Shown here one piece after another: positions 1-64,000 of a stretch of 64,000 bases of DNA (position 1 is the stretch's first letter; each line of letters opens with the position of its first letter). The notes below the pieces were generated by a model that was not told the origin of the DNA, made no database searches, and saw only the letters and a list, made by a program, of their open reading frames with translations. The translations under genes were made by a program, and so were the position numbers. The DNA comes from Candidatus Thiodictyon syntrophicum (lineage in GTDB: Bacteria > Pseudomonadota > Gammaproteobacteria > Chromatiales > Chromatiaceae), in NCBI RefSeq assembly GCF_002813775.1, contig NZ_CP020370.1:5543501-5607500 (forward strand). Reading direction: 5' to 3'.

Positions 1-2926
<2,926 letters not shown>

Positions 2927-3006
2927 CTACGAGCGTTGCTCCACTATAGGGACCCCGCGGTTTATTGCGTGTTCCTCCCCCGAAATGTCGTTAGGAGTAG
3001 GAGACC

Positions 3007-3462
3007 ATTCGTGATCCGGAGTGGCGTGAGAACATCGCTGCCGCGGTCAAGGGTTCCGATGTAAACAACCAGGGCCGTGCGCACAGTCAGAATGTGGCTA
3101 AGCTTGAATTCGAGGGTCTACTCTTTCGATCCAAGCCAGAGGTTCTTCTATATAAGGCTCTCAAGGCAACGGGAATCCCGGTGGCGCCCCTTCCGGTGTT
3201 TATTCGGGGTGGCGCATCCTTCTCCCGCGTCGAGCCTGACTTTGTTCTGATCAAGGATGGCGTCGTGGTATTTGTGGAGGTTGATGGACCGATCTCTCAC
3301 AGCGAGAGCCCAGCAGACGCTCACTATCGCGTTAAGCCGTTTCTGGACGAAGGTGTCATCGTGGAGCGTGTGAAGTCTGGGGACTGCAACACCCAGGAAA
3401 AAGCCAACCTCTACGCCAAGCAGCTCACTGACCTAATTAAGAAGCGCGGCGCGCAAAAGTAG
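3007..3462 (+). CDS. Small PD-(D/E)XK nuclease of the Vsr/DUF559 type; apparent ATT start
   Basis: The core reads F-R-S-K-P-E-V-L-L-Y-K-A-L (helix with the conserved Glu), then V-E-P-D-F-V-L-I and V-F-V-E-V-D-G-P-I-S-H-S, the E-V-D-G-x-x-H signature of Vsr/DUF559-fold endonucleases. The first conventional start is GTG at 3094. However, the same frame is open from the stop at 2998-3000 and encodes D-P-E-W-R-E-N-I-A-A-A-V-K-G, which looks like a genuine N-terminus. That stretch has no ATG, GTG or TTG; ATT at 3007 is preceded by AGGAG at 2993-2997 (9-base spacer). I therefore extend the gene to 3007, giving about 151 residues. It is AT-richer than ispA next door, which suggests transfer. Confidence 0.6.
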   Translation: MRDPEWRENIAAAVKGSDVNNQGRAHSQNVAKLEFEGLLFRSKPEVLLYKALKATGIPVAPLPVFIRGGASFSRVEPDFVLIKDGVVVFVEVDGPISHSESPADAHYRVKPFLDEGVIVERVKSGDCNTQEKANLYAKQLTDLIKKRGAQK

Positions 3463-3480
3463 TCGCCGTATTCTGAAAGC

Positions 3481-3587
3481 GGGACGGGGTATTCACCCCG
3501 TCCCGAACGTTTTCTGCGTGACCGCCCGCTGGCACAAGCCGGGCGTTCCGGAGAAACGTTTCGGACGGGGCGAATGCCCCGTCCGGC
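3481..3587. repeat. Pair of GACGGGG-type REP palindromes
   Basis: GGGACGGGGTATTCACCCCG at 3481 and a second hairpin centred near 3572 form an inverted pair, each arm followed by an AACGTTT-like tail. The same family recurs at 35173-35202 and 62793-62904. The following bases (about 3600-3660) contain four short repeats of CTAATCGGG. Confidence 0.8.
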
Positions 3588-3703
3588 CTACAACAGAGCT
3601 AATCGGGAACTAATCGGGGACAGTGCTAATCGGGTGCTAATCGGGGGCAGACATCGAATCCGTCAGCGCGATGCATCCGCTGCGGCCAACCCGGAGATTC
3701 CAT

Positions 3704-3901
3704 ATGATCTCACTCACCAATGTCACGCATCGTGATCCGGAGATACTCAGCGGAACACCGGTATTCGTAGGCACACGCGTGCCGGTACGCTCGCTGTTCG
3801 ACTACTTGGAGGGCGGTGATACCCTGGAAGAGTTCCTGCACCAATTCCCGTCCGTCAAGCGCACCCAGGCCATCGCGGTCCTTGATGCCGCCTATGAATA
3901 G
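3704..3901 (+). CDS. DUF433-family antitoxin
   Basis: 65-residue protein with the DUF433 layout: R-D-P-E-I-L-S-G-T-P-V-F-V-G-T-R-V-P-V, then L-F-D-Y-L-E-G-G-D-T-L-E-E-F-L and a helical end. DUF433 proteins are usually the antitoxin partner of DUF5615 (PIN-like) toxins. ATG 3704 is preferred to the upstream ATG 3671 because GGAG at 3692-3695 lies 8 bases ahead and the domain begins there. It overlaps the truncated toxin gene that follows. Confidence 0.8.
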   Translation: MISLTNVTHRDPEILSGTPVFVGTRVPVRSLFDYLEGGDTLEEFLHQFPSVKRTQAIAVLDAAYE

Positions 3902-4124
3902 ATTGCCGCAGATGCGCATCCTGCTTGACGAGAACTTCCCGGCTGATTTTGCAACGTTGCTGGCTGGGCATCAAATCGCAGCCGTTCACAGCCTCGGCTG
4001 GTCAGGCATCAAGAACGGCACCGCAGTGCGCAAACTTCCGGCGCCTGCTGGTCGCGCGGTACAACGCGAGGGTGGCGTTAGCGCCTTGCCCTCTGGAAAT
4101 GATGCCTATACCATTGTCGTATGA
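3894..4124 (+). pseudogene. Truncated DUF5615 PIN-like toxin
   Basis: The start is typical of the family: M-R-I-L-L-D-E-N-F-P, then L-L-A-G-H-Q-I-A-A-V-H, then L-G-W-S-G-I-K-N-G. Intact relatives run on for about 60 more residues, including the second acidic cluster (T-x-D). Here the family match ends at K-N-G (about 4020) and the frame runs through unrelated sequence to a stop at 4124. About 70-76 codons remain of the usual 110-120, so nuclease activity is unlikely. The start may be ATG 3894 or ATG 3912. Confidence 0.7.
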
Positions 4125-4348
4125 CAAGCAAGCACCGCTTTCGCGGAAAGTACCGGCTTGAACTGCGGGAACGGGACCACGCCCCGGCCCACGTCCATCT
4201 GGTCGGGGGCAATTTCGACGTTTGCATTGATCTTGCCACCCTGGAGACGGAGGGCCGATGGCCCCGTGGGCTGCAAGCAGAGGTCTTGGCCTGGGTCGCC
4301 GCGCACCGCGACGAACTGTTGGAGGAATGGCACCGATGGCATCCATGA
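4121..4348 (+). CDS. DUF4160 protein (probable toxin-antitoxin component)
   Basis: 75-residue protein with the family hallmark H-A-P-A-H-V-H-L near residue 20 and the C-terminal helix W-V-A-A-H-R-D-E-L-L-E-E-W. DUF4160 genes are commonly paired with DUF2442 genes, as here, and are predicted to form toxin-antitoxin-like modules; the biochemical role is not established. The start overlaps the stop of the broken DUF5615 gene (ATGA) and the end overlaps the next gene. Confidence 0.75.
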   Translation: MTSKHRFRGKYRLELRERDHAPAHVHLVGGNFDVCIDLATLETEGRWPRGLQAEVLAWVAAHRDELLEEWHRWHP

Positions 4349-4788
4349 AACGCCCCCGCCTGACCAGTGCCGAGCCACTGGCCGGACACCGGCTGCGCCT
4401 GACATTCATCGACGGCAGCACCTACACACTCGATTTCACGCCGCTGCTCGATGCCTCCCCAGGGCTTGCCCCACTGCGGGAGGCCGCCGCCTTCGCCGGG
4501 GCCACGGTCATCCCCGGTGAAGGCTGGGCCGTCGTCTGGCCGGATTTTGACATCCAGATCGGCGCCGACACCCTCTGGCTGGACGTGCAAGCACAACAGG
4601 CGCCGGACGAGAACACCCGCACCTTCGTGCAATGGCGCTCCCGCCACGGCCTGTCGCTCACCCAGGCCGCCGCCGCCCTGGGCCTCACACCCCGCACGGT
4701 CAGCGCCTATGGGACCGGCGCCCGACCGGTTCCGCGTTACATCGCGCTCGCCTGCAAGGGGTGGGAGGCGGATCGCAGGCAAGGTTGA
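4336..4788 (+). CDS. DUF2442 protein with C-terminal helix-turn-helix
   Basis: 150 residues. The N-terminal DUF2442 domain shows L-R-L-T-F-I-D-G-S-T-Y-T-L-D-F-T-P-L-L and W-P-D-F-D-I-Q-I-G-A-D-T-L-W. A Cro/XRE-like helix-turn-helix follows (S-L-T-Q-A-A-A-A-L-G-L-T-P-R-T-V-S-A-Y, about residues 103-122), so it probably also acts as the DNA-binding regulator of the pair. GGAGGA at 4321-4326 supports ATG 4336, 12 bases upstream of the DUF4160 stop. Confidence 0.75.
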   Translation: MASMKRPRLTSAEPLAGHRLRLTFIDGSTYTLDFTPLLDASPGLAPLREAAAFAGATVIPGEGWAVVWPDFDIQIGADTLWLDVQAQQAPDENTRTFVQWRSRHGLSLTQAAAALGLTPRTVSAYGTGARPVPRYIALACKGWEADRRQG

Positions 4789-5122
4789 GTGGTTTAACGG
4801 GCGCCGGACGCCCTGAAAAATGGCTAATCGGGCAGCTGCTCGGCGGTCGCTTTTGCAAAGTTGCCGGTTGGGAATGAACTCGCAACCGTTCACAGTCTCG
4901 GCTGATCAGACATCGAGAACTCGGTCCCTGACTTCGGAATCCTCCTTGATGAATCAACCGAATAGCCGCTCCTTCCAAGCCACAGACCGGCGTGCCGCAT
5001 CGGCATTCTGGGCAAAGGTCACGCCCCGGATCGCGGTGCCGAACGGCAGGCACCAAAGCCAAAGATGGCGGGTTACGGGCTACTTCGCAGAAACGTATTT
5101 AATGATCGAAGGTCTATAGATA
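4789..5122. repeat. Gene-debris region: copies of toxin and DUF3226 gene pieces
   Basis: No intact gene. Bases about 4853-4921 are a diverged copy of the DUF5615 toxin segment at 3950-4018. Bases about 4949-5045 are a diverged copy of the DUF3226 gene 3' end at 5958-6062, in the same orientation. The debris lies immediately before the secreted-protein gene at 5123. Confidence 0.75.
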
Positions 5123-5857
5123 ATGAAGCTATTGCCGGATTCGACGCCTGCACATGCGAGTGCGATCATCCTGCTGGCCGCTGCCTGGATTTTCTCGCCG
5201 GGCCTGCCCGCTGACCAGAGTGCACAAAAGGGGTTGACCTGGGGGAAGCTGCGTCATTTGAATGACCTGCAGATTGACTTTGTGGGATGCGGCGGCTGTG
5301 ACGCCTACCACGGAGACACCAGTTGCCTGGAGGCGCGCCCCATTCTATGCCTGAAGGTAGACCATTCGCCCAGGCCGCCCTATGAGATTACCGGTTCAGC
5401 TCACGCGATGCCCAAGGAGTATTATGAAGGTTGGGCCGACGGGACCATCGCCCTGACCGCCCCGGTCATCGGCACGACGTTGCAGAGCCCAAGTAATGCC
5501 GATGACATCTGCAGCGCGCAACTCGGAGCGGGTTATCGCATGGCGGAGTTCCACGATGGCCATGGCGGATGGAATTTTTGGGCTTTTGGAAATATCCCGG
5601 ACAACTCTCGGTTCTGGGTCGCGATAAACGATCAGCCCGCCAACTGTTGGGGCCAAGTTGCGGCACCGGCCCGGGTTACGGCGCCAGCCCAGGTTAAGGC
5701 GCCCGACTTCGTCGCGGCACCGGATCACCCCTCGAAATCAGCAAGCGTTTTCAAATGCCGCGGCGCCGATGGAGTTATCACTCTGACTGATCAGCCCTGC
5801 GCTGGTGGAGCGAGAGACAGTGATGGGCCGTCGATTGATGCAGACGACGACCGCTAA
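5123..5857 (+). CDS. Hypothetical secreted Cys-containing protein with DUF4124-like tail
   Basis: 244 residues. A hydrophobic segment (about residues 14-30, ending G-L-P-A-D) looks like a signal peptide. The middle holds G-C-G-G-C-D and then D-I-C-S-A-Q-L-G-A-G-Y-R-M-A-E-F-H-D-G through S-R-F-W-V-A-I-N-D-Q-P-A-N-C-W, a domain I have met only in uncharacterised proteins. After an Ala/Pro repeat linker (V-A-A-P-A-R-V-T-A-P-A-Q-V) comes V-F-K-C-R-G-A-D-G-V-I-T-L-T-D-Q-P-C, like the short Cys-paired DUF4124 unit. Function unknown. It is bracketed by related debris at 4853-5045 and about 5898-6062. Confidence 0.7.
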   Translation: MKLLPDSTPAHASAIILLAAAWIFSPGLPADQSAQKGLTWGKLRHLNDLQIDFVGCGGCDAYHGDTSCLEARPILCLKVDHSPRPPYEITGSAHAMPKEYYEGWADGTIALTAPVIGTTLQSPSNADDICSAQLGAGYRMAEFHDGHGGWNFWAFGNIPDNSRFWVAINDQPANCWGQVAAPARVTAPAQVKAPDFVAAPDHPSKSASVFKCRGADGVITLTDQPCAGGARDSDGPSIDADDDR

Positions 5858-5964
5858 TCAGTGCTCGTCGCGTTTGCCACCCTAGCTGATCAGGGACAGA
5901 CTAGGTTCACAGTCTCGGCAACAAAACGCGTCGGTCCCGGAGTTCGCGCTACTGCGTCGATGAA

Positions 5965-6609
5965 TCAGACGAACAACCGCTCCATCCAAGCCACGAACCG
6001 ACGTGCTGCATCGGCATCATGGGCAAAGGTCGCGCCCCGGATCGCAGTGCCGAAGGGCAGCGCGGGCTCCTCCTGCCAGGCAAGCCAGGTATGGATGCGC
6101 GCCTTGATGAAGTCGGTCTGCGCGAATCCAGCGCCGAGTTGACTGGCACGCATGGTGCTCTCCTGCGACCAGGCCCAGCACGGATCGTCTGGCGGAACCA
6201 AGAGGGCGAGGAAGTCTTCCAACTTGCCCGGATTCTGGTTGTCTGGCATGAGCCAGACACCCAGGCGCCGACCATCCGCCGCTGCTGCCACTGCACCTGC
6301 CGGGTCGGGCAGATCCGGAAGCGGGAAACCCGAACCGGTCAGGCGATCACAGAGCGACTGCCACCGGTCTCCAACTGCGAGGTCTGCATCCAAGACGATC
6401 CCGACCCGCCGGCAGGAGCGCAATGTCACTGGCAGGGCTTCCAGTGCGAGCGTATCGCCTTTGGCATCATCGATATAGGGATAATGCGGCCCGGGGTTAT
6501 CCCAGTCCCAGCCGTGTTTGGCAGTCAGTTCGATGATCGACCACTGATCATCTCGCCCCTCGACGATCAGGCGATGGGGCGCGTTCGGCTTCACCTTGGC
6601 CGCGGTCAT
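5965..6609 (-). CDS. DUF3226 (TOPRIM-like) protein, second gene of an AAA ATPase pair
   Basis: 214 residues. TOPRIM-type acidic positions are visible: L-I-V-E-G-R-D-D near residue 14 and V-G-I-V-L-D-A-D-L near 68, followed by the family signatures G-V-W-L-M-P-D-N-Q-N-P-G-K-L-E-D-F near 117 and the C-terminal K-A-R-I-H-T-W-L-A-W-Q-E-E-P. DUF3226 is structurally related to TOPRIM/OLD nuclease domains. The ATG overlaps the stop of the upstream ATPase gene (ATGA), so the two are translationally coupled. By analogy with PARIS (AAA15 + DUF4435) and AbiL pairs it would be the effector nuclease; this role is inference. Confidence 0.8.
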   Translation of the reverse strand: MTAAKVKPNAPHRLIVEGRDDQWSIIELTAKHGWDWDNPGPHYPYIDDAKGDTLALEALPVTLRSCRRVGIVLDADLAVGDRWQSLCDRLTGSGFPLPDLPDPAGAVAAAADGRRLGVWLMPDNQNPGKLEDFLALLVPPDDPCWAWSQESTMRASQLGAGFAQTDFIKARIHTWLAWQEEPALPFGTAIRGATFAHDADAARRFVAWMERLFV

Positions 6610-7691
6610 CCCCGCACCTCGATATGGTGACGCGCGGCGATTTCGATGTCCGCCGCCGAATAGCGGACCGCGGCGGTTGCGGTGCGGTCGATCCGATGCA
6701 CCGAGATGTCCGCCGCCAGTTCGGGGGCGTCGGTCTGGAGCCAGGCCAGAGCGCGGATACAGTCGCCGCTGTGAGAAGTGGCAAAGACCTGGACATCGAG
6801 GCGCCGGGCGGACTCGATGACGAATCGCCACATGGCTTCCAACGTCGTGTAGTGGAGTCCGGTATCGATCTCGTCGATCAATAGCACGCCACCGGCCGCA
6901 CGAGCCAGGCAGATCGCCTGGGCGAGCAACCGCTTGATCCCGTCGCCGAGACTGCCCAGGGGTATTCGCTGCACTTCCCCGGTCAACTTCACGAACGCGG
7001 CACTCTCAGACGAGGTGGGGTGGCCTGTGAAGGCGAGCCGCTCAATCGTTGGTTCAAGCATCCGTATGGCAAAAATGACCTTTTCTTCCTCCGGCGTGAG
7101 CACGAGTGGATCCCAGAGTGCCCGCAGAACGTTCAGGTCCACGCCTGCGGTGTCGAGAAACCAGACATTCGCCTGCCCAAGCAGGTGCGGGGAGGTGCCA
7201 CTACGACGGTACTCAGGAACCGAGCCACGCGCCGACAAGGGAAGGTCCGGGATGCCATTTGGGTTGTCCGGACCAATGAGGACGATGTCCAGGGGCGGCC
7301 CCGGATCGGGTTGCATAGCCAGAAGGTAGAGTTGATTCTGTTCTCTCTGACTTCGCTGGACCTCACAGCGAACCTTGCGTTCAATAGAGCCGGTACAGGC
7401 AGTCACCTCGAAGTAGGCGTTCTCCTGTATCCGGTGACCCCAAAAAAGGTGGCAGACACCCAGGTCGCGCCGAACCTGCTCATCCACCGATTCGAATGAA
7501 ACTTCGCCCCGCCGCGCGAGACTTCCCAGCAACGAGCTGATACGCCCACCCAACGCGGCCATTTCGACCGCATCGAGGAGGGATGTCTTGCCGGCGTTAT
7601 TCTTGCCGACCAGGAGATTGACGCGCGTCAGCCCGGGAAGCTCGAACGAGTTGAAGGCGCGAAAGCCTTGAACCTTCAGGGAGTCAAACAT
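6606..7691 (-). CDS. AAA ATPase (ABC/SMC-like, OLD-related) coupled to DUF3226
   Basis: 361 residues. F-D-S-L-K-V-Q-G-F-R-A-F at the N-terminus is the usual opening of AAA_15/AAA_21 proteins. Walker A is G-K-N-N-A-G-K-T-S (29-37), an ABC-type signature L-G-D-G-I-K-R-L-L lies near 246, Walker B is V-L-L-I-D-E-I-D near 268, and the following S-H-S switch is in F-A-T-S-H-S-G-D. This composition is seen in OLD nucleases and in the sensor ATPases of PARIS and AbiL defence pairs. The C-terminus holds no TOPRIM domain; that role falls to the overlapping downstream gene. Confidence 0.85.
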   Translation of the reverse strand: MFDSLKVQGFRAFNSFELPGLTRVNLLVGKNNAGKTSLLDAVEMAALGGRISSLLGSLARRGEVSFESVDEQVRRDLGVCHLFWGHRIQENAYFEVTACTGSIERKVRCEVQRSQREQNQLYLLAMQPDPGPPLDIVLIGPDNPNGIPDLPLSARGSVPEYRRSGTSPHLLGQANVWFLDTAGVDLNVLRALWDPLVLTPEEEKVIFAIRMLEPTIERLAFTGHPTSSESAAFVKLTGEVQRIPLGSLGDGIKRLLAQAICLARAAGGVLLIDEIDTGLHYTTLEAMWRFVIESARRLDVQVFATSHSGDCIRALAWLQTDAPELAADISVHRIDRTATAAVRYSAADIEIAARHHIEVRG

Positions 7692-7734
7692 GATCGGCCG
7701 TGATCCTCATTTCAACCAATGGCCCTCGAGGCGC

Positions 7735-7785
7735 AGAGCGCCTGAGACAGGCGTGACACCGCTGGAGCGGCGCCACGAGCGCAAA
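7735..7785. repeat. Short palindromic repeat (GGCGTGACACCG type)
   Basis: CAGGCGTGACACCGCTGGAG with its partial inverse GGCGCCACGAG. A close relative occurs at about 18290-18320 (ACAGGCGTGACACCGTTGGA). Confidence 0.5.
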
Positions 7786-7831
7786 GCGCAGCCGGCGGAG
7801 CGACGGACAGATGACTCGGTGCGGCAAGCCC

Positions 7832-8959
7832 TCAAAGCACCAAATCCAGCCCCCGCTCCAGATTCGCCACCGTCCGCTCGCAATCGTGCAGCTTGTCGAG
7901 CCCGAAGAGCCCGATGCGGAAGCTCTTGAAATCAGCCGGCTCGTCGCACTGTAACGGCACACCGGCGGCGCTTTGCAGGCCGACGGCGACAAACTTGGCG
8001 CCGGTGGCGAGGCCATCGTCGGTCGTATAGCTCACCACCACGCCCGGCGCCTGGAAACCCTCCGCCGCCACGCTGCGGATGCCGCGCGATTCCAGCAGGG
8101 CACGCACCCGCCGCCCCAGTTCCCATTGCTCCGCGCGCAGCTTCTCAAAGCCATAGGCCGCGGTCTCTTTCATCATATCGCGCAGTTGCGCCAGGGAGTC
8201 GGTGGGCAGAGTGGCGTGATAGGCGTGGCCGCCGGCCTCATAGGCGGCCATGATCTGGAGCCATTTCTTGAGGTCGCCGGCGAAGCTGGTGCTGGTGGTG
8301 GCCTCGATGCGCTCGCGGGCCAGGGGGCTCAGCATCACCAGCGCGGCGCAGGGCGAACTGGTCCACCCCTTTTGCGGGGCGCTGATCAGGATGTCGACCC
8401 CGATCGCCTGCATGTCCACCCAGATGGCGCCCGAGGCGACACAGTCGAGCACGAAGAGACCGCCGACCGCGTGCACCGCCTCGGCCACGGCGCTCAGGTA
8501 ACCGTCGGGCAGGATGATGCCGGACGAGGTCTCGACGTGCGGCGCAAAGACCAGATCCGGCCGGTAATCGCGAATCGCGCTCACGACCTCCCCAAGCTGC
8601 GCCGGGGCGAAGGGTGACTGCGGGGACTCGGCCACCCGCCGCGCCTTGAGCACCACGGATTCGGCCGGGATCGCGCCCATGTCGAAGATCTGCGTCCAGC
8701 GGAAGCTGAACCAGCCGTTGCGGAGCACCAGCACCTTCTTCCCGGTGGCGAACTGGCGCGCCACGGCCTCCATGCCGAAGGTGCCGCCGCCGGGCACGAT
8801 CGCCACGGCCTGGGCCTGATACACGGTCTTCAGCATGGCGGACAGGTCACGCATCACGCCCTGGAAGGCCTGGGACATGTGGTTGAGCGAACGGTCGGTA
8901 AAGACCACCGAGTATTCGAGCAGGCCGTCGGGATCGACGTCGGGGAGCAAGCCGGGCAT
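7832..8959 (-). CDS. Class V PLP aminotransferase (serine/alanine-glyoxylate type)
   Basis: 375 residues of the fold-type I, class V family. The PLP lysine is in S-A-P-Q-K-G-W-T-S-S-P near residue 196, preceded by F-V-L-D-C-V-A-S, where the Asp contacts the PLP ring nitrogen. G-G-G-T-F-G-M-E near 54 forms the phosphate loop. Relatives transaminate glyoxylate with alanine or serine, or act on 2-aminoethylphosphonate; the exact substrate cannot be fixed from sequence. ATG 8959 is chosen because GAGG lies 6 bases upstream and longer in-frame extensions are low-complexity. Confidence 0.8.
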   Translation of the reverse strand: MPGLLPDVDPDGLLEYSVVFTDRSLNHMSQAFQGVMRDLSAMLKTVYQAQAVAIVPGGGTFGMEAVARQFATGKKVLVLRNGWFSFRWTQIFDMGAIPAESVVLKARRVAESPQSPFAPAQLGEVVSAIRDYRPDLVFAPHVETSSGIILPDGYLSAVAEAVHAVGGLFVLDCVASGAIWVDMQAIGVDILISAPQKGWTSSPCAALVMLSPLARERIEATTSTSFAGDLKKWLQIMAAYEAGGHAYHATLPTDSLAQLRDMMKETAAYGFEKLRAEQWELGRRVRALLESRGIRSVAAEGFQAPGVVVSYTTDDGLATGAKFVAVGLQSAAGVPLQCDEPADFKSFRIGLFGLDKLHDCERTVANLERGLDLVL

Positions 8960-9261
8960 GGTCACCTCGCAAGGACCCGGCGGCGCCGGGCGGACGTGGG
9001 GCAGGTCGAGTGCCTGCGCGAAGCCTGCGATTGTAGCGGGTGTGGGCGGGGAAGGAGGCACCGCACGAGCCCGTCGACGGTTCGCCGTCGGCCGCGGCGG
9101 TACCCGCTGCAAGCGCGGCGCGCGCCTGGCAGCCGCCGCGTCCTGGTCCTGGAGGTGCTCCGGATCGGCAAGGCACCGGCCTGAGCGTGCGGGGCCGGAC
9201 CAGCCCCCCACAGCCCCCGCGCGGGGGGTAGCCCCCCGGGGCCTGTCAATGAACGCAGTGC
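8960..9261. other. Intergenic, no gene; GC-rich hairpin downstream of the PEP-CTERM gene
   Basis: Contains no convincing coding sequence. Around 9196-9243 run-rich inverted C/G tracts (CCCCCCGCGCGGGGG region) lie just past the stop of the minus-strand PEP-CTERM gene and may act as its terminator. No T tract is present, so this is weak. Confidence 0.35.
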
Positions 9262-10122
9262 TCAGGCCGGACGCCGCCGCCGCAGGAGGAGACCCAAGAC
9301 GCCGATTCCCATCAGCGCGGTCGATGCAGGTTCCGGCACTGTAATGTCGACGACTTCGCCGAGGCTGTCCGTGGTGTGGTCGAAACTCCAGACCCGCAGT
9401 TCATCGTAGGTACCGCTACCGCCTCTCAGGCCCGGCCCGGTAGGCCCGATACTCAGCATCAGGCTATTCAACGCGTGGGCAAAGCTGGTGGTCGTCGCAA
9501 CCGCGTACCTTTGGTCATCCTGGTAGAGCGCGACGGTGCCGTCGTAGGAGATCAGCGTCGCCCTGAACCACTCGTCCGGCGAGTATGCGAAACCGATCAT
9601 ACGCGTGGCAGCGGAGGCACCCTGGATCAGGTTGATGCTGCCCTTGTTCACTTCCAGAGTAACGGCGTTGGCGGCCTCTTCATTGGTGCTGAACAGCAGG
9701 TAGCTTTGGTTGACTTCGGGTACTTCCGGCACCTTCACCCAGAGCTGCGCCGCCCAGTCGTCGGTCAAACCGTAAGTGGCGGTGGTACCCGTCCATCCCG
9801 CGTTTGCGATCCAGGCCGCTTGAATCAATTGAATCGCTGCGGTGCTGCCGGGGGCGGCCAAGCCAGTCGTCTGAATACTGGGAATGGGCTCGCCGCCGTA
9901 TTGGTAACGGGTGAAATCATTTGGTGTACCGGCACTGTCTTTCAAGGGTGCGAAACCGTAATACTGGGGATTTGAAGTGGTGCCGATACTGTTCGGCTCG
10001 CCCAGTCCGTAACTGCCTATCAAGGCGATCGTCGCATCGGCACTCGCACCGAGGCCAAGTCCGCCGACGAGAAGGATCAGGTGATACGTCTTCGCTGCTG
10101 GTATATGCATCTTTGTTCTCAC
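9262..10122 (-). CDS. PEP-CTERM sorted exoprotein with LamG-like domain
   Basis: 286 residues. N-terminal signal sequence (L-I-L-L-V-G-G-L-G-L-G-A-S-A-D-A), a beta-rich body resembling concanavalin/LamG domains (W-A-A-Q-L-W-V-K-V, E-W-F-R-A-T-L-I-S-Y-D-G-T-V-A-L-Y), and a C-terminal PEP-CTERM tag V-P-E-P-A-S-T-A-L-M-G followed by a hydrophobic stretch and R-R-R-R. PEP-CTERM proteins are processed by exosortase/archaeosortase systems and placed at the surface in EPS-producing bacteria. Either ATG 10122 or ATG 10110 could be the start. Confidence 0.85.
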   Translation of the reverse strand: MRTKMHIPAAKTYHLILLVGGLGLGASADATIALIGSYGLGEPNSIGTTSNPQYYGFAPLKDSAGTPNDFTRYQYGGEPIPSIQTTGLAAPGSTAAIQLIQAAWIANAGWTGTTATYGLTDDWAAQLWVKVPEVPEVNQSYLLFSTNEEAANAVTLEVNKGSINLIQGASAATRMIGFAYSPDEWFRATLISYDGTVALYQDDQRYAVATTTSFAHALNSLMLSIGPTGPGLRGGSGTYDELRVWSFDHTTDSLGEVVDITVPEPASTALMGIGVLGLLLRRRRPA

Positions 10123-10457
10123 TGTGTGCTTAGGCTTGATTGACAGGTTGCGCTCCCTTGCGGATGCCCTGCCAGGTGCTGCGCGCTGTCCGCTCCCGAC
10201 CGCGTTTCAAAGCGCGGCGGGCCATTCCGACGTCAGGCCCTGAAACATCGGCAAACGACGCAACGGCGGGGGCCGTTCATCCCCATGGGGGCTCAAACGA
10301 ACGCCCATCGCTAGACTAAGTTGCGCGCGACGAGATGTAACTACGCCTCTCAACGTAGAAGGGAGTACGCAAATATGCTTACGGCAGCCGACCCGACGCC
10401 GCCTGGACCCGCCCGGCTGAAAGCAGATGCTGCCTCCGAGAACGGGCCGACCGGGAT
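10123..10457. other. Intergenic upstream of the PEP-CTERM gene
   Basis: No gene seen. It holds the candidate sigma-54 site at 10158-10175 and inverted G/C tracts around 10262-10300. Confidence 0.5.
10158..10175 (-). promoter_or_regulatory. Candidate sigma-54 promoter of the PEP-CTERM gene
   Basis: On the minus strand, CTGGCAGGGCATCCGCAA keeps the invariant GG (-24) and GC (-12) with 10 bases between them, against the TTGGCACG-N4-TTGCA consensus. It lies about 36-50 bases ahead of the start codon. Consensus-only inference. Confidence 0.3.
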
Positions 10458-11084
10458 CTACACGGCCAAACCTTCCAGTACCGCCCACCGCACCACGTTC
10501 GCGACCGAATGCAGATCCAATTTATTCATCAACCGGTTGCGGTGGGTATCCACGGTGCGGGGACTGATTTCGAGGACCCGGGCGATCTCCTTGCTGCTCT
10601 TGCCGTGGGCGATCAAGCGCAAGATCGTGCGCTCCCGAGGGGTCAGGGTGCCCGCCGGCTGGCCGTTTCGCTGGAGATCGCGAAGGCTGCGGCGCACCGC
10701 TGGAGTCATGAAGGTCCCACCCCCCGCAACCGTGCGCAGGGCGAGGGACAATTCCTCAAAGGTGCTGTTCTTCAGCACATAGCCGGCGACCCCGGCCTGT
10801 TCGGCCTCAAGCACCGCGCGGGGATCGCTGTTCATGGTGAGCAGGACGACCCGGGTGTTCAGCGCCGCCTCCTCGATTCGGCGGGCGAGCCCGATACCGT
10901 GGATTCCGGATAAGGCGATGTCGAGGATCGCCACCGCCGGGTGATACTGCACGATGAGTTGCCAGGCCGTGTCGCCGTCGGCGGCCTGGCCGAGTACGCT
11001 GACGTCCTCTTCACGCTGGAAGAGGGCAACAAGTCCCTGGCGGACCATGGCCTGGAACTCGGCGAGGATGATGGTGGTCGACAT
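10458..11084 (-). CDS. LuxR/NarL-type response regulator, orphan
   Basis: 208 residues: receiver domain (about 1-120) with phospho-acceptor Asp in V-A-I-L-D-I near residue 54, switch Thr in V-V-L-L-T-M and Lys in Y-V-L-K-N; then a LuxR helix-turn-helix, L-T-P-R-E-R-T-I-L-R-L-I-A through S-P-R-T-V-D-T-H. The N-terminal acidic pair that binds Mg is altered: the usual D-D reads L-A-E-F-Q, so one acidic residue is Phe. No histidine kinase is adjacent. The strong AAAGGAGAG site supports ATG 11084. Confidence 0.88.
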   Translation of the reverse strand: MSTTIILAEFQAMVRQGLVALFQREEDVSVLGQAADGDTAWQLIVQYHPAVAILDIALSGIHGIGLARRIEEAALNTRVVLLTMNSDPRAVLEAEQAGVAGYVLKNSTFEELSLALRTVAGGGTFMTPAVRRSLRDLQRNGQPAGTLTPRERTILRLIAHGKSSKEIARVLEISPRTVDTHRNRLMNKLDLHSVANVVRWAVLEGLAV

Positions 11085-11164
11085 GGTGCGTCTCTCCTTT
11101 CGATCTGATCTCCAGTCAGAAACGCCATGGTGGTGACCCGGCACTGACCGGTAAGGATGTCGCG

Positions 11165-11298
11165 GGCCTTGGTCATAGCTCCGGCCACGCGGCAGCGTAG
11201 GGTGGACAAGCGCAGCGCAGTCCACCAACAACGGCACGGGATTCGGTGGACTGCGCTAGCGCTTGTCCACCCTACGGCCGGAATTATGATCGAGGCCG
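11165..11298. mobile_element. MITE-like palindromic element, GGCCTTGATCAT family, with nested TAGGGTGGACAAGCG palindrome
   Basis: The outer arms are GGCCTTGGTCATAGCTCCGG at 11165 and its near-inverse ending ATGATCGAGGCC at 11297. A second palindrome, GTAGGGTGGACAAGCG to CGCTTGTCCACCCTAC (11197-11275), is nested inside. Flanks read ATGTCGCG (11157-11164) and GTGTCGCG (11299-11306), a 7-of-8 direct repeat consistent with target-site duplication. It supplies the stop codon and last residues of the ATP-grasp gene. Confidence 0.75.
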
Positions 11299-12176
11299 GT
11301 GTCGCGCAGGCTCGACCAGCGGTCGAGCGCCTGAACGAAGCGCCCAGGCGCCGCGGGGTCGGTGCGAAAATAGAGCGACGGCTCAATCAACTCGAGTTCC
11401 ATCAGCAGGAAGCCGCCATCGGACCCGCGCACCAGATCGACCCGGGCGTAGAGCGGCGGCTGCGCGAGCGACGCAACGACGGTGCCGGCTTGGGCCAGCA
11501 GCCGGGCCGCGGGCGCGATGGCGCGGAGCCGCCCGCCGTGCTCCTCCTGGACCCGGAAGTCACCGGGCTTGGGCCGCTTGAGCACGGTGTGGCTGTAGAC
11601 CCCGGCGAAGAAGAAGACCGAATACTCCCCTTCGCGCACGATGGTGTCCAGGAACGGCTGGGCCATGAAGGGACGCCGCGCGAAGGTGCCCACGGCCTGG
11701 GCCAGGACCTGGGGCGGGGAATCGCGACGCAGCCGGAAGGTATCGTGCGCCCCCGCGCTCACCACTGGTTTGAGGACCAGCTCGGCCGTCCGCAGGGCGT
11801 CGAAAAGACCATCCAGCCCGTCCCGATCGAGCCCCTCGCCCCAGTGGGTCGGGACTATGGGGATGCCGGCCGTTTCGAGGTCACGTAGGTAGGTCTTGCG
11901 CAGATTCCACTGCACCAGACGCAGGTCGTTTTGCAGGCAGGTCCCGGAGTGGTCGATCTTCGCCAGGGTGGCGAGGAAGGCCTCAGGGTCATGGTAGTAG
12001 TCCCAGGTGCTGCGGATCAGGACCAGATCGAAGCGACCCCAGTCGACCTGCCCCTGGCGCCAGGGGATCGACTCCAGGCGCCAGCCGGCCGCGGCCAGGG
12101 GCCCATGGACCAGGTGGTCGTCGCTGAAGAAGCCGGCGAGGCTCGGGATGGTGAGGAAGGCGCAGGATCGAGGCAT
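11256..12176 (-). CDS. ATP-grasp ligase of the RimK/DcsG-like group
   Basis: 306 residues. The N-terminal part, with R-F-D-L-V-L-I-R-S-T-W-D-Y and W-N-L-R-K-T-Y-L-R-D-L, matches the ATP-grasp subgroup that includes DcsG-like and glutathione-synthetase-like ligases. E-L-V-L-K-P-V-V-S-A-G-A-H-D-T-F is the ATP-grasp lysine region, and L-L-M-E-L-E-L-I-E-P-S-L-Y-F carries the Mg-binding E-x-E-x-I-E-P. The family forms acyl-phosphate-dependent C-N bonds; substrate unknown. The last residues (G-L-D-H-N-S-G-R-R-V-D-K-R) are translated from the repeat element inserted at the 3' end, so the native C-terminus has been replaced. Confidence 0.75.
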   Translation of the reverse strand: MPRSCAFLTIPSLAGFFSDDHLVHGPLAAAGWRLESIPWRQGQVDWGRFDLVLIRSTWDYYHDPEAFLATLAKIDHSGTCLQNDLRLVQWNLRKTYLRDLETAGIPIVPTHWGEGLDRDGLDGLFDALRTAELVLKPVVSAGAHDTFRLRRDSPPQVLAQAVGTFARRPFMAQPFLDTIVREGEYSVFFFAGVYSHTVLKRPKPGDFRVQEEHGGRLRAIAPAARLLAQAGTVVASLAQPPLYARVDLVRGSDGGFLLMELELIEPSLYFRTDPAAPGRFVQALDRWSSLRDTGLDHNSGRRVDKR

Positions 12177-12468
12177 TGTCGCACCGGGTCGCGGTTTGCG
12201 CTCAGGCGGCCATCCGCTGGTCGTCGAGCATGGCTGGTATTCGTCTGAAAAGGTCGTCAGGGCGTTGGATCCGGGTCTTGAGCATGACGGCAAGCGATCA
12301 TCATGGCAATTCGCCGTCATTGACTGGATGCTGACCTGACCCAACAAGGCTTCATCGGGGTTTGCCCGAGGCGTATCCTTGGCAGGAACTGGCGGGACGT
12401 CCGGGCGCGCGGACAAGATGCCTGCGGCGAGCCCCGCCCATAGCGACGGACACCGAGGACGCGCACCC
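12177..12468. other. Intergenic, divergent promoter region
   Basis: Lies between the minus-strand ATP-grasp gene and the plus-strand secreted-protein gene. Nothing coding or repetitive was recognised. Confidence 0.4.
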
Positions 12469-12960
12469 ATGGCCCACCAGGCACGCACACGCATCTGGCT
12501 CGCGCTGGCGCTCCTGCCCGCGCTCGCCCCCGCGGCGACCGCCGCGCCCGGTTTCTGTGTCGAGGACAGCGATGACGCGCTCTGGATCGACTGCGAGCGC
12601 GAGCGCTCCGGCGTCACCGGCCGCGCCTTCGTCCTGTGCCGCCGTGCGCCCGCGAAGGAACTGATCGACCGACGCGCGCCCAGGCCGGTCCTGATCGAGG
12701 TCACCGACATCGCCCGCGAGCTTAGCCCCGGCAGCGGCGACTGCCCGGCGCCGAGGGCGACCCGCGCGTCGGGCTCGGCGCCGGACAAGGACGGGCTTCC
12801 CCGCACCGACGGCGATGGCGCGGACGCCGACGGCCAAGTCACCGATGCCGCGGCCCCGGGAGCGCCGGCCGCCGGCCGGCCCGCGGGCGCGACGCCCGCG
12901 CCCCCAGGCCCAGCGCCGTCGGCCGCCCGCCCGGTCCCGGAGACCACCCATGGCCGCTGA
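12469..12960 (+). CDS. Hypothetical exported protein, first gene of the CHAT unit
   Basis: 163 residues with a clear signal peptide (I-W-L-A-L-A-L-L-P-A-L-A-P-A-A-T-A-A). The mature part has four Cys in a compact head (F-C-V-E-D, I-D-C-E-R, V-L-C-R-R, G-D-C-P-A) and then a long Ala/Pro/Gly-rich, probably disordered tail. No family recognised. The end overlaps the next gene by 11 bases, and the three genes 12469-17023 look like one transcription unit. Confidence 0.6.
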   Translation: MAHQARTRIWLALALLPALAPAATAAPGFCVEDSDDALWIDCERERSGVTGRAFVLCRRAPAKELIDRRAPRPVLIEVTDIARELSPGSGDCPAPRATRASGSAPDKDGLPRTDGDGADADGQVTDAAAPGAPAAGRPAGATPAPPGPAPSAARPVPETTHGR

Positions 12961-13609
12961 GCCCGCGCCCGGCGCACCCGCCCCCCGGCTCCCGCTCCCT
13001 GATCTCGCCTGGATCACCGGCCTCGTCCTCGCCTGGCTCTATGCCGCCGGCTGGTCCTACGCCTACCGCTGGTACGCCCGCTTCGACCTGGGGCTGAACG
13101 GCCTGGACCTGCCGGTCGAGACCGTGCTGATGTACGGTTACTGGGTGCTGCGCTCGCACTGGGTCCTGCTCCTGCCCGCGCTCGCCGTCTGGCCGCTGTG
13201 GACCCTGGTCCCGCCGACCGTGCGGCGCCGCGGGGTCTACGGCCTGCCCCTGGTGCTGATCCTGCTGTTCGCCCTCGCCTACACCCTGGGCGCCCGCGCG
13301 GCCGATGACCGCTTCGTCGCCCATCGCGACCACGGCTTCCGCTGTCTGCCGCGGGCGCGGGTCGGGCTCGTCCCCCAGGCCGACCGCGGCCCCGCCATCG
13401 CCGCCCTGGCCGCCGGCCTGGCCCGCGAGTCCCCGCCGCCGGGCACCCCCGACCCCAGCCCCGACGCCGAGTGGCGCCTGCTGGTGCAGACCGCGAGCCT
13501 GCTCGTGCTCATCAAGCCCGAGCCCCAGGGGCCGCCGGTGGTCGCGCTGGTGCCCTGGGAGAACCTCGATGTCGCGCGGCTGAGCCCGGTGGTGGGGGGG
13601 TGCGAGTAG
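12950..13609 (+). CDS. Hypothetical membrane protein, second gene of the CHAT unit
   Basis: 219 residues with three or so membrane segments: L-A-W-I-T-G-L-V-L-A-W-L-Y-A-A (about 19-36), W-V-L-L-L-P-A-L-A-V-W-P-L-W (about 71-88) and L-P-L-V-L-I-L-L-F-A-L-A-Y (about 98-115). A soluble C-terminal part of about 100 residues ends V-V-G-G-C-E. No family recognised. Overlap with 12469 and the short gap to the CHAT gene suggest a shared function at the membrane. Confidence 0.65.
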   Translation: MAAEPAPGAPAPRLPLPDLAWITGLVLAWLYAAGWSYAYRWYARFDLGLNGLDLPVETVLMYGYWVLRSHWVLLLPALAVWPLWTLVPPTVRRRGVYGLPLVLILLFALAYTLGARAADDRFVAHRDHGFRCLPRARVGLVPQADRGPAIAALAAGLARESPPPGTPDPSPDAEWRLLVQTASLLVLIKPEPQGPPVVALVPWENLDVARLSPVVGGCE

Positions 13610-13693
13610 TGAGTAGCGAGTCGGGTGGAAGGTGCGGCGCTTCCGCCACCCCACCGGACACCAAACGCCCGAACATCCTTAACGGAGGTCCCG

Positions 13694-16600
13694 ATGTCCC
13701 GCCGTCGCCTTGCGTCCGCCGCCCTGCTGGCCCTGCTCGTCGCCGCCGTCCCGATCGCCCCCGGCCCGACCGCCGCCGAGCCCGCCGCCGATGCCGATGC
13801 GGTCATTGAGCAGGTGCGGACACGGCTGCGCGAGCGCGACGGCGCCGAGCCGGATGCGAGCGCGGTAATCGGTGCGCTGAATGACCGCGTTGTCGCCCTG
13901 GATGGAAAAGGCGACTACGCTGTCGCGGCCAAGCTGGCGAAGCTCACGCTGGACTATGCGGACCGGGTGCTGGGGGCCGAGCATCCCGATACCCTCCAAA
14001 GCATCAACAATCTGGCTAACCTGTACGAGTCCCAAGGCCTCTACGACGAAGCCGAGCCGCTTTACCGCCGCGCACGGGAGGCCCGCGAGCGGGTGCTGGG
14101 GGCCGAGCATCCCGATACCCTCACGAGCGTGAACAACCTGGCCTTCCTTTACCAGGCACAGGGCCGCTACGGCGAGGCGGAGCCGCTCTACCGCCGCGCA
14201 CTGGAGGCCCGCGAGCGGGTGCTGGGGGCCGAGCATCCCGATACCCTCGGGAGCGTGAACAACCTGGCCTTCCTTTACCAGGCACAGGGCCGCTACGGCG
14301 AGGCGGAGCCGCTCTACCGCCGCGCACTGGAGGCCAGCGAGCGGGTGCTGGGGGCCGAGCATCCCGATACCCTCCAAAGCATCAACAATCTGGCTAACCT
14401 GTACGAGTCCCAAGGCCGCTACGGCGAGGCCGAGCCTCTCTACCGCCGCGCCCTTGCGGCCCGCGAGCGGGTGCTGGGGGCCGAGCATCCCCAGACCCTC
14501 TCGAGCGTCAACAACTTGGCCAGCCTGTACCAGTCCCAAGGCCGCTACGGCGAGGCCGAGCCGCTCTACCGCCGCGCCCTTGCGGCCCGCGAGCGGGTGT
14601 TGGGGGCCGAGCATCCCCGCACCCTCATAAGCGTCAACAACCTGGCCTTCCTATACAAGTCCCAAGGCCGCTACGGCGAGGCCGAGCCGCTCTACCGCCG
14701 GGCGCTGGCGGCCAGCGAGCGGGTGTTGGGACCCGAGCATCCCCATACCCTCGGGAGCGTCAACAACCTGGCCTTGCTGTACCAGTCACAAGGCCGCTTC
14801 GGCGAGGCCGAGCCGCTGTCCCGCCGGGCACTGGCGGCCCGCGAGCGGGTGCTGGGGGCCGAGCATCCCGATACCCTCGGGAGCGTCAACAACCTGGCCG
14901 CCCTGTACGACTCGCAAGGCCGCTTCGACGAGGCCGAGCCGCTCTACCGCCGCGCCCTGGCGGCCAACGAGCGGGTGCTGGGGGCCGGGCATCCGCAGAC
15001 AATCACCACCCAACTCAACCTGGCCGTGCTGCTGGTCAACCAGGACCGCACCGGCGCGGCACTGCGTCAACTGCGCACACTGGACGAACGTATGCGCGGT
15101 CTGGTCGCCCAGGAACTGGCCAGCACCGAGCAGGAGTCCGTGCGCCTCGCCCGGCTCGCCGCGGAGTCGCGTCTCCAACACATCGTCTTCACCCTGGCAC
15201 TGGCCCACCCGCGCGACCCGGAGGCCCGTGGGCTCGCGGCCGACGTGCTGCTGCGCTGGAAGCGTCTGGCCGCCGACGAGGAGTCGGTGGTGGTCCGGCT
15301 GGCCCGCACCAGCCAGGACCCGCGGGTGGTCGAACTGGCCGGGTCGCTGCGCGGCGCCCGGGCCGAGCTCGCGCGCCTGACGGGCCTGTCGCTGGAGAAG
15401 ATGAACGCGGCCCAGCGCGAGTCCCATCGCACCGCGCTGGAGCAGGCCGGCGCCGAGGTCGGCCGGCTGGAGGTCGCGCTGGCGCAACTGAGCCGCACCT
15501 TCCGCGGACAGCAGGCACGCCGCGGGGTGGAGTGGGAGTCGGTGCAGTCAGCCCTGCCGACGGGCGCGGCACTGCTGGAACTGCGCGCCTTCAGCCCGTT
15601 CGACTTCAAGACCGGCAAGTACGGCGAGCCCCATTGGCTCGCCCTGCTGCTGCCGGCCGAGCCGCCGGCCGACTGGGCCGGCGGGACGGGCGAGGCCCCG
15701 CCGCTGCGGTTCTGGGACTTAGGCGCGGTGGCGGACAGCGCGGCGGCGCTCGCCGCGCTGGGCGGCGGCGACGCGGCGGCCGCCGCCGCGCTCTATCAGA
15801 CCCTGTTCGGACCCATCGACCGCGAACTCGCCCGCTACCAGACCCTGTTCCTGGCCCCGGACGGGGTGCTGGACCTGGTCGCCTTCGCGCGCCTGCGGGT
15901 GCCGGCCGAGGAGCCCGGGGCGGCGGGGGCGCCGGGGGCGTCCGCCGGGCGCTGGTGGATCGAGCGTCAGGCACTGCGCTCGGTGAGGGTCGGGCGCGAC
16001 CTGGTGGCGTTCGAGCGTGCAGCCACGCCCGCGGGCGGGATGCTGGCGCTCGGCGGGGTCGACTATGAACGGTTCGCGGAGGCGGCCGGGCCGGGCGCGG
16101 AGGGGCCGCGGGCGGCGGGCGCGGCCAGGGTGTCGCCGGGACCGGGTGGGACGGGGGCAGCGCCGGGGCGGTCGGGGGCGGATGGGGAGGGCTTGCAGGG
16201 TGAGGCGGGGGCGGCGCGGGAGGGCGGGCCGGGCGCGGCGGGGGCGATGGGTTTCGCTGCGCTCTACCCATCCTACGGGGGCGGCGCGGTCGGCGCGATG
16301 AACGAACGGCTGCGCGCCGAGCGCGGGCGCTTCGAGGCGCTGGAGAATACCGGTCCCGAGGTCGCGGAGGTGCTGAACTATTTCTGGGAGCCGGACAACC
16401 GCACCCCGCGCAAGGAGCCGCTGACCGGGTCGGCGGCGACCGAGACCGGGCTCAAGACCCGGCTCGCCCCGGGGCGCACGGCCCCGCGGGTGCTGCATCT
16501 GGCCACCCACGGCTTCTTTCTCGCCGCCCAGGAGGGAACAGGCACGGGAACAGGCACGGGCGCGGCCCCGGTCGGCGGCCGGGACCGCGCCCTGACGCTG

Positions 16601-17023
16601 GCCGGTCTGGCGCTCGCCGGTGCCAACCGCGGGCTCGAAGGCGGGCGCGACGCGGGCGGTGACGACGGCATTCTCTATGCCCTGGAGGCCCAGGACCTGA
16701 ACCTGGAGGGGACCGACCTGGTGACCCTCTCCGCCTGCAACACCGGCCAGGGGCGGGTGGATGTCAGCGAGGGCGCCTATGGTCTGGTGCGCGCCTTCCA
16801 ACTCGCCGGCAGCCGTCATGTGCTGATGACCCAGTGGACCCTGAACGACCCGCTGGCCCGGGACTTCATGCGCGCCGTCTACCAGCGCTGGCTGACGCCC
16901 GCGGGCATTGCCGACCCAGCCGCAGCGCTGCGCGCCACCCAGCGCGAGTGGCTCGGGGGCGATGATCCGGTGCGCGCGAATCCGCGGTATTGGGCGCCTT
17001 ATGTGTTGATCGAGCGGGGGTGA
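13694..17023 (+). CDS. Exported TPR-CHAT protein (caspase-fold protease-like)
   Basis: 1109 residues. A signal peptide (S-A-A-L-L-A-L-L-V-A-A-V-P-I-A-P) is followed by eight near-identical 42-residue TPR_12/kinesin-light-chain-type repeats (unit V-L-G-A-E-H-P-D-T-L through Y-R-R-A-L-A-A-R-E-R, bases about 13968-14970) and a ninth degenerate one. A helical spacer follows, then a CHAT domain. The caspase-type dyad is visible: His in V-L-H-L-A-T-H-G-F-F near 939 and Cys in T-L-S-A-C-N-T-G near 1014. An Ala/Gly/Pro-rich insertion (about residues 800-860) interrupts the CHAT fold. GGAGG at 13684 fixes ATG 13694. Most CHAT proteases are cytosolic, so the signal peptide is notable. Confidence 0.85.
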   Translation: MSRRRLASAALLALLVAAVPIAPGPTAAEPAADADAVIEQVRTRLRERDGAEPDASAVIGALNDRVVALDGKGDYAVAAKLAKLTLDYADRVLGAEHPDTLQSINNLANLYESQGLYDEAEPLYRRAREARERVLGAEHPDTLTSVNNLAFLYQAQGRYGEAEPLYRRALEARERVLGAEHPDTLGSVNNLAFLYQAQGRYGEAEPLYRRALEASERVLGAEHPDTLQSINNLANLYESQGRYGEAEPLYRRALAARERVLGAEHPQTLSSVNNLASLYQSQGRYGEAEPLYRRALAARERVLGAEHPRTLISVNNLAFLYKSQGRYGEAEPLYRRALAASERVLGPEHPHTLGSVNNLALLYQSQGRFGEAEPLSRRALAARERVLGAEHPDTLGSVNNLAALYDSQGRFDEAEPLYRRALAANERVLGAGHPQTITTQLNLAVLLVNQDRTGAALRQLRTLDERMRGLVAQELASTEQESVRLARLAAESRLQHIVFTLALAHPRDPEARGLAADVLLRWKRLAADEESVVVRLARTSQDPRVVELAGSLRGARAELARLTGLSLEKMNAAQRESHRTALEQAGAEVGRLEVALAQLSRTFRGQQARRGVEWESVQSALPTGAALLELRAFSPFDFKTGKYGEPHWLALLLPAEPPADWAGGTGEAPPLRFWDLGAVADSAAALAALGGGDAAAAAALYQTLFGPIDRELARYQTLFLAPDGVLDLVAFARLRVPAEEPGAAGAPGASAGRWWIERQALRSVRVGRDLVAFERAATPAGGMLALGGVDYERFAEAAGPGAEGPRAAGAARVSPGPGGTGAAPGRSGADGEGLQGEAGAAREGGPGAAGAMGFAALYPSYGGGAVGAMNERLRAERGRFEALENTGPEVAEVLNYFWEPDNRTPRKEPLTGSAATETGLKTRLAPGRTAPRVLHLATHGFFLAAQEGTGTGTGTGAAPVGGRDRALTLAGLALAGANRGLEGGRDAGGDDGILYALEAQDLNLEGTDLVTLSACNTGQGRVDVSEGAYGLVRAFQLAGSRHVLMTQWTLNDPLARDFMRAVYQRWLTPAGIADPAAALRATQREWLGGDDPVRANPRYWAPYVLIERG

Positions 17024-17584
17024 GGGGCTGGCGGCGGGGCCGCCCGCGGGCCTCCGCCCGCGCCTGGGTCATACAAGCAGAAGCGCTGCCAAGGCCTCTT
17101 GGGTTGGCCTTGGTCATCGCCCCAGCGGGCGGCATCGGTCCGCACAGCGGACCCTGCGGCAGCGCCGACCCGTCGGGTCCAATCAAGGAGTAAGCCCGGC
17201 CACCCCGGACATTGAACGGCCTGGGTGGGAGCGGCTTCAGCCGCGACGAGGCCAGGGAAGCTTGCGAGGTCGCGTCGCGGCTGAAGCCGCTCCCACAGGG
17301 TCCCCGTCGGGCTTTTACGGTAGAGCCTTGGACCTTGATCAGCAGTGCGCCCGTGGACAAGCGATAGCGCAGTCCACCGAATCCCGCGCCGCCTGGCGGA
17401 ATACGAGACGCGATAAGGGTAACCGGGAGCAGCGCCAAGACCCGGGGGGCTTGCTCGCAACGCCGACCCTTGGGAGCGCCGCACCCCAGTGCGGCCCGGC
17501 CTATCGAACACCCCGAGGCCGCAGGCACCAGCGAGACCGCGCCGCACTGGGGTGCGGCGCTCCCGATCGCGCTCATCGCGCGCC
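17024..17584. repeat. Repeat-filled intergenic region
   Basis: No gene. In order: a GGCCTTGGTCATCG / GGTCCGCACAGCGGACC segment (about 17105-17190, related to 31120-31180 and 62035-62060); an inverted pair of GTGGGAGCGGCTTCAGCCGC (17225-17296); a GTGGACAAGCGATAGCGCAG fragment (about 17353-17380); and an inverted pair of GGGAGCGCCGCACCCCAGTG (17472-17564) whose end abuts the truncated PIN gene. Confidence 0.8.
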
Positions 17585-17844
17585 ATGACCGGCGCGTTCT
17601 CGATCAGGCGCCAGCGCGGATTGGTTCGGTAGGCCATGCAGGTAGCGGCTGCCAGATCGGCAGTGAGGGGCTGCTTGAGGACCACTGGGTTGCGTAGCAG
17701 CAGGTAGAGTTCGACCAGCACCAGTTCGCAGATCGCCACATCGTCCCGGGTCCCACAGGCGGCGACGAATCCAAACGCGGGCCCATGCTCGACGCAATCA
17801 ACGTTCTTGGCATAGAGCAGGATGTTGGTGTCGATGGAGATCAC
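17585..17844 (-). pseudogene. 3'-truncated PIN-domain (VapC-like) toxin
   Basis: Starts with GTG at 17844 (GTGA overlap with the antitoxin stop) and reads M-I-S-I-D-T-N-I-L-L-Y-A, then A-I-C-E-L-V-L-V-E-L-Y-L-L-L-R-N-P and N-P-R-W-R-L-I-E-N-A-P-V-M. Intact PIN toxins of this type continue for about 50 residues, including the catalytic Asp of the F-D-A-R region. Here the match stops at about 17585, exactly where the palindromic repeat begins. The frame continues into repeat sequence, so the protein should be inactive. Confidence 0.75.
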
Positions 17845-18137
17845 GGCAGGGTGCGATCGGTGGGCTCATTGGCCAGGAGCCGCCAATCGTCCACCGGGGC
17901 CTGGAAACGCCCTAGCGATCTGGGTTCGGGCGGCGTCCAATCCCCCACCGGGGAAATGATGTCGCCCAGGATTCGACCCTTGCCGGCGATGTCGGGCGGC
18001 GGCTGGCGGCGCCGCGACGCGGGCGGCTCATCCAGCACCAAAAAGATAGCCTCCATCCGGACACCCGGGAATAGCGGAGGCAGATTGACGATCTGTCCAT
18101 GCTCGTTCGTCTCGACGATCAGTCGTGTGGCTTGCAT
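17841..18137 (-). CDS. Antitoxin partner of the truncated PIN toxin
   Basis: 98-residue protein beginning M-Q-A-T-R-L-I-V-E-T-N-E-H-G-Q-I-V-N-L-P, an AbrB-like opening, followed by P-P-L-F-P-G-V-R-M-E-A-I-F-L-V-L. The position and GTGA overlap with the PIN gene identify it as the antitoxin. The frame is intact. The long C-terminal region (residues 45-98) is Pro/Arg-rich and probably wraps the toxin. Confidence 0.65.
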   Translation of the reverse strand: MQATRLIVETNEHGQIVNLPPLFPGVRMEAIFLVLDEPPASRRRQPPPDIAGKGRILGDIISPVGDWTPPEPRSLGRFQAPVDDWRLLANEPTDRTLP

Positions 18138-18359
18138 GTCGAATGTTCCCGGACTGTCAGCAAGACGCCTTTGTGGGTCTGGCGCCTGCCTGCCGCGCCC
18201 GGCGATGGGCGCGGCATCATGCCCGAGAGTATAGGCCCCAACCGCGCATTGCGGTCGTCGGCGCTCGGGGCGCACAGCGCCCAACACAGGCGTGACACCG
18301 TTGGAACGGTGTCACGAGGGTCGGAGAGGAGGCGGCGCGCGCCCCCGCTCCGACCGCCC

Positions 18360-21300
18360 TCAGCACCCCGCCCGATAGCGCAAATCAAGCGTATAGGGAT
18401 GCTCCCCCGCCGGCTCCTCCACCGGTGCGTCGATGATCCCCGACGTATGCCCCATGAGCCGGAAGCGCGCGATACGCCGACTCTCGGCCTCATAGCTGTT
18501 GACCGGGAAGTTGGACTCGCTGCGCCCGCCCGGGTGAGCGACATAGTAGGTGCAGCCGCCCAGGCTCGCGCGATTCCAGGTGTCGACGATCTCGAACACC
18601 AGCGGGCTGTGGGCCGGGATGGTGGGGTGCAGGCCGGAGGGCGGGTTCCAGGCCTTGAAGCGGATGCCGGCGACGAACTCGGCCTTGCGGCCGGTGGGGC
18701 GCAGGGGCACGCGGCGGCCGTTGCAGGCGAGTACGTGACGGTCGCCGACCATGCCGCTGACCTTGACCTGCATCCGCTCGACCGAACTGTCGACGAAGCG
18801 GGAGGTGCCTTGGGCCGTGACCTCCTCGCCCAGGACGTGCCAGGGCTCGATGCCGGCGCGCAGTTCCATGTGGATGCCGTTCTCCGTCACCAGGTCCCCG
18901 TAGTGGGGGAAGCGGAACTCGAAGAAGGGGTCGAACCAGGCGGACTCGAAGGGGTAGCCGGCGCGCCGCAGGTCGCAGATCACGTCCTCGAAGTCGACCC
19001 GTGCGAAGTGGGGCAGGAGGAAGCGGTCGTGCAGTTCGGTGCCCCAGCGCACGGGCTTGCGGGCATAGGGTTCCTTCCAGAAGCGGGCGACCAGGGTGCG
19101 CAGCAGCGCGATCTGGGCCAGGCTCATGCGGGCGTGCGGCGGCATCTCGAAGCCGCGGAACTCGACCAACCCCTGGCGGCCGGAGGCGCTGTCGGGCGAG
19201 TAGAGTTTGTCGATGCAGAACTCGGTGCGGTGGGTGTTGCCGGTGACGTCGGTCAAGAGGTTCCGCAGCACCCGGTCGACGATCCAGGGCTGGGCGACCT
19301 GGCCTTGCGGCATCTGCTGGAAGGCGATGGCCAGCTCATAGAGCCGGTCGTCGCGCGCCTCGTCCACCCGCGGGGCCTGGCTGGTGGGGCCGATGAACAT
19401 GCCGGAGAAGAGGTAGGACAGGCTCGGGTGGTGCTGCCAGTAGGTGATGAGGCTCTGCACCAGGTCGGGGCGGCGCAGCAGCGGGCTGTCGGCCGGGGTG
19501 GGGCCGCCCAGCGTCACATGGTTGCCGCCGCCGGTGCCGGTGTGACGGCCGTCGAGCATGAACTTCTCGGTGCCCAGGCGGGCGAGTCGGGCCTCGGCGT
19601 AGAGGATATCGATGTCGCGCACCAGGTCGTCCCAGGACTCGGCCGGGTGGATGTTGACCTCGATCACGCCCGGGTCGGGGGTGACGGCGAGCTTCTGCAG
19701 CCGGTGGTCGCGCGGCGGCTCATAGCCCTCGATGATGATGGGCATCTTGAGCTCCGCCGCCGTGTCCTCCAGACACAGGGCCAGATCCAGCCAGTGCTCC
19801 AGGTGGGTCAGCGGGGGCATGAAGCAGTAGAGCCGGCCCGCGCGCGCCTCGATGCAGAGGGCGGTGCGCACCAGGTCCGGGTGCAGGTCGTCGGGCAGGG
19901 CGATCTGGGGGTGCAGCGACTGGTGCGAGTCGTCCGCCGGGGTCAGGCGGCCATAGCGCGCGGCGATGCCCCGCGGGTCGGTGCCCTGCTCGCGGAGCGT
20001 CTGCGGGGGTTGCGCCGGTTGCACCAGTTGGCTGTAGCGGCGTGTCACCTCGTCGGTGGGGGAGCGCAGGGTCGCGACCGGCTCGAAGGGGTTGCGCTCC
20101 GGCACCTGGTCCAACTCGGCCTCCGGCAGGTAAGGCAGGCTGTCCAAGGGCAGGCGAAAGCCCATGGGGGAGTCGCCGGGGACCAGGAACAGGCGCCCGT
20201 CGCGGAAGGTCCACTTGCCGCTCTTCCAGCCGCCCTGGGCGCCGAAGCCCCACCAGCGCAGCGGCAGGGCGTAGCCGGCCACCTGGTTCAAGCCCTGGTC
20301 GAAGAGCCGGGCGATGCGCTTGCGCTCGTTGGGGTCCTTGAGCTTGTTGTCCAGCGGGTCGACGTTGACCGGCAGGCGTTGCTCCTTCCACAGGTAGTAC
20401 CAGACGTCCTCCCAGGCCGGTGCGGCGTGCTCCGGGTCGACGCCCAGGTGCTTGGCCAGGGTGTGGATGAAGGTCTGCGCCTGCTCAGGTCCGTGGCCGT
20501 AGTCCTGACTCTCCAGGCCGAACAGCGCGGGGTCGCGCCACACCGGCTGCCCGTCCTTGCGCCAGTAGCAGGAGAGCGCCCAGCGCGGGAGCTGCTCACC
20601 GGGATACCACTTGCCCTGGCCGATGTGCAGCAGCCCGCCGGGGGCATAGTGGCCCTTGAGCCGCAGCAGCAGGTCCTCGGCCAGGCCCTTCTTGGTGGGC
20701 CCCAGCGCCGCGATGTTCCACTCGGCCCCCTCCATGTCGTCGATGGAGACGAAGGTGGGCTCACCGCCCATGGTCAGGCGCACGTCGTTGGCCTTGAGCT
20801 CGGCATCGACCTTGTGGCCCAGGTCCTGGATCGCCGCCCACTGTTCCTCAGTGTAGGGCTTGGTGACGCGCGGGTCCTCGTGGATGCGCCGGACCTCGTT
20901 GTGGAAATAGAACTCCACCTCGCACTTGTCCATGGAGCCGGTGATGGGGGCCGCGCTCAGGGGGTCGGGCGAGCAGGCGAGCGGGATATGGCCCTCGCCG
21001 GCGAAGAGCCCGGAGGTGGGGTCGAGCCCGATCCAGCCGGCGCCGGGACAGTAGACCTCGGTCCAGGCGTGCAGGTCGGTGAAGTCCTTCTCCGGTCCCG
21101 AGGGACCGTCCAGCGACTTCTGGTCCGCGGTGAGCTGCACCAGGTAGCCGGAGACGAAGCGCGCGGCGAAGCCCAGGTGACGCAGGACCTGCACCAACAC
21201 CCAAGCAGAATCGCGGCAGGACCCCTTGGCCAGCCCCAGGCTCTGCTCGCAGGTCTGGATGCCGGGCTCCATGCGGATCACGTAGCCGATGGTCTCCTGG

Positions 21301-21755
21301 AGCCGCTTGTTGATGTCGACCAGGAAGTAGACCGTCTCGCGCGGGGTCTGGTCCACCCCCTCCAGCCACTTGGTGAGCAGCGGCCCATCCTCCTTGATCT
21401 CCATGTAGGGCGCCAGCTCCTTGACGAGCTGCGGGTCGTACTTGAAGGGGAAGTTGTAGGCGTACTCCTCCAGAAAGAAGTCGAAGGGGTTGATCGTGAT
21501 CATCTCCGCGATCACGTCGACCTCCACCGAGAGCTTGGTCGTCTTCTCCGGGAAGACCAACCGTGCCAGGTAGTTACCGAAGGGGTCCTGCTGCCAGTTC
21601 AGGAAGTGCTCCGCCGGTTCGACCTTCAGCGAATAGGCTCGGATCGGCGTGCGGCAGTGGGCGGCCGGGCGCAGCCGCACCACATGGGGCGACAGGTTCA
21701 CCGGGCGATCGAACTGGTACTCGGTCTTGTGATTGATCTGGACGAGGATCGACAT
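18360..21755 (-). CDS. Transglutaminase-DUF2126 protein
   Basis: 1131 residues. The N-terminal third is a bacterial transglutaminase domain (H-K-T-E-Y-Q-F-D-R-P-V at the start). The catalytic Cys is in A-K-G-S-C-R-D-S-A-W near 178, His in D-L-H-A-W-T-E-V-Y near 229 and Asp in G-L-D-P-T-S-G near 246. The remaining ~800 residues are DUF2126 (M-G-G-E-P-T-F-V-S and T-G-T-G-G-G-N-H-V-T-L-G-G signatures). The family is found with circularly permuted ATP-grasp, alpha-E and a second transglutaminase gene, in sets predicted to make or process peptide tags. Those partners lie at 31541-37144 here, displaced by about 10 kb. ATG 21755 gives the standard M-S-I-L-V-Q-I start. Confidence 0.92.
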   Translation of the reverse strand: MSILVQINHKTEYQFDRPVNLSPHVVRLRPAAHCRTPIRAYSLKVEPAEHFLNWQQDPFGNYLARLVFPEKTTKLSVEVDVIAEMITINPFDFFLEEYAYNFPFKYDPQLVKELAPYMEIKEDGPLLTKWLEGVDQTPRETVYFLVDINKRLQETIGYVIRMEPGIQTCEQSLGLAKGSCRDSAWVLVQVLRHLGFAARFVSGYLVQLTADQKSLDGPSGPEKDFTDLHAWTEVYCPGAGWIGLDPTSGLFAGEGHIPLACSPDPLSAAPITGSMDKCEVEFYFHNEVRRIHEDPRVTKPYTEEQWAAIQDLGHKVDAELKANDVRLTMGGEPTFVSIDDMEGAEWNIAALGPTKKGLAEDLLLRLKGHYAPGGLLHIGQGKWYPGEQLPRWALSCYWRKDGQPVWRDPALFGLESQDYGHGPEQAQTFIHTLAKHLGVDPEHAAPAWEDVWYYLWKEQRLPVNVDPLDNKLKDPNERKRIARLFDQGLNQVAGYALPLRWWGFGAQGGWKSGKWTFRDGRLFLVPGDSPMGFRLPLDSLPYLPEAELDQVPERNPFEPVATLRSPTDEVTRRYSQLVQPAQPPQTLREQGTDPRGIAARYGRLTPADDSHQSLHPQIALPDDLHPDLVRTALCIEARAGRLYCFMPPLTHLEHWLDLALCLEDTAAELKMPIIIEGYEPPRDHRLQKLAVTPDPGVIEVNIHPAESWDDLVRDIDILYAEARLARLGTEKFMLDGRHTGTGGGNHVTLGGPTPADSPLLRRPDLVQSLITYWQHHPSLSYLFSGMFIGPTSQAPRVDEARDDRLYELAIAFQQMPQGQVAQPWIVDRVLRNLLTDVTGNTHRTEFCIDKLYSPDSASGRQGLVEFRGFEMPPHARMSLAQIALLRTLVARFWKEPYARKPVRWGTELHDRFLLPHFARVDFEDVICDLRRAGYPFESAWFDPFFEFRFPHYGDLVTENGIHMELRAGIEPWHVLGEEVTAQGTSRFVDSSVERMQVKVSGMVGDRHVLACNGRRVPLRPTGRKAEFVAGIRFKAWNPPSGLHPTIPAHSPLVFEIVDTWNRASLGGCTYYVAHPGGRSESNFPVNSYEAESRRIARFRLMGHTSGIIDAPVEEPAGEHPYTLDLRYRAGC

Positions 21756-22489
21756 GGAAGGGGGCCGGACTCCGTGGTTGGGCGAAGGCGATAAAGCGGG
21801 GAAGCAGGAACTGTTCCAGCGTAGCCGACCATGGTACCGGCAGGGTCCGCGCCCGTCCATGTTGGTTTGTGCCCTATGTTGGGGCGATTGTTCAGATACT
21901 TGGCCTTGAGGGCGCACACGGGTCTTGACGCTTCGGGGCGGAAGACGGGGCGTGCAGGCGGCCCGGTGGACGGGCATGTTTGGTGTTAGTCGGTTCGGCG
22001 CCGAACGGCCCTGAAGACCGGGGCCGGGGCGGACAAATTCCATTTGATGTAAAGCGGACATTACACCTTGCATCAAGCTTAAGCATCTGCTTTTGAAGGA
22101 GACGACTGAAGCTTCCGCCGTTCGGCCCCGAGAAAACGTTAGAAATCGCGAGCTGAAGTGTCCGAATTGCCACCGAAGGCGCCCAACTGTCAGCTATTTT
22201 TACACTTTCGTGTCCGGCATCCACGAAACGATGACTTGATGGCAGCACCGATGCCGCTGCAAGCCTTGCGATTGCTGGATCCATCCGCGCTTTGATGAGC
22301 ATCGCGAGAACTTGGCACGCGGATCGCATTAGCAGGTAGCGAGCGAAACTAATGGGCTGCGGCTTATTGATCGTGGACAGCGGGCCGGGGTTGCGGCGGG
22401 TTGAATCGAGAAAAAGAGTACTGGCCCGCTTTCGCGCCTTTTTTCTGCTTTCCTGAGCGGAATGCAGTTTAGTTCACAAGGGGAATAAG
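21756..22489. other. Long intergenic region before the PEP-CTERM protease
   Basis: No convincing gene on either strand; it is AT-richer than its surroundings. It contains the candidate sigma-54 site at 22312-22328. Otherwise nothing recognised. Confidence 0.5.
22312..22328 (+). promoter_or_regulatory. Candidate sigma-54 promoter of the PEP-CTERM cysteine protease
   Basis: TTGGCACGCGGATCGCA matches TTGGCACG-N4-TTGCA with a single mismatch; GG and GC are spaced by 10 bases as required. It is about 160 bases upstream of the gene. PEP-CTERM genes are known in other bacteria to be controlled by the RpoN-dependent regulator PrsR. Confidence 0.45.
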
Positions 22490-23434
22490 ATGATCCGTAT
22501 TGCGGATGGTAAAGTTGTGTGCAGTCTTTCATTCCTTCTGATGAGCTGCATGGGGAGCGCATCGGCCACGCCTGTTTTGACCAGCTACTTGAATCCATTA
22601 TGGACGGACGCAAACAAGAGCCACGACGCCGGGAATTGGACGGAAAACTCCTGGGATGATGCGAATAACAACGGCCATTGGGAAAATACTGAGACGCTCG
22701 CCGATGCCGTCAACGGAGCCTGGACTAAACCGAAGACCGCCAACGACAACTCATGCTGGATCGCTTCCGCAGCTAACATGTTGGCGAGCGCCGGTTTCGC
22801 GTCCTCAAAGGCGCAGGATATCTATTGGGATATGGTATACAATATGGACTTTAATTACACCAGCGACCGCGGCTGGGAATACGGCGGCTGGCAACATGAG
22901 GCAGTGAACTGGTATCTGAGCAACAGACCACATCCCGACGACCGCAGCTACGCCGTTTACTATTATGGAGTCTATAACGGCAGGGATGGCACCACGGCCA
23001 TGGCCTGGCCCAGCGATCCCTTTGACCTCGCCGCTGACTTATTGTCAGGCGCAAATGACTTCCTGTCCCGCGGCGCCCAGGTGGGTATCGTCATTCACGA
23101 TCCGAACGCATACCACGCCGTGACCTTTCAGGGTTACAATAGTACGCTGGGTAAGATTTACATAACGGATTCGGATGCGGACAAGCAACCGTCGGGACTC
23201 GACGACTATGGCTACGACTTGCGCCCGCCCACCAATTGGCGCCTGAGCGATTACGTCGCAGGTGGCATTCCCGTGGACTATTTCGCCGTACTGACGGTTC
23301 CGGAGCCGGACGCGATCTCACTGATGCTCATCGGCGGCTGGCTCTTGGCCAAGAAACGCAGGAGGGGGAAGGGAGCCAATACGTTATTCAAATCCATAGC
23401 ATCTGACCCTCCGGCAGCCCCCGCTCATCCCTGA
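22490..23434 (+). CDS. PEP-CTERM protein with IdeS/Mac-like cysteine peptidase domain
   Basis: 314 residues. The signal peptide is about residues 9-27 (S-L-S-F-L-L-M-S-C-M-G-S-A-S-A). The body carries D-N-S-C-W-I-A-S-A-A-N-M-L-A near 86 (candidate nucleophile Cys), N-A-Y-H-A-V-T-F-Q-G-Y near 205 (His) and I-T-D-S-D near 221 (Asp), the order seen in papain-like IdeS/Mac peptidases. The C-terminal tag V-P-E-P-D-A-I-S-L-M-L-I-G-G-W-L-L-A-K-K-R-R-R is followed by an unusual 20-residue extension beyond the Arg cluster. Likely surface-sorted. The AAGGGGAATAAG site supports the ATG. Confidence 0.7.
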   Translation: MIRIADGKVVCSLSFLLMSCMGSASATPVLTSYLNPLWTDANKSHDAGNWTENSWDDANNNGHWENTETLADAVNGAWTKPKTANDNSCWIASAANMLASAGFASSKAQDIYWDMVYNMDFNYTSDRGWEYGGWQHEAVNWYLSNRPHPDDRSYAVYYYGVYNGRDGTTAMAWPSDPFDLAADLLSGANDFLSRGAQVGIVIHDPNAYHAVTFQGYNSTLGKIYITDSDADKQPSGLDDYGYDLRPPTNWRLSDYVAGGIPVDYFAVLTVPEPDAISLMLIGGWLLAKKRRRGKGANTLFKSIASDPPAAPAHP

Positions 23435-23836
23435 CCTTTTTCGGCCAGCCGCGACTGGCGTAACCCCGAGCGCCCGCTCGATCTCCTCGCGAAACCGGTC
23501 ATTCCCCGGGGCGTGCCAGTTGGCCTTGATCATAACTTCGGCCACGCGCCCTCACGGCATCCCGGCGCGGCCGGGGGGCCGCTCCTAACGGCGTAGGAGC
23601 GGCCCCCCGGCCGCGACGGATATCACCCTCGAGGTGGCCCGAATAGTGATCAAGCCGTGCCTGTTTGCAGGCAGGCCCCGATTTCTTTCAAAGTCACGGG
23701 ATCGAAGGCGTGCGGGAGGAGTTCTCGGATAGACCCTCAACTAATGCGTGTCCGTCGCCCTAGCGACCGATGCAGGCCATGCGGCAGGGGGCATGAGCCC
23801 TAGTCCGGAATCTTCGACAAGAGAGGAGAATCTACG
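23435..23836. other. Intergenic with one MITE copy
   Basis: Apart from the palindromic element at 23522-23656 no feature is recognised. GAGAGGAG at 23821-23828 is the ribosome site of the GDSL gene. Confidence 0.5.
23522..23656. mobile_element. MITE-like element, GGCCTTGATCAT family
   Basis: 135 bp. It starts GGCCTTGATCATAACTTCGG and ends AGTGATCAAGCC, with an inner hairpin GGGGGCCGCTCCTA/TAGGAGCGGCCCCC. Flanks GTGCCAGTT (23513-23521) and GTGCCTGTT (23657-23665) match in 8 of 9 bases, as expected for an aged target-site duplication. Confidence 0.8.
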
Positions 23837-24551
23837 ATGCGTGTATTGACCAAATTCGTCGGCACCTGGGTTCTGGCGATGTCCGTGGTGACCACGGTGA
23901 ACGCCGCCGCGTTCTCGCAGTTGGTCGTTTTCGGCGACAGCCTGTCCGACGCGGGGAATGCGGCGGCCATAACCACCCCCAGCGGCGGTTAGCCATTCTT
24001 CCCGCCGTCCCCGCCCTATGCCTACCGTTTTTCAAACGGGCCGACGGCTGCCGAATACCTCGCGCAGTCCTACGGCGCTACTGTCAATCTCGGCTGGCCG
24101 ACGGCTACCGCCAACTCCAACAACTTCGCGGTTGGCGGGGCATTGAACGGCAACTACAACGTCCTGGTCGACCAGCCCAGCGGCTTGGGTACGACCTACC
24201 CCGCGGTGGCCGATACGGGGATCACACAGCAGATACCGCGCTATGACGGGACCACGCTGGTTGCGGACCAGACGCTATTCCTGCTGTGGGGCGGGCCGAA
24301 TGACATCTTTCTCGGCCTCGCCACGCGGCCGAACGATATGCTCACCGTCATCAACGATGCACTGGGTGCCATGGCATCCAATATCCAGACGTTGGCGGGG
24401 TTGGACGCAGAGCACATCCTGGTCCCCGGTATGCCCGACCTCGGCAAGACGCCGGAAGCGCTGGCAGCGGGCCCGGTCGTGTCGGAACAGATGTCCCAGA
24501 TCAGTGCATTTTACAACCTCGGCTTGGCCGGGCTGCTGGATATGCTCGATA

Positions 24552-25048
24552 GGCCTTGATCATAACTCCGGCCACGCGCCGTTGCGGCATGGGGGCCGCT
24601 CCTACGCCATAGGAGCGGCCCCCAGGCCGCGACGGATGTCCCCACGAGGTGGCCGGAGTTATGATCGAGGCCCCGCGGTCTGGGGATGTCACGCCCTTTC
24701 AGGGCTGGGCTCCTTTACAACAGGCCACCCAGGGCGTTGCCCTGGGCTGGTATGTCGCGCCCCTTCGGGGCTTGAGGGTCGCGGCGACTGGAGGCGCCCC
24801 CGTGCGGGATCAAAGCGTCCGGGCGGGAGGATTGACCCCAACGGGGTCATATCTACCAGCCCAGGGCAAGGCCCTGGGTTGTCCGCAGAGATGATCTTAG
24901 CCCTGAAAGGGCGTGACAGATCGCGACCTTGATCATCGTTCCGGCCGCCCCGGGCCGGAGTCCAAGGCTTCAGCCTTGGATGTACTAGACCAAGGCTGAA
25001 GCCTTGGACTCCAGAAGATGGCCGCTGGCCGGAACGATGATCGAGGCC
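24552..25048. mobile_element. Composite repeat element inserted in the GDSL gene
   Basis: Two GGCCTTGATCAT-type palindromes (24552-24672 and about 24927-25048) flank a separate long inverted repeat (about 24687-24918). The outer ends are GGCCTTGATCAT and ATGATCGAGGCC. GCTCGATA occurs immediately outside on both sides (24544-24551 and 25049-25056). The 505-bp excision (insert plus one duplication) restores the host frame exactly, so the three modules seem to have moved as one unit. No coding capacity. Confidence 0.9.
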
Positions 25049-25521
25049 GCTCGATAACCTGCTGGCGGACACGCTACTCTATCGCTTCGACACGGCGGCG
25101 TTCTTCAGTCAAGTGACCGCCAATCCGGGGGCCTACGGGTTCACCGACACCACGCATTCCTGCCTCTACAGCGGTGCCTGGTCGCCGACCGACACCACAT
25201 GCACGGGCTATCTCTATTTCGATAACGTGCACCCGACCACCGCCGCGCACCGGCTGCTCGCCGCGCAGTTCGCCGCCGCGGCACCCGCGCCCGAGACCTA
25301 TGCGTTGATACTGCGGGGTTTGGCCGTGATCGGGGGGTCGATGGGTCGAGGTCGGCGCCACTACGGTCAGCCCTGAAGCATAACCGCGCCACCCCAGTCA
25401 CGGCGCGGGCTGGCGGGGGTTAGAGAAAGTTAATGTTCGCACAAGGGGGTAGACACCGCGCGGCGACTCTGGCAGGATTAATGGCAGGGTAATCGGTCTG
25501 CCGTTCCGCCGGGGGGTGGCG

Positions 25522-26421
25522 ATGGGTGCGATGAGTCCAGGACCGTGGGTGCACTGTGGTCGCGTCTTCAGCGTCGAGGAGATCGCCGGTATCCGCCAGA
25601 CGGTGGCGTGGCTGCCGCGGTTGGGGCGGCGCGAGTTGGCGGCGACGCTGTGCGAGCATTTGCAGTGGTATACCGTGACGGGGGCGGCGAAGGTTCACGC
25701 CTGTCGGGAGTTTCTGGAACGTCTGGAGGCGGCCGGGTTGGTGGCGCTGCCCCCGTTGCAGGTCGCGCGGCGTCCCCGCCCGGTCCCCCCGGCGCCGGTG
25801 GTGGCGGCGCCGATGCCGATTCACGGCCCCTTGGCCGCGCTCGGCCCGGTGCGCCTGGCGCCGGTGCGCGCCGACGCCGCGGCGGTGGCGCAATGGAATG
25901 CGGCGGTCGCGCGTTGGCACCCCTTGGGCTACAAGGGTGCCTTCGGCTACCGGCTGCGCTACTTCATCACCGCGGGCGAGCAGCACCTGGGCTGCCTCCT
26001 GCTGGCGGGCGCGGCGCGCGCGCTGGCGGTGCGTGACCACTGGATCGGGTGGGACGCCCAGACGCGCCGGGCCAACCAGGTGCGGGTGCTCAACAACAGC
26101 CGCTTTCTGATCTTTCCCCACGTCCAGGTGCCGCACCTGGCCAGCCATGTGCTGGGACAACTGGCGCGGCGGGTGCGCGCCGATTGGCTCGAACACTGGG
26201 GGTTTGCGCCGCTGTTGCTGGAGACCTTCGTCGACCCGCGCCACTACGCCGGCACCTGTTACCGTGCCGCCGGGTGGGAACTGCTGGGGGAGACCAGCGG
26301 GAGCGGGCTGGCGCGACCGGGCCGGACCTATCACAGCGCCCCGCGCCAAGTCTGGGTCAAGCCCTTGAGTGCACAGTGGCGCGAGCGCTTGTGCGCCGCG
26401 TCCGGGGGGACGACGCCATGA
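25522..26421 (+). CDS. DUF4338 (Druantia DruA-like) protein encoded by the IS
   Basis: 299 residues. L-C-E-H-L-Q-W-Y-T-V-T-G-A-A-K-V-H-A-C-R near residue 40, H-P-L-G-Y-K-G-A-F-G-Y-R-L-R-Y-F near 135, N-N-S-R-F-L-I-F-P near 192 and L-L-E-T-F-V-D-P-R-H-Y-A-G-T-C-Y-R-A-A-G-W near 233 are the DUF4338 landmarks. DUF4338 is the domain of DruA, the marker protein of Druantia anti-phage systems. No druBCDE genes are present; the gene lies inside the IS and overlaps the transposase by ATGA. An element function is more likely than immunity. GTG 25516 is an alternative start. Confidence 0.8.
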   Translation: MGAMSPGPWVHCGRVFSVEEIAGIRQTVAWLPRLGRRELAATLCEHLQWYTVTGAAKVHACREFLERLEAAGLVALPPLQVARRPRPVPPAPVVAAPMPIHGPLAALGPVRLAPVRADAAAVAQWNAAVARWHPLGYKGAFGYRLRYFITAGEQHLGCLLLAGAARALAVRDHWIGWDAQTRRANQVRVLNNSRFLIFPHVQVPHLASHVLGQLARRVRADWLEHWGFAPLLLETFVDPRHYAGTCYRAAGWELLGETSGSGLARPGRTYHSAPRQVWVKPLSAQWRERLCAASGGTTP

Positions 26422-27938
26422 GCAAACCCTGCCGCCGCCTGTCACGCGCGGCCATCAAGGAGCAACGCGCGCACAAGAAACAGCAGGAACAGGCGCTACG
26501 CCAACAGCAGCGCCAGGACGGACTGATCCCCCGCGTACCCGCGCCGTTACCCAATCGCTGCTCGGCGTACGCCACGCTCGCCGAGGAACAGCAGGCCCGC
26601 GAGGCGGCGGTCAGCGGCCAGGTGCGCGTCCTGCGCCGGGAACTGCCCGCGTTGCTCGCCGCCCTGGGACAGATTCCCGAGCCCCGCAACCCCAAGAAGT
26701 GTCGGCATCGGCTCACCGTGCTGCTGCTCTACGGGCTGCTGATGTTCGTCTTTCAGTTCGCCTCCCGGCGCGCGGTCAACCGCGAACTGACGCACCCCCA
26801 GTTCGAGGCCAACCTACGGCTCCTGTTCCCCGAACTGGAGACCCTCCCGCACGCCGACACCCTGTTTCGGCTGCTGCGCGACATCGACGTGACCCACCTC
26901 GAACAGGCGCACATCGACCTGGTACGCCGCCTGATCCGCGCCAAGACCTTCCGCCGCTACCTGATCAACCACGCCTATCCCATCGCCATCGACGGCTCCC
27001 AGAAATTCACCCGTGACCACCTCTGGGATGAGAATCTCCTGGAACGTCAGGTCGGGGCCGAGGACGCGCGCCACACCCAGTACTTCGTCTACGTCCTGGA
27101 GGCCAGTCTGGCCTTTCACAACGGGCTGGTGATCCCCTTGCTGAGCGAATTCCTCGAATATGCCAAGGGCGATACCAAGGCCGACAAACAAGACTGCGAA
27201 CGGCGCGCCTTCACGCGGCTCAGCGCCCGGATCAAGACGCTGTTCCCGCGCCTGCCGATCTTGCTGTTGCTCGACGGTCTCTATGCCGACGGACCGGTGA
27301 TGCAGTGCTGCCATCAGTACCACTGGCAGTTCATGATCGTTTTCAAGGACAAGGACTTGCCTACGGTCTGGGAGGAATTCCACGCGCTGCACGCGGTGCA
27401 GCCAGCGGGTTGTCAGCGCGACTGGGGGGAGCGCCACCAGCGCTTTTCCTGGGTCAACGCGATCGACTATGCCTTCTCAAACAACACGCGCCGCCACCTC
27501 AGTCTGCATGTGGTGGTCTGTGAGGAGACCTGGGAGACGATCGATGAACAAGGCGCGCGCCTGACCAAGACCGCGCGCCATGCCTGGCTCTCCAGCCAAC
27601 CACTCAGCCGCGCTAATGCGCATGAGCGCTGCAACCTAGGGGCCCGTTACCGCTGGGGCATCGAGGCCGGCTTCCTGGTGGAGAAACATCAGGGTTACCA
27701 CTACGAGCACGCCTTTGCCCTGAACTGGAACGCCATGAAGGGCTATCACTACCTGATGCGCCTGGCGCACCTGTTCAACACCCTGGCACGCTTTGCCCGC
27801 CATCTGCGCGAGCTTTATCGCACCCTGGGCGTGCGTGGCGCCATCGCCTTCATCCGCGCGTCCTGTGCCGGCCCCTGGCTCGACCCCGCGCGGATGCGCC
27901 GCCTGCTCGCCCAGCCGCTGCAGCTTCAGCTCGAATAA
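26418..27938 (+). CDS. DDE transposase of the DUF4338-carrying IS
   Basis: 506 residues with a basic N-terminus and an RNase-H-type catalytic core: P-I-A-I-D-G-S-Q-K-F near residue 195 (first Asp), L-L-L-L-D-G-L-Y-A-D near 287 (second Asp) and a C-terminal Glu-containing helix, Y-R-W-G-I-E-A-G-F-L-V-E-K near 414. It is translationally coupled to the DUF4338 gene. It appears full length, so the IS may be active. Confidence 0.85.
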   Translation: MSKPCRRLSRAAIKEQRAHKKQQEQALRQQQRQDGLIPRVPAPLPNRCSAYATLAEEQQAREAAVSGQVRVLRRELPALLAALGQIPEPRNPKKCRHRLTVLLLYGLLMFVFQFASRRAVNRELTHPQFEANLRLLFPELETLPHADTLFRLLRDIDVTHLEQAHIDLVRRLIRAKTFRRYLINHAYPIAIDGSQKFTRDHLWDENLLERQVGAEDARHTQYFVYVLEASLAFHNGLVIPLLSEFLEYAKGDTKADKQDCERRAFTRLSARIKTLFPRLPILLLLDGLYADGPVMQCCHQYHWQFMIVFKDKDLPTVWEEFHALHAVQPAGCQRDWGERHQRFSWVNAIDYAFSNNTRRHLSLHVVVCEETWETIDEQGARLTKTARHAWLSSQPLSRANAHERCNLGARYRWGIEAGFLVEKHQGYHYEHAFALNWNAMKGYHYLMRLAHLFNTLARFARHLRELYRTLGVRGAIAFIRASCAGPWLDPARMRRLLAQPLQLQLE

Positions 27939-28261
27939 CCGCCGCCGGGAACGGCGCCCGACCCCGGCACGCCGGCGACCACCGGTGCTGGCAACCGCTG
28001 GCCTGGCGAGCGTGACGCATGCCCGAGTACCGGTCCGACAACCCTCCCGGCACCTGCCAAACCTTCTGCCGCAACCCCCGGTCAGGGCCAACGCACCCCG
28101 CAGCGGCCAACGCCAGCGCCCAACGGCGCCGACGCCGCCCAATGTCAGCCGGCGGCAGGGTTATGCTTCAGGGCTGCACTACGGTCAATGTGGGCAGTAG
28201 CCTTAGGCGCTTTGTGCGATAATTACAGGCTGAGCTTTCCGACCCAAGGTCCGAGACCAGC

Positions 28262-29479
28262 ATGGAGTTACCCACGACTGCCGGGCCCAGGACCAAGGTC
28301 CTGGCCCTGTCCTCGCTCTACCCGAGCACGGCGCTCCCCCAAAACGGCATCTTCATCGAGCACCGGCTTCGCCACCTGCTGGCATCGGGGCTGGTAGACC
28401 TGCGGGTCGTCAGTCCCGTGCCCTGGTTTCCGCTGGCCGGCGCCCGCTTCGGCCGCTATGCCGCGTTCGCCCAGGTCCCGGCGCGCGAGGAGCGCTTCGG
28501 CATTCCGGTCACTTACCCGCGCTTTCCCACCATCCCGAAGGTCGGGATGACGCTCGCCCCCGCCCTGATGGCGGCGGCGCTCTATCCAAAGCTGCGCCGG
28601 CTGCTCGCGAGCGGTGACTTCGCCTTCGAGGTCATCGACTCCTACTACATCTACCCGGACGGCGTGGCCGCCGTCTGGCTGGGCCGGATGCTCAAGCGGC
28701 CGGTCATCATCAGCGCCCTGGGGACCGACATCAATCTGATCCCGCGCTATCGGCTGGCGCGGCGGATGATCCAGTGGGCGGCGCACCATGCCGCCGGGAT
28801 CACCACGGTGTGTCAGGCGCTCAAGGATGGGATGGTGGACCTGGGCGTCGATGCGGCGCGCATCCGTGTCGTTCTGCATGGCGTCGATCTGGAACTCTTC
28901 CGCCCGCCCGCGGACCGGGAGGCACTGCGCGGACGTCTGGGTCTGACCCGCCCCACCCTGCTGTCGGTCGGTCACCTGATCGAACGCAAGGGTCACAACT
29001 TCGCCATCGAGGCCCTGGCCGAGCTTCCCGACATGGATCTCGTGATCGCCGGCTACGGACCGGAAGAGGGCGCACTGCGCCGCTTGGCGAGCCGCCTTGG
29101 GGTCGCGGACCGGGTGCGTTTTCTGGGCTTCGTCGATCAGGCGGCGCTGCGTGATTGGTATGGCGCTGCCGATTGCCTGGTCCTGGCCTCCAGCCGGGAG
29201 GGGATTGCCAATGTCATTCTGGAAGCGCTCGCCTGCGGCACGCCGGTGGCGGCAACCCGGGTCTGGGGTGCGCCGGAGGTGATCGACAATCCCGCCGCCG
29301 GGGTCCTGATCGAGGAGCGCTCGGGGCGGGGCGTGGCGGCCGGCGTCAGGGCCTTGCGCGGCGTGGCGCAAGACCGAGACGCCACCCGCCGCCAGGCGGA
29401 GCGCTTTCGCTGGGAGCAAACCACGCACGACCATCTCGCGGTGCTTGCAGACGCACTGTCGTCCGGCGCCATACCTTGA
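28262..29479 (+). CDS. Glycosyltransferase family 4
   Basis: 405 residues, GT-B fold. The N-terminal V-L-A-L-S-S-L-Y-P-S-T-A-L-P-Q-N-G-I-F-I-E-H-R-L-R is typical of GT4 enzymes from exosortase-linked polysaccharide loci. The C-terminal donor-binding half shows L-S-V-G-H-L-I-E-R-K-G and the E-x7-E motif in R-E-G-I-A-N-V-I-L-E-A-L-A-C-G-T-P-V. It probably adds a sugar to an extracellular polysaccharide or glycolipid precursor at the inner membrane face. It is convergent with a second GT4 gene. Confidence 0.85.
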   Translation: MELPTTAGPRTKVLALSSLYPSTALPQNGIFIEHRLRHLLASGLVDLRVVSPVPWFPLAGARFGRYAAFAQVPAREERFGIPVTYPRFPTIPKVGMTLAPALMAAALYPKLRRLLASGDFAFEVIDSYYIYPDGVAAVWLGRMLKRPVIISALGTDINLIPRYRLARRMIQWAAHHAAGITTVCQALKDGMVDLGVDAARIRVVLHGVDLELFRPPADREALRGRLGLTRPTLLSVGHLIERKGHNFAIEALAELPDMDLVIAGYGPEEGALRRLASRLGVADRVRFLGFVDQAALRDWYGAADCLVLASSREGIANVILEALACGTPVAATRVWGAPEVIDNPAAGVLIEERSGRGVAAGVRALRGVAQDRDATRRQAERFRWEQTTHDHLAVLADALSSGAIP

Positions 29480-29497
29480 TCCATCGCTCAAGAAAGA

Positions 29498-29706
29498 AAT
29501 TCTCTCACGGAGACACGGAGACACAAAGAAAGAGATTATTAAAAACAGTCATCTGCGTCGGTTAGGATATGCAATGCAGCGACCCGTCCGCGGTCGATTC
29601 TGTGTCTGACAATCACCCGGCGTTGATCTCAGCTTGCTGGTTGGACATCTGAAGCGCTGTTATCCAGTCCTTATTCTCCGTGTCTTTGTGTCTCCGTGAG
29701 AGAATT
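29498..29706. repeat. Inverted repeat pair between convergent glycosyltransferase genes
   Basis: TCTCACGGAGACACGGAGAC (arm 29498-29532) and its inverse (arm 29672-29706), about 35 bp each, enclose 139 bp without a gene. This sequence type is common between genes of various proteobacteria and could form a long hairpin or a bidirectional terminator. Confidence 0.7.
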
Positions 29707-29716
29707 TGGTCTGAAT

Positions 29717-30892
29717 TCAGGCGAGCGCGTCATACACACGCGTATAGCCGCCGATCATCGCGGCCTGGCTGAAGACCGCGACCGCCCGGTCGCGGCCGGC
29801 GCGCCCATGCGCGGCCAGTCGCGTCGGATCGGTCAGGTTGCCGTGCAGCGACCGCGCCAGTGCCGCGGGGTCCGCGGCCGGGACCAGGTCACCGGTAACC
29901 CCCTCCAGCACCAGTTCGGGATTGCCGCCGACCCGGGTCGCCACCACCGGCAGCCCGCTCGCCATCGCCTCCAGCAGGGTGTTGGAGATCCCCTCACGCC
30001 GGGACGGGAGCACGAAGAGGTCCATACAGCGATAGAGATCGGGGATATCGTCGCGAAAGCCCGGCAGCCAGGCGTGGTCCTGGAACCCGGCCGCGGCCAG
30101 CACCGCCTGCATCGGCGCGCGCAGGGCCCCGTCACCGACGACGAGCAGACGTACACGCCGACTCAGTTCGGGGTGGGCTTGCAGCAGTCCGACCAGGGCC
30201 TGGGCGAGGGTGACCTGGTCCTTGACCGGCTCCAGACGCCCGATGGTGCCGATCACCAGTGCGTCATCCGGAGCGAAACCGCTCGGGAGCAGGTGCCGCG
30301 GCCGCGCCCCCGGGGCGAAACGCTCGATATCCACGCCATTGTAGACAACCGACAGGTCCCGGGGCGGAATCCCGACCTCGGCGTTAAGCCACTGCTTGAG
30401 GTCGGCCGACATCGTGATGTAGTGCCCGACCAGCAGGCGGCTCAAGCGCCGCAGGCGGTTGTAGCGTTGGTGGCGCCCCTCGAGCTCCACGGCGTCCAGG
30501 CCATGCTCGCTGTGGACCAGTCGGCGCACCCCGGCGAGCCGGGCCGGCACCAGCATGTCGATGGCGGGCAGGTTGCGCGTATGTACGAGCCAGGGGCGCA
30601 ACTGCCGCAGGGCGCGGTAGACCCGGGCATAGGCGGCCGGGTCCTTGCCCGTCTGCTTGCCGATCTCGATGATCGGGACCGCGGGCCGACGGATGCGCTC
30701 CTTGAAATCGGTCGCGTGGCTCAGACACAGGATGGCGTGCCGATAGCGCTCGGTCGGCATCCAGTTGATCAGGTTGACCACACCGTTCTCCAGGCCGCCG
30801 TAGTCGAGCTTGAAGATGATGTGACAAATCAATCGGCGGTGGTCTGGTTCGCGGGGTTCGCGGGGGTCGCGGGAAACTGGGGTCATGGTCAC
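29717..30892 (-). CDS. PEP-CTERM/exosortase-associated sugar transferase (TIGR03088-like)
   Basis: 391 residues, GT-B family 4. The opening R-L-I-C-H-I-I-F-K-L-D-Y-G-G-L-E-N-G-V-V-N-L and H-T-R-N-L-P-A-I-D resemble the TIGR03088 group linked to exosortase A loci. The donor-binding region includes G-T-I-G-R-L-E-P-V-K-D, L-V-V-G-D-G and the E-x7-E stretch R-E-G-I-S-N-T-L-L-E-A-M-A-S-G-L-P-V. The role is EPS biosynthesis. Together with three PEP-CTERM proteins nearby it indicates an exosortase-type surface system, although the sortase itself is outside the window. Confidence 0.85.
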   Translation of the reverse strand: MTMTPVSRDPREPREPDHRRLICHIIFKLDYGGLENGVVNLINWMPTERYRHAILCLSHATDFKERIRRPAVPIIEIGKQTGKDPAAYARVYRALRQLRPWLVHTRNLPAIDMLVPARLAGVRRLVHSEHGLDAVELEGRHQRYNRLRRLSRLLVGHYITMSADLKQWLNAEVGIPPRDLSVVYNGVDIERFAPGARPRHLLPSGFAPDDALVIGTIGRLEPVKDQVTLAQALVGLLQAHPELSRRVRLLVVGDGALRAPMQAVLAAAGFQDHAWLPGFRDDIPDLYRCMDLFVLPSRREGISNTLLEAMASGLPVVATRVGGNPELVLEGVTGDLVPAADPAALARSLHGNLTDPTRLAAHGRAGRDRAVAVFSQAAMIGGYTRVYDALA

Positions 30893-31540
30893 TCATCCAA
30901 AAAAATCCACAGATGAACACAGATGAACACAGATTGAATTGTCATGCGCTTATCGCTAGTGTCACAAGCACCGGCAAGGTGGGTCGCCAGCTAATCGTAA
31001 ATCAATGAATAATCTGTGTTCATCTGTGTGCAACTGTGGATAACTGCTCTTTCCAGGTTCATCTGACAGGCCTCGCGATGCGCACGCGCGGGGGTGCGTG
31101 GGGCCGCGGTTCAGGAGGGGGCCTTGGTCATCCGTGCGGCATCGGTCCGCGCAGCGGACCCTACGGGCTCGCAGCAGGTCCGCGGGGCGGACCGACCGCC
31201 GGGCGCACGCCGCGAGCGCAGTGGTCAGGGCGAGGGAGGGAAGCGCCAGGATAACCCGTACCACGCCCGCCGCGGCGAGTCTTGGGAGCACGCCAACACC
31301 GGCCACGGCGCACCAATTAGGCCCCGACCTGGCACTGAATGCGCGATCTTGGGGCAGCTTGCCGGACCAAGACCACCGCCGCTGGCGCGGCAGACGAGCC
31401 GATTCGGCGATCCACTCAAGCAATCGGGCCTGACCGCCCACCTTGGCCCAGGCCCGCAGACAGCGCCGGGGCTACCACAGTCACTGGCACGCAACGTGCT
31501 TACTCAAGGGATACACCCCGAGCCACAAGGCAGTCGCACC
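30893..31540. repeat. Repeat-bearing intergenic region
   Basis: Two inverted arms, CACAGATGAACACAGATGAA (about 30905-30938) and its inverse (about 31012-31041), are followed by a GGTCCGCGCAGCGGACC palindrome segment (about 31120-31180). A frame open upstream of 31541 reads through this region but is compositionally repeat DNA. No gene accepted. Confidence 0.6.
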
Positions 31541-32943
31541 ATGCTAAGGCAATTCCAATCCAGTGGCGGCGGTCAGGTCCAGTCCAAACAGGCTGGCCCC
31601 GCGATGGCCTACCACGAGTTCTACAGCGACAACTTCGTACCGCGCGAACATTATCGCCCGATGTGGGAACACATCCAGGGGACCGGGCAGCAGATGCTCG
31701 GCGCCAAGGCGCACGAGGCCCACCTGGCGCTGCACACCGAAGGCGTCACCTTCACCGTCTACTCCGACCAGGACGAGGGGATCGAGCGGGTCTGGCCCTT
31801 CGATATCCTGCCGCGCATCATCACCGCCGATGAATGGACCATGCTGGAGGCCGGGCTCAAGCAGCGCATCCGCGCCCTGAACCTGTTCCTGAAAGACCTC
31901 TACCACGGCCAGCGCATCCTCAAAGACGGGGTGGTCCCCCCGGAACTGATCTACCGCGGCAAGGACTTCCGCCGCGAGATCATGGACATCGATCCGCCCC
32001 ACGACATCTACACCCACATCAGCGGGATCGATCTGATCCGCGACGAGGAGGGGCGCTATCTGGTCCTGGAGGACAACCTGCGCACCCCCTCGGGCGTGTC
32101 CTACATGATCGAGAACCGGATCGTGGAGCGGCGCATACTCCCGGAGTTCTTCGCCCGCTACAAGGTCCGGCGCGTCGAGCACTACCCCGCCCTGCTGCTC
32201 CAGGCCCTGCGCTTCCTCTCCCCGCGCGGCCCCGACGAGGCCACCATCGTGGTCCTGACCCCCGGCATCTTCAACTCCGCCTATTTCGAGCACACCTTCC
32301 TCGCCAAGGAAATGGGCGTGGAACTGGCCGAGGGCCGGGATCTCGTGTGCGAGAACGACAAGGTCTATCTCAAGACCACGCAGGGGTTGCGCCGGGTGGA
32401 CGTGGTCTACCGGCGGGTGGACGACGACTTCCTGGACCCCCTGGTGTTCCGCGCCGACTCCACCCTGGGGGTCGCCGGGATCATCGACGCCTGGCGCGCC
32501 GGCAACGTGGCCCTGGTGAACGCACCGGGCAGCGGCATCGCCGATGACAAGGCGGTCTATGCCTATGTCCCGGAGATCATCCGCTACTACCTGGGGGAGG
32601 CGCCGATCTTACAGAACGTGCCCACCTACCAGATGACCGACCACCAGGACCGCGCCTATGTGCTGGATAACATGGAGCGGATGGTCGTCAAGGCGGTCGC
32701 GGAGTCCGGCGGCTACGGCATGTTGATGGGCCCCTCCTCCACGGCTGCCCAACGGGCCGAGTTTGTCAAGAAGATCAACGACAACCCGCGTAACTACATC
32801 GCCCAACCAGTGGTGCAGTTGTCGCGCCATATCTGTTATCTGGACGGGGAACTGGAGTCACGCCACCTGGATCTGCGCCCCTTCATCATCTACGGCGACG
32901 GCATCGAGGTGGTGCCCGGGGGACTCACGCGCGTGGCCCTGAC

Positions 32944-34903
32944 TAGGGTGTTCAATATCTCACCTATATCGCAAATTAAATTCATGCAGTTTTCGTGTTT
33001 GACACAAAATCAATGAGAGCACGCCGACGCCGGGCCAGCATCGACGCACCGAGGTGCGTTGTCGCCCACTGCTCGACATCAATAGTACGCACCGATTCCA
33101 TCGCCTCCTGAATCAACGGAGTCGCTAGGTCGGCGATGAAGGCAGGAATCGCAAGCACCAGCTTACCGATCTCCTTGAGCGGCCCCCTGGTGGTGAAGCA
33201 TTTGTATTTCCCGAAGACCGATTCGATGATATCGGAGGAGGCCAGCCAGACACTATCAGTCGGGATCTTGGCGGATTCCAATGCGACCTTCGCGAGAATC
33301 TGTTGGGTAAAGGCCGCCGCCCGTGGGGTGAGCGTTGACGGCGGTGGCAGCGTGGCCTGGAGTGATTCTTGGGAGCCCTGCTGAAGACCCGTGGATTTGA
33401 GATGCGACTGAATCAGCTTGGATTGCGCCATCATTTGCGCGTAATCCACCAGGTCATCCCGGTAGGACAGTAGCCAGGCAAAGCCGTCAAGGAAGCGGCT
33501 GTACCCGGCGTCCGCTTGCTGCCAGAACACATCGTCGAGCGTATCACTCTCGAGGTCTGAGTGTGTCTGCAGTGCCTGGCAAAAAGCCGCCCGGTCGGGA
33601 TAGCGAATGCCGACGATGGCCCGCAATGGGTGCGCCCGGGCGGCGCCGAACCGCGCGCACAGGTGCTCCCATGCCGACCACTTCAGGACGTATTGCGCGC
33701 GGATCGCGCTGAAGTCGCCGCGATCATGGTAGGCGAGGACGCGTTGTGCCCACCGCACATGGACATCCAGATTCATAAAACGCGCCTTGATGCGCTGCCG
33801 AGGCGGCAGCAAGAAGGCGAGATCGGTCTGCTGCAAGGACGACCACGCGCGGCGACAGTGCGCCAGCAAGGACTCCCAGCGCGCATCTCGGCCCATCTCG
33901 GCCTTGAGCCGCGTCGCAATAAGATGCGATATATCATAAGTATAGACGCAGGCAGTGGCGTGCTCCTGAAACAAGGCGATGCCCTTGTGCAGGTCGCTGC
34001 CGTGGTCGGCAACGATCTGGACTGGTGGACCGGTGCGTTGCGCAACGCGCCTGAGCACTTGTGCGACCCACGCTCCCGTGCTGTGTGTTGTGATCTCCAC
34101 GGCCAGCACCTGCATGGCGCCGTGACACGGGCTGTAACCGCTCTGGGCCAGTGCACTCACCGGAATACCCAGGATGACGAGGCACTTGGACGCCCCCAAG
34201 GCGATCGTATGGTCGGCGACGTAGATCCAATCCGTGCGCCATTGCGGTTGGCGATTGAGAATCGCGAGACCGCAGCGATAGACCCAGTTGAGCACGGTGG
34301 TGTGGGCTGGCGCCGCCACCGGGAGTGACGCGCCGAACAGATTCAATACCCGCGCCACCCCGCGGCTGCCGAGCCCCGCGTGCAGATACAGCCGCATGGT
34401 TAACTGCATGACCATGACCGAATAGTGATGGCCGACCGGCGGGGACAGCGCAAGGTGTGGTGGCTCATCCGCTGGTTCGTCATCCGCCGGCGCCGCGGCC
34501 TCTTCGGCTCCCGTTCGCGCACGCTCCGCCTTTAGCGCACGCGCCTTCCACTGCGCGCGGCTGTGCTCCAGATCCCGAATCTTGACCTCCGCGGCCCGCA
34601 GGCGCTGCTGCCGCTCCAACGCTTTCGCCTTCCAGGCATCACGTGATCGCTGGAACAGGTTGGCCAGACGGCTCGCTGGGCTCTTGAATGCATTCATCAC
34701 GTCGTGCGTGCTCCGGCAAGGCGGTCAGATCACCGCGCCAGTAGACTGATCAAGCGTTCGTCGTTTGTCAACGGCTTGGCATGAGAAAGTGTCGCACGCG
34801 TCATCGTACTCCCCCAAGCACAGAACCGACCGCCGGGCCTTCCAGGCAACACGCTTCTTGCATCGACTTTTCGGCGCCTTTTTAGGTCAGATTGAACACC
34901 CTA
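32944..34903. mobile_element. Insertion sequence in the ATP-grasp gene
   Basis: 1960 bp. Terminal inverted repeats TAGGGTGTTCAAT at 32944-32956 and ATTGAACACCCTA at 34891-34903 are perfect over 13 bp. Target duplication GGCCCTGAC at 32935-32943 and 34904-34912 is perfect over 9 bp. One minus-strand transposase gene. The perfect repeats and duplication suggest recent insertion. Confidence 0.93.
32982..34700 (-). CDS. Transposase of the IS in the ATP-grasp gene
   Basis: 572 residues. The N-terminus is a helical, probably coiled-coil region (S-R-L-A-N-L-F-Q-R through R-A-A-E-V-K-I-R-D-L-E-H). The core has D-W-I-Y-V-A-D-H-T-I near residue 160, Q-I-V-A-D-H-G-S-D-L-H-K-G near 230 and a late S-S-D-I-I-E-S-V-F-G-K-Y-K, candidates for the D, D and E of a DDE/RNase-H fold. 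I do not recognise the IS family. The frame is intact and spans most of the element. Confidence 0.75.
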   Translation of the reverse strand: MMNAFKSPASRLANLFQRSRDAWKAKALERQQRLRAAEVKIRDLEHSRAQWKARALKAERARTGAEEAAAPADDEPADEPPHLALSPPVGHHYSVMVMQLTMRLYLHAGLGSRGVARVLNLFGASLPVAAPAHTTVLNWVYRCGLAILNRQPQWRTDWIYVADHTIALGASKCLVILGIPVSALAQSGYSPCHGAMQVLAVEITTHSTGAWVAQVLRRVAQRTGPPVQIVADHGSDLHKGIALFQEHATACVYTYDISHLIATRLKAEMGRDARWESLLAHCRRAWSSLQQTDLAFLLPPRQRIKARFMNLDVHVRWAQRVLAYHDRGDFSAIRAQYVLKWSAWEHLCARFGAARAHPLRAIVGIRYPDRAAFCQALQTHSDLESDTLDDVFWQQADAGYSRFLDGFAWLLSYRDDLVDYAQMMAQSKLIQSHLKSTGLQQGSQESLQATLPPPSTLTPRAAAFTQQILAKVALESAKIPTDSVWLASSDIIESVFGKYKCFTTRGPLKEIGKLVLAIPAFIADLATPLIQEAMESVRTIDVEQWATTHLGASMLARRRRALIDFVSNTKTA

Positions 34904-34982
34904 GGCCCTGACCAAGGGGTCACTGGTGGTCAATTCATCGCAGGGCGGCGGGAGTAAGGATACCTGGGTCCTCGCGGATTGA

Positions 34983-35279
34983 CTAGCGAGCCGGTAACGA
35001 AACGTTGTCGTTGTCGTTGCCGTTGCCGTTATCGTAATCGGACAAGCGATACAATTTGGGGTGGGAAAGAATCCGGGGCACTCCGATAACCTCGATTACG
35101 ACAACGACAACGGCGCAAAAGCATTCAATGGACTCCCGCGCGGGACTGTGGCATTTGCACGCAACCGCAGCGGGCCGGACGGGGCATTCGCCCCGTCCGG
35201 AACGTTTTCGGGAGGGCTCCGGCGCGCGGCGCACTTCACCTGTGGATTCATTTGCGTTCATTTGCGGACAATCTCCTAA
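34983..35279. repeat. CGTTGT-hexamer palindromic element plus a REP palindrome
   Basis: Element at about 35003-35114: CGTTGT-type hexamers, an inner segment (ATTTGGGGTGGGAAAGAATC) and an inverse arm of ACAACG hexamers. A GGACGGGGCATTCGCCCCG palindrome follows at 35173-35202. Both sit inside the ATP-grasp/alpha-E intergenic gap, so they may affect operon transcription. Confidence 0.75.
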
Positions 35280-36242
35280 ATGTTGAGTCGTATCGGCGAA
35301 TCGCTGTACTGGATGACGCGCAACCTGGAGCGGGCGGACGACACCGCGCGCATCCTGGATATCAATGTCGTCTACATGCTGGAGGCGGATGAGGGCGCCA
35401 CCGAGGAGATGCAGTGGCAGCCGCTGCTGAACATCGTCGGCGCCGATGAACTCTATCCGGTGCGCTATCCGGACAAGCGGGTGACGGTGCAGCGGGTCAT
35501 CCACCTGCTGACCCAGGAGAAGGATAACCCCGGCTCGCTCTACAACAGCGTGCGACTGGCCCGGGAAAACGCCCGGGTGGTGCGTGACCGCATCTCCAGT
35601 GCCATGTGGGAGGCGATGAACGAGTTTTGGCTCTCGGTGGACAAACACCTGAAGACCACGCTGCAACCCTGGCGGGCGGCGGAGTTCTATGCCCATGTCC
35701 ACCGGGAGGTCGCCACCTTCTACGGGCTCGCCCAGAGCACCATGATACGCGGCGAGGCCTACGGGTTCACCGTGCTCGGCAGCCTCCTGGAACGGGCCGA
35801 CATGACCGCGCGTATCCTGGACGTGCGCTACCACCTGCTGCTCCCGGATCTGAGCCTGGTCGGCTCGCCGCTGGACTACTACCAATGGGGCGCGTTGCTC
35901 AAGTCACTGTCCGGGTTCGACGCCTATCGGCGCCAGTACCACGGCGGCATCCGTCCCATCGAGGTGGTGGAGTTCACCGTACTGAATCCGGACTTCCCCC
36001 GCTCCCTGACCTACTGTCTGAACGGCATGGAGCGGGCCCTGGCGCGCATCGGCCTGATCGATCACGGGGAGGTACCGCGGGCCCTGCAGGCACTGCGCGA
36101 ACACCTGACCGTGGCCACCCCGCGGGACATCCTGGACCAGGGCCTGCACGAGTATCTCGACCGCTACCTGGCCCTGTTGGCGGAGCTGGCGACGGCCCTG
36201 CAGGCGGACTACTTCGAGGCCCACCTGGGAGACGCGCCGTGA
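35280..36242 (+). CDS. Alpha-E domain protein (DUF403)
   Basis: 320 residues, entirely helical. The start M-L-S-R-I-G-E-S-L-Y-W-M-T-R-N-L-E-R-A-D-D-T-A-R and the internal repeat L-L-E-R-A-D-M-T-A-R-I-L-D-V-R-Y are hallmarks of the alpha-E family. It is genetically tied to circularly permuted ATP-grasp and transglutaminase-like proteins, in predicted peptide-synthesis or modification systems; no catalytic activity is established. It overlaps the next gene by GTGA. Confidence 0.92.
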   Translation: MLSRIGESLYWMTRNLERADDTARILDINVVYMLEADEGATEEMQWQPLLNIVGADELYPVRYPDKRVTVQRVIHLLTQEKDNPGSLYNSVRLARENARVVRDRISSAMWEAMNEFWLSVDKHLKTTLQPWRAAEFYAHVHREVATFYGLAQSTMIRGEAYGFTVLGSLLERADMTARILDVRYHLLLPDLSLVGSPLDYYQWGALLKSLSGFDAYRRQYHGGIRPIEVVEFTVLNPDFPRSLTYCLNGMERALARIGLIDHGEVPRALQALREHLTVATPRDILDQGLHEYLDRYLALLAELATALQADYFEAHLGDAP

Positions 36243-37144
36243 GATACCGCATCGAGCGCGACTGCCGCATCCTCTATCCCACCCCGGTGAGGGAACATCA
36301 CTGCCAGGTCCGCCTGGCGCCTTGGGAGGACGGTAATCAGGCACTGACCCGCCTGGACCTGACGGTCTCGCCGGCGACCCTGCCGGTCGCCCGTTACGAC
36401 GGCTTCGGCAACCTGACACACCACTTCGGCGTGCTCAGCGCCCACCGTGCGCTTGAATTCACCCTCAGCGCCGAGGTCGAGACCAGGCTATCGAACCCGT
36501 TCGACTTCGAGGTCCTGAGCCCGGCCCGGGAACGCGTCTGGCTGACGGACAGCCTGCACCAGGCCCCGCGTCTGTGGGACTTCGTCTACCACCAGGGGTG
36601 TCTGACCCCCAAGCTCCCCGAGAAGATCGCCGGCCGCCCCACGCCCGAATGGCAGGAGGGGGTGGCGGTATTGAAGCAAATTCAGGAGGCGCTGGCCTGG
36701 GTCCATAGCGTCGCCGAGTTCGACCCCTTGGAGACGCAATCGGCCAGCGCCCTGCCGGACCTCTTCAGTGCCGCACGCGGCACCGCCGCCGACCTGTCCC
36801 ACCTGTTGATCGCGCTCCTGCGGGGCTGGGCCCTGCCGGCCCGCTTCGTCTCCGGCTACCAGGACGCCGCCTGGTTCGAGCCCGACGACGAGGCCCCCGC
36901 GGGCACCGCCGCGCGCCCCCAGGCCCTGCACAACTGGGTCGAGACCCTGGTCCCCGGGGCTGGCTGGCGCGGTTTCGACCCCGCCTTCGGCCTGCTCGCC
37001 GACGACACCTACATCCGCGTCGCGGTAGGGCGCGACGCCCACGACGTAAGCCCGCTGCGCCATACCAGCAAGGGCGCCGGCGACAGCCCGGAAGTGACGG
37101 AGACGTTGCGCGTCACCCGCCTGGACGGGGCCCCTGCCCCTTAG
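36239..37144 (+). CDS. Transglutaminase-like protein lacking the catalytic Cys
   Basis: 301 residues: bacterial transglutaminase N-terminal domain, then a core. Where active relatives read G-V-C-Q-D, this one reads A-R-G-T-A-A-D-L-S-H-L (about residue 182), so the nucleophile Cys is Ala. The His region is A-L-H-N-W-V-E-T-L-V-P-G-A-G-W (about 230), so the His is kept, and the Asp is in G-F-D-P-A-F-G (about 247). The fold appears intact, so the protein may be a non-catalytic partner. GTG 36239 overlaps the alpha-E stop. Confidence 0.85.
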   Translation: MRYRIERDCRILYPTPVREHHCQVRLAPWEDGNQALTRLDLTVSPATLPVARYDGFGNLTHHFGVLSAHRALEFTLSAEVETRLSNPFDFEVLSPARERVWLTDSLHQAPRLWDFVYHQGCLTPKLPEKIAGRPTPEWQEGVAVLKQIQEALAWVHSVAEFDPLETQSASALPDLFSAARGTAADLSHLLIALLRGWALPARFVSGYQDAAWFEPDDEAPAGTAARPQALHNWVETLVPGAGWRGFDPAFGLLADDTYIRVAVGRDAHDVSPLRHTSKGAGDSPEVTETLRVTRLDGAPAP

Positions 37145-37453
37145 TCACGAGTCAAGAACAGGTTAAACACGACACAATCGTTGTCGTTGTCGTTGTCGTA
37201 ATCGTAATCGGAGAACCGATGCCATTTCGGGTGCGAGAGAATCCGGGCGCGACGATAACCTCGATTACGACAACGACAACGACAACGGTACCAAGCACAT
37301 TCCCTAATGGAACTGTTTCACTCGCACCTACCCTCGGCGACGGAGTAAACATTGGGGGGACGAGGTCAATACCACTCACAAAAAAGGCATACCCCGGCCC
37401 GTCCCCAGCCCGGCCTTCGCACCAGCCGGGGGGCCGAGGTGGCCACCCGCCCA
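37145..37453. repeat. Second CGTTGT-hexamer palindromic element
   Basis: The element at about 37178-37287 has the same design and orientation as the one at 35003: TCGTTGT hexamers, the inner segment ATTTCGGGTGCGAGAGAATC, then ACAACG hexamers. The two copies bracket the alpha-E/transglutaminase pair as direct repeats. The remainder (37288-37453) holds nothing recognised. Confidence 0.75.
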
Positions 37454-40400
37454 CTAGCCCAGGAGTTCAAGCAGCCCGAACCCAAGGGTCCCGAAGGGGA
37501 GAATGGCGAGCTTGATCAATGGGTTCTCCGAGAACCGCTGGAACGCGAAATCGTGCATCGTCTCGACCCGCTCGATCAGGTTCTCCAACTGCCGCCGCGG
37601 CGGCAGCCCCCCGGGACGCGCCGCGGCATCGCGCAACTGGTCGCGATAGTCACCCAGGGTAGCCGCTCGCAGTCGCCGCGCCGCGCGCTGCACGATCCAG
37701 GCCGAGAGCAGGAGGTAGAAGGCCAGCACGACGAAGGCGATCAGGATCGCGGGCGACAGCACGGTCGTGTCGAACCAGGGCAGGCGCGCGGCGACCAGCA
37801 GCAGCAATACCAGGAGTGGATAGACGGCGGCGCGCACGGCCATGTCCGCGTAGCGGGCGACCACACGCAGACTGATCCAGCGGTCGACGAGACTGATGTC
37901 GACCCGCAGTTCCTCGTCCGCGTAGCGCCGACGAACCGGTTCGGGCCAAGAGACCGTCTTCGGACTCAGTTCGGCGATCAGGTGCCGTGCGCAGAACGCC
38001 AGATCCAGATACAGAAAGACGAGCACCGACACGCCGAAAATGCTGAGTGGGCGCAGGTTGATCATGAACTGCCGGAGATCCTCACCGCGCAGGGCGCCCG
38101 TGCCGCTGTTCCCGCCGATGGCCGGAAACAGGCTCATGACGAAGAAAAAAAACAACAGGGCCAGGGACAGGGGACCCAGCAGGCGCAAATCGAGCCGGAC
38201 GCGGCGCCGATGCCGCTGCCAGAGCGCTTGCGCCTGGTCCGATTCCCGGCTGCCCTCCGCGGGTAGCGCAGGCCCATCATCGCTGGCACCGGCCCCGGGC
38301 GTTGCGACAGCCCCCGATCCCGCCTGCTCACCGGGTCCCGTCGTCTCATCGAGACCCCCGCGCACCCGCTTCAGGCGGCCCGCCAGGCTGGCACCGCGGC
38401 AGCGCAGCCAGGCCCAGTCCCGCGCAAAGCCCTCGCGATACGACTGCGCGGATACGGACCTCGGCCGACTGTCGGCAGCGGCATTCGTGATATAGCGCCG
38501 CTCGATCTCGCCGAGGGCGCGCGCCCGCTCCATGAACATCAGGGGGACGAACAGGACCGACAGGGCCACGGCGAGGGTGGTCAGGTAGATAGGTATCCAG
38601 CCGCTGGTCCCGCTAGCGAGGCTGAAGGGTTCCGTAGGGACCCCGGGCGGGCGCAGCGGATAGACCAATACGGAATGACTAAAGGCGTACCACAGGCCCA
38701 AGGCCAGCAGGATGACCAGCACCAGCAGCCCCAGCGCACCCAGGGGGTGCGTACGCAGGAATCTGCGGATGGCGGGGTCATAGAGAAGATAGACACCGGC
38801 CAGGGTGAGTGTGAAATAGAAGAACGCCAGCAGCCAATCGGCCGACTTCCCCGGGGCCAAGCCCCGGGTGGTCGGGTCGGGGGGGCTGGGCACCGCGGCC
38901 GGGTTCACGAGTTCGGTCGGGCCGTTGCGACTTGACTCCGTCCTCGGCACCGCCGGGTCGACAGGTGCGGCCGGGTTCACGAGCGCGATCGGGCCGTGGC
39001 GGCCGATCTCGTAGAGTCTCACCACCGCGGCTGGCTTGTCGATGACCTGGCAGCGCGCGGCCCTGGTCTCGTCCGACGCGGTGCCGCGCGGGAAGGCCTG
39101 GCGTACGGCATGGAAGATCGCGGTCTGGTAGTTCGTCCGAAACGGCGGGAACGAGGCACTGGGGTCGCACTCGGCGGGTCTCAGGTCAAAGCCGCTGGCG
39201 ACGATGAGCCCGCGCGTCGCCTGTTCGTAGGCCGAGTCGAACATCCGGGCGTCGAGATCCGTCGTGAAGAAGACGGCGGCGGGAAACTTCGGGCGCAGCG
39301 CCTGCAGGATCAGCATCTTGTCGTGCAGGTCGCTGCCCAGGATGCCGATGGCGAAGACCCGGTTCGGCCCCTCGGCCAGTTCATCCGCCAGGCGGCGCAG
39401 ATAGTCCAGTTGCGCCTGACCCTCGGCGCGCTCGTTAGCGGGGGTGACCCGGGGCGGCGGCGACAGGGCCCCGGACGCCGCCCCCGGGGCCGCGCGCGGG
39501 GCCTCCTGCTTGCCCTGGGAGGATGGGATGTTGCCATCCAATCCGCGCATATAAGTAAACAGGTCGACGCGGGGCTGGCCCTCGTCGTGGCCAGCCAACG
39601 GAACGAGATGCTTCTGCACCGCCAGCGGCAAGGAGCGACCGTAAATGGTATCCCACTCTGAAATGAGAACGACGCGTTTTACCCTTTTAGGCTCATGGAT
39701 ATCAGCCGGACCCGCCGCCCCGAACCAACCGCCCACAATACCATTGACCCACTGGGTGATCTGTCTTGGCCATTCCAGTATAAGAGCAGGGTTGCCCAAG
39801 ATACCCTTGACCCATTCGTTGATCTGTCTCGGCCATCCCAGTGGAGGCGACGGGTTACTCTGGGAGTAGAGTCCACGGTCGCGCAGTTCCAGATTCAGTC
39901 GAACCGCCAAGTGGTCATCGGTGGGAATGAAACGCCGCAGGCTCACCCGCAGCGCCGGGCAATCGTAGGCGCTATCTTTGCAATCACCCCGACGCTCGGA
40001 ATCGAGGCCGACGGCACGCTTCAGGCTTTCATCCGTCGCCGTGGCAATCGCCGAGAAAAACTCCAGTTCCAGCGGCGGGTCCGCCGCGGTTTTCTTGAAT
40101 GTATAGATATCCTTGAGGTAGCCCACCAGTCCGTCGGAACTGGCCGGACCCAGCACCTTGACCGGGGCCACGATACGCATCCGGGGATCCATCCCGGCGG
40201 CCGCCTGCTCGACCACCGCCCGGATACGGCTCAGCGGTTCCTGCTTGAAGGCGTCGCTGGCGAGCCACAGGAGCATCAGCCTGTCCGGGGCCTCTCCCGC
40301 TTTCAGGCGCTCGAACCGCTCGTACGGCACCACCTTGGGAAGGCCGTCCCCATGGGGCTGAAAGTAGCCGACATGGGTCGAGTCGACCGGCAGGTAACGG

Positions 40401-40789
40401 CTCATCTCGAGGGCCGACAGGATCGCGTGGCGCGAGCGCAGGCGACCCTCCACGGACTCCGCATAGGGTTCCGCATTGACCAACACGGCCAGGACTTGCG
40501 TCGGCTCGTCCGGGGCCGGGGCTGCGGTCGGGGCCGGAGCCGGCGGCGGTGCCGTGGTGGGGTCGGGGCGCGGCTCCGGGGGTTTCAGAAAGCGCTCGAC
40601 GGCCTCGAAGGGGTCCTGCCACAGGCGTGCCGGGACCTTCTGATCAGAAAAAGACTGGTCCGCCAGGCCGGAATTGGGGGGGCGCAGGGTTTGCAGCGGC
40701 GCGCCGTCGAACCAGACGACGCCGACGACCGCAAGCACCGCGACCACCCCGGGCACGGTGAAACCAAGACCAGTGTTGGACGCGCTCAT
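37454..40789 (-). CDS. Large membrane protein of unknown function with periplasmic-binding-like region
   Basis: 1111 residues. N-terminal membrane anchor (F-T-V-P-G-V-V-A-V-L-A-V-V-G-V-V), a Pro/Ala linker (about 70-95), and a soluble region of about 550 residues. Segments such as V-V-L-I-S-E-W-D-T-I-Y-G, F-A-I-G-I-L-G-S-D-L-H-D-K and A-A-V-F-F-T-T-D-L-D-A-R-M resemble type 1 periplasmic-binding folds. About seven further membrane helices follow in two groups (residues about 660-770 and 890-1040), with a soluble C-terminal stretch. I do not recognise the family. It is transcribed divergently from ubiD. Confidence 0.75.
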   Translation of the reverse strand: MSASNTGLGFTVPGVVAVLAVVGVVWFDGAPLQTLRPPNSGLADQSFSDQKVPARLWQDPFEAVERFLKPPEPRPDPTTAPPPAPAPTAAPAPDEPTQVLAVLVNAEPYAESVEGRLRSRHAILSALEMSRYLPVDSTHVGYFQPHGDGLPKVVPYERFERLKAGEAPDRLMLLWLASDAFKQEPLSRIRAVVEQAAAGMDPRMRIVAPVKVLGPASSDGLVGYLKDIYTFKKTAADPPLELEFFSAIATATDESLKRAVGLDSERRGDCKDSAYDCPALRVSLRRFIPTDDHLAVRLNLELRDRGLYSQSNPSPPLGWPRQINEWVKGILGNPALILEWPRQITQWVNGIVGGWFGAAGPADIHEPKRVKRVVLISEWDTIYGRSLPLAVQKHLVPLAGHDEGQPRVDLFTYMRGLDGNIPSSQGKQEAPRAAPGAASGALSPPPRVTPANERAEGQAQLDYLRRLADELAEGPNRVFAIGILGSDLHDKMLILQALRPKFPAAVFFTTDLDARMFDSAYEQATRGLIVASGFDLRPAECDPSASFPPFRTNYQTAIFHAVRQAFPRGTASDETRAARCQVIDKPAAVVRLYEIGRHGPIALVNPAAPVDPAVPRTESSRNGPTELVNPAAVPSPPDPTTRGLAPGKSADWLLAFFYFTLTLAGVYLLYDPAIRRFLRTHPLGALGLLVLVILLALGLWYAFSHSVLVYPLRPPGVPTEPFSLASGTSGWIPIYLTTLAVALSVLFVPLMFMERARALGEIERRYITNAAADSRPRSVSAQSYREGFARDWAWLRCRGASLAGRLKRVRGGLDETTGPGEQAGSGAVATPGAGASDDGPALPAEGSRESDQAQALWQRHRRRVRLDLRLLGPLSLALLFFFFVMSLFPAIGGNSGTGALRGEDLRQFMINLRPLSIFGVSVLVFLYLDLAFCARHLIAELSPKTVSWPEPVRRRYADEELRVDISLVDRWISLRVVARYADMAVRAAVYPLLVLLLLVAARLPWFDTTVLSPAILIAFVVLAFYLLLSAWIVQRAARRLRAATLGDYRDQLRDAAARPGGLPPRRQLENLIERVETMHDFAFQRFSENPLIKLAILPFGTLGFGLLELLG

Positions 40790-41114
40790 GACTCCCCCTC
40801 GAACCCCTTTGAATCGGTCGGCGAACCACGGAACCTTGGGAGCCGGACTTCCGCCCGGTGCTCGGGCCTAATGATAGGCGATGGTGCGACCGTTTCCAGG
40901 ATTTCATCAGAACCTTGAGTAACCGAAGGCCATCGATCCTGCCGCGCCACCCTGTTCAAGGCGGCCGGCGCCTGGAGGCGGTGCGGTACGCCACTGAGCG
41001 GCACTGGGGCCGCCGACGAGAGTAAACAGGCTCCGTCCCCTGGTCTACCCTTGAGCCCGCCCGCGCAATCCCCCATGATGCCGCTCCCCCATCAGGTCCA
41101 GGTCCGCCCCACCC
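40790..41114. other. Divergent intergenic region
   Basis: Between the unknown membrane-protein gene and ubiD. No repeat, RNA or gene recognised; it presumably holds both promoters. Confidence 0.4.
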
Positions 41115-42578
41115 ATGAAATACGCCGATCTCCGCGACTTCATCGACCAACTGGAACAACGCGGTGAGTTGAAGCGCGTCCGGGCCGAGGTCGACCCCCA
41201 TCTGGAGGTCACCGAGATCTGCGACCGGACGCTGCGCGCCGGCGGTCCGGCGCTCCTGTTCGAGCGGCCCAAGGGGTCGCGTGTCCCGCTGCTCGGCAAC
41301 CTGTTCGGCACCCCCAAACGGGTGGCCCTGGGGATGGGGGAGGAGTCGGTGGCGGCCCTGCGCGAGGTCGGTCGGCTGCTCGCCTTCCTCAAGGAGCCGG
41401 ACCCGCCCAAGGGGCTGCGCGAGGCCTGGGCGGCACTGCCGATCTTCAAGAAGGTCCTGGACATGGCCCCCAAGGTCAGGCGCAACGCCCCCTGCCAGGA
41501 GCAGGTCTGCGCGGGCGGGCAGGTGGACCTGGGGCGCTACCCGATCCAACATTGTTGGCCGGGCGACGCCGCACGGCTCATCACCTGGGGCCTCGTGATC
41601 ACCCGCGGTCCGGAGAAGCCGCGGCAGAACCTGGGCATCTACCGGATGCAGGTGCTGGGACCCAACCGGGTCATCATGCGCTGGCTGGCCCACCGGGGGG
41701 GCGCGCTGGACTTGCGCGACTTCCAGCGGGCGCACCCGGGCCAGCCCTTCCCGGTGGCGGTGGCCCTGGGGGCAGACCCCGCGACCATCCTGGCGGCCGT
41801 GACACCGGTGCCGGACAGCCTGTCGGAATACGCCTTCGCCGGCCTGCTGCGGGGCAGTCGCACCGAGGTGGCCACCGCTCTGGGGTCGGACCTGCAGGTG
41901 CCGGCCAGGGCCGAGATCGTACTGGAGGGGCACATCTACCCGGACGACCTGGCGGCCGAGGGTCCCTTCGGCGACCACACCGGCTATTACAACGAGGTCG
42001 ACCGCTTCCCGGTCTTCACCATCGAGCGGATCACCCAGCGCGCCGACCCCATCTATCACAGCACCTATACCGGCCGACCGCCGGACGAACCGGCGATCCT
42101 GGGGGTGGCGTTGAACGAGGTCTTCGTGCCGATCCTGTGCAAACAGTTCCCGGAGATCCAGGACTTCTACCTGCCCCCGGAGGGCTGCTCCTATCGGCTG
42201 GCGATCGTCAGCATGAAGAAGCAGTACCCGGGGCACGCCAAGCGAGTGATGATGGGCGTCTGGTCCTTCCTGCGCCAATTCATGTACACCAAGTTCGTCA
42301 TCGTGGTGGACGAGGACATCAACCCGCGGGACTGGCAGGACGTGATCTGGGCCATGACCACCCGCATGGACCCGGCGCGCGACACGGTGATGATCGAGAA
42401 CACCCCGATCGATTACCTGGACTTCGCCTCCCCGGTGTCGGGGCTCGGGTCCAAGATCGGGTTCGACGCGACCAACAAATGGCCGGGCGAGACCACCCGC
42501 GAGTGGGGCCAACCGATCCGCATGGATGATGCGGTGCGCGAGCGGGTGGATCGGATCTGGGCCGATCTGGGGATTTAG
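41115..42578 (+). CDS. ubiD: 4-hydroxy-3-polyprenylbenzoate decarboxylase
   Basis: 487 residues, the length of proteobacterial UbiD. It uses prenylated FMN (made by UbiX) to decarboxylate the polyprenyl-hydroxybenzoate intermediate of ubiquinone. The start [14 protein letters not shown] and [13 protein letters not shown] are diagnostic. [10 protein letters not shown] near 175 and the catalytic E-x-x-x-R-x-x-E region (near residue 277-295, with [15 protein letters not shown]) are present. No other ubi gene is adjacent. Confidence 0.95.
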
Positions 42579-42984
42579 GTGAACTCCGGATAATTTTATA
42601 CCCGTACAACCAACCGGAGGTCGAGGCTTCAGCCGGATGCGGCGCCGCTGCCCGCTAAAGCGTCGGCCTCCGGTCGAGTCGCCCCGGCCATCGTAGGTCG
42701 AGCCTTCGTGGTACGGAGATTTTCGGAAATCGCCTTAGTACCCGGTTTCGGCTTCTCTTGCGTAGCGACCCCAACGGGGTCGAACATACCAGCCCAGGGC
42801 AGCGCCCTGGGTATGGGTTATCGTAGCGCTTAGCCCTGAAAGGGCGTGACATAACGGCGCGGCTCCTTATGTCACGCCCTTTCGGGGCTGGGCCGGATAA
42901 ACAACGCTATCCCAGGGCGTTGCCCTGGGCTGGTATGTCGAGCCCCTGCGGGGCTTGAGCAGGCGCAGCCAGGAGTAGCGTCCA
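42579..42984. repeat. Intergenic palindromic modules related to the GDSL composite insert
   Basis: From about 42772 to 42960: GACCCCAACGGGGTC, CAGCCCAGGGCAGCGCCCTG, then AGCCCTGAAAGGGCGTGACA and the inverse TGTCACGCCCTTTCGGGGCT, CCCAGGGCGTTGCCCTGGGC and AGCCCCTGCGGGGCTTGAG. These are the same modules as 24687-24918 but joined in the opposite order. About 42600-42720 holds weaker inverted repeats. No gene. Confidence 0.8.
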
Positions 42985-43152
42985 ATGTCAGAAACCTCTA
43001 TCGCCGACACGAAGAGCCAGCGCGCGAGTTTCTGGGACCAAATCGAAGCGATGCGCGCGGATTCCGGATTTCAGCCAGTCGACCTGACCCCGCAGGAAGT
43101 TCGTGCTTGGCGCGACCGCAGCGACGGGCGCGATTTCCAGTGGCCGCAATGA
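42985..43152 (+). CDS. Small antitoxin of a VapBC-like pair
   Basis: 55 residues: M-S-E-T-S-I-A-D-T-K-S-Q-R-A-S-F-W-D-Q-I-E, ending with R-A-W-R-D-R-S-D-G-R-D-F-Q-W-P-Q. The size, the C-terminal end and the ATGA overlap with a PIN-type reading frame point to a VapB-like antitoxin. AGGAG lies 9 bases upstream of the ATG. Frame intact. Confidence 0.6.
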   Translation: MSETSIADTKSQRASFWDQIEAMRADSGFQPVDLTPQEVRAWRDRSDGRDFQWPQ

Positions 43153-43238
43153 AGTACCTACTCGACACCAACGTGGTTTCCGAGCCGGTCGCATCCACAC
43201 CGAACGCCGACGGCATGGGCCATATCAAGGCAAACTGA
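43149..43238 (+). pseudogene. Truncated VapC PIN toxin
   Basis: Begins M-K-Y-L-L-D-T-N-V-V-S-E, the unmistakable start of VapC-family PIN toxins with the first catalytic Asp, then loses the match after about 14 residues and stops at codon 30. The following DNA is repeat-derived (GTGGCCGGAATGTTGATCAA, TAGGGTGGACAAGCG). About 100 residues are missing. Confidence 0.8.
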
Positions 43239-43805
43239 ATCCGGCCAGATCCCGGCCGCGACGAAGGGTGGCCGGAATGTTGATCAAACATCGTAGGGTG
43301 GACAAGCGTAGCGCAGTCCACCAGCGACGGCGCAAGCCTAAGAGTCCGGACAGTGCCACCCGGATGTACCAGTACCGCGAAGAGGCTTCCCGGTACCCGT
43401 CCGGCGATCGATCAAGCGCGAACAATCAGGTGATTTGCGCATCAGTTCATACCCTCAGGATACACCGACCCGGTGAGAGCGGATTTACCGTGAAAGCCCG
43501 GCGGGGCCTTGTGGGAGCGGCTTCAGCCGCGACGAGGCCTCGCGGGATGCCCGAGCGCCGCGGCCTTGCATCGCGGCTAACGATGATGAAGTCTTGTCCG
43601 TCACCCCGGAACATGAGAGATCCATGTGGGAGCGGCCTGTGGCCGCGATGCGGCGCCGCGGCGAACGCCGACGCCGCGTTCCGCACGCGGCCCGTCGCGG
43701 CTGAAGCCGCTCCCACAGCGTCGCTGCGCGACTCTCACGGTGACGCCTCGACCTCCTGTCTCCCGGCAGGGCGCGCCGCACCGGGGCGCGGCGCCCCCGG
43801 GTGGC
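43239..43805. repeat. Repeat-filled intergenic region
   Basis: Fragments of the GGCC/TTGATCAT and GTAGGGTGGACAAGCG palindromes (about 43268-43325), then GTGGGAGCGGCTTCAGCCGC at 43511, GTGGGAGCGGCCTGTGGCCG at 43626 and the inverse GCGGCTGAAGCCGCTCCCAC ending 43716. No gene. Confidence 0.7.
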
Positions 43806-44186
43806 TCAGTAGCGCCCGCCGCCTTCCCGGCCGCCGCCGTCGCGGTCACGATCACGGCCGCCACCGCCGCCGCCCCAGCCACCACCGCCGCCACCGCCCC
43901 CTCCACCACCACCACCACCGCCGCCACGCGGACGGCTCTGCTGGTCGCGCGGGCGCGCCTCGTTGACGGTCAGTTTGCGGCCCTTGAACACGGACTCGTT
44001 GAGTTCCTTGATGGCGGTCTCCGCCTCCGTGCCGTTGGGCATGTCCACAAACCCGAAGCCCTTGGACTGTCCGGAAAACTTGTCCTTGATGACCTCGGCG
44101 CTGGCGAGTTCCCCGTACTCGCCGAACACGTCGCGCAAATCCTCATCGGTGACGGTATAGGTTAGGTTGCCTACGTAGATCCTCAT
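43806..44186 (-). CDS. RRM RNA-binding protein with Gly-rich tail
   Basis: 126 residues: one RNA recognition motif with RNP2 I-Y-V-G-N-L (3-8) and RNP1 K-G-F-G-F-V-D-M (about 42-49), then a C-terminal R-G-G and poly-Gly tail. Such proteins are cold-inducible RNA chaperones in cyanobacteria and many proteobacteria. The 5' leader (44187-44340) is long and may carry regulation, but I see no defined element. Confidence 0.92.
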   Translation of the reverse strand: MRIYVGNLTYTVTDEDLRDVFGEYGELASAEVIKDKFSGQSKGFGFVDMPNGTEAETAIKELNESVFKGRKLTVNEARPRDQQSRPRGGGGGGGGGGGGGGGGWGGGGGGRDRDRDGGGREGGGRY

Positions 44187-44411
44187 CGCTTTCTCTCACG
44201 CTTCTTGTGTATTGATCGGAGGAAACCCGAGGAGCGACCAACACACAAGTCCGCTCACCGGAAACTGAGAGTCTGCGCAGGCACCACTGCCTGGCCGGCA
44301 CCGCCCTGCCCCGGACACCCGGCCAGTGCGATCGAAACAAGATGAAAAGTAGTGGATCAAGGTCAAGGCGTCAACCATGCTGCGATGAAAAAAGGCTTGA
44401 CCCTGACCACC

Positions 44412-44654
44412 TCAGTCGATATTGCCCTTGCGATGCTGATCGTAGAGGTAGCCGCCCAGGGCGCCCACGCCAAGCCCGATCAGGGCGCCGGCACCGGCGT
44501 TGGCACTCAGGGAACCGATCAGGGCACCGCCCGCGGCGCCCATGAGCGCGCCGCTCCCGGCGCGGCTGCCGGTGGTGGTCCCGCAACCGGCGATGGCCAG
44601 CGTGGCGATCAGGAGGCTGGGGACGGCGAGGGTCTTGAATGAGAAGGTCTTCAT
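44412..44654 (-). CDS. Glycine-zipper lipoprotein
   Basis: 80 residues. Signal peptide with lipobox I-A-G-C near residue 24, then glycine-zipper repeats (G-A-L-M-G-A-A-G-G-A-L-I-G and G-A-L-I-G-L-G-V-G-A-L-G-G) and an end Y-L-Y-D-Q-H-R-K. Resembles YMGG/OsmB-like outer-membrane lipoproteins of unknown detailed role. Confidence 0.85.
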   Translation of the reverse strand: MKTFSFKTLAVPSLLIATLAIAGCGTTTGSRAGSGALMGAAGGALIGSLSANAGAGALIGLGVGALGGYLYDQHRKGNID

Positions 44655-44756
44655 ACGCGGGACTCCTGGAATGTGGCGGACGCGACGCGGAAATGTGAGA
44701 GGCCGATGGGGCTCAAGGAAGCCGGACCGGGGGATCGATCAGCACCGAGGACGCCC

Positions 44757-45158
44757 TCAACCCTTGCAGGGATACTTGGCCGCCAGGGCGCGGAGCAGGC
44801 CCAGCACGGGCGGCGCGCCCATTGCCTGCGCGTCCCCGGCCTTGGCCGCGGCCCAGGCATTGAAGGCAGTGACCCCGTCCTCGATGGTGGCATTCGGCGG
44901 GAAACAGACCAGGCGCTTCAACTTCCCCGGCTTGCTGACCGCGTCGTGGTACTGGGCCACCGCCTCGATGAAGGCCCGACACGCCTGGCGGGCCGGCGGA
45001 TACTCGGCCGCGTCCGCCGGCACCGAGCAAATGCCGTAGAGTCCCTTGGTGGTATCGAAGCGGAAATCGGCGTTCTCCACCGCCGCCGCGCGGTGACCGA
45101 GACCCAGCGTGAGCAGGGCGGCGAGCCCGGCGTTGATCGCTACTCGTTTGGAAATCAT
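44757..45158 (-). CDS. Rap1a/Tai-family periplasmic protein
   Basis: 133 residues. Signal peptide (A-G-L-A-A-L-L-T-L-G-L-G-H-R-A-A-A), then Y-G-I-C-S, C-R-A-F-I-E-A-V-A-Q-Y, L-V-C-F-P-P-N-A-T-I-E-D and a C-terminal A-A-K-Y-P-C, the Cys pattern of the Rap1a/Tai group. Founding members are immunity proteins to type VI amidase effectors. No effector gene is adjacent, so here it may be an orphan or a housekeeping homologue. Confidence 0.65.
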   Translation of the reverse strand: MISKRVAINAGLAALLTLGLGHRAAAVENADFRFDTTKGLYGICSVPADAAEYPPARQACRAFIEAVAQYHDAVSKPGKLKRLVCFPPNATIEDGVTAFNAWAAAKAGDAQAMGAPPVLGLLRALAAKYPCKG

Positions 45159-45521
45159 GATGGCTCCACCTCGTTGATTGTCTGATCGACGCCCGCTAAA
45201 GGATCGGCGCGCGTTGCGCCGCGCCCAAAACGGCGCCGGCACCCCGGCCATTCTAGGCGATTTTCGGAACACCTTGTACCAAAGCAGGAGTGCCTTGTAG
45301 GGTGGATAAGGCGCGCGTGAGGACTTTGCAGACCGGGCACCGCGCTCGATCGCGCCGCATCCACCAAGCCTCCTCCCGGACGTTCTCACGGACCGGGCGT
45401 CGTTGTCGTTGTCGTAATCGTGGTCGGATTATTCGACAACGACAACGTACCCGGAATCTCGGTCACCACATCAGTTCTGATCGCACCCTAGCCAGTAGCC
45501 AGGTCCCGCTGCGATCAGGAC
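45159..45521. repeat. Intergenic with a third CGTTGT-type palindrome
   Basis: GTCGTTGTCGTTGTCGTAAT at about 45399 and the inverse CGACAACGACAACG ending about 45448 form a compact version of the hexamer element. No gene in the interval. Confidence 0.6.
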
Positions 45522-46712
45522 TCACCCAAGCAGCACCTCCTTGGCCTCGTTGATCTTGGCCGCCAGATAATCCGAGCCGCCCCGGTCCGGGTGCAGCCGC
45601 AGCATCAGCCGCCGGTGGGCCGCCAAGACCTCCTCCTGGCCCGCGTCTGGGGCCAATCCCAGGACCGCCCGCGCCTCCTCCGGCACCATGCGCAGGGCCG
45701 GCGGCAGCTTCGTGTCCACGGCCGCCCGCGGCGCGGCAGGGCGCGGCACCCGCTGTCCGCGCTCGCGCTCCAGATAGACCTCCAGGGCCTCGGCGGAGGC
45801 GACGTCCAGTTGGTTCCAGCGCAGGAGCAGTTCCAGCAGGTCCTCGGTGGAGACCGCGTCCAGCGACTGCCCCTGGTGGACCCCATCCAAGAGTTCACCG
45901 CTGATATGTCCGGAGAGCTGATCGATCGCCAGGCGCACCCCGCGGGTCGCCACCCGGGACTCATGGGGCCCCTGGTAGTTGCGCGGCCCTTTGAGTTCCC
46001 GCACCCACAGCGCCGTGGCGCCGGCCACCGCGCTTGGCATGACGATGAAGTTCAGCACCGGGACCAGGTTGAGCCCGGCGGTCGCGGCGCCGAAGCCCAA
46101 CCACAGGCCGCGGCGCTCACGCAGGCGCCGGCGCTGCTCCGGGAACTTGAGCCCGTTGTTGCCCATGGGATAATCCGCGTACTGGACGGCCAGCATCCAG
46201 GCGGTGAACAGGAACCAGAGCACCGGGCCGACCAGGGGCACGAACAGCAGCAGCAGAAAGGGGATGGCCCAGAGCAGGGCGTAGAGCACCTTTCTGGCCT
46301 CGTCCCACAGGGTGGGCACCAGGTCTTTGAGCATCCGCGCCGCCCCCCCGCCCCCGTCCGGCTCCAGGGGCCGCCCGGTGAGCAGGAGTTCGACCTTTTG
46401 CGCGAGCAGGCCGTTGAAGGGGGCCGCGATGAGATTGGCGATCAGCGAGAACCCGTAGACCACCAGCACCAGGAGCAGCAGGACGAAGAGCGGCCACAGG
46501 ACCCAGTCCAACCACTGGAGCCAGCCCGGGATGCGCCCGTTCATCCAGGTCACGAACCCGTCGAACCAGGACACCCCGGCGGCGATGCCGACCGTGAAGA
46601 CCAGGATATTGATCAGCAAGGGGACTATGACATAGCGGCGCAGGCCGGGGCGGCTGATGAGGCCGATGCCGGTCAGCAGATAGCCGGCACCGGAGGCAGG
46701 ATCGACGGGCAT
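45522..46712 (-). CDS. CysZ-like membrane protein fused to a C-terminal J-domain
   Basis: 396 residues. Residues 1-240 match the CysZ/EI24 family (sulfate permease-like): G-I-G-L-I-S-R-P-G-L-R-R-Y-V-I-V-P-L-L, several membrane segments, N-L-I-A-A-P-F-N-G-L-L-A and D-Y-P-M-G-N-N-G-L-K-F-P. The C-terminal 60 residues are a short J-domain (V-L-G-L-A-P, then H-R-R-L-M-L-R-L-H-P-D-R-G-G-S-D-Y-L-A-A-K-I-N) with the H-P-D tripeptide that stimulates DnaK. The frame is continuous. CysZ homologues are normally about 250 residues without a J-domain. Confidence 0.85.
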   Translation of the reverse strand: MPVDPASGAGYLLTGIGLISRPGLRRYVIVPLLINILVFTVGIAAGVSWFDGFVTWMNGRIPGWLQWLDWVLWPLFVLLLLVLVVYGFSLIANLIAAPFNGLLAQKVELLLTGRPLEPDGGGGAARMLKDLVPTLWDEARKVLYALLWAIPFLLLLFVPLVGPVLWFLFTAWMLAVQYADYPMGNNGLKFPEQRRRLRERRGLWLGFGAATAGLNLVPVLNFIVMPSAVAGATALWVRELKGPRNYQGPHESRVATRGVRLAIDQLSGHISGELLDGVHQGQSLDAVSTEDLLELLLRWNQLDVASAEALEVYLERERGQRVPRPAAPRAAVDTKLPPALRMVPEEARAVLGLAPDAGQEEVLAAHRRLMLRLHPDRGGSDYLAAKINEAKEVLLG

Positions 46713-46840
46713 GGCTGGATTCGCATGGTTTATACCGGGACGACAGTATACCGAGCCCGGACCCGCAACGCCGAAAGGAGCCGGGGCGTCCCGCCCCGGC
46801 GTCCACCAAGCCCGGACCAGCCCCCCATCCGCACAGTGCC

Positions 46841-47047
46841 TCAGACCGGCGGCAGCGTCACCACCCCGGCCAACCCGCAGTAACCGAACTGCTGGTGCTC
46901 CGATTCGGCCTCAGGCAACAGGGGGTCAGCCGGCCGGCTCATCCAGCGCCAGGCCATACAGTGGCTGCCCTTGCAGACGATGTGCTGCTGGGCACCGGAG
47001 ACCACCGGACAAAAAAAGCGTTTGGCGTCTTCTTCTTTGCAGATCAC
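46841..47047 (-). CDS. Small Cys-containing hypothetical protein
   Basis: 68 residues with F-F-C-P, I-V-C-K-G-S-H-C-M-A-W-R-W and G-Y-C-G-L-A-G. The C-x5-C-M-A-W-R-W block looks like a conserved small-protein motif with possible metal or cluster binding, but I know no function. It is a plausible stand-alone gene. Confidence 0.5.
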   Translation of the reverse strand: MICKEEDAKRFFCPVVSGAQQHIVCKGSHCMAWRWMSRPADPLLPEAESEHQQFGYCGLAGVVTLPPV

Positions 47048-47106
47048 GTTGAATTACCTGGCTCCAGTCGATCGGCCGGGAGCGGCGATGGGGGCCGCGC
47101 CCGGGC

Positions 47107-48681
47107 TCAGGCCAGCGCGGCCGCCGCGTCGCTCTGGCCTTCCGTCAAGGCCCGGTGCATGACGATGTTGAGCATGCGCATGGCCGCCGCGACGGCGGCA
47201 TAGACCTGGTTGGCGTGCACCCCGCGGGTCTTGAACTCGCCCTGATCGCCCTCCCCCTCCCAGGTGATGGTGCACTCGGTCAGCGCATCGCTGCGTCCGC
47301 CCTTGGGGATGCGCACCTCGAAGTCCTTGAGCCCCGGCAGGCTGATGCCCTGGCGCTTCACCAACCGCGCCAGGGCATTGTCGAAGGCGGCGAAACCGCC
47401 GTTACCGCTGCCCGCGGCGCTGAAGACCTCCGCGCCCAGGCGCAGCTTGATGCTGGCGGTGGACTCCAGGTCCAGGCTGGAGGTGACGGTGCAGGCGAGC
47501 AGTTCCGCGTGGTGATAATCCTTGCTGTCCAGGACCTCGGCGATGATGAAGGGCAAATCCTCGATGGTGATGGTCTTCTTGGAATCCCCCAACTCGACGA
47601 TCCGCGCCAGCACGCGGCGCTGGTTCTCCTCCGACAGACTGATGTCGAGGCGTTCCAGGTTCTTCGCCAGCGACGCCTTGCCGGCCAGCTTGCCCAGGGC
47701 ATACTTGCGCCGCCGCGCGAAGCGCTCCGGGGAGAGGCGCGTATGGTAGAGACTGCCCTTGCGGTCCCCGTCGGCGTGGATGCCGGCGGTCTGGGTGAAG
47801 ACATCGGCCCCCACGATGGGGGCATTGTCGGCGATGCGCTTGCCGGAGAAGTACTCCACCAGTTCACTCACCCGGGCCAGATGGCTCTCATCGATCCCGA
47901 TGGTGAAACCGAGCTGGTCACGCAGGTTGACCGCCACCTCCGCCAGGGACGCATTGCCCGCCCGTTCCCCCAGACAATTGACCGTGCAATGCACCGCCGC
48001 CGCGCCCGCCGCCGCGGCAGCCAGCACATTGGCCGTCGCCAGGCCATAGTCGTTGTGGGGGTGAAAGTCGAACCTGGCGCCCGGAAAGCGCCGGATCATG
48101 TCGCCCATGGCGAGCGTGACGCGCTCCGGGGTCATGACCCCGAGCGTGTCCGGCAGCATGAAGTGGGCGATACCGCAGTCCGCCAGGCGCTCCATCAGGC
48201 CGTACACATACCCCGGCTGGTCCTGATAGCCGTTGGACCAGTCCTCCAGATAGATGTTGACCTTGAGGCCGCGTGCCAGGGCGATGGCAACCGTTTCGCG
48301 CACGTCCGCCGCGTGTTCGTCCAGGGTCTTGCCGAGCTGGCCGCGGCAGTGTGTCTCGCTGCCCTTGGCGAGCAGGTTCAGCACCCGCCCCCCCGCGCTT
48401 GCGATCCACTCCACGCTGCGCCCTCCGTCCACGAACCCCAGCACCTCCACGCGCTCCGCCAGCCCTCGGGTAGCCGCCCAGTCGATGATCCGGCCCAGCG
48501 CGTCCTGCTCCCCCGGCGACACCCGCGCCGAGGCCACCTCGATGCGGTCCACCCGCACCAGGTCCAGCAGCACCTTGGCGATGTTCACCTTCTCGTCCGG
48601 GGAGAAGGAGACCCCATGGGTCTGCTCGCCGTCGCGAAGCGTCGTGTCCATGATCAGGACGGTGCGGGGGGAGTCGGTCAT
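47107..48681 (-). CDS. Alpha-isopropylmalate/citramalate synthase family enzyme
   Basis: 524 residues. HMGL-like barrel with D-T-T-L-R-D-G-E-Q (11-19), F-H-P-H-N-D-Y-G near 205 (metal-binding H-x-H) and G-E-R-A-G-N-A-S-L near 235; the C-terminal LeuA dimerisation/regulatory domain is about residues 390-500. It condenses acetyl-CoA with a 2-oxo acid (2-oxoisovalerate or pyruvate). The D-R-I-E-V-A-S-A-R-V-S substrate region is unlike classical LeuA, so citramalate synthase or a LeuA2-type enzyme is possible. Not next to other leu or ilv genes. Confidence 0.8.
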   Translation of the reverse strand: MTDSPRTVLIMDTTLRDGEQTHGVSFSPDEKVNIAKVLLDLVRVDRIEVASARVSPGEQDALGRIIDWAATRGLAERVEVLGFVDGGRSVEWIASAGGRVLNLLAKGSETHCRGQLGKTLDEHAADVRETVAIALARGLKVNIYLEDWSNGYQDQPGYVYGLMERLADCGIAHFMLPDTLGVMTPERVTLAMGDMIRRFPGARFDFHPHNDYGLATANVLAAAAAGAAAVHCTVNCLGERAGNASLAEVAVNLRDQLGFTIGIDESHLARVSELVEYFSGKRIADNAPIVGADVFTQTAGIHADGDRKGSLYHTRLSPERFARRRKYALGKLAGKASLAKNLERLDISLSEENQRRVLARIVELGDSKKTITIEDLPFIIAEVLDSKDYHHAELLACTVTSSLDLESTASIKLRLGAEVFSAAGSGNGGFAAFDNALARLVKRQGISLPGLKDFEVRIPKGGRSDALTECTITWEGEGDQGEFKTRGVHANQVYAAVAAAMRMLNIVMHRALTEGQSDAAAALA

Positions 48682-48985
48682 GGGCAGGTCTCGGCAGGCG
48701 TCAGGGGTCCCGGGCAAGGGCGTGGTCCCCTGTTTCATTGGCTCACATCGCCCTCCCGGGGGGTGGGGCGACCACGGTGGTAATGATATCACCCAAATCC
48801 GCCCCGCCGCCGCGTCAGGCGTCTGGCCTGCGCGGGCGCAGCCTGATCCGGCGGTATCGATCCAGGGCGTCCCAGCCCAGATGCGGCAGGGGTTTACCGC
48901 GCGTGCGCGGACACCCGACCCCGCCGGCGCGCGGCCTGTGGGCCCACGCCGCGCCGTACTTCAAGAATGGTCTGGTACCACCTGA
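48682..48985. other. Intergenic
   Basis: Holds the upstream region of the isopropylmalate-synthase-like gene and the unassigned 5' context of the Mrr remnant. No repeat or gene recognised. Confidence 0.35.
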
Positions 48986-49534
48986 CGCAATTGCTCGGAC
49001 TCTTGGCGTAGCGAGAAGCCAAGAGCCGTTTCCGATGGCGCGGAAATCGTCCCGCCGACGGAGCCGCCTGTTGATATTCCAGGCACCCGATCCCTTCTCG
49101 ATGTTCTGAAGTCACTCCCCCCGGAAGGTTTTGAACGCGCGTCGCAGCGACTACTGCGCGAGTCCGGGTTCGAGCGCGTCGTCGTCACTGGCAAGTCCGG
49201 CGACGGGGGCATTGACGGCAACGGAATTCTGCAGGTCAATCCTTTCGTTAGCTTCACAGTGTTATTTCAATGTAAACGCTACGCCGGTTCGGTCTCTGCA
49301 TCACAGGTTCGCGATTTCCGCGGGGCGATGGTCGGACGAGCTGATAAAGGCATCATCATCACGACCGGCACCTTTACTACAGAGGCGATGAAGGAAGCGC
49401 GACGCGACGGGGCGCCGCCCATCGAACTGGTCGACGGCGACACACTGGTCCAGATGTTTGAGCGCTTGGAGCTTGGAGTCAAACCGAAGACCGTCTACGA
49501 AGTCGATGAGACGTTCTTCGAGGAATACCGCTGA
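48986..49534 (+). pseudogene. Mrr-type restriction endonuclease, N-terminally truncated
   Basis: The frame from the stop at 48983-48985 encodes L-L-D-V-L-K-S-L-P-P-E-G-F-E-R, then G-F-E-R-V-V-V-T-G-K-S-G-D-G-G-I-D-G-N-G and F-Q-C-K-R-Y-A-G-S-V, the D...Q-x-K catalytic core of Mrr/REase_Mrr_cat nucleases, and I-I-I-T-T-G-T-F-T-T-E-A. The winged-helix DNA-binding half is absent, and no ATG/GTG/TTG opens the frame before GTG 49259, which lies past the first catalytic Asp. Catalytic residues are preserved, so the loss is likely recent. Confidence 0.7.
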
Positions 49535-49875
49535 TGGGAACATCCAACTGATCCAGCTCGGGCGCCAGACCGGGACGCCCAGGCCCGCACAGCAGCGCCT
49601 GCAGCACCCCCATGGCGGTGCGCGGCACGGCCCCGACCGCCAGCGCCTCGCCCAGGCGCAGGAGGTCGGTCTCCGTCGCCGAGCCCAGTAGCGTCTCCCA
49701 AATCTGCATCGCGGCCCCTGTCGTGTCGTCGTTCAGCCGCGGATGGTAACCGACCGGCGGCCTGGAAGCGCTGCGGGCTGGTGCGGCGGGGTCACCCTCG
49801 GCACGACTGCGCCGCCTCGACAAATCGAACACAACAGCACCGGCGATTGCCGATCGCCTCGGCAGGTGCCAGGAT
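49535..49875. other. Intergenic between Mrr remnant and PBECR2-like gene
   Basis: A minus-strand frame (ATG 49709) could encode about 75 residues, but nothing in it is recognisable. I do not annotate it. No repeats seen. Confidence 0.35.
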
Positions 49876-50466
49876 TTGACCTTTGCCGTACAGCGTGCCG
49901 GTCAGTCGCCGGTCCGCATCACCCAACAGCATCCCAATACCCCTATGCACAGCTTGGAAGGGTTATCGGCCTCCGGCAGACAGATGCCGCCGGCGCGTAA
50001 GGCAGTGGGAGTGGAGAGGTTATCCCCCTCGCTCGCTGAGTCGGCGTTGTTCCGCCGCTTCATGCTCGAGTTCGGAGACGAGAAACGCGCAGTGTTTACC
50101 GATGTAATCGGCAACGCCTTGGAGATCGACCGCGGCCTCTTTCTGAACCTCAGGGGAGAGTGGAAGATCATGAAGGGCGAGCGGGCGCCTTGGCTGCTCT
50201 ATACCGCCTTCAACATCAAGGAGCCGGACGAGATTTGGCGCGAGCCTGGTCGGCGCGGCGGGCGGGACAAGCTTTACTACCTGAGCCGGTTCGAGGTCGG
50301 GCGCCGGGGCTTACTGGGCTGTGTCGCCGTCTTCGCGCGCGAGCGGGGCGCAACTGGGACCTGGGCGGGCAGCACGAATTACGCGACGACAGACGAAAAA
50401 TACATCTATCGCAAGCGCAACAAGGAGATTCTCAACGGCGAGATGAAATACTGGAGGCGGGAGTAA
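49876..50466 (+). CDS. PBECR2-like nuclease domain protein
   Basis: Up to 196 residues; the start is uncertain (TTG 49876, ATG 49945 or ATG 49984). The conserved core is V-F-T-D-V-I-G-N-A-L-E-I, then E-R-A-P-W-L-L-Y-T-A-F-N-I-K-E-P-D-E-I-W, K-L-Y-Y-L-S-R-F and the end N-Y-A-T-T-D-E-K-Y-I, I-L-N-G-E-M-K-Y-W-R-R-E. This matches the phage-associated Barnase-EndoU-ColicinE5/D-RelE-like nuclease 2 domain, usually found at the C-terminus of MuF-type phage head proteins or polymorphic toxins. No phage gene or immunity gene is adjacent, so it is either a remnant or a free-standing toxin. Confidence 0.65.
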   Translation: MTFAVQRAGQSPVRITQQHPNTPMHSLEGLSASGRQMPPARKAVGVERLSPSLAESALFRRFMLEFGDEKRAVFTDVIGNALEIDRGLFLNLRGEWKIMKGERAPWLLYTAFNIKEPDEIWREPGRRGGRDKLYYLSRFEVGRRGLLGCVAVFARERGATGTWAGSTNYATTDEKYIYRKRNKEILNGEMKYWRRE

Positions 50467-50664
50467 GGGCAGGGCGTTGCCCCCATCCAAGCCGATCGCT
50501 GGTGCGCCACGTCCCGACCTCGCAATCGACCGTTACGCTGACCAGTGTAGGCGATCACCGCCGGACCTGCAATCCAGGCGGGAGGCTCACGCCGGGTTGC
50601 GCCCCTGGGGCACTGCGTTTAGCCTTCCCCGGCCGCATCCCGTCGGCCGGAGGACCGCAACAAC

Positions 50665-51855
50665 ATGAACGACGACCAGGCACCGGGCTTTGCCACCCGC
50701 GCCATCCATCACGGCTACGACCCCCTGGACCACGAGGGGGCGCTCAATCCCCCGATCTATCTCAACTCCACCTACGCCTTCCCGGACATCGCCGAGGGGC
50801 AGCGGCGGTTCCGCGGCGAGTCGCCCGGCTTCATCTACTCGCGGGTCGGCAACCCGACCGCGAGCGTGCTGGAGGCGCGGCTCGCAAGCCTGGAGGGCGG
50901 CGCGGCGGGGCTCGCCACGGCCTCCGGGATGGGCGCCATCACCTCCGCCCTCTGGACCCTGCTTGCGGCCGGCGACACCATCGTCGCGGACCAGACGCTC
51001 TACGGCTGCACCTTCGGCTATCTGGAGCACGGGCTGACGCGGCTCGGGATCAAGGTGCGCTTCGCCGACCTCACCAGCCCCGCGGAGTTGGAGGCGGCCC
51101 TGGACCCGCACACCCGCGTGGTCTTCTTCGAGTCCCCCGCCAATCCCAACATGCGCCTGGTGGATATCGCCGCGGTCAGCGCCATGGCCCGGGGGCACGG
51201 GGCCCTGACGATCGTCGACAACACCTATTGCACGCCCTATCTGCAACGCCCGCTGGAGCTGGGGGCCGATCTCGTCGTGCACTCGGCGACCAAATATCTG
51301 GGCGGACACGGCGACTTGCTGGCCGGGGCGGTGGTGGGCAGCGCCGAACTGATCCAGCAGATCCGCTTCTTCGGGGTCAAAGAGATGACCGGGGCCTGCA
51401 TCTCGGCCCTGGACGCCTATCTGGTCCTGCGGGGACTCAAGACCCTGGAACTGCGGATGGAGCGTCACTGCGACTCGGCCCAGTCCCTGGCGGAACTGCT
51501 CGCCGGCCACCCGGCGGTCGCGCAGATCTGGTATCCGGGCCTGCCGTCCTTCCCGCAAGGCGACCTGGCACGCCGCCAGATGCGCCGGCCCGGGGGTATG
51601 ATCGCCCTCGAACTGCGCGGCGGCTACGCGGCCGGGGTGCGCTTCATGGACGCCCTGCGGCTCGTCACCCGGGCGGTGAGTCTGGGGGACTGCGAGACCC
51701 TGGCCCAGCACCCGGCGTCCATGACCCACGCCACCTATGCCCCGGAGGAGCGCGCCCGGCACGGCATCAGCGAGGGCCTGGTGCGTCTGTCCGTGGGGCT
51801 TGAGACCTGTGCCGACCTGGCCGCCGATCTGCGCCAGGCGCTCGCCGGCATCTGA
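50665..51855 (+). CDS. Methionine gamma-lyase (Cys/Met metabolism PLP enzyme)
   Basis: 396 residues, trans-sulfuration family. PLP lysine in [11 protein letters not shown] near 211; Y-G-C-T-F near 115 has the active-site Cys that distinguishes methionine gamma-lyase from cystathionine lyases. Y-S-R-V-G-N-P-T (phosphate-binding Tyr/Arg) is near 62. It would convert L-methionine to methanethiol, 2-oxobutyrate and ammonia. A cystathionine-lyase role is less likely but not excluded. No linked regulator. Confidence 0.85.
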
Positions 51856-51902
51856 GCGCGCCCAGAGGCCCGCACCGTGCCCGCCGCGCATCCCGATCGT
51901 CG

Positions 51903-53426
51903 ATGACTGACATCACCGGAGCGACCTGCCGACCCATGTCTGACCCAGAATCCGCCACGCCCGAGTCCGCGCCCCCCGCCAAGGACCACACCCTGCTGGA
52001 ACTGCGACTGATGGACGCCGTCGCCGCCACGGTCGCGGTGGACGCGGTGGGGCAGACGTTGCGAGGGCTGGGCCTCACGGCCGCCGTGCGCGACAGCCTG
52101 ACCACGGTCTTGGTCCAGCTCCTGCTGGAGGCGCGTGAGCGCGAGGTGTTCGCGGATGATCCGCCGGTGGTGCAGGTGACGCTCAGCCTTCACGGCAACC
52201 AGGTCCGGGTGCGGGTGAGCGACCTGCGTATGCCGCAGTGGGGCGAGGAACCCAAGCCCTGCCGGTCCGACCAGTTGGTGCGCCAATCGCGGCTGGATGG
52301 GTTCCACCGGGGCGAGCAGGGCAACAGCGGCAACTGGAGCGAGTGCATCCTGAACCTGCCGACCGCGGCCGGCGGCACCCCGCCGGACCTTGAGCTGCCG
52401 ACGGATACGCCGCGGGTGAGCGCGCCGGCGGCCGCGGCGGTGCAACTGCGCGAACTGTGCGCCGCGGATGCCGAAGGACTGGTGCGGCTCATCTACCGGG
52501 TCTATGGCTACAGCTACCCGAAGCCCGAGTTTTATTCGCTGGAGGAGATTCGGCGCCTGCTGAAGGTTGGCGGCTTGCGGGGCATTGTGGCGATCGATGA
52601 CACCGGCCAGGTCGTGGGCCATGTGGCCATCGTCCCGGATACCCCTTACCTCACCTGCGAGCTGGGCCGCCTGGCGGTGGACCCCGGCTATCGGGGGCAT
52701 AACCTGGCCTCGCGGCTCACCGATCAGATGCTCGCGCTGGCGGGCCGGGCCGGCATACCGGCGCTCTGGGCCGAATGCGTGGCCAATCACCCGGCCTCCC
52801 AGCGCGTCCTTCTCGCGGCGGGCGGTACCGAGGTGGGGTTGCTGCTGGATGCCTTTCCCGCGATGCGGATGTCGCGCTTCGCCGCACCCCTGCAGGCGCG
52901 CCAGAGCCTGGTGCCGATCGCCAAGGTCCTGGCGCCAGGCCCCTCCTTCAAGGCCCATCTGCCTGCCCATCTGGAGCCGATCTACCGGCAACTGATCGGC
53001 CAACTCGGCCTGCAACGCGACCTCGACACCAGTGACCGGACGCCCGCGGGCACCTTGGCGCTGCGCGTGGCGATGCTCCCCCAGATCAACGGGGGCTTTG
53101 TGGCCGTGGATCACCTGGGCAGCGGCGGGGTCAAGCGCGTCCGGGCGGAGATGGCGGCGATGATCCAGGCCCGCATGGCGGTCATCTATCTCGATATCCC
53201 GCTGGCCGAGGCCGGCGCCGGCCATGCCATCGAGGTCGCCTACCAGCACGGTTTCATTTGGGGCATGTTATTTCCCTGCGCCCGCGCCGACGGCGACGTG
53301 CTGCGCCTCCAGTGGCTTGGTTCGCAGGTCCTGGACGTGAACGGCATTGTGTGTGCCACGGAGCATGGTCGGGCGATGAAGGACTGGGTGCTCGGGGAGC
53401 GGCAACGCCGGCTTGCCGGTTCCTGA
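51903..53426 (+). CDS. HATPase-like domain fused to GNAT acetyltransferase
   Basis: 507 residues. The first 130 or so resemble an anti-sigma/RsbW-type HATPase_c_2 module (long helix from L-L-E-L-R-L-M-D-A-V, then V-Q-V-T-L-S-L-H-G-N-Q-V-R-V-R-V-S-D). Residues about 180-290 are a GNAT domain with A-I-D-D-T-G-Q-V-V-G-H-V-A-I and the acetyl-CoA loop V-D-P-G-Y-R-G-H-N-L-A. The C-terminal 200 residues are unassigned. It might sense a signal and acylate a partner; this is inference. ATG 51936 is an alternative start. Confidence 0.7.
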   Translation: MTDITGATCRPMSDPESATPESAPPAKDHTLLELRLMDAVAATVAVDAVGQTLRGLGLTAAVRDSLTTVLVQLLLEAREREVFADDPPVVQVTLSLHGNQVRVRVSDLRMPQWGEEPKPCRSDQLVRQSRLDGFHRGEQGNSGNWSECILNLPTAAGGTPPDLELPTDTPRVSAPAAAAVQLRELCAADAEGLVRLIYRVYGYSYPKPEFYSLEEIRRLLKVGGLRGIVAIDDTGQVVGHVAIVPDTPYLTCELGRLAVDPGYRGHNLASRLTDQMLALAGRAGIPALWAECVANHPASQRVLLAAGGTEVGLLLDAFPAMRMSRFAAPLQARQSLVPIAKVLAPGPSFKAHLPAHLEPIYRQLIGQLGLQRDLDTSDRTPAGTLALRVAMLPQINGGFVAVDHLGSGGVKRVRAEMAAMIQARMAVIYLDIPLAEAGAGHAIEVAYQHGFIWGMLFPCARADGDVLRLQWLGSQVLDVNGIVCATEHGRAMKDWVLGERQRRLAGS

Positions 53427-53512
53427 GCCGCCGCCGGCCGGTAAGGGCCGCGCCGCGCGCGACCGCTCCAGTTGCATCATCAGGCGCCATAACCAACGAG
53501 AGGACCCCAGTC

Positions 53513-53797
53513 ATGCCGATCAGCAACTCGCTTCCGGGCCTGCTACCCCTGATCTTTGCCCTGCTGCATGGTTCCGCGGTCATGGCCGCGGGCGGCACCG
53601 ATCAGCAGCAGCGCCAGCCCTCTCCCGCTTCCGCGGCCTTCGAGGATCGCGGTGCCTGTCCATTCGAGTGCTGTGAGTATACCAATTGGATCGCCAAGCG
53701 TGAGATCGCCGTTCATCAGGCAATGGACGAGGCCTCGCCGGTCGTCTTTCGGAGCAAAGAGTCCGACGCCTTCGGCAATCAAGATCGATGCGAATAA
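53513..53797 (+). CDS. Small exported Cys-rich protein, possibly 3'-truncated
   Basis: 94 residues: signal peptide (L-P-L-I-F-A-L-L-H-G-S-A-V-M-A-A), then R-G-A-C-P-F-E-C-C-E-Y-T-N-W. The A-C-P-F-E-C-C block recurs in hypothetical secreted proteins that usually continue into a longer C-terminal domain, so this copy may be cut short after F-G-N-Q-D. AGAGGA supports ATG 53513. Confidence 0.5.
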   Translation: MPISNSLPGLLPLIFALLHGSAVMAAGGTDQQQRQPSPASAAFEDRGACPFECCEYTNWIAKREIAVHQAMDEASPVVFRSKESDAFGNQDRCE

Positions 53798-53827
53798 GCA
53801 GGCACCGGGTGCGCCGCCCGGCGGCCC

Positions 53828-55345
53828 TCAGTCGACCGGACTCACAGCGCCGGCAAAAAAGACCTCGGCCGCCGGGTGCAGCGGCAGGGTCAGGCCGACG
53901 GCAGCGCTGCGGCGGTTGATCTGTGACCCCGCCGCCGACCCGGCCGCCACGAAGTCGATCCCGCCGAAGAGGGTGCCGAGCACCAGGTCGACATCGGCCC
54001 GCGGCAGGCGCTCCGCGGCCACCAGCAGGGCGGTCGCCGCCAGCGTCGGCACCGCCTCGTGCTGACCCGGGTAGGTGTCGGGCGGCAGTTGGATCGGCAC
54101 CAGCCCGGTGGCCTGGCCGGCCAGCGCGCGCTGGAGGTCCGGCGCAATGGGCAGGAGCCGGATCAGGCCCAGCGCCGCCGCCTCCTGGATGCGGGCGGCC
54201 GGGGCGCTGATGGTGGCAATGACCGCGTCGACCCGTCCCGCCGCCAGGTCCGCCAGACCCTGCTCCAAACCGCCCTCGCGGACCGCCGCCAGCCCCTTCA
54301 TATCGACCCCCGCCGCGGCCAGGAGCAGGAGTGCGTTGGCCCGACTGCCCGAGTTGGGCTGGCCGATCTCCAGGCGCCGGCCGGCCAGGTCGTGCGGGGT
54401 CCGCAGGGCGGAGTCGGCGGCCACGATCAGGTGCAGGGGCTCGGGGAAGAGGCTCGCGAGTACGCGCAGGGCGGGCTGCGGACCGGCCGAGGCGAAGCCG
54501 TCGCTCCCCAGCAGCGCGGCGGCGGCGAGATCATTCTGTACCAGGGCCAGGTCCGCCCGGCCGTCGCGCAGCAGTGCCAGGTTCTCCGCGCTGCCGGCGG
54601 TGGTGAGCGCGTCGGCGGTGCGGCCCCGCGCGGTCAGGGTCTGCGCCAGCAACTGCGCCACCCCCTGGTACTCACCGCCGGCCGGGCCGCCGGCCAGGAT
54701 GAGGGCGTGGTCCAGGCGGTCCAGGCGCTGGGTGATCGTCTCGTAGGCCTGGTCGAGTTCCTCGTTGATGATCTTGTACTGGCGCTTGGGGTCGGCGCTC
54801 TGGCGCGCATAGAGCTGCTTTAGGCGCGCGAAGAGCTGCTGGGACGCGGCGCTGCTCGCGGGGCTCAGCGGCGCCGAGGGGGTCCCGACGCCGGGCAGGG
54901 TCACCGCGACCGGCACCCACCCGTCGGCCGCGGCGGCGTCGCGCACGAAACTCGCGCTACCGTGGACATAGACGCGATCACCGCGCCGGTTGCCCGCCTG
55001 TTCCAGACCGCTCACGCCCAGCGGCGTGGCCCCCAGCAGGCTCGCAAAGGCGGCGATGTTGAGCGTGTCCCAGGAGGAGAAGTCCAGATCCCGCTCCAGC
55101 CCGAGCACGGCGTTGAAATAGACGATTTGCCGGGGTCGGCCCTGCGCGTCCGCGGCCAGGGGGCCGCTGCCCAGGCGGCGCAGGCGCTCGATGGCGAAGG
55201 TCTGGGGGCCGAAGGCCTGGGTCAGGCGCGCCTCAATCACCGCGTCGAGCGCGGCCTGGTCCGGGGCCTCCCGGCAGCCGGTCAGCAGCAGCACGGCCAG
55301 CAGCAGCCAGAGCCCGTGGGTGAGTTGCATCAGGGATCGCTGCAT
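53828..55345 (-). CDS. TAXI-family TRAP-type solute-binding lipoprotein
   Basis: 505 residues. Signal peptide with lipobox L-L-L-T-G-C near residue 22, a family-unusual N-terminal region of about 200 residues, then a TAXI solute-binding domain: A-L-I-L-A-G-G-P-A-G-G-E-Y-Q, A-D-L-A-L-V-Q-N-D, L-A-G-R-R-L-E-I-G-Q-P-N-S-G-S-R. TAXI proteins normally feed a TRAP permease. Here the gene follows gltS by 2 bases, in the same operon, and no TRAP membrane gene is near. Confidence 0.8.
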   Translation of the reverse strand: MQRSLMQLTHGLWLLLAVLLLTGCREAPDQAALDAVIEARLTQAFGPQTFAIERLRRLGSGPLAADAQGRPRQIVYFNAVLGLERDLDFSSWDTLNIAAFASLLGATPLGVSGLEQAGNRRGDRVYVHGSASFVRDAAAADGWVPVAVTLPGVGTPSAPLSPASSAASQQLFARLKQLYARQSADPKRQYKIINEELDQAYETITQRLDRLDHALILAGGPAGGEYQGVAQLLAQTLTARGRTADALTTAGSAENLALLRDGRADLALVQNDLAAAALLGSDGFASAGPQPALRVLASLFPEPLHLIVAADSALRTPHDLAGRRLEIGQPNSGSRANALLLLAAAGVDMKGLAAVREGGLEQGLADLAAGRVDAVIATISAPAARIQEAAALGLIRLLPIAPDLQRALAGQATGLVPIQLPPDTYPGQHEAVPTLAATALLVAAERLPRADVDLVLGTLFGGIDFVAAGSAAGSQINRRSAAVGLTLPLHPAAEVFFAGAVSPVD

Positions 55346-55347
55346 GA

Positions 55348-56553
55348 TCAGAACCCGAACCAGGGCAGTGCCAGGAACCCCTGGATCACCAGGGCGTTGG
55401 TAATGTCGATCAGGAAGGCGCCGATGATCGGCACCAGCAGGAAGGCGAGCGGCGAGGGGCCGTAGCGGTTGGTGATCGCCTGCATATTGGCGATCGCCGT
55501 GGGGGTGGCACCGAGTTGGAAGCCGCACTGACCGGCGGCGATGACCGCCGCGTCATAGTCGGCGCCCAGCACCCGAAAGGTCAGGGTGACCGCCAGGACC
55601 ACCACCAGCAGGGCCTGCAGGCTCAGGAGCACGAGGATCGGCAGGGCCAGACTCACCAGCTCCCACAGGCGCAGCGACATCAGGGCCATGGCCAGGAAGA
55701 GCGACAGACAGACGGTGCCGAGCAGTTCCACCGTGGGCCCGTCCACCTGGTAGAACCCCCGCCACCCCAGGGTGTTGCGCAGCACGATGCCGGTCAGCAG
55801 GCACCACACGAAGGTCGGCAGCTTAAGGCCCGGGATCTGCACGGTCTCCGCCAACAGGGTGCCGACCCCCAGGCACAGCATCAGCAGCAGCACCGTCTCC
55901 ATCAGCGACTCAGGGCTCAGGGGCCGCCGCTCATCGGTGCGCAGCGAGCCGGGCCCCTGGTCCGCGGCCGCATCCGCGCGGGGTTCGAGCCCATGCCGCC
56001 GGATCAGCCACTGGGCCGTGGGCCCGCCCAGGATGCCGCCCAGCACCAGCCCGAAGGTGGCACAGGCCATGGCCACCTCCACCGCCCCCTGCAGGTTGTT
56101 GACCTCCCCGAACAGCTTGCCATAGGCCGCCCCGGTGCCGTGACCGCCGGTCAGGGTCGCCGAGCCCCCCAGGAGGCCCATCAACGGGTGCAGGTCGAGC
56201 ACCTTGGCGATAGCGATGCCCAGGGCATTCTGCAGCAAGAGGGCCAGGATCACGACGGCGAACAGGATGACCAGCTTGCGCCCGCCCCGGGCCAGGGTGC
56301 GCAACTCCGCGCTGAGCCCGATGGTGGAGAAGAACACCAGCAGCAGCGGCGCCTGGGCGCGGGTATCGAACTGCACCTGAAAGTCCCCAAACCGCGCCAG
56401 CGTCAAGAGCAGCGCCGCCGCCAGCCCGCCCACCACCGGCTCCGGGATGCTGTAGCGTTGCAGCACCGGCACCCGCGCGATCAGGGCCCGCCCCGCGAGC
56501 AGGACCAGGATGGCGGCGACCGCCGTCAATGCGAGCGAGACCTCGACCTGCAT
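55348..56553 (-). CDS. gltS: GltS-type sodium/glutamate symporter
   Basis: 401 residues with ten or so membrane segments. The family signatures are Y-S-I-P-E-P-V-V-G-G-L near 36, G-G-S-A-T-L-T-G-G-H-G-T-G-A-A near 130 and the second re-entrant loop A-A-G-Q-C-G-F-Q-L-G-A-T-P-T-A-I-A near 340. It imports glutamate with Na+. It is the first gene of a two-gene operon with the TAXI lipoprotein. ATG 56553 gives the standard start. Confidence 0.9.
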   Translation of the reverse strand: MQVEVSLALTAVAAILVLLAGRALIARVPVLQRYSIPEPVVGGLAAALLLTLARFGDFQVQFDTRAQAPLLLVFFSTIGLSAELRTLARGGRKLVILFAVVILALLLQNALGIAIAKVLDLHPLMGLLGGSATLTGGHGTGAAYGKLFGEVNNLQGAVEVAMACATFGLVLGGILGGPTAQWLIRRHGLEPRADAAADQGPGSLRTDERRPLSPESLMETVLLLMLCLGVGTLLAETVQIPGLKLPTFVWCLLTGIVLRNTLGWRGFYQVDGPTVELLGTVCLSLFLAMALMSLRLWELVSLALPILVLLSLQALLVVVLAVTLTFRVLGADYDAAVIAAGQCGFQLGATPTAIANMQAITNRYGPSPLAFLLVPIIGAFLIDITNALVIQGFLALPWFGF

Positions 56554-56888
56554 GGGGTAGCGTCCAGTGGGATGAGTCGGAAAGGCGGTCGCGGGTCCGG
56601 GCCTGAGGTGGGCGAGGCGACCGTTCGTCGGCGGGGGTAAGGTTAAGCGAAAACGCCGCGCGATGCAGCAGCGTACTGGGAGCGCCGCACCCCAGTGCGG
56701 CGAGACCTCTCTGCGGCACGGGACGCCGCGTTCGTCTGAGCCGGCTGGGCGCCCTGCCCGCGAATGCCCCGGCCAGCCGCCCCGCGTTGCGACCGCCCCG
56801 CTGCGCGCGGGCCTGGTGTCGTCCCCGCGACCGGGCGCCCGGCCCCCACTCCGGGCTATACTCACGGCGGCTCCACCGGAGGATCACC
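56554..56888. other. Divergent intergenic with one GGGAGCGCCGCACCCCAGTG repeat
   Basis: A single arm of the GGGAGCGCCGC repeat lies at about 56679-56705 (paired copies at 17472-17564). GGAGG at 56878-56882 is the ribosome site of the Uma2 gene. Confidence 0.5.
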
Positions 56889-57470
56889 GTGTCACTCAAG
56901 ACCAGACCCAGCTACCAATTCGAGGACTATCTCGCAACCGAGCGGGCGCAGACGCAGGTCAAGCACGAATATGTGGACGGCGAGGTGTTCGCCATGACGG
57001 GCGCCTCATTCAATCACAATCTGATCGTGCTCAACCTGGGCAGCGAATTGCGGGCGGAGCTCAAGGATCGACCCTGCCACGTCCTCCCGAGCGACATGCG
57101 CGTGCGTATCCAAGCGGCGAACGCCGGCACCTATCCGGACCTGGTGGCCCTGTGCGAAGCACCCCGCTTCCATGACCAGCGGCGCGATGTGCTCATCAAC
57201 CCGGCCCTGCTCGTCGAAGTCCTCTCCCGCTCCACGGAGGCCTATGACCGCGGCGGGAAGTTCGCGATCTACCGCCGGCTGCCGAGCCTCAAGGAGTATG
57301 TGCTGGTGAACCGCGACCGCCCCCTGGTGGAGGTCTATGCCCGCCAATCCGACGGTCGTTGGCTGCTCGACGCGATGGAAGGGATGGATGGCGAGGTCCG
57401 CTTCGAGTCCATCGCGTGCGCGGTGGCCATGCGGGAGATTTACGACAAGGTGGATTTCGAGGCGGAGTAG
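56889..57470 (+). CDS. Uma2-family (DUF820) endonuclease-like protein
   Basis: 193 residues. Y-L-A-T-E-R-A, K-H-E-Y-V-D-G-E-V-F-A-M-T-G-A-S, then Y-P-D-L-V-A-L-C near 93 and L-L-V-E-V-L-S-R-S-T near 116, the PD-(D/E)XK-like core of the Uma2 family. These abundant proteins are predicted nucleases of unknown function. Starts with GTG 56889 behind a good GGAGG. A truncated GGCCTTGGTCAT repeat begins 8 bases after its stop. Confidence 0.85.
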   Translation: MSLKTRPSYQFEDYLATERAQTQVKHEYVDGEVFAMTGASFNHNLIVLNLGSELRAELKDRPCHVLPSDMRVRIQAANAGTYPDLVALCEAPRFHDQRRDVLINPALLVEVLSRSTEAYDRGGKFAIYRRLPSLKEYVLVNRDRPLVEVYARQSDGRWLLDAMEGMDGEVRFESIACAVAMREIYDKVDFEAE

Positions 57471-57477
57471 CGTTTTC

Positions 57478-57578
57478 GGCCTTGGTCATGGTTCCGGCCG
57501 TAGGGTGGACAAGCGCTATCGCAGTCCACCGAACCCCGCGCCGCCGCTGGTGGACTGCGCTGCGCTTGTCCACCCTAC
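57478..57578. mobile_element. Half of a GGCCTTGATCAT-type element
   Basis: GGCCTTGGTCATGGTTCCGG (57478) is followed by the full GTAGGGTGGACAAGCG palindrome (57500-57578). The right outer arm is missing, and the element is joined directly to the 3' end of the Schlafen/ParA remnant. Confidence 0.65.
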
Positions 57579-57895
57579 TTGACGGTCGCGCCCGGCCTTT
57601 CCAACGCCCAGGTCTCCACCAGTTGGGGCTCGCCCAGCAAGATGGCAGAGAGGGTGCATTGGGGATCGTAATCGAGCACGAGGACGCGGAGTCCGGCCCG
57701 CGCCCACACCGAGTCCAATTGATCGGGCAGGGTACCGGTCACGGTCTTGCGGGTCGCCACCGGCGTATCGGGGTCCGCGCCCTTATAGCGGACGAACTCG
57801 ATCTTGGCCCCCGGGAGCCAGGATTGGGGGCTTGCGCCATACAAGAGCTGCGCCGCCGGGTTGGGCCGCCAGGCCCCGGCGACCGTGCGGCCCAA
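57578..57895 (-). pseudogene. Chimeric remnant: Schlafen AlbA_2-like piece joined to a ParA piece
   Basis: The first part, N-P-A-A-Q-L-L-Y-G-A-S-P-Q-S-W-L-P-G-A-K-I-E-F-V-R-Y-K-G, then T-V-T-G-T-L-P-D-Q-L-D, is typical of the middle of AlbA_2/Schlafen-type ATP-binding regulators. It is fused to G-L-R-V-L-V-L-D-Y-D-P-Q-C-T-L-S, the D-x-D-P-Q block of ParA ATPases, without that protein's Walker A. Neither part is complete. The frame is open, but a functional product is unlikely. Confidence 0.55.
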
Positions 57896-57952
57896 TTGGC
57901 GCTAGAATCCCCACTACCCCGGCACCGCCGGGGCAACCCCGGAGGACTCGCC

Positions 57953-60900
57953 ATGGCCTTCAGCAGCGTGCTGCACATCCGCCAAGCCGATCGCATCGAT
58001 GGACACTACCCCATCCGCCTGCGCCTGCGCTGCCCGGACCAACCGGACCTGGAGGCCGAGGCGCGCATCACCTTCGCGCTGACGCCCCAGGAGCAGGAAG
58101 ACCTGCGCTGGTACCTGGAGGACTATCTCCAGAACCCGGGGGCGGTGGAGCCGGTCCAGATCGCGCAGATCGAGTCCATGCTGCACAGCCGCGGGGAGGA
58201 CCTGTACCGGCAGGTCCTCACGGCCAATCCGGACACCCAGGCGATCTGGTTCGCCATCCGTAACCAACTCGCGGATCTGCGAATCGAGATCGCCTCCGGC
58301 ATCAGCGGGGCCGCGGCCATCCCCTGGGAGCTGATGCGCGACCCGGCCTTGGACTGCGCCATCGCGCTGCGGGTGCGCGCCTTCGTGCGGGTCCAGTCCA
58401 ACCCGAGCCTGTCGTTCATCCCCATCCCCCCGCTGGACGACGGGCGCATCCGGCTCCTCTATTGCTGCTGTCGGCCCAACGGGACCGACGACGTGGGCTT
58501 GCGCGCGGTCGCCAACCGGCTGCTCCAGGGCCTGGGCGAGCACCGCCCGCGCTTCGCCATCCGCGCCCTGCGCCCGCCCACCTATGAGCAACTCCAGAAG
58601 GAGCTGACCGACGCCAAGGAGGCCGGCCGGCCCTTCCATATCGTCCACTTCGACGGCCACGGCATCTACGCCGACCTGGGCGGCACCGCGCTCGCCGGCT
58701 GGGTCGCCCAGCTCGGGAGCCTCATGCTCGGCGGCAAGACCAAGGGCCCGCAGGGCTATCTGATCTTCGAGCACCCCGGGAGCAAGGAGCGGGTCCGCCC
58801 GGTCCCGGGTGCGGCGCTCGGCCAACTGCTGCACGACAGCGGCGTCCCGGTCCTGGTGCTCAACGCCTGCCAGTCCGCCATGCACGAGGCGCTCGAGCGG
58901 CCCGCCGCGGCCACCGACGCCCACGCGGAGGTCCGGGCCATCGGCTCGCTCGCCCAGGCGGTGGTGGACCAGGGCATCCCGGCCGTGCTCGGGATGCGCT
59001 ACAGCGTCTATGTCGTCACCGCCGCCCAGTACATCGGCGCACTCTATGCCGCGCTGGCCAAGGGCCGCGGCCTGGGCCAGGCCGCGAGCGAGGCGCGCAA
59101 GGACTTGAGCCGCAACCCGGAGCGCTGGGTGGGGCTCCGGCCCCGGCCCCTGCAGGACTGGTGCGTCCCGGTGATCTACGAGGCCATCGACCGCCCGCTG
59201 CTCGCGCCCGGGCAGACCGCGACGCTCAGCCCCGGACCGGACCTGGACCCGGTCCAGAACGACCCGGCCCTGCGCCGCTATTGCCCGGACCAGGGGTTCG
59301 TCGGCCGCGACGAGACGCTCCTGATGCTCGACCGCGCCTTCGACACCGCCCCCGTGGTCCTGCTCCACGCCTATGCCGGCCAGGGCAAGACCGCGACCGC
59401 GGTCGAATTCGCCCGCTGGTACGCCCAGACCGGGGGGCTCGGCGACCAACCGGTGGTCCTGCTGACGTCGTTTGAGGTCCACACCGACCTGACCGACGCG
59501 CTCAACCGTATCGGCCAGCGCTTCGCCCCCATTCTCCAGGCCAACGGCATCGAGTGGCACAGCATCAACGACGAGACCCGGCGCCGCACGCTCATCCTGC
59601 AACTGCTGCGGCTGGTCCCGGTCCTCTGGATCTGGGACAACCTGGAGCCGGTCGCCGGCTTCCCGGCCGGCGCCGAGTCCGCCTGGACCCCGGCCGAGCA
59701 GACGGAGCTGGCCGATTTTCTGAAACAGATCAAGCTCGACGGCCAGACCAAGGCCAAGCTGCTGCTGACCTCCAGGCGCGACGAACAGGCATGGCTCGGC
59801 GGCCTCCCGCGGCGCGTCCGGATGCCGCCCATGTCCGCAGCCGACGCCGCGCTGCTCGCGCTCGAACTGGGCCGGGAGCGCGGGCTGGAGCGCACCGGGA
59901 TCGGCGACTGGCAGCCGCTGCTCGACTACTGCGCCGGCAACCCGCTGACGCTGCGGGTGCTCATCGGCCAGGCGGTCGGGCTGGGGCTCAGCGGTGCCGG
60001 TCAGATCGCCGCCTTCGTGCAGGCGATCCGCGACGGCGCCCGGCCGATCGCCGATGGCCCGGACGGGGGCGACGCGGACGCGGAGCAGGGGCGCGACCGG
60101 TCGCTGCGCGCCTCGCTGGACTATGGGTTCGCCCATGCCTTCGCACCGGCGGAGTTGCCGATCGTCGCGCTGCTGCACCTGTTTCAGGGGGTGGTGGATG
60201 TCCGTGCCCTGGCCTTGATGGGCCAAGGCGACCATGCGCTGCCGGCGTTGCAGGGCCAGGACCAGGACCGGCTCACCACGCTGCTGCGGCGCGCCGCGGA
60301 CATCGGGCTCCTGACCCCGCTCGGGGGGACCCTGATCGGAATTGGGTTCGGCATCCACCCGGCGCTGCCCTGGTTCCTGGGCCAGGTCTTTGCGCGCTGC
60401 TATGACGGCGCCGAGGGACGCCCGGCGGCTGGGTCGGCCAGGCGCGCCTGGGTCGAAGCGGTCGGGGCCTTGGGCGATTACTACTGCGGCCAGGTCGTCG
60501 CAGGTCACCAGGAGGCGATCCAACCGCTCGCGCTGGAGGAGTCCAACCTGCTGCACGCCCGCCGGCTGGCCCGACGGCAGGGCTGGTGGTCGCCGGTCAT
60601 CTCCGCCATGCAGGGGTTGCGGGTGCTCTATGAGTACCAGGGGCGCCGGACCGAGTGGTCCAGGCTGGTGGCCGAGTGCGTGTCGGACTATTGCACGGCG
60701 GACGATGGACCCGTCCCCGGGCGGGAGGACGGGTACACCCTGGTCATGGGCTATCGGGTCGATCTGGCCCGGCAACTGGACCACGACCTCGCCCGCGCCG
60801 CCGACTTGCAGGCGAAGCTGGTCGACTGGGACCGGCAAGCGGCGGCCGAGGCCCTGGGGCTGCCGGGGGATGCGCCGCTGGATGCCGATCGGCGCCACCG

Positions 60901-61660
60901 CGTCCGGACCCTGGGGGCATCCCTGGCGGCGCTGGGCACGATCCTGCGCGAGCAGGGCAGCGGCGACTGCATCGCCCGCTATCTGGAGGCCATCGGGCAC
61001 GCTCAGCGCATCGGCGATACCGCCGGCGAGGCGATTACCCACTTCAACCTCGGCCACGCCTACAAGGACATCCCAGCCATCCGCGACCTGGACTCGGCCG
61101 AGTCCGCCTACCGGCGCAGCCTCGACCTGTTCGATCCCAACGACGCACTGAACCGCTCCAAGTGCCTGCAAGCAATCGGCATGGTGCATCACCAACGCTT
61201 CGACGCCGCGCGCGCACGGGGCGAGCCCGAGTCGGCGCTGCTCGACCAGGCGCAGTCGGCGGAGACCCATTTGCAGCAAGCCTTGGCGCTCTGCCCGGCC
61301 GGCGCCATCGCCGACCTGGGGCCGATGCACAACCAGTTGGGCGCTCTCTACGACGCGGTCGGCCAGACCGAGCGCGCCCGCGAGCACTACGAGCAGGCCG
61401 TGCAGTTGGCCGAACGGGTCGGCGACCGCTACAGCGCTGGAACGAGACGCTTCAACCTCGCGGTCCTATATCTCGGCTCGGCCGAACGCGAGGCCGCCCT
61501 GCCCCGCCGCCGCGACCTGCTGCACCGCGCCCAGGCCTACGCCCACTCCGCACTGCGCGACTTCGGCCACTACCAGGGCCGCGCCGCCGATCCGGAGGCC
61601 CGGGCGCAGCAACTCATCGACTCGATCGCCCAGTCGCTGGCCGAGCCGCCGCCCCCGTAG
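57953..61660 (+). CDS. CHAT-STAND NTPase-TPR protein (NLR-like immune protein)
   Basis: 1235 residues. The N-terminal CHAT caspase-like domain has His in H-F-D-G-H-G near 238 and Cys in V-L-N-A-C-Q-S-A near 304. The central STAND/NB-ARC-type NTPase has Walker A A-Y-A-G-Q-G-K-T-A near 474 and a Walker B-like L-W-I-W-D-N-L-E near 560, with R-D-E-Q-A and helical relay regions after it. The C-terminal third (about 950-1220) consists of TPR-like helices. This effector-switch-sensor order is that of bacterial NLR-related defence proteins. GGAGGA at 57941 fixes ATG 57953. Confidence 0.88.
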   Translation: MAFSSVLHIRQADRIDGHYPIRLRLRCPDQPDLEAEARITFALTPQEQEDLRWYLEDYLQNPGAVEPVQIAQIESMLHSRGEDLYRQVLTANPDTQAIWFAIRNQLADLRIEIASGISGAAAIPWELMRDPALDCAIALRVRAFVRVQSNPSLSFIPIPPLDDGRIRLLYCCCRPNGTDDVGLRAVANRLLQGLGEHRPRFAIRALRPPTYEQLQKELTDAKEAGRPFHIVHFDGHGIYADLGGTALAGWVAQLGSLMLGGKTKGPQGYLIFEHPGSKERVRPVPGAALGQLLHDSGVPVLVLNACQSAMHEALERPAAATDAHAEVRAIGSLAQAVVDQGIPAVLGMRYSVYVVTAAQYIGALYAALAKGRGLGQAASEARKDLSRNPERWVGLRPRPLQDWCVPVIYEAIDRPLLAPGQTATLSPGPDLDPVQNDPALRRYCPDQGFVGRDETLLMLDRAFDTAPVVLLHAYAGQGKTATAVEFARWYAQTGGLGDQPVVLLTSFEVHTDLTDALNRIGQRFAPILQANGIEWHSINDETRRRTLILQLLRLVPVLWIWDNLEPVAGFPAGAESAWTPAEQTELADFLKQIKLDGQTKAKLLLTSRRDEQAWLGGLPRRVRMPPMSAADAALLALELGRERGLERTGIGDWQPLLDYCAGNPLTLRVLIGQAVGLGLSGAGQIAAFVQAIRDGARPIADGPDGGDADAEQGRDRSLRASLDYGFAHAFAPAELPIVALLHLFQGVVDVRALALMGQGDHALPALQGQDQDRLTTLLRRAADIGLLTPLGGTLIGIGFGIHPALPWFLGQVFARCYDGAEGRPAAGSARRAWVEAVGALGDYYCGQVVAGHQEAIQPLALEESNLLHARRLARRQGWWSPVISAMQGLRVLYEYQGRRTEWSRLVAECVSDYCTADDGPVPGREDGYTLVMGYRVDLARQLDHDLARAADLQAKLVDWDRQAAAEALGLPGDAPLDADRRHRVRTLGASLAALGTILREQGSGDCIARYLEAIGHAQRIGDTAGEAITHFNLGHAYKDIPAIRDLDSAESAYRRSLDLFDPNDALNRSKCLQAIGMVHHQRFDAARARGEPESALLDQAQSAETHLQQALALCPAGAIADLGPMHNQLGALYDAVGQTERAREHYEQAVQLAERVGDRYSAGTRRFNLAVLYLGSAEREAALPRRRDLLHRAQAYAHSALRDFGHYQGRAADPEARAQQLIDSIAQSLAEPPPP

Positions 61661-62321
61661 GGTGCGCCGCGCGCACCACCCGCCGCCCGCGAGCCCCGTC
61701 GAGCGGGTCAGGCGCGCCCCCTGCGCCCGGCCCGTCAGGCCCCGTCGGTGGCGGCACGCCCTAGCCCGACGCGGCGGCGCCGACCGTGGGAGCGGCCTCC
61801 AGCCGCGGTCAGACGCCGCCGCAACCCGCCCCGCCGCGTTGCCCGCGGCGCCCGGTGGGAGCGGCTTCAGCCGCGACCCAAGGCTGCGGTAACCCGCGAC
61901 GCTCGGGCAACGCGCGAGGTCTCGTCGCGGCTGAAGCCGCTCCCACCGCGTCGCTGCGCGACGTTCACTGCAAAGCCGCTCCCACCGGGTCGGCGCCGGA
62001 CCTTGACGGTCACCGCCAGGCCGCTGGTCCGCTGATCCTGGTCCTGGTCCGCACAGCGGACCCTACGCGCCCGGCGGATCAGCACCGTAGCGCCGTAGGT
62101 CGGGTTAGGCGCGCCCCCCTTCGCCCTACCCGGCACGCTCCGTCGGTTGCGGCGCGCCGTAACCCGACGGTGAGGCGCCGACCGTCGGGTTACGCTGCGC
62201 CCCCGTCCCGCCTGGGCGCGACCATTGCGTCTGCCGCCCCTGCGGCCCATGCTCAGCCGATCCGTCCCGGACAGTTGGAGCCTAACCAGGCCCAAAGACG
62301 TAGAGACTGAGGTGATGAAGA
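61661..62321. repeat. Repeat-filled intergenic region
   Basis: Contains GTGGGAGCGGCCTCCAGCCG at 61786, an inverted pair of GTGGGAGCGGCTTCAGCCGC (61855-61946), a GGTCCGCACAGCGGACC palindrome (about 62047-62063) and two inverted GTCGGGTTA/TAACCCGAC arms (about 62099-62192). No gene. Confidence 0.75.
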
Positions 62322-62777
62322 ATGACCGGATCGCCGAGTTACGACCGTGACTTTTTCGGCTGGCTGAATACGAATGCACAATTGATGCGGAACCGTCAGT
62401 TCGACCAGATCGATGTCGAGCATATTGCCGAGGAACTGGAAGGGATGGCGCGGAGCGAAAAGCGGGAATTATTGAATCGCCTCGCGGTACTGCTGGTGCA
62501 CTTGCTCAAGTGGCAGTACCAGGCGCCCAAGAGGACCGGTAGTCGGCGCAATACCATTGTGATGCAGCGCATGGATATCGCGGACCTCATCGAAGATAGC
62601 CCGAGCCTGAAGCCGCTGGTGGCGGAGAAAATGCAAGCGGCTTATGAAAAGGCCAAGCTCAAAGCGGAGGATGAGACCGGAATCGACCGACGGAGTTTTC
62701 CGAGCCAGTGTCCCTACACGCTTGAGCAGTCGTTGTCGCCGGAGTTTTTCCCCGGCGATCACAGCGATCTCGCCTAG
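62322..62777 (+). CDS. DUF29 family protein
   Basis: 151 residues: Y-D-R-D-F-F-G-W-L-N-T-N-A-Q-L-M-R-N, D-V-E-H-I-A-E-E-L-E-G-M-A-R-S-E-K-R-E-L, L-L-V-H-L-L-K-W-Q-Y-Q, and C-P-Y-T-L-E-Q-S-L. This is the standard DUF29 layout. The family is widespread in multicopy form in cyanobacteria and purple bacteria; function unknown. Confidence 0.88.
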   Translation: MTGSPSYDRDFFGWLNTNAQLMRNRQFDQIDVEHIAEELEGMARSEKRELLNRLAVLLVHLLKWQYQAPKRTGSRRNTIVMQRMDIADLIEDSPSLKPLVAEKMQAAYEKAKLKAEDETGIDRRSFPSQCPYTLEQSLSPEFFPGDHSDLA

Positions 62778-62792
62778 CCATTTGACTCCCGC

Positions 62793-62904
62793 GCCGGACG
62801 GGGCATTCGCCCCGTCCGCAACCTTTTCTCCGAGCCCGCGGACCCGCGGCACGAATCAGCGAGAGAATAAACGTTCGGGACGGGGCGAATGCCCCGTCCC
62901 GCCC
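62793..62904. repeat. Inverted pair of GACGGGG-type REP palindromes
   Basis: GGACGGGGCATTCGCCCCG near 62796 and GGGACGGGGCGAATGCCCCG near 62879, each followed or preceded by an AACNTTT tail. Same family as 3481-3587 and 35173-35202. Confidence 0.8.
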
Positions 62905-62936
62905 GTAAGTCGCGCGCGCATTCGGCGACCGGCGGG

Positions 62937-63035
62937 TTACGCCGCCCGGCGCGCCAATGGCAAACGCAGGTCGACTTCATCCCATGGCACCCACACCCGG
63001 CCATCTGCGCCGCACTCCACGACCGTCCACTCCAT
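62937..63035 (-). CDS. Very short frame coupled to the DUF433 gene
   Basis: ATG shares its A with the DUF433 stop (TGATG) and encodes 32 residues, M-E-W-T-V-V-E-C-G-A-D-G-R-V-W-V-P-W. It may be a truncated partner of the DUF433 antitoxin or noise; no family recognised. Confidence 0.25.
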   Translation of the reverse strand: MEWTVVECGADGRVWVPWDEVDLRLPLARRAA

Positions 63036-63265
63036 CAGGGCGGCCACCGGTCATGAGCGACGACCGCATGGGCATAGGCGAGGCAGGCCGTGATGTCGTC
63101 CGCCTCCAGACCGGGATAGTCGGCCAGGATGGCGTCGGTGGCCTCACCTTGCGCCAACAGCGACAGCACCATTTCCACTGAGATCCGCAGGTCGCGGATG
63201 ATTGGTTTGCCGCCGAATACGTCGGGGCGCGCTGTGATTCGGTGCAACAGGTCGTCTCGGTTCAT
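63035..63265 (-). CDS. DUF433-family antitoxin
   Basis: 76 residues: I-T-A-R-P-D-V-F-G-G-K-P-I-I-R-D-L-R-I-S-V-E-M-V-L-S-L-L-A-Q-G, the N-terminal DUF433 motif (G-K-P-x-I-x-x-x-R-I), followed by I-L-A-D-Y-P-G-L-E-A-D-D-I. The normal neighbour, a DUF5615 toxin, is absent; only a 32-codon frame and then REP repeats follow. Confidence 0.85.
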   Translation of the reverse strand: MNRDDLLHRITARPDVFGGKPIIRDLRISVEMVLSLLAQGEATDAILADYPGLEADDITACLAYAHAVVAHDRWPP

Positions 63266-63464
63266 GGGCCGCTCCGGTCAAGTCGGTGAGTCTGCTGGTC
63301 GGATTATGCACCTGGGGCCGGGGACGCGGGGAATCTGCGCATGATGTGGGTCTCGACTTGCCCCTCCTGCGACCTGAGAGCACGGGGAACTTCCATGTTC
63401 CGGGGTGACGGACGGCGCCCCTGATCGGGTCAGCACCTGGGGCGCCTTCGCCGCGCGGTTCGGC

Positions 63465-63598
63465 GGCCTTGATCATAGCTCCGGCCACAGGCCTTTCGGC
63501 AACTCGTCGCGGCCTGGGGGCCGCTCCTACGGCGTAGCAGCGGCCGCCAGGCCGCGACGGAAGTCACCCTCGAGGTGGCCGGAATAATGATCGAGGCC
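63465..63598. mobile_element. MITE-like element, GGCCTTGATCAT family
   Basis: 134 bp. GGCCTTGATCATAGCTCCGG at the left and ATAATGATCGAGGCC at the right, with an inner hairpin GGGGGCCGCTCCTACGGCGT. Flanks GGTTCGGC (63457-63464) and GATTCGGC (63599-63606) agree in 7 of 8 bases. It inserted just downstream of hcp. Confidence 0.8.
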
Positions 63599-63612
63599 GA
63601 TTCGGCGACCCC

Positions 63613-64000
63613 TCAGGCGGCCATGGCCAACCGCAGATCGGCCTGCGCATCGGCCCCGGTCAGGCGCAGGTCATAGCGTTCCTGCAGGATCTTGAAGACG
63701 TTGGGCGTAATGAAGGCCGGCGGATTGGGCCCCAGCGTGATCCCGCGGATACCCAGATGCAGCATGGTCAGGAACACGGCGATGGCCTTCTGCTCGAACC
63801 AACTGATCACGAGCGTCAGCGGCAGGTCGTTGACGCCGCAGTTGAAGGCCTTGGCCAGGGCGGCGGCCACGGCGATGGCGCCATAGGCGTCGTTGCACTG
63901 GCCCATGTCCATCAGGCGCGGAAGGCCCAGGTGCTCGCCATAGTCGTGGTCGCGGATGCGAAACTTGCCGCAGCCGAGCGTCAGGATGAATGAATCCGGC
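63613..64000 (-). CDS. hcp: Hybrid cluster protein / hydroxylamine reductase (C-terminal part)
   Basis: C-terminal 128 residues of Hcp, a 4Fe-2O-2S protein linked to NO and hydroxylamine detoxification. L-T-L-G-C-G-K-F-R and M-G-Q-C-N-D-A-Y-G-A carry two cluster-binding Cys. W-F-E-Q-K-A carries the cluster Glu, and N-P-P-A-F-I-T-P-N-V is a strongly conserved end motif. The 5' part lies beyond the right edge. Confidence 0.95.
   Translation of the reverse strand, partial: PDSFILTLGCGKFRIRDHDYGEHLGLPRLMDMGQCNDAYGAIAVAAALAKAFNCGVNDLPLTLVISWFEQKAIAVFLTMLHLGIRGITLGPNPPAFITPNVFKILQERYDLRLTGADAQADLRLAMAA

Follow-up and report, generated by a model that had tools for sequence, protein, structure and literature searches.

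Miniature transposable elements in "Thiodictyon syntrophicum" share their ends with an insertion sequence encoding a DUF6399 protein

Elements in the window and across the genome

The 64,000-nt stretch analyzed here (the window), from the genome of the purple sulfur bacterium "Thiodictyon syntrophicum" Cad16T, carries four repeat elements that had been named in a preliminary description, and all four are present. They are bounded by terminal inverted repeats of ~24-27 bp (GGCCTTGATCATNNNTCCGGCCAC), with GGCC at the outer ends, and lie between short direct repeats. The first, a MITE of 133 bp with an interior GTAGGGTGGACAAGCGC palindrome, occupies 11165..11297, its right end being at 11297 rather than 11298, between GATGTCGCG (11156..11164) and GGTGTCGCG (11298..11306); these flanks match at 8/9 positions, and hence the duplication is one of 9 bp. 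The second, at 23522..23657 (136 bp), is built around a GGCCGCTCCTA..TAGGAGCGGCC palindrome and flanked by TGCCAGTT (23514..23521) and TGCCTGTT (23658..23665), which agree at 7/8 positions; with the end set at 23656, as initially drawn, the match is 8/9. This copy sits within a GGGGCGTGCC..GGCACGCC hairpin, downstream of a gene that we take to be RAYT-like from its appearance. The 134-bp MITE at 63465..63598 has the same type of GGCCGCTCCTA..TAGGAGCGGCC interior, and its flanks, GGTTCGGC (63457..63464) and GATTCGGC (63599..63606), match at 7/8 positions.

The remaining element (24552..25048, 497 bp) has an exact 8/8 duplication, GCTCGATA, at 24544..24551 and 25049..25056, and is a compound rather than a single MITE: MITE-a (24552..24672, 121 bp) and MITE-b (24925..25048, 124 bp, with a GTCCAAGGCTTCAGCCTTGGA palindrome) enclose a core of 252 bp (24673..24924). 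This core is an unrelated repeat that recurs, mostly in partial form, at ~39 other separate places in the genome among the matches listed. A partial copy at 57478..57578 consists of one degenerate end and the GTAGGGTGGACAAGCGC palindrome. It had been proposed that removing the copy in a GDSL gene restores a perfect reading frame; the frame indeed runs through the joined site, but it contains an in-frame stop upstream, at codon 52, which is independent of the MITE insertion. The absence from the window of a transposase with matching ends holds: the protein of the partner insertion sequence described below has 17 matches, not one of which falls inside it.

The end motif is found 23 times in the window at ≤3 mismatches, against 5.58 expected, a count reached in none of 100 shuffles. 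Across the genome the 24-base end has 251 matches (134 + 117) and its reversed-sequence control none, while the end of the query MITE (..AACTCCGGCCAC) occurs at 14 exact places among the matches listed. The description of a MITE-like family needs correction as to the interiors: they are several unrelated palindromes, at least five in number, so that a single type of end pair encloses a variety of interiors and there is no one uniform MITE. Some of these palindromes are also found without the ends. Insertion targeted to palindromes was rejected as the source of the palindromic interiors, since the folding energy of the targets is no different from random (P = 0.36): 47 joined target sites average -20.2 against -19.6 in 3,000 random 60-mers, with 3/47 below the 5% quantile.

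Target-site duplications and empty sites

Comparison of copies with their flanks bears out the duplications of 8-9 bp suggested from the window. The census covers 68 paired copies in fetched DNA, with mismatched flank pairs as the control. An 8-bp duplication (at least 7/8) is seen in 28 of these (control 0.18%; binomial P ~1e-58, treating copies as independent) and a 9-bp duplication (at least 8/9) in nine (control 0.04%), so that 37/68 have one or the other with at most one mismatch. Lengths of 5, 6, 7, 10, 11 and 12 bp, again with one mismatch allowed, yield 2, 0, 1, 0, 0 and 0 copies, respectively, and a clear duplication was not found in 31/68. The duplications adjoin the ends and not the interior palindrome. 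A comparison of end sequence with duplication length, 8 or 9 bp, gave no convincing link.

Clean empty sites were found in relatives at two of the five sites tried, and both break precisely at the element ends. The 497-bp compound is exactly absent from the syntenic contig of a congener (G006), where the joined flanks are identical at 90/112 positions and align ungapped. The other is the site of a unit (L036, described below) made of an insertion sequence and a MITE end, for which six loci (L210-L215) were compared. The homologous locus L213 of another congener (G004) is without the unit and has one CTCGCCAC; its identity with the L036 flank is 79%, a gap of 12 bases lies ~40 bp away from the insertion point, and the locus may be paralogous. 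Loci L210-L212 are also without the unit, at 70-72% identity and with gaps close to the junction, whereas L214 and L215 are uninformative. At the 23522 site the syntenic contig of G006 is missing 193 bp, which is longer than the MITE and hence not a clean empty site; the MITE is also absent from a paralogous G006 site. The left flank of the 63465 site is not conserved, and none of the matches listed in eight genomes crosses the 11165 site. The duplications far above chance, together with the clean empty sites, uphold the earlier view that these elements have transposed and are not simple REP scatter: the short repeats are genuine miniature, non-autonomous transposons of the MITE type.

The partner insertion sequence and its DUF6399 protein

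An insertion sequence (IS) with matching ends and an 8-9 bp duplication, which the preliminary description had thought worth seeking, exists in the same genome in two forms. IS-A (1,916 bp, 11 full copies) has the same ends as the MITEs and exact 8-bp duplications at these ends in 9/11 copies; in the tenth the duplication lies at an extended boundary and in the eleventh it matches at 6/8. Its sibling IS-B (1,917 bp), 67% identical and present in three copies, has exact 9-bp duplications, read from the flanks, in two. The likeness of the MITEs to the IS is confined to the ends, their interiors having no match in it. The two kinds of element are linked by one event. At L033, IS-A lies inside a 178-bp MITE with an exact duplication GCCGACCG; at L036 the same IS is followed by the last 42 bp of the MITE, with 0 differences over 1,958 bp, and the exact 8-bp duplication CTCGCCAC is placed at the right end of the MITE. 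Hence, the left end of IS-A moved together with a MITE right end. This is a natural experiment: a transposase can be seen to have acted on an end that belongs to a different element, so that the recognition of ends, and the way in which MITEs capture unrelated DNA, are open to direct test.

The largest frame of IS-A specifies a protein of 558 aa with an N-terminal helix-turn-helix (HTH) and a C-terminal PF19936 (DUF6399) domain, a family annotated as of "unknown function" (E 5.8e-59; 198.8 bits against a curated cut-off of 35.4). As it is encoded by a full-length IS that shares the MITE ends, this protein looks like the moving enzyme and is most likely the transposase of both. Across nine proteins, down to 23% identity, D147, D201, D221 and E474 (also E148, E169 and D510) are invariant, and these acidic residues would fit a DDE-type catalytic core; DDE transposases have three such residues within an RNase H fold. 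Profile matches outside the family are faint: rve is matched in one member only (E 0.079), a PDB profile search gave weak matches with the best to an HTH (E 0.016), and the NCBIfam matches (IS481, E 0.0012; IS3, 0.0026; IS630, 0.0029) lie far below cut-off and, in the one member with a full table, within the N-terminal HTH. An hhalign comparison with one transposase of this genome, presumably IS66-type, returned a probability of 0.4%. No paper in the literature collection searched names DUF6399, and the end motif had as its sole match there a bird study; a search for transposition terms found no passage in PMC13116554, whose subject is phototrophic sulfur bacteria from the same lake.

Among 55 genomes, our own included, all 11 with DUF6399 also carry the end motif, though three of these relatives hold only 1, 3 and 2 ends; G006, a draft of 910 contigs, has 209 ends and no DUF6399 match. 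Ends of a similar kind, with duplications, enclose DUF6399 genes elsewhere too, namely in Lamprocystis and Thiohalocapsa and also in a planctomycete. Ten distinct foreign loci have GGCCTTGATC ends that match at ≥19/26 positions and can be read on either flank; five of them carry duplications: L145/L056 of Lamprocystis purpurea (8/8); L076 (9/9) and L082 (8/8), both in G002, probably the genome of that same Lamprocystis; L148 of Thiohalocapsa halophila (7/8); and the planctomycete L152 (8/8), whose DUF6399 protein has 44% amino acid identity. The other five have none, including L144, though 97% identical to L145, and L153, though its ends match 26/26. Such ends were looked for and not found at cyanobacterial DUF6399 loci (23% identity) and at a chlamydial fragment.

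Mechanism, alternatives and known systems

We consider it very probable that the MITEs are non-autonomous transposons whose ends are recognized by the transposase of the DUF6399 IS, most likely the DUF6399 protein, whose catalytic role we infer. This enzyme would recognize the ~24-27 bp ends of the MITEs and of the 1.9-kb IS family, pair any left-type with any right-type end in inverted orientation at a suitable distance, and move the DNA between them into a staggered target cut of 8 bp (IS-A) or 9 bp (IS-B). Compounds, such as an IS with part of a MITE or MITE-repeat-MITE, would move likewise, and the spread of the ends with unrelated palindromic interiors would follow because only the ends matter. 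Movement might be of the cut-and-paste or the copy-out kind. More broadly, and with less assurance, it is probable that an undescribed multi-phylum IS family, marked by GGCCTTGATC ends and duplications of 8-9 bp, has DUF6399 proteins as its transposases, with purely end-based recognition, and is found in this genus as 'shells' with exchangeable interiors at hundreds of ends per genome; unrelated palindromes, other DNA and neighboring repeats would thereby become mobile cargo. Such a role would give a Pfam family of unknown function a testable one and account for repeats that number in the hundreds in each of these bacterial genomes.

That the MITEs belong to another transposase, unseen or extinct, with the DUF6399 IS merely sharing or imitating their ends, would suit both the ..AACTCCGGCCAC end of the query MITE, which is identical to no end of IS-A or IS-B, and the many ends of G006, where DUF6399 has no match; yet IS-A has moved together with the right end of a MITE, a congener is empty at the homologous site, MITEs and IS have 8- and 9-bp duplications in common, and the largest frame of the IS encodes the DUF6399 protein, making this reading improbable. 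Still less credible is a mobile unit consisting of the interior palindrome, REP-like and spread by a Y1/RAYT enzyme or passively copied, with the GGCCTTGATCAT arms just framing it. The palindromic interiors, some of them free of the ends, and the gene of RAYT-like appearance adjoining one copy speak for it, but the same ends surround unrelated interiors and a whole IS, and both the duplications and the breaks of the clean empty sites are at the ends. Scatter by recombination or gene conversion, to which the copies devoid of a clear duplication might be ascribed, has a negligible chance of being correct in the face of exact duplications, an 8-bp signal so far above its control, and empty sites in which the target sequence stands only once. 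The reading we retain is movement by the DUF6399 IS transposase.

REP elements are single-strand hairpins moved by the Y1 transposase of RAYTs and are not known to give a target duplication; membership in that class is rejected for the present elements, which carry duplications of 8 or 9 bp. Duplications of this length are known from the IS256, ISL3, IS66, IS6, IS1595 and ISLre2 families, and DDE-type logic is plausible here, but DUF6399 proteins match none of their profiles: Pfam transposase models of these six groups are neither among the 25 families listed for nine members nor in the full Pfam tables of five. IS-derived bacterial MITEs (for example MITEAba12, Correia and Nezha), in the portions consulted of PMC10969869 and PMC6382973, are similarly short and non-coding, with IS-type ends, target duplications and a parent IS in the same genome; here, the parent is an IS whose DUF6399 protein is not named as a transposase, and the ends alone match it, around several unrelated palindromes. 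The IS1202 family offers, in the sections available of PMC10132070, an earlier case of an uncharacterized ISNCY group promoted to a family, likewise with a large transposase and ~25-bp inverted repeats, although its Acinetobacter members have TGT outer ends and 5-bp duplications, as opposed to GGCC and 8-9 bp. A similar setting is that of Thiohalocapsa PB-PSB1, for which the excerpted text of PMC10907252, in which no end sequence, duplication or DUF6399 figures, describes MITE-like repeats with ends matching IS elements elsewhere in the genome of this related purple sulfur bacterium.

Ends, duplications and interiors of the MITE family

The four elements (11165-11297, 23522-23657, 24552-25048 and 63465-63598) that the preliminary description had reported in the window (C1:5543501-5607500) were all found, as described. 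Their end motif matches 23 times in the window versus 5.58 expected and at 251 places (at most three mismatches) in the 7.74-Mb Cad16T genome, which comprises three contigs of 6,837,296, 484,824 and 416,864 bp; the reversed control gives none. Stretches were fetched around places among the matches listed (about the first hundred of the 251). Pairing inverted ends 55-450 bp apart in these stretches, the window and other loci from the end-motif and IS/relative searches yielded 68 distinct elements, a sample drawn from the best-matching places and not a random census. At least seven bases match in the 8-bp flanks of 28 of the 68 elements and at least eight in the 9-bp flanks of nine, versus 0.18% and 0.04%, respectively, when left flanks are compared with the right flanks of other copies, which bears out the earlier claim of transposition. 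With one mismatch allowed, other lengths give two matches (5 bp), none (6 bp), one (7 bp) and none at 10, 11 or 12 bp. The 31 elements without a clear duplication include some halves of compound units, and the pair at window position 45543 is probably a chance pair of ends.

The 68 interiors cluster as 25, 19, 7, 6 and 4 plus seven singletons, and the clusters rest on unrelated palindromes, two of which are combined in the cluster of 6. In this DNA, selected for its ends, palindrome cores A-E occur without ends nearby in 1/29, 7/38, 4/16, 2/6 and 8/22 places; for a REP-like control motif the figure is 12/15. Preferential insertion into palindromes was tested as a source of such interiors, and no preference was found. 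The window also holds, at 13835-15142, a tandem unit of 126 bp, a multiple of three, which the repeat listing shows as nine copies that overlap.

The partner insertion sequences

Ends of the GGCCTTGATCATAAATCCGGCCA type often lack a close partner end. Of six such places fetched, four are copies, 99.8-100% identical, of a 1,916-bp insertion sequence, IS-A, and in the other two a MITE adjoins a different element, presumably of the IS66 type. The Cad16T genome has 11 full copies of IS-A and one split in two pieces, along with three copies and a fragment of its sibling IS-B (67% protein identity); among all copies found genome-wide, none lies in the window. Exact 8-bp duplications border the ends of nine of the 11 full IS-A copies, the tenth having its duplication at a MITE right end (locus L036, below) and the eleventh matching at 6/8, and exact 9-bp duplications, read from the flanks, border two of the three IS-B copies. 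The insertion sequence with matching termini and an 8-9 bp duplication sought in the preliminary description hence exists, and the difference between IS-A and IS-B would account for the two duplication lengths, 8 and 9 bp, seen among the MITEs.

The MITEs resemble IS-A and IS-B at the ends only: among 105 and 81 matches, the longest covers 43 bp. A 124-bp element at 2248-2371 of locus L112, with IS-B ends (27/27 and 26/27), an exact 9-bp duplication and an interior of about 70 bp of non-IS-B DNA, looks like a freshly made shell. In this family, one set of IS ends encloses interiors that are exchangeable.

In locus L033, IS-A is inserted, with the exact duplication GCCGACCG, within a 178-bp MITE itself bordered by TGGGTGCG/GGGGTGCG (7/8). 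L036 has the same IS-A followed by the same 42 bp to the right end of that MITE, with no differences across the 1,958 bp; the six fetched loci with this tail amount to just these two places. The exact 8-bp duplication of L036, CTCGCCAC, lies against the left end of IS-A on one side and, on the other, against the right end of the MITE rather than that of IS-A. At the homologous locus of a congener (G004), the 1,958 bp are absent and the sequence runs continuously through a single CTCGCCAC; this locus, 79% identical to the L036 left flank with a 12-base gap about 40 bp from the site, could be a paralogue of it. The position of the duplication and the empty site make this a natural experiment: a left end from the IS and a right end from a MITE served jointly in one transposition. 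Elsewhere, a MITE with a 9-bp duplication (L034 1589-1720, L035 3163-3294) adjoins a transposase gene that we take to be IS66-type, in two 2-kb copies 99.9% identical, and may have been amplified together with that element.

The compound unit at 24552-25048

This unit consists of one MITE (MITE-a), an unrelated 252-bp repeat and a second MITE (MITE-b). Both MITEs accompany the repeat on pTs485 (L225) and pTs417 (L224); at L226 it has MITE-b alone, and at L227 and L228 it lacks good ends. MITE-a of pTs485 has its own duplication, CCGCGGGC/CCGCGGTC (7/8; L092), the pTs417 copy has none at its outer ends, and among the compared copies only that in the window has an exact one there. These stages suggest that MITEs inserted next to the repeat, after which the outer ends mobilised the whole. 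The preliminary description had proposed looking for empty sites in relatives; the congener G006 lacks exactly this unit, its joined flanks being 90/112 identical without gaps and its contig 98% identical over 986 bases farther left.

The GDSL-type gene at 23837-24551 has an in-frame stop well ahead of the compound, so that it was already a pseudogene, or turned into one, irrespective of the insertion. Close to this remnant, the region from 25368 to 26500 and beyond is 100% identical to five other chromosomal places; its frames, which we take to encode a DruA/DUF4338-type protein and then an IS4-like transposase, look like another recent mobile element.

The DUF6399 protein and its distribution

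Among 55 genomes (Cad16T and 54 relatives), 16 carry the strict end motif and 11 carry DUF6399, the domain of the largest IS-A gene; all 11 belong to the 16. There are 128-374 ends in each of the eight genomes of this genus, 70 in G009, and 1, 3 and 2 in the other three DUF6399-bearing genomes; the 44 genomes without DUF6399 comprise 39 with no ends, four with 1-4, and G006 with 209. In the congener G003 (3.0 Mb, 670 contigs), an IS-B-like end, GGCCTTGATCATAATTCCGCCC, accounts for most of the matches listed, which may reflect a separate burst. A phylum sample of 398 genomes, this one included, gave DUF6399 matches in 11, eight above the cut-off. Relatives of the protein occur in Lamprocystis, Thiodictyon, Accumulibacter, Thiohalocapsa, Planctomycetota and Chlamydiae, and on cyanobacterial and Methylomonas plasmids; an Oligoflexia relative is similar over 30 residues only. 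Of 66 loci examined, 10 distinct ones have an end pair of at least 19/26 and both flanks readable, the remainder being incomplete in sequence or having one end or none. Duplications are seen in Lamprocystis purpurea (L145/L056, 8/8), G002, which also contains L056 and is probably that same genome (L076, 9/9; L082, 8/8), Thiohalocapsa halophila (L148, 7/8) and a planctomycete (L152, 8/8); the other five (L144/L057, L067, L075, L081, L153) have no clear one, and none was found beside the similar ends of Accumulibacter L147.

The largest IS-A frame (558 aa, GTG start) matches PF19936/DUF6399 (5.8e-59), which is described as a "family of unknown function", and has a weak HTH match near its N terminus; an NCBIfam search gave no transposase match close to the cut-offs. 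Relatives on four plasmid records are annotated as "DUF6399 domain-containing protein" (two), as "hypothetical protein" (one) or not at all (one). The term "DUF6399" did not occur in the literature searched, nor does any word beginning "transpos" in the main text of the paper quoted on the genome's identity. The DUF6399 protein that IS-A and IS-B encode most likely mobilises the MITE family. As far as the Pfam, NCBIfam and literature searches reach, this transposase family and its end-only shells are undescribed; the pairing of MITE and IS is in itself of a known kind. In nine proteins with identities as low as 23%, D147, D201, D221 and E474 are among the invariant acidic residues. D147, either D201 or D221, and E474 could make up a DDE triad whose glutamate follows a long insertion, as it does in IS256/Mutator-type transposases.
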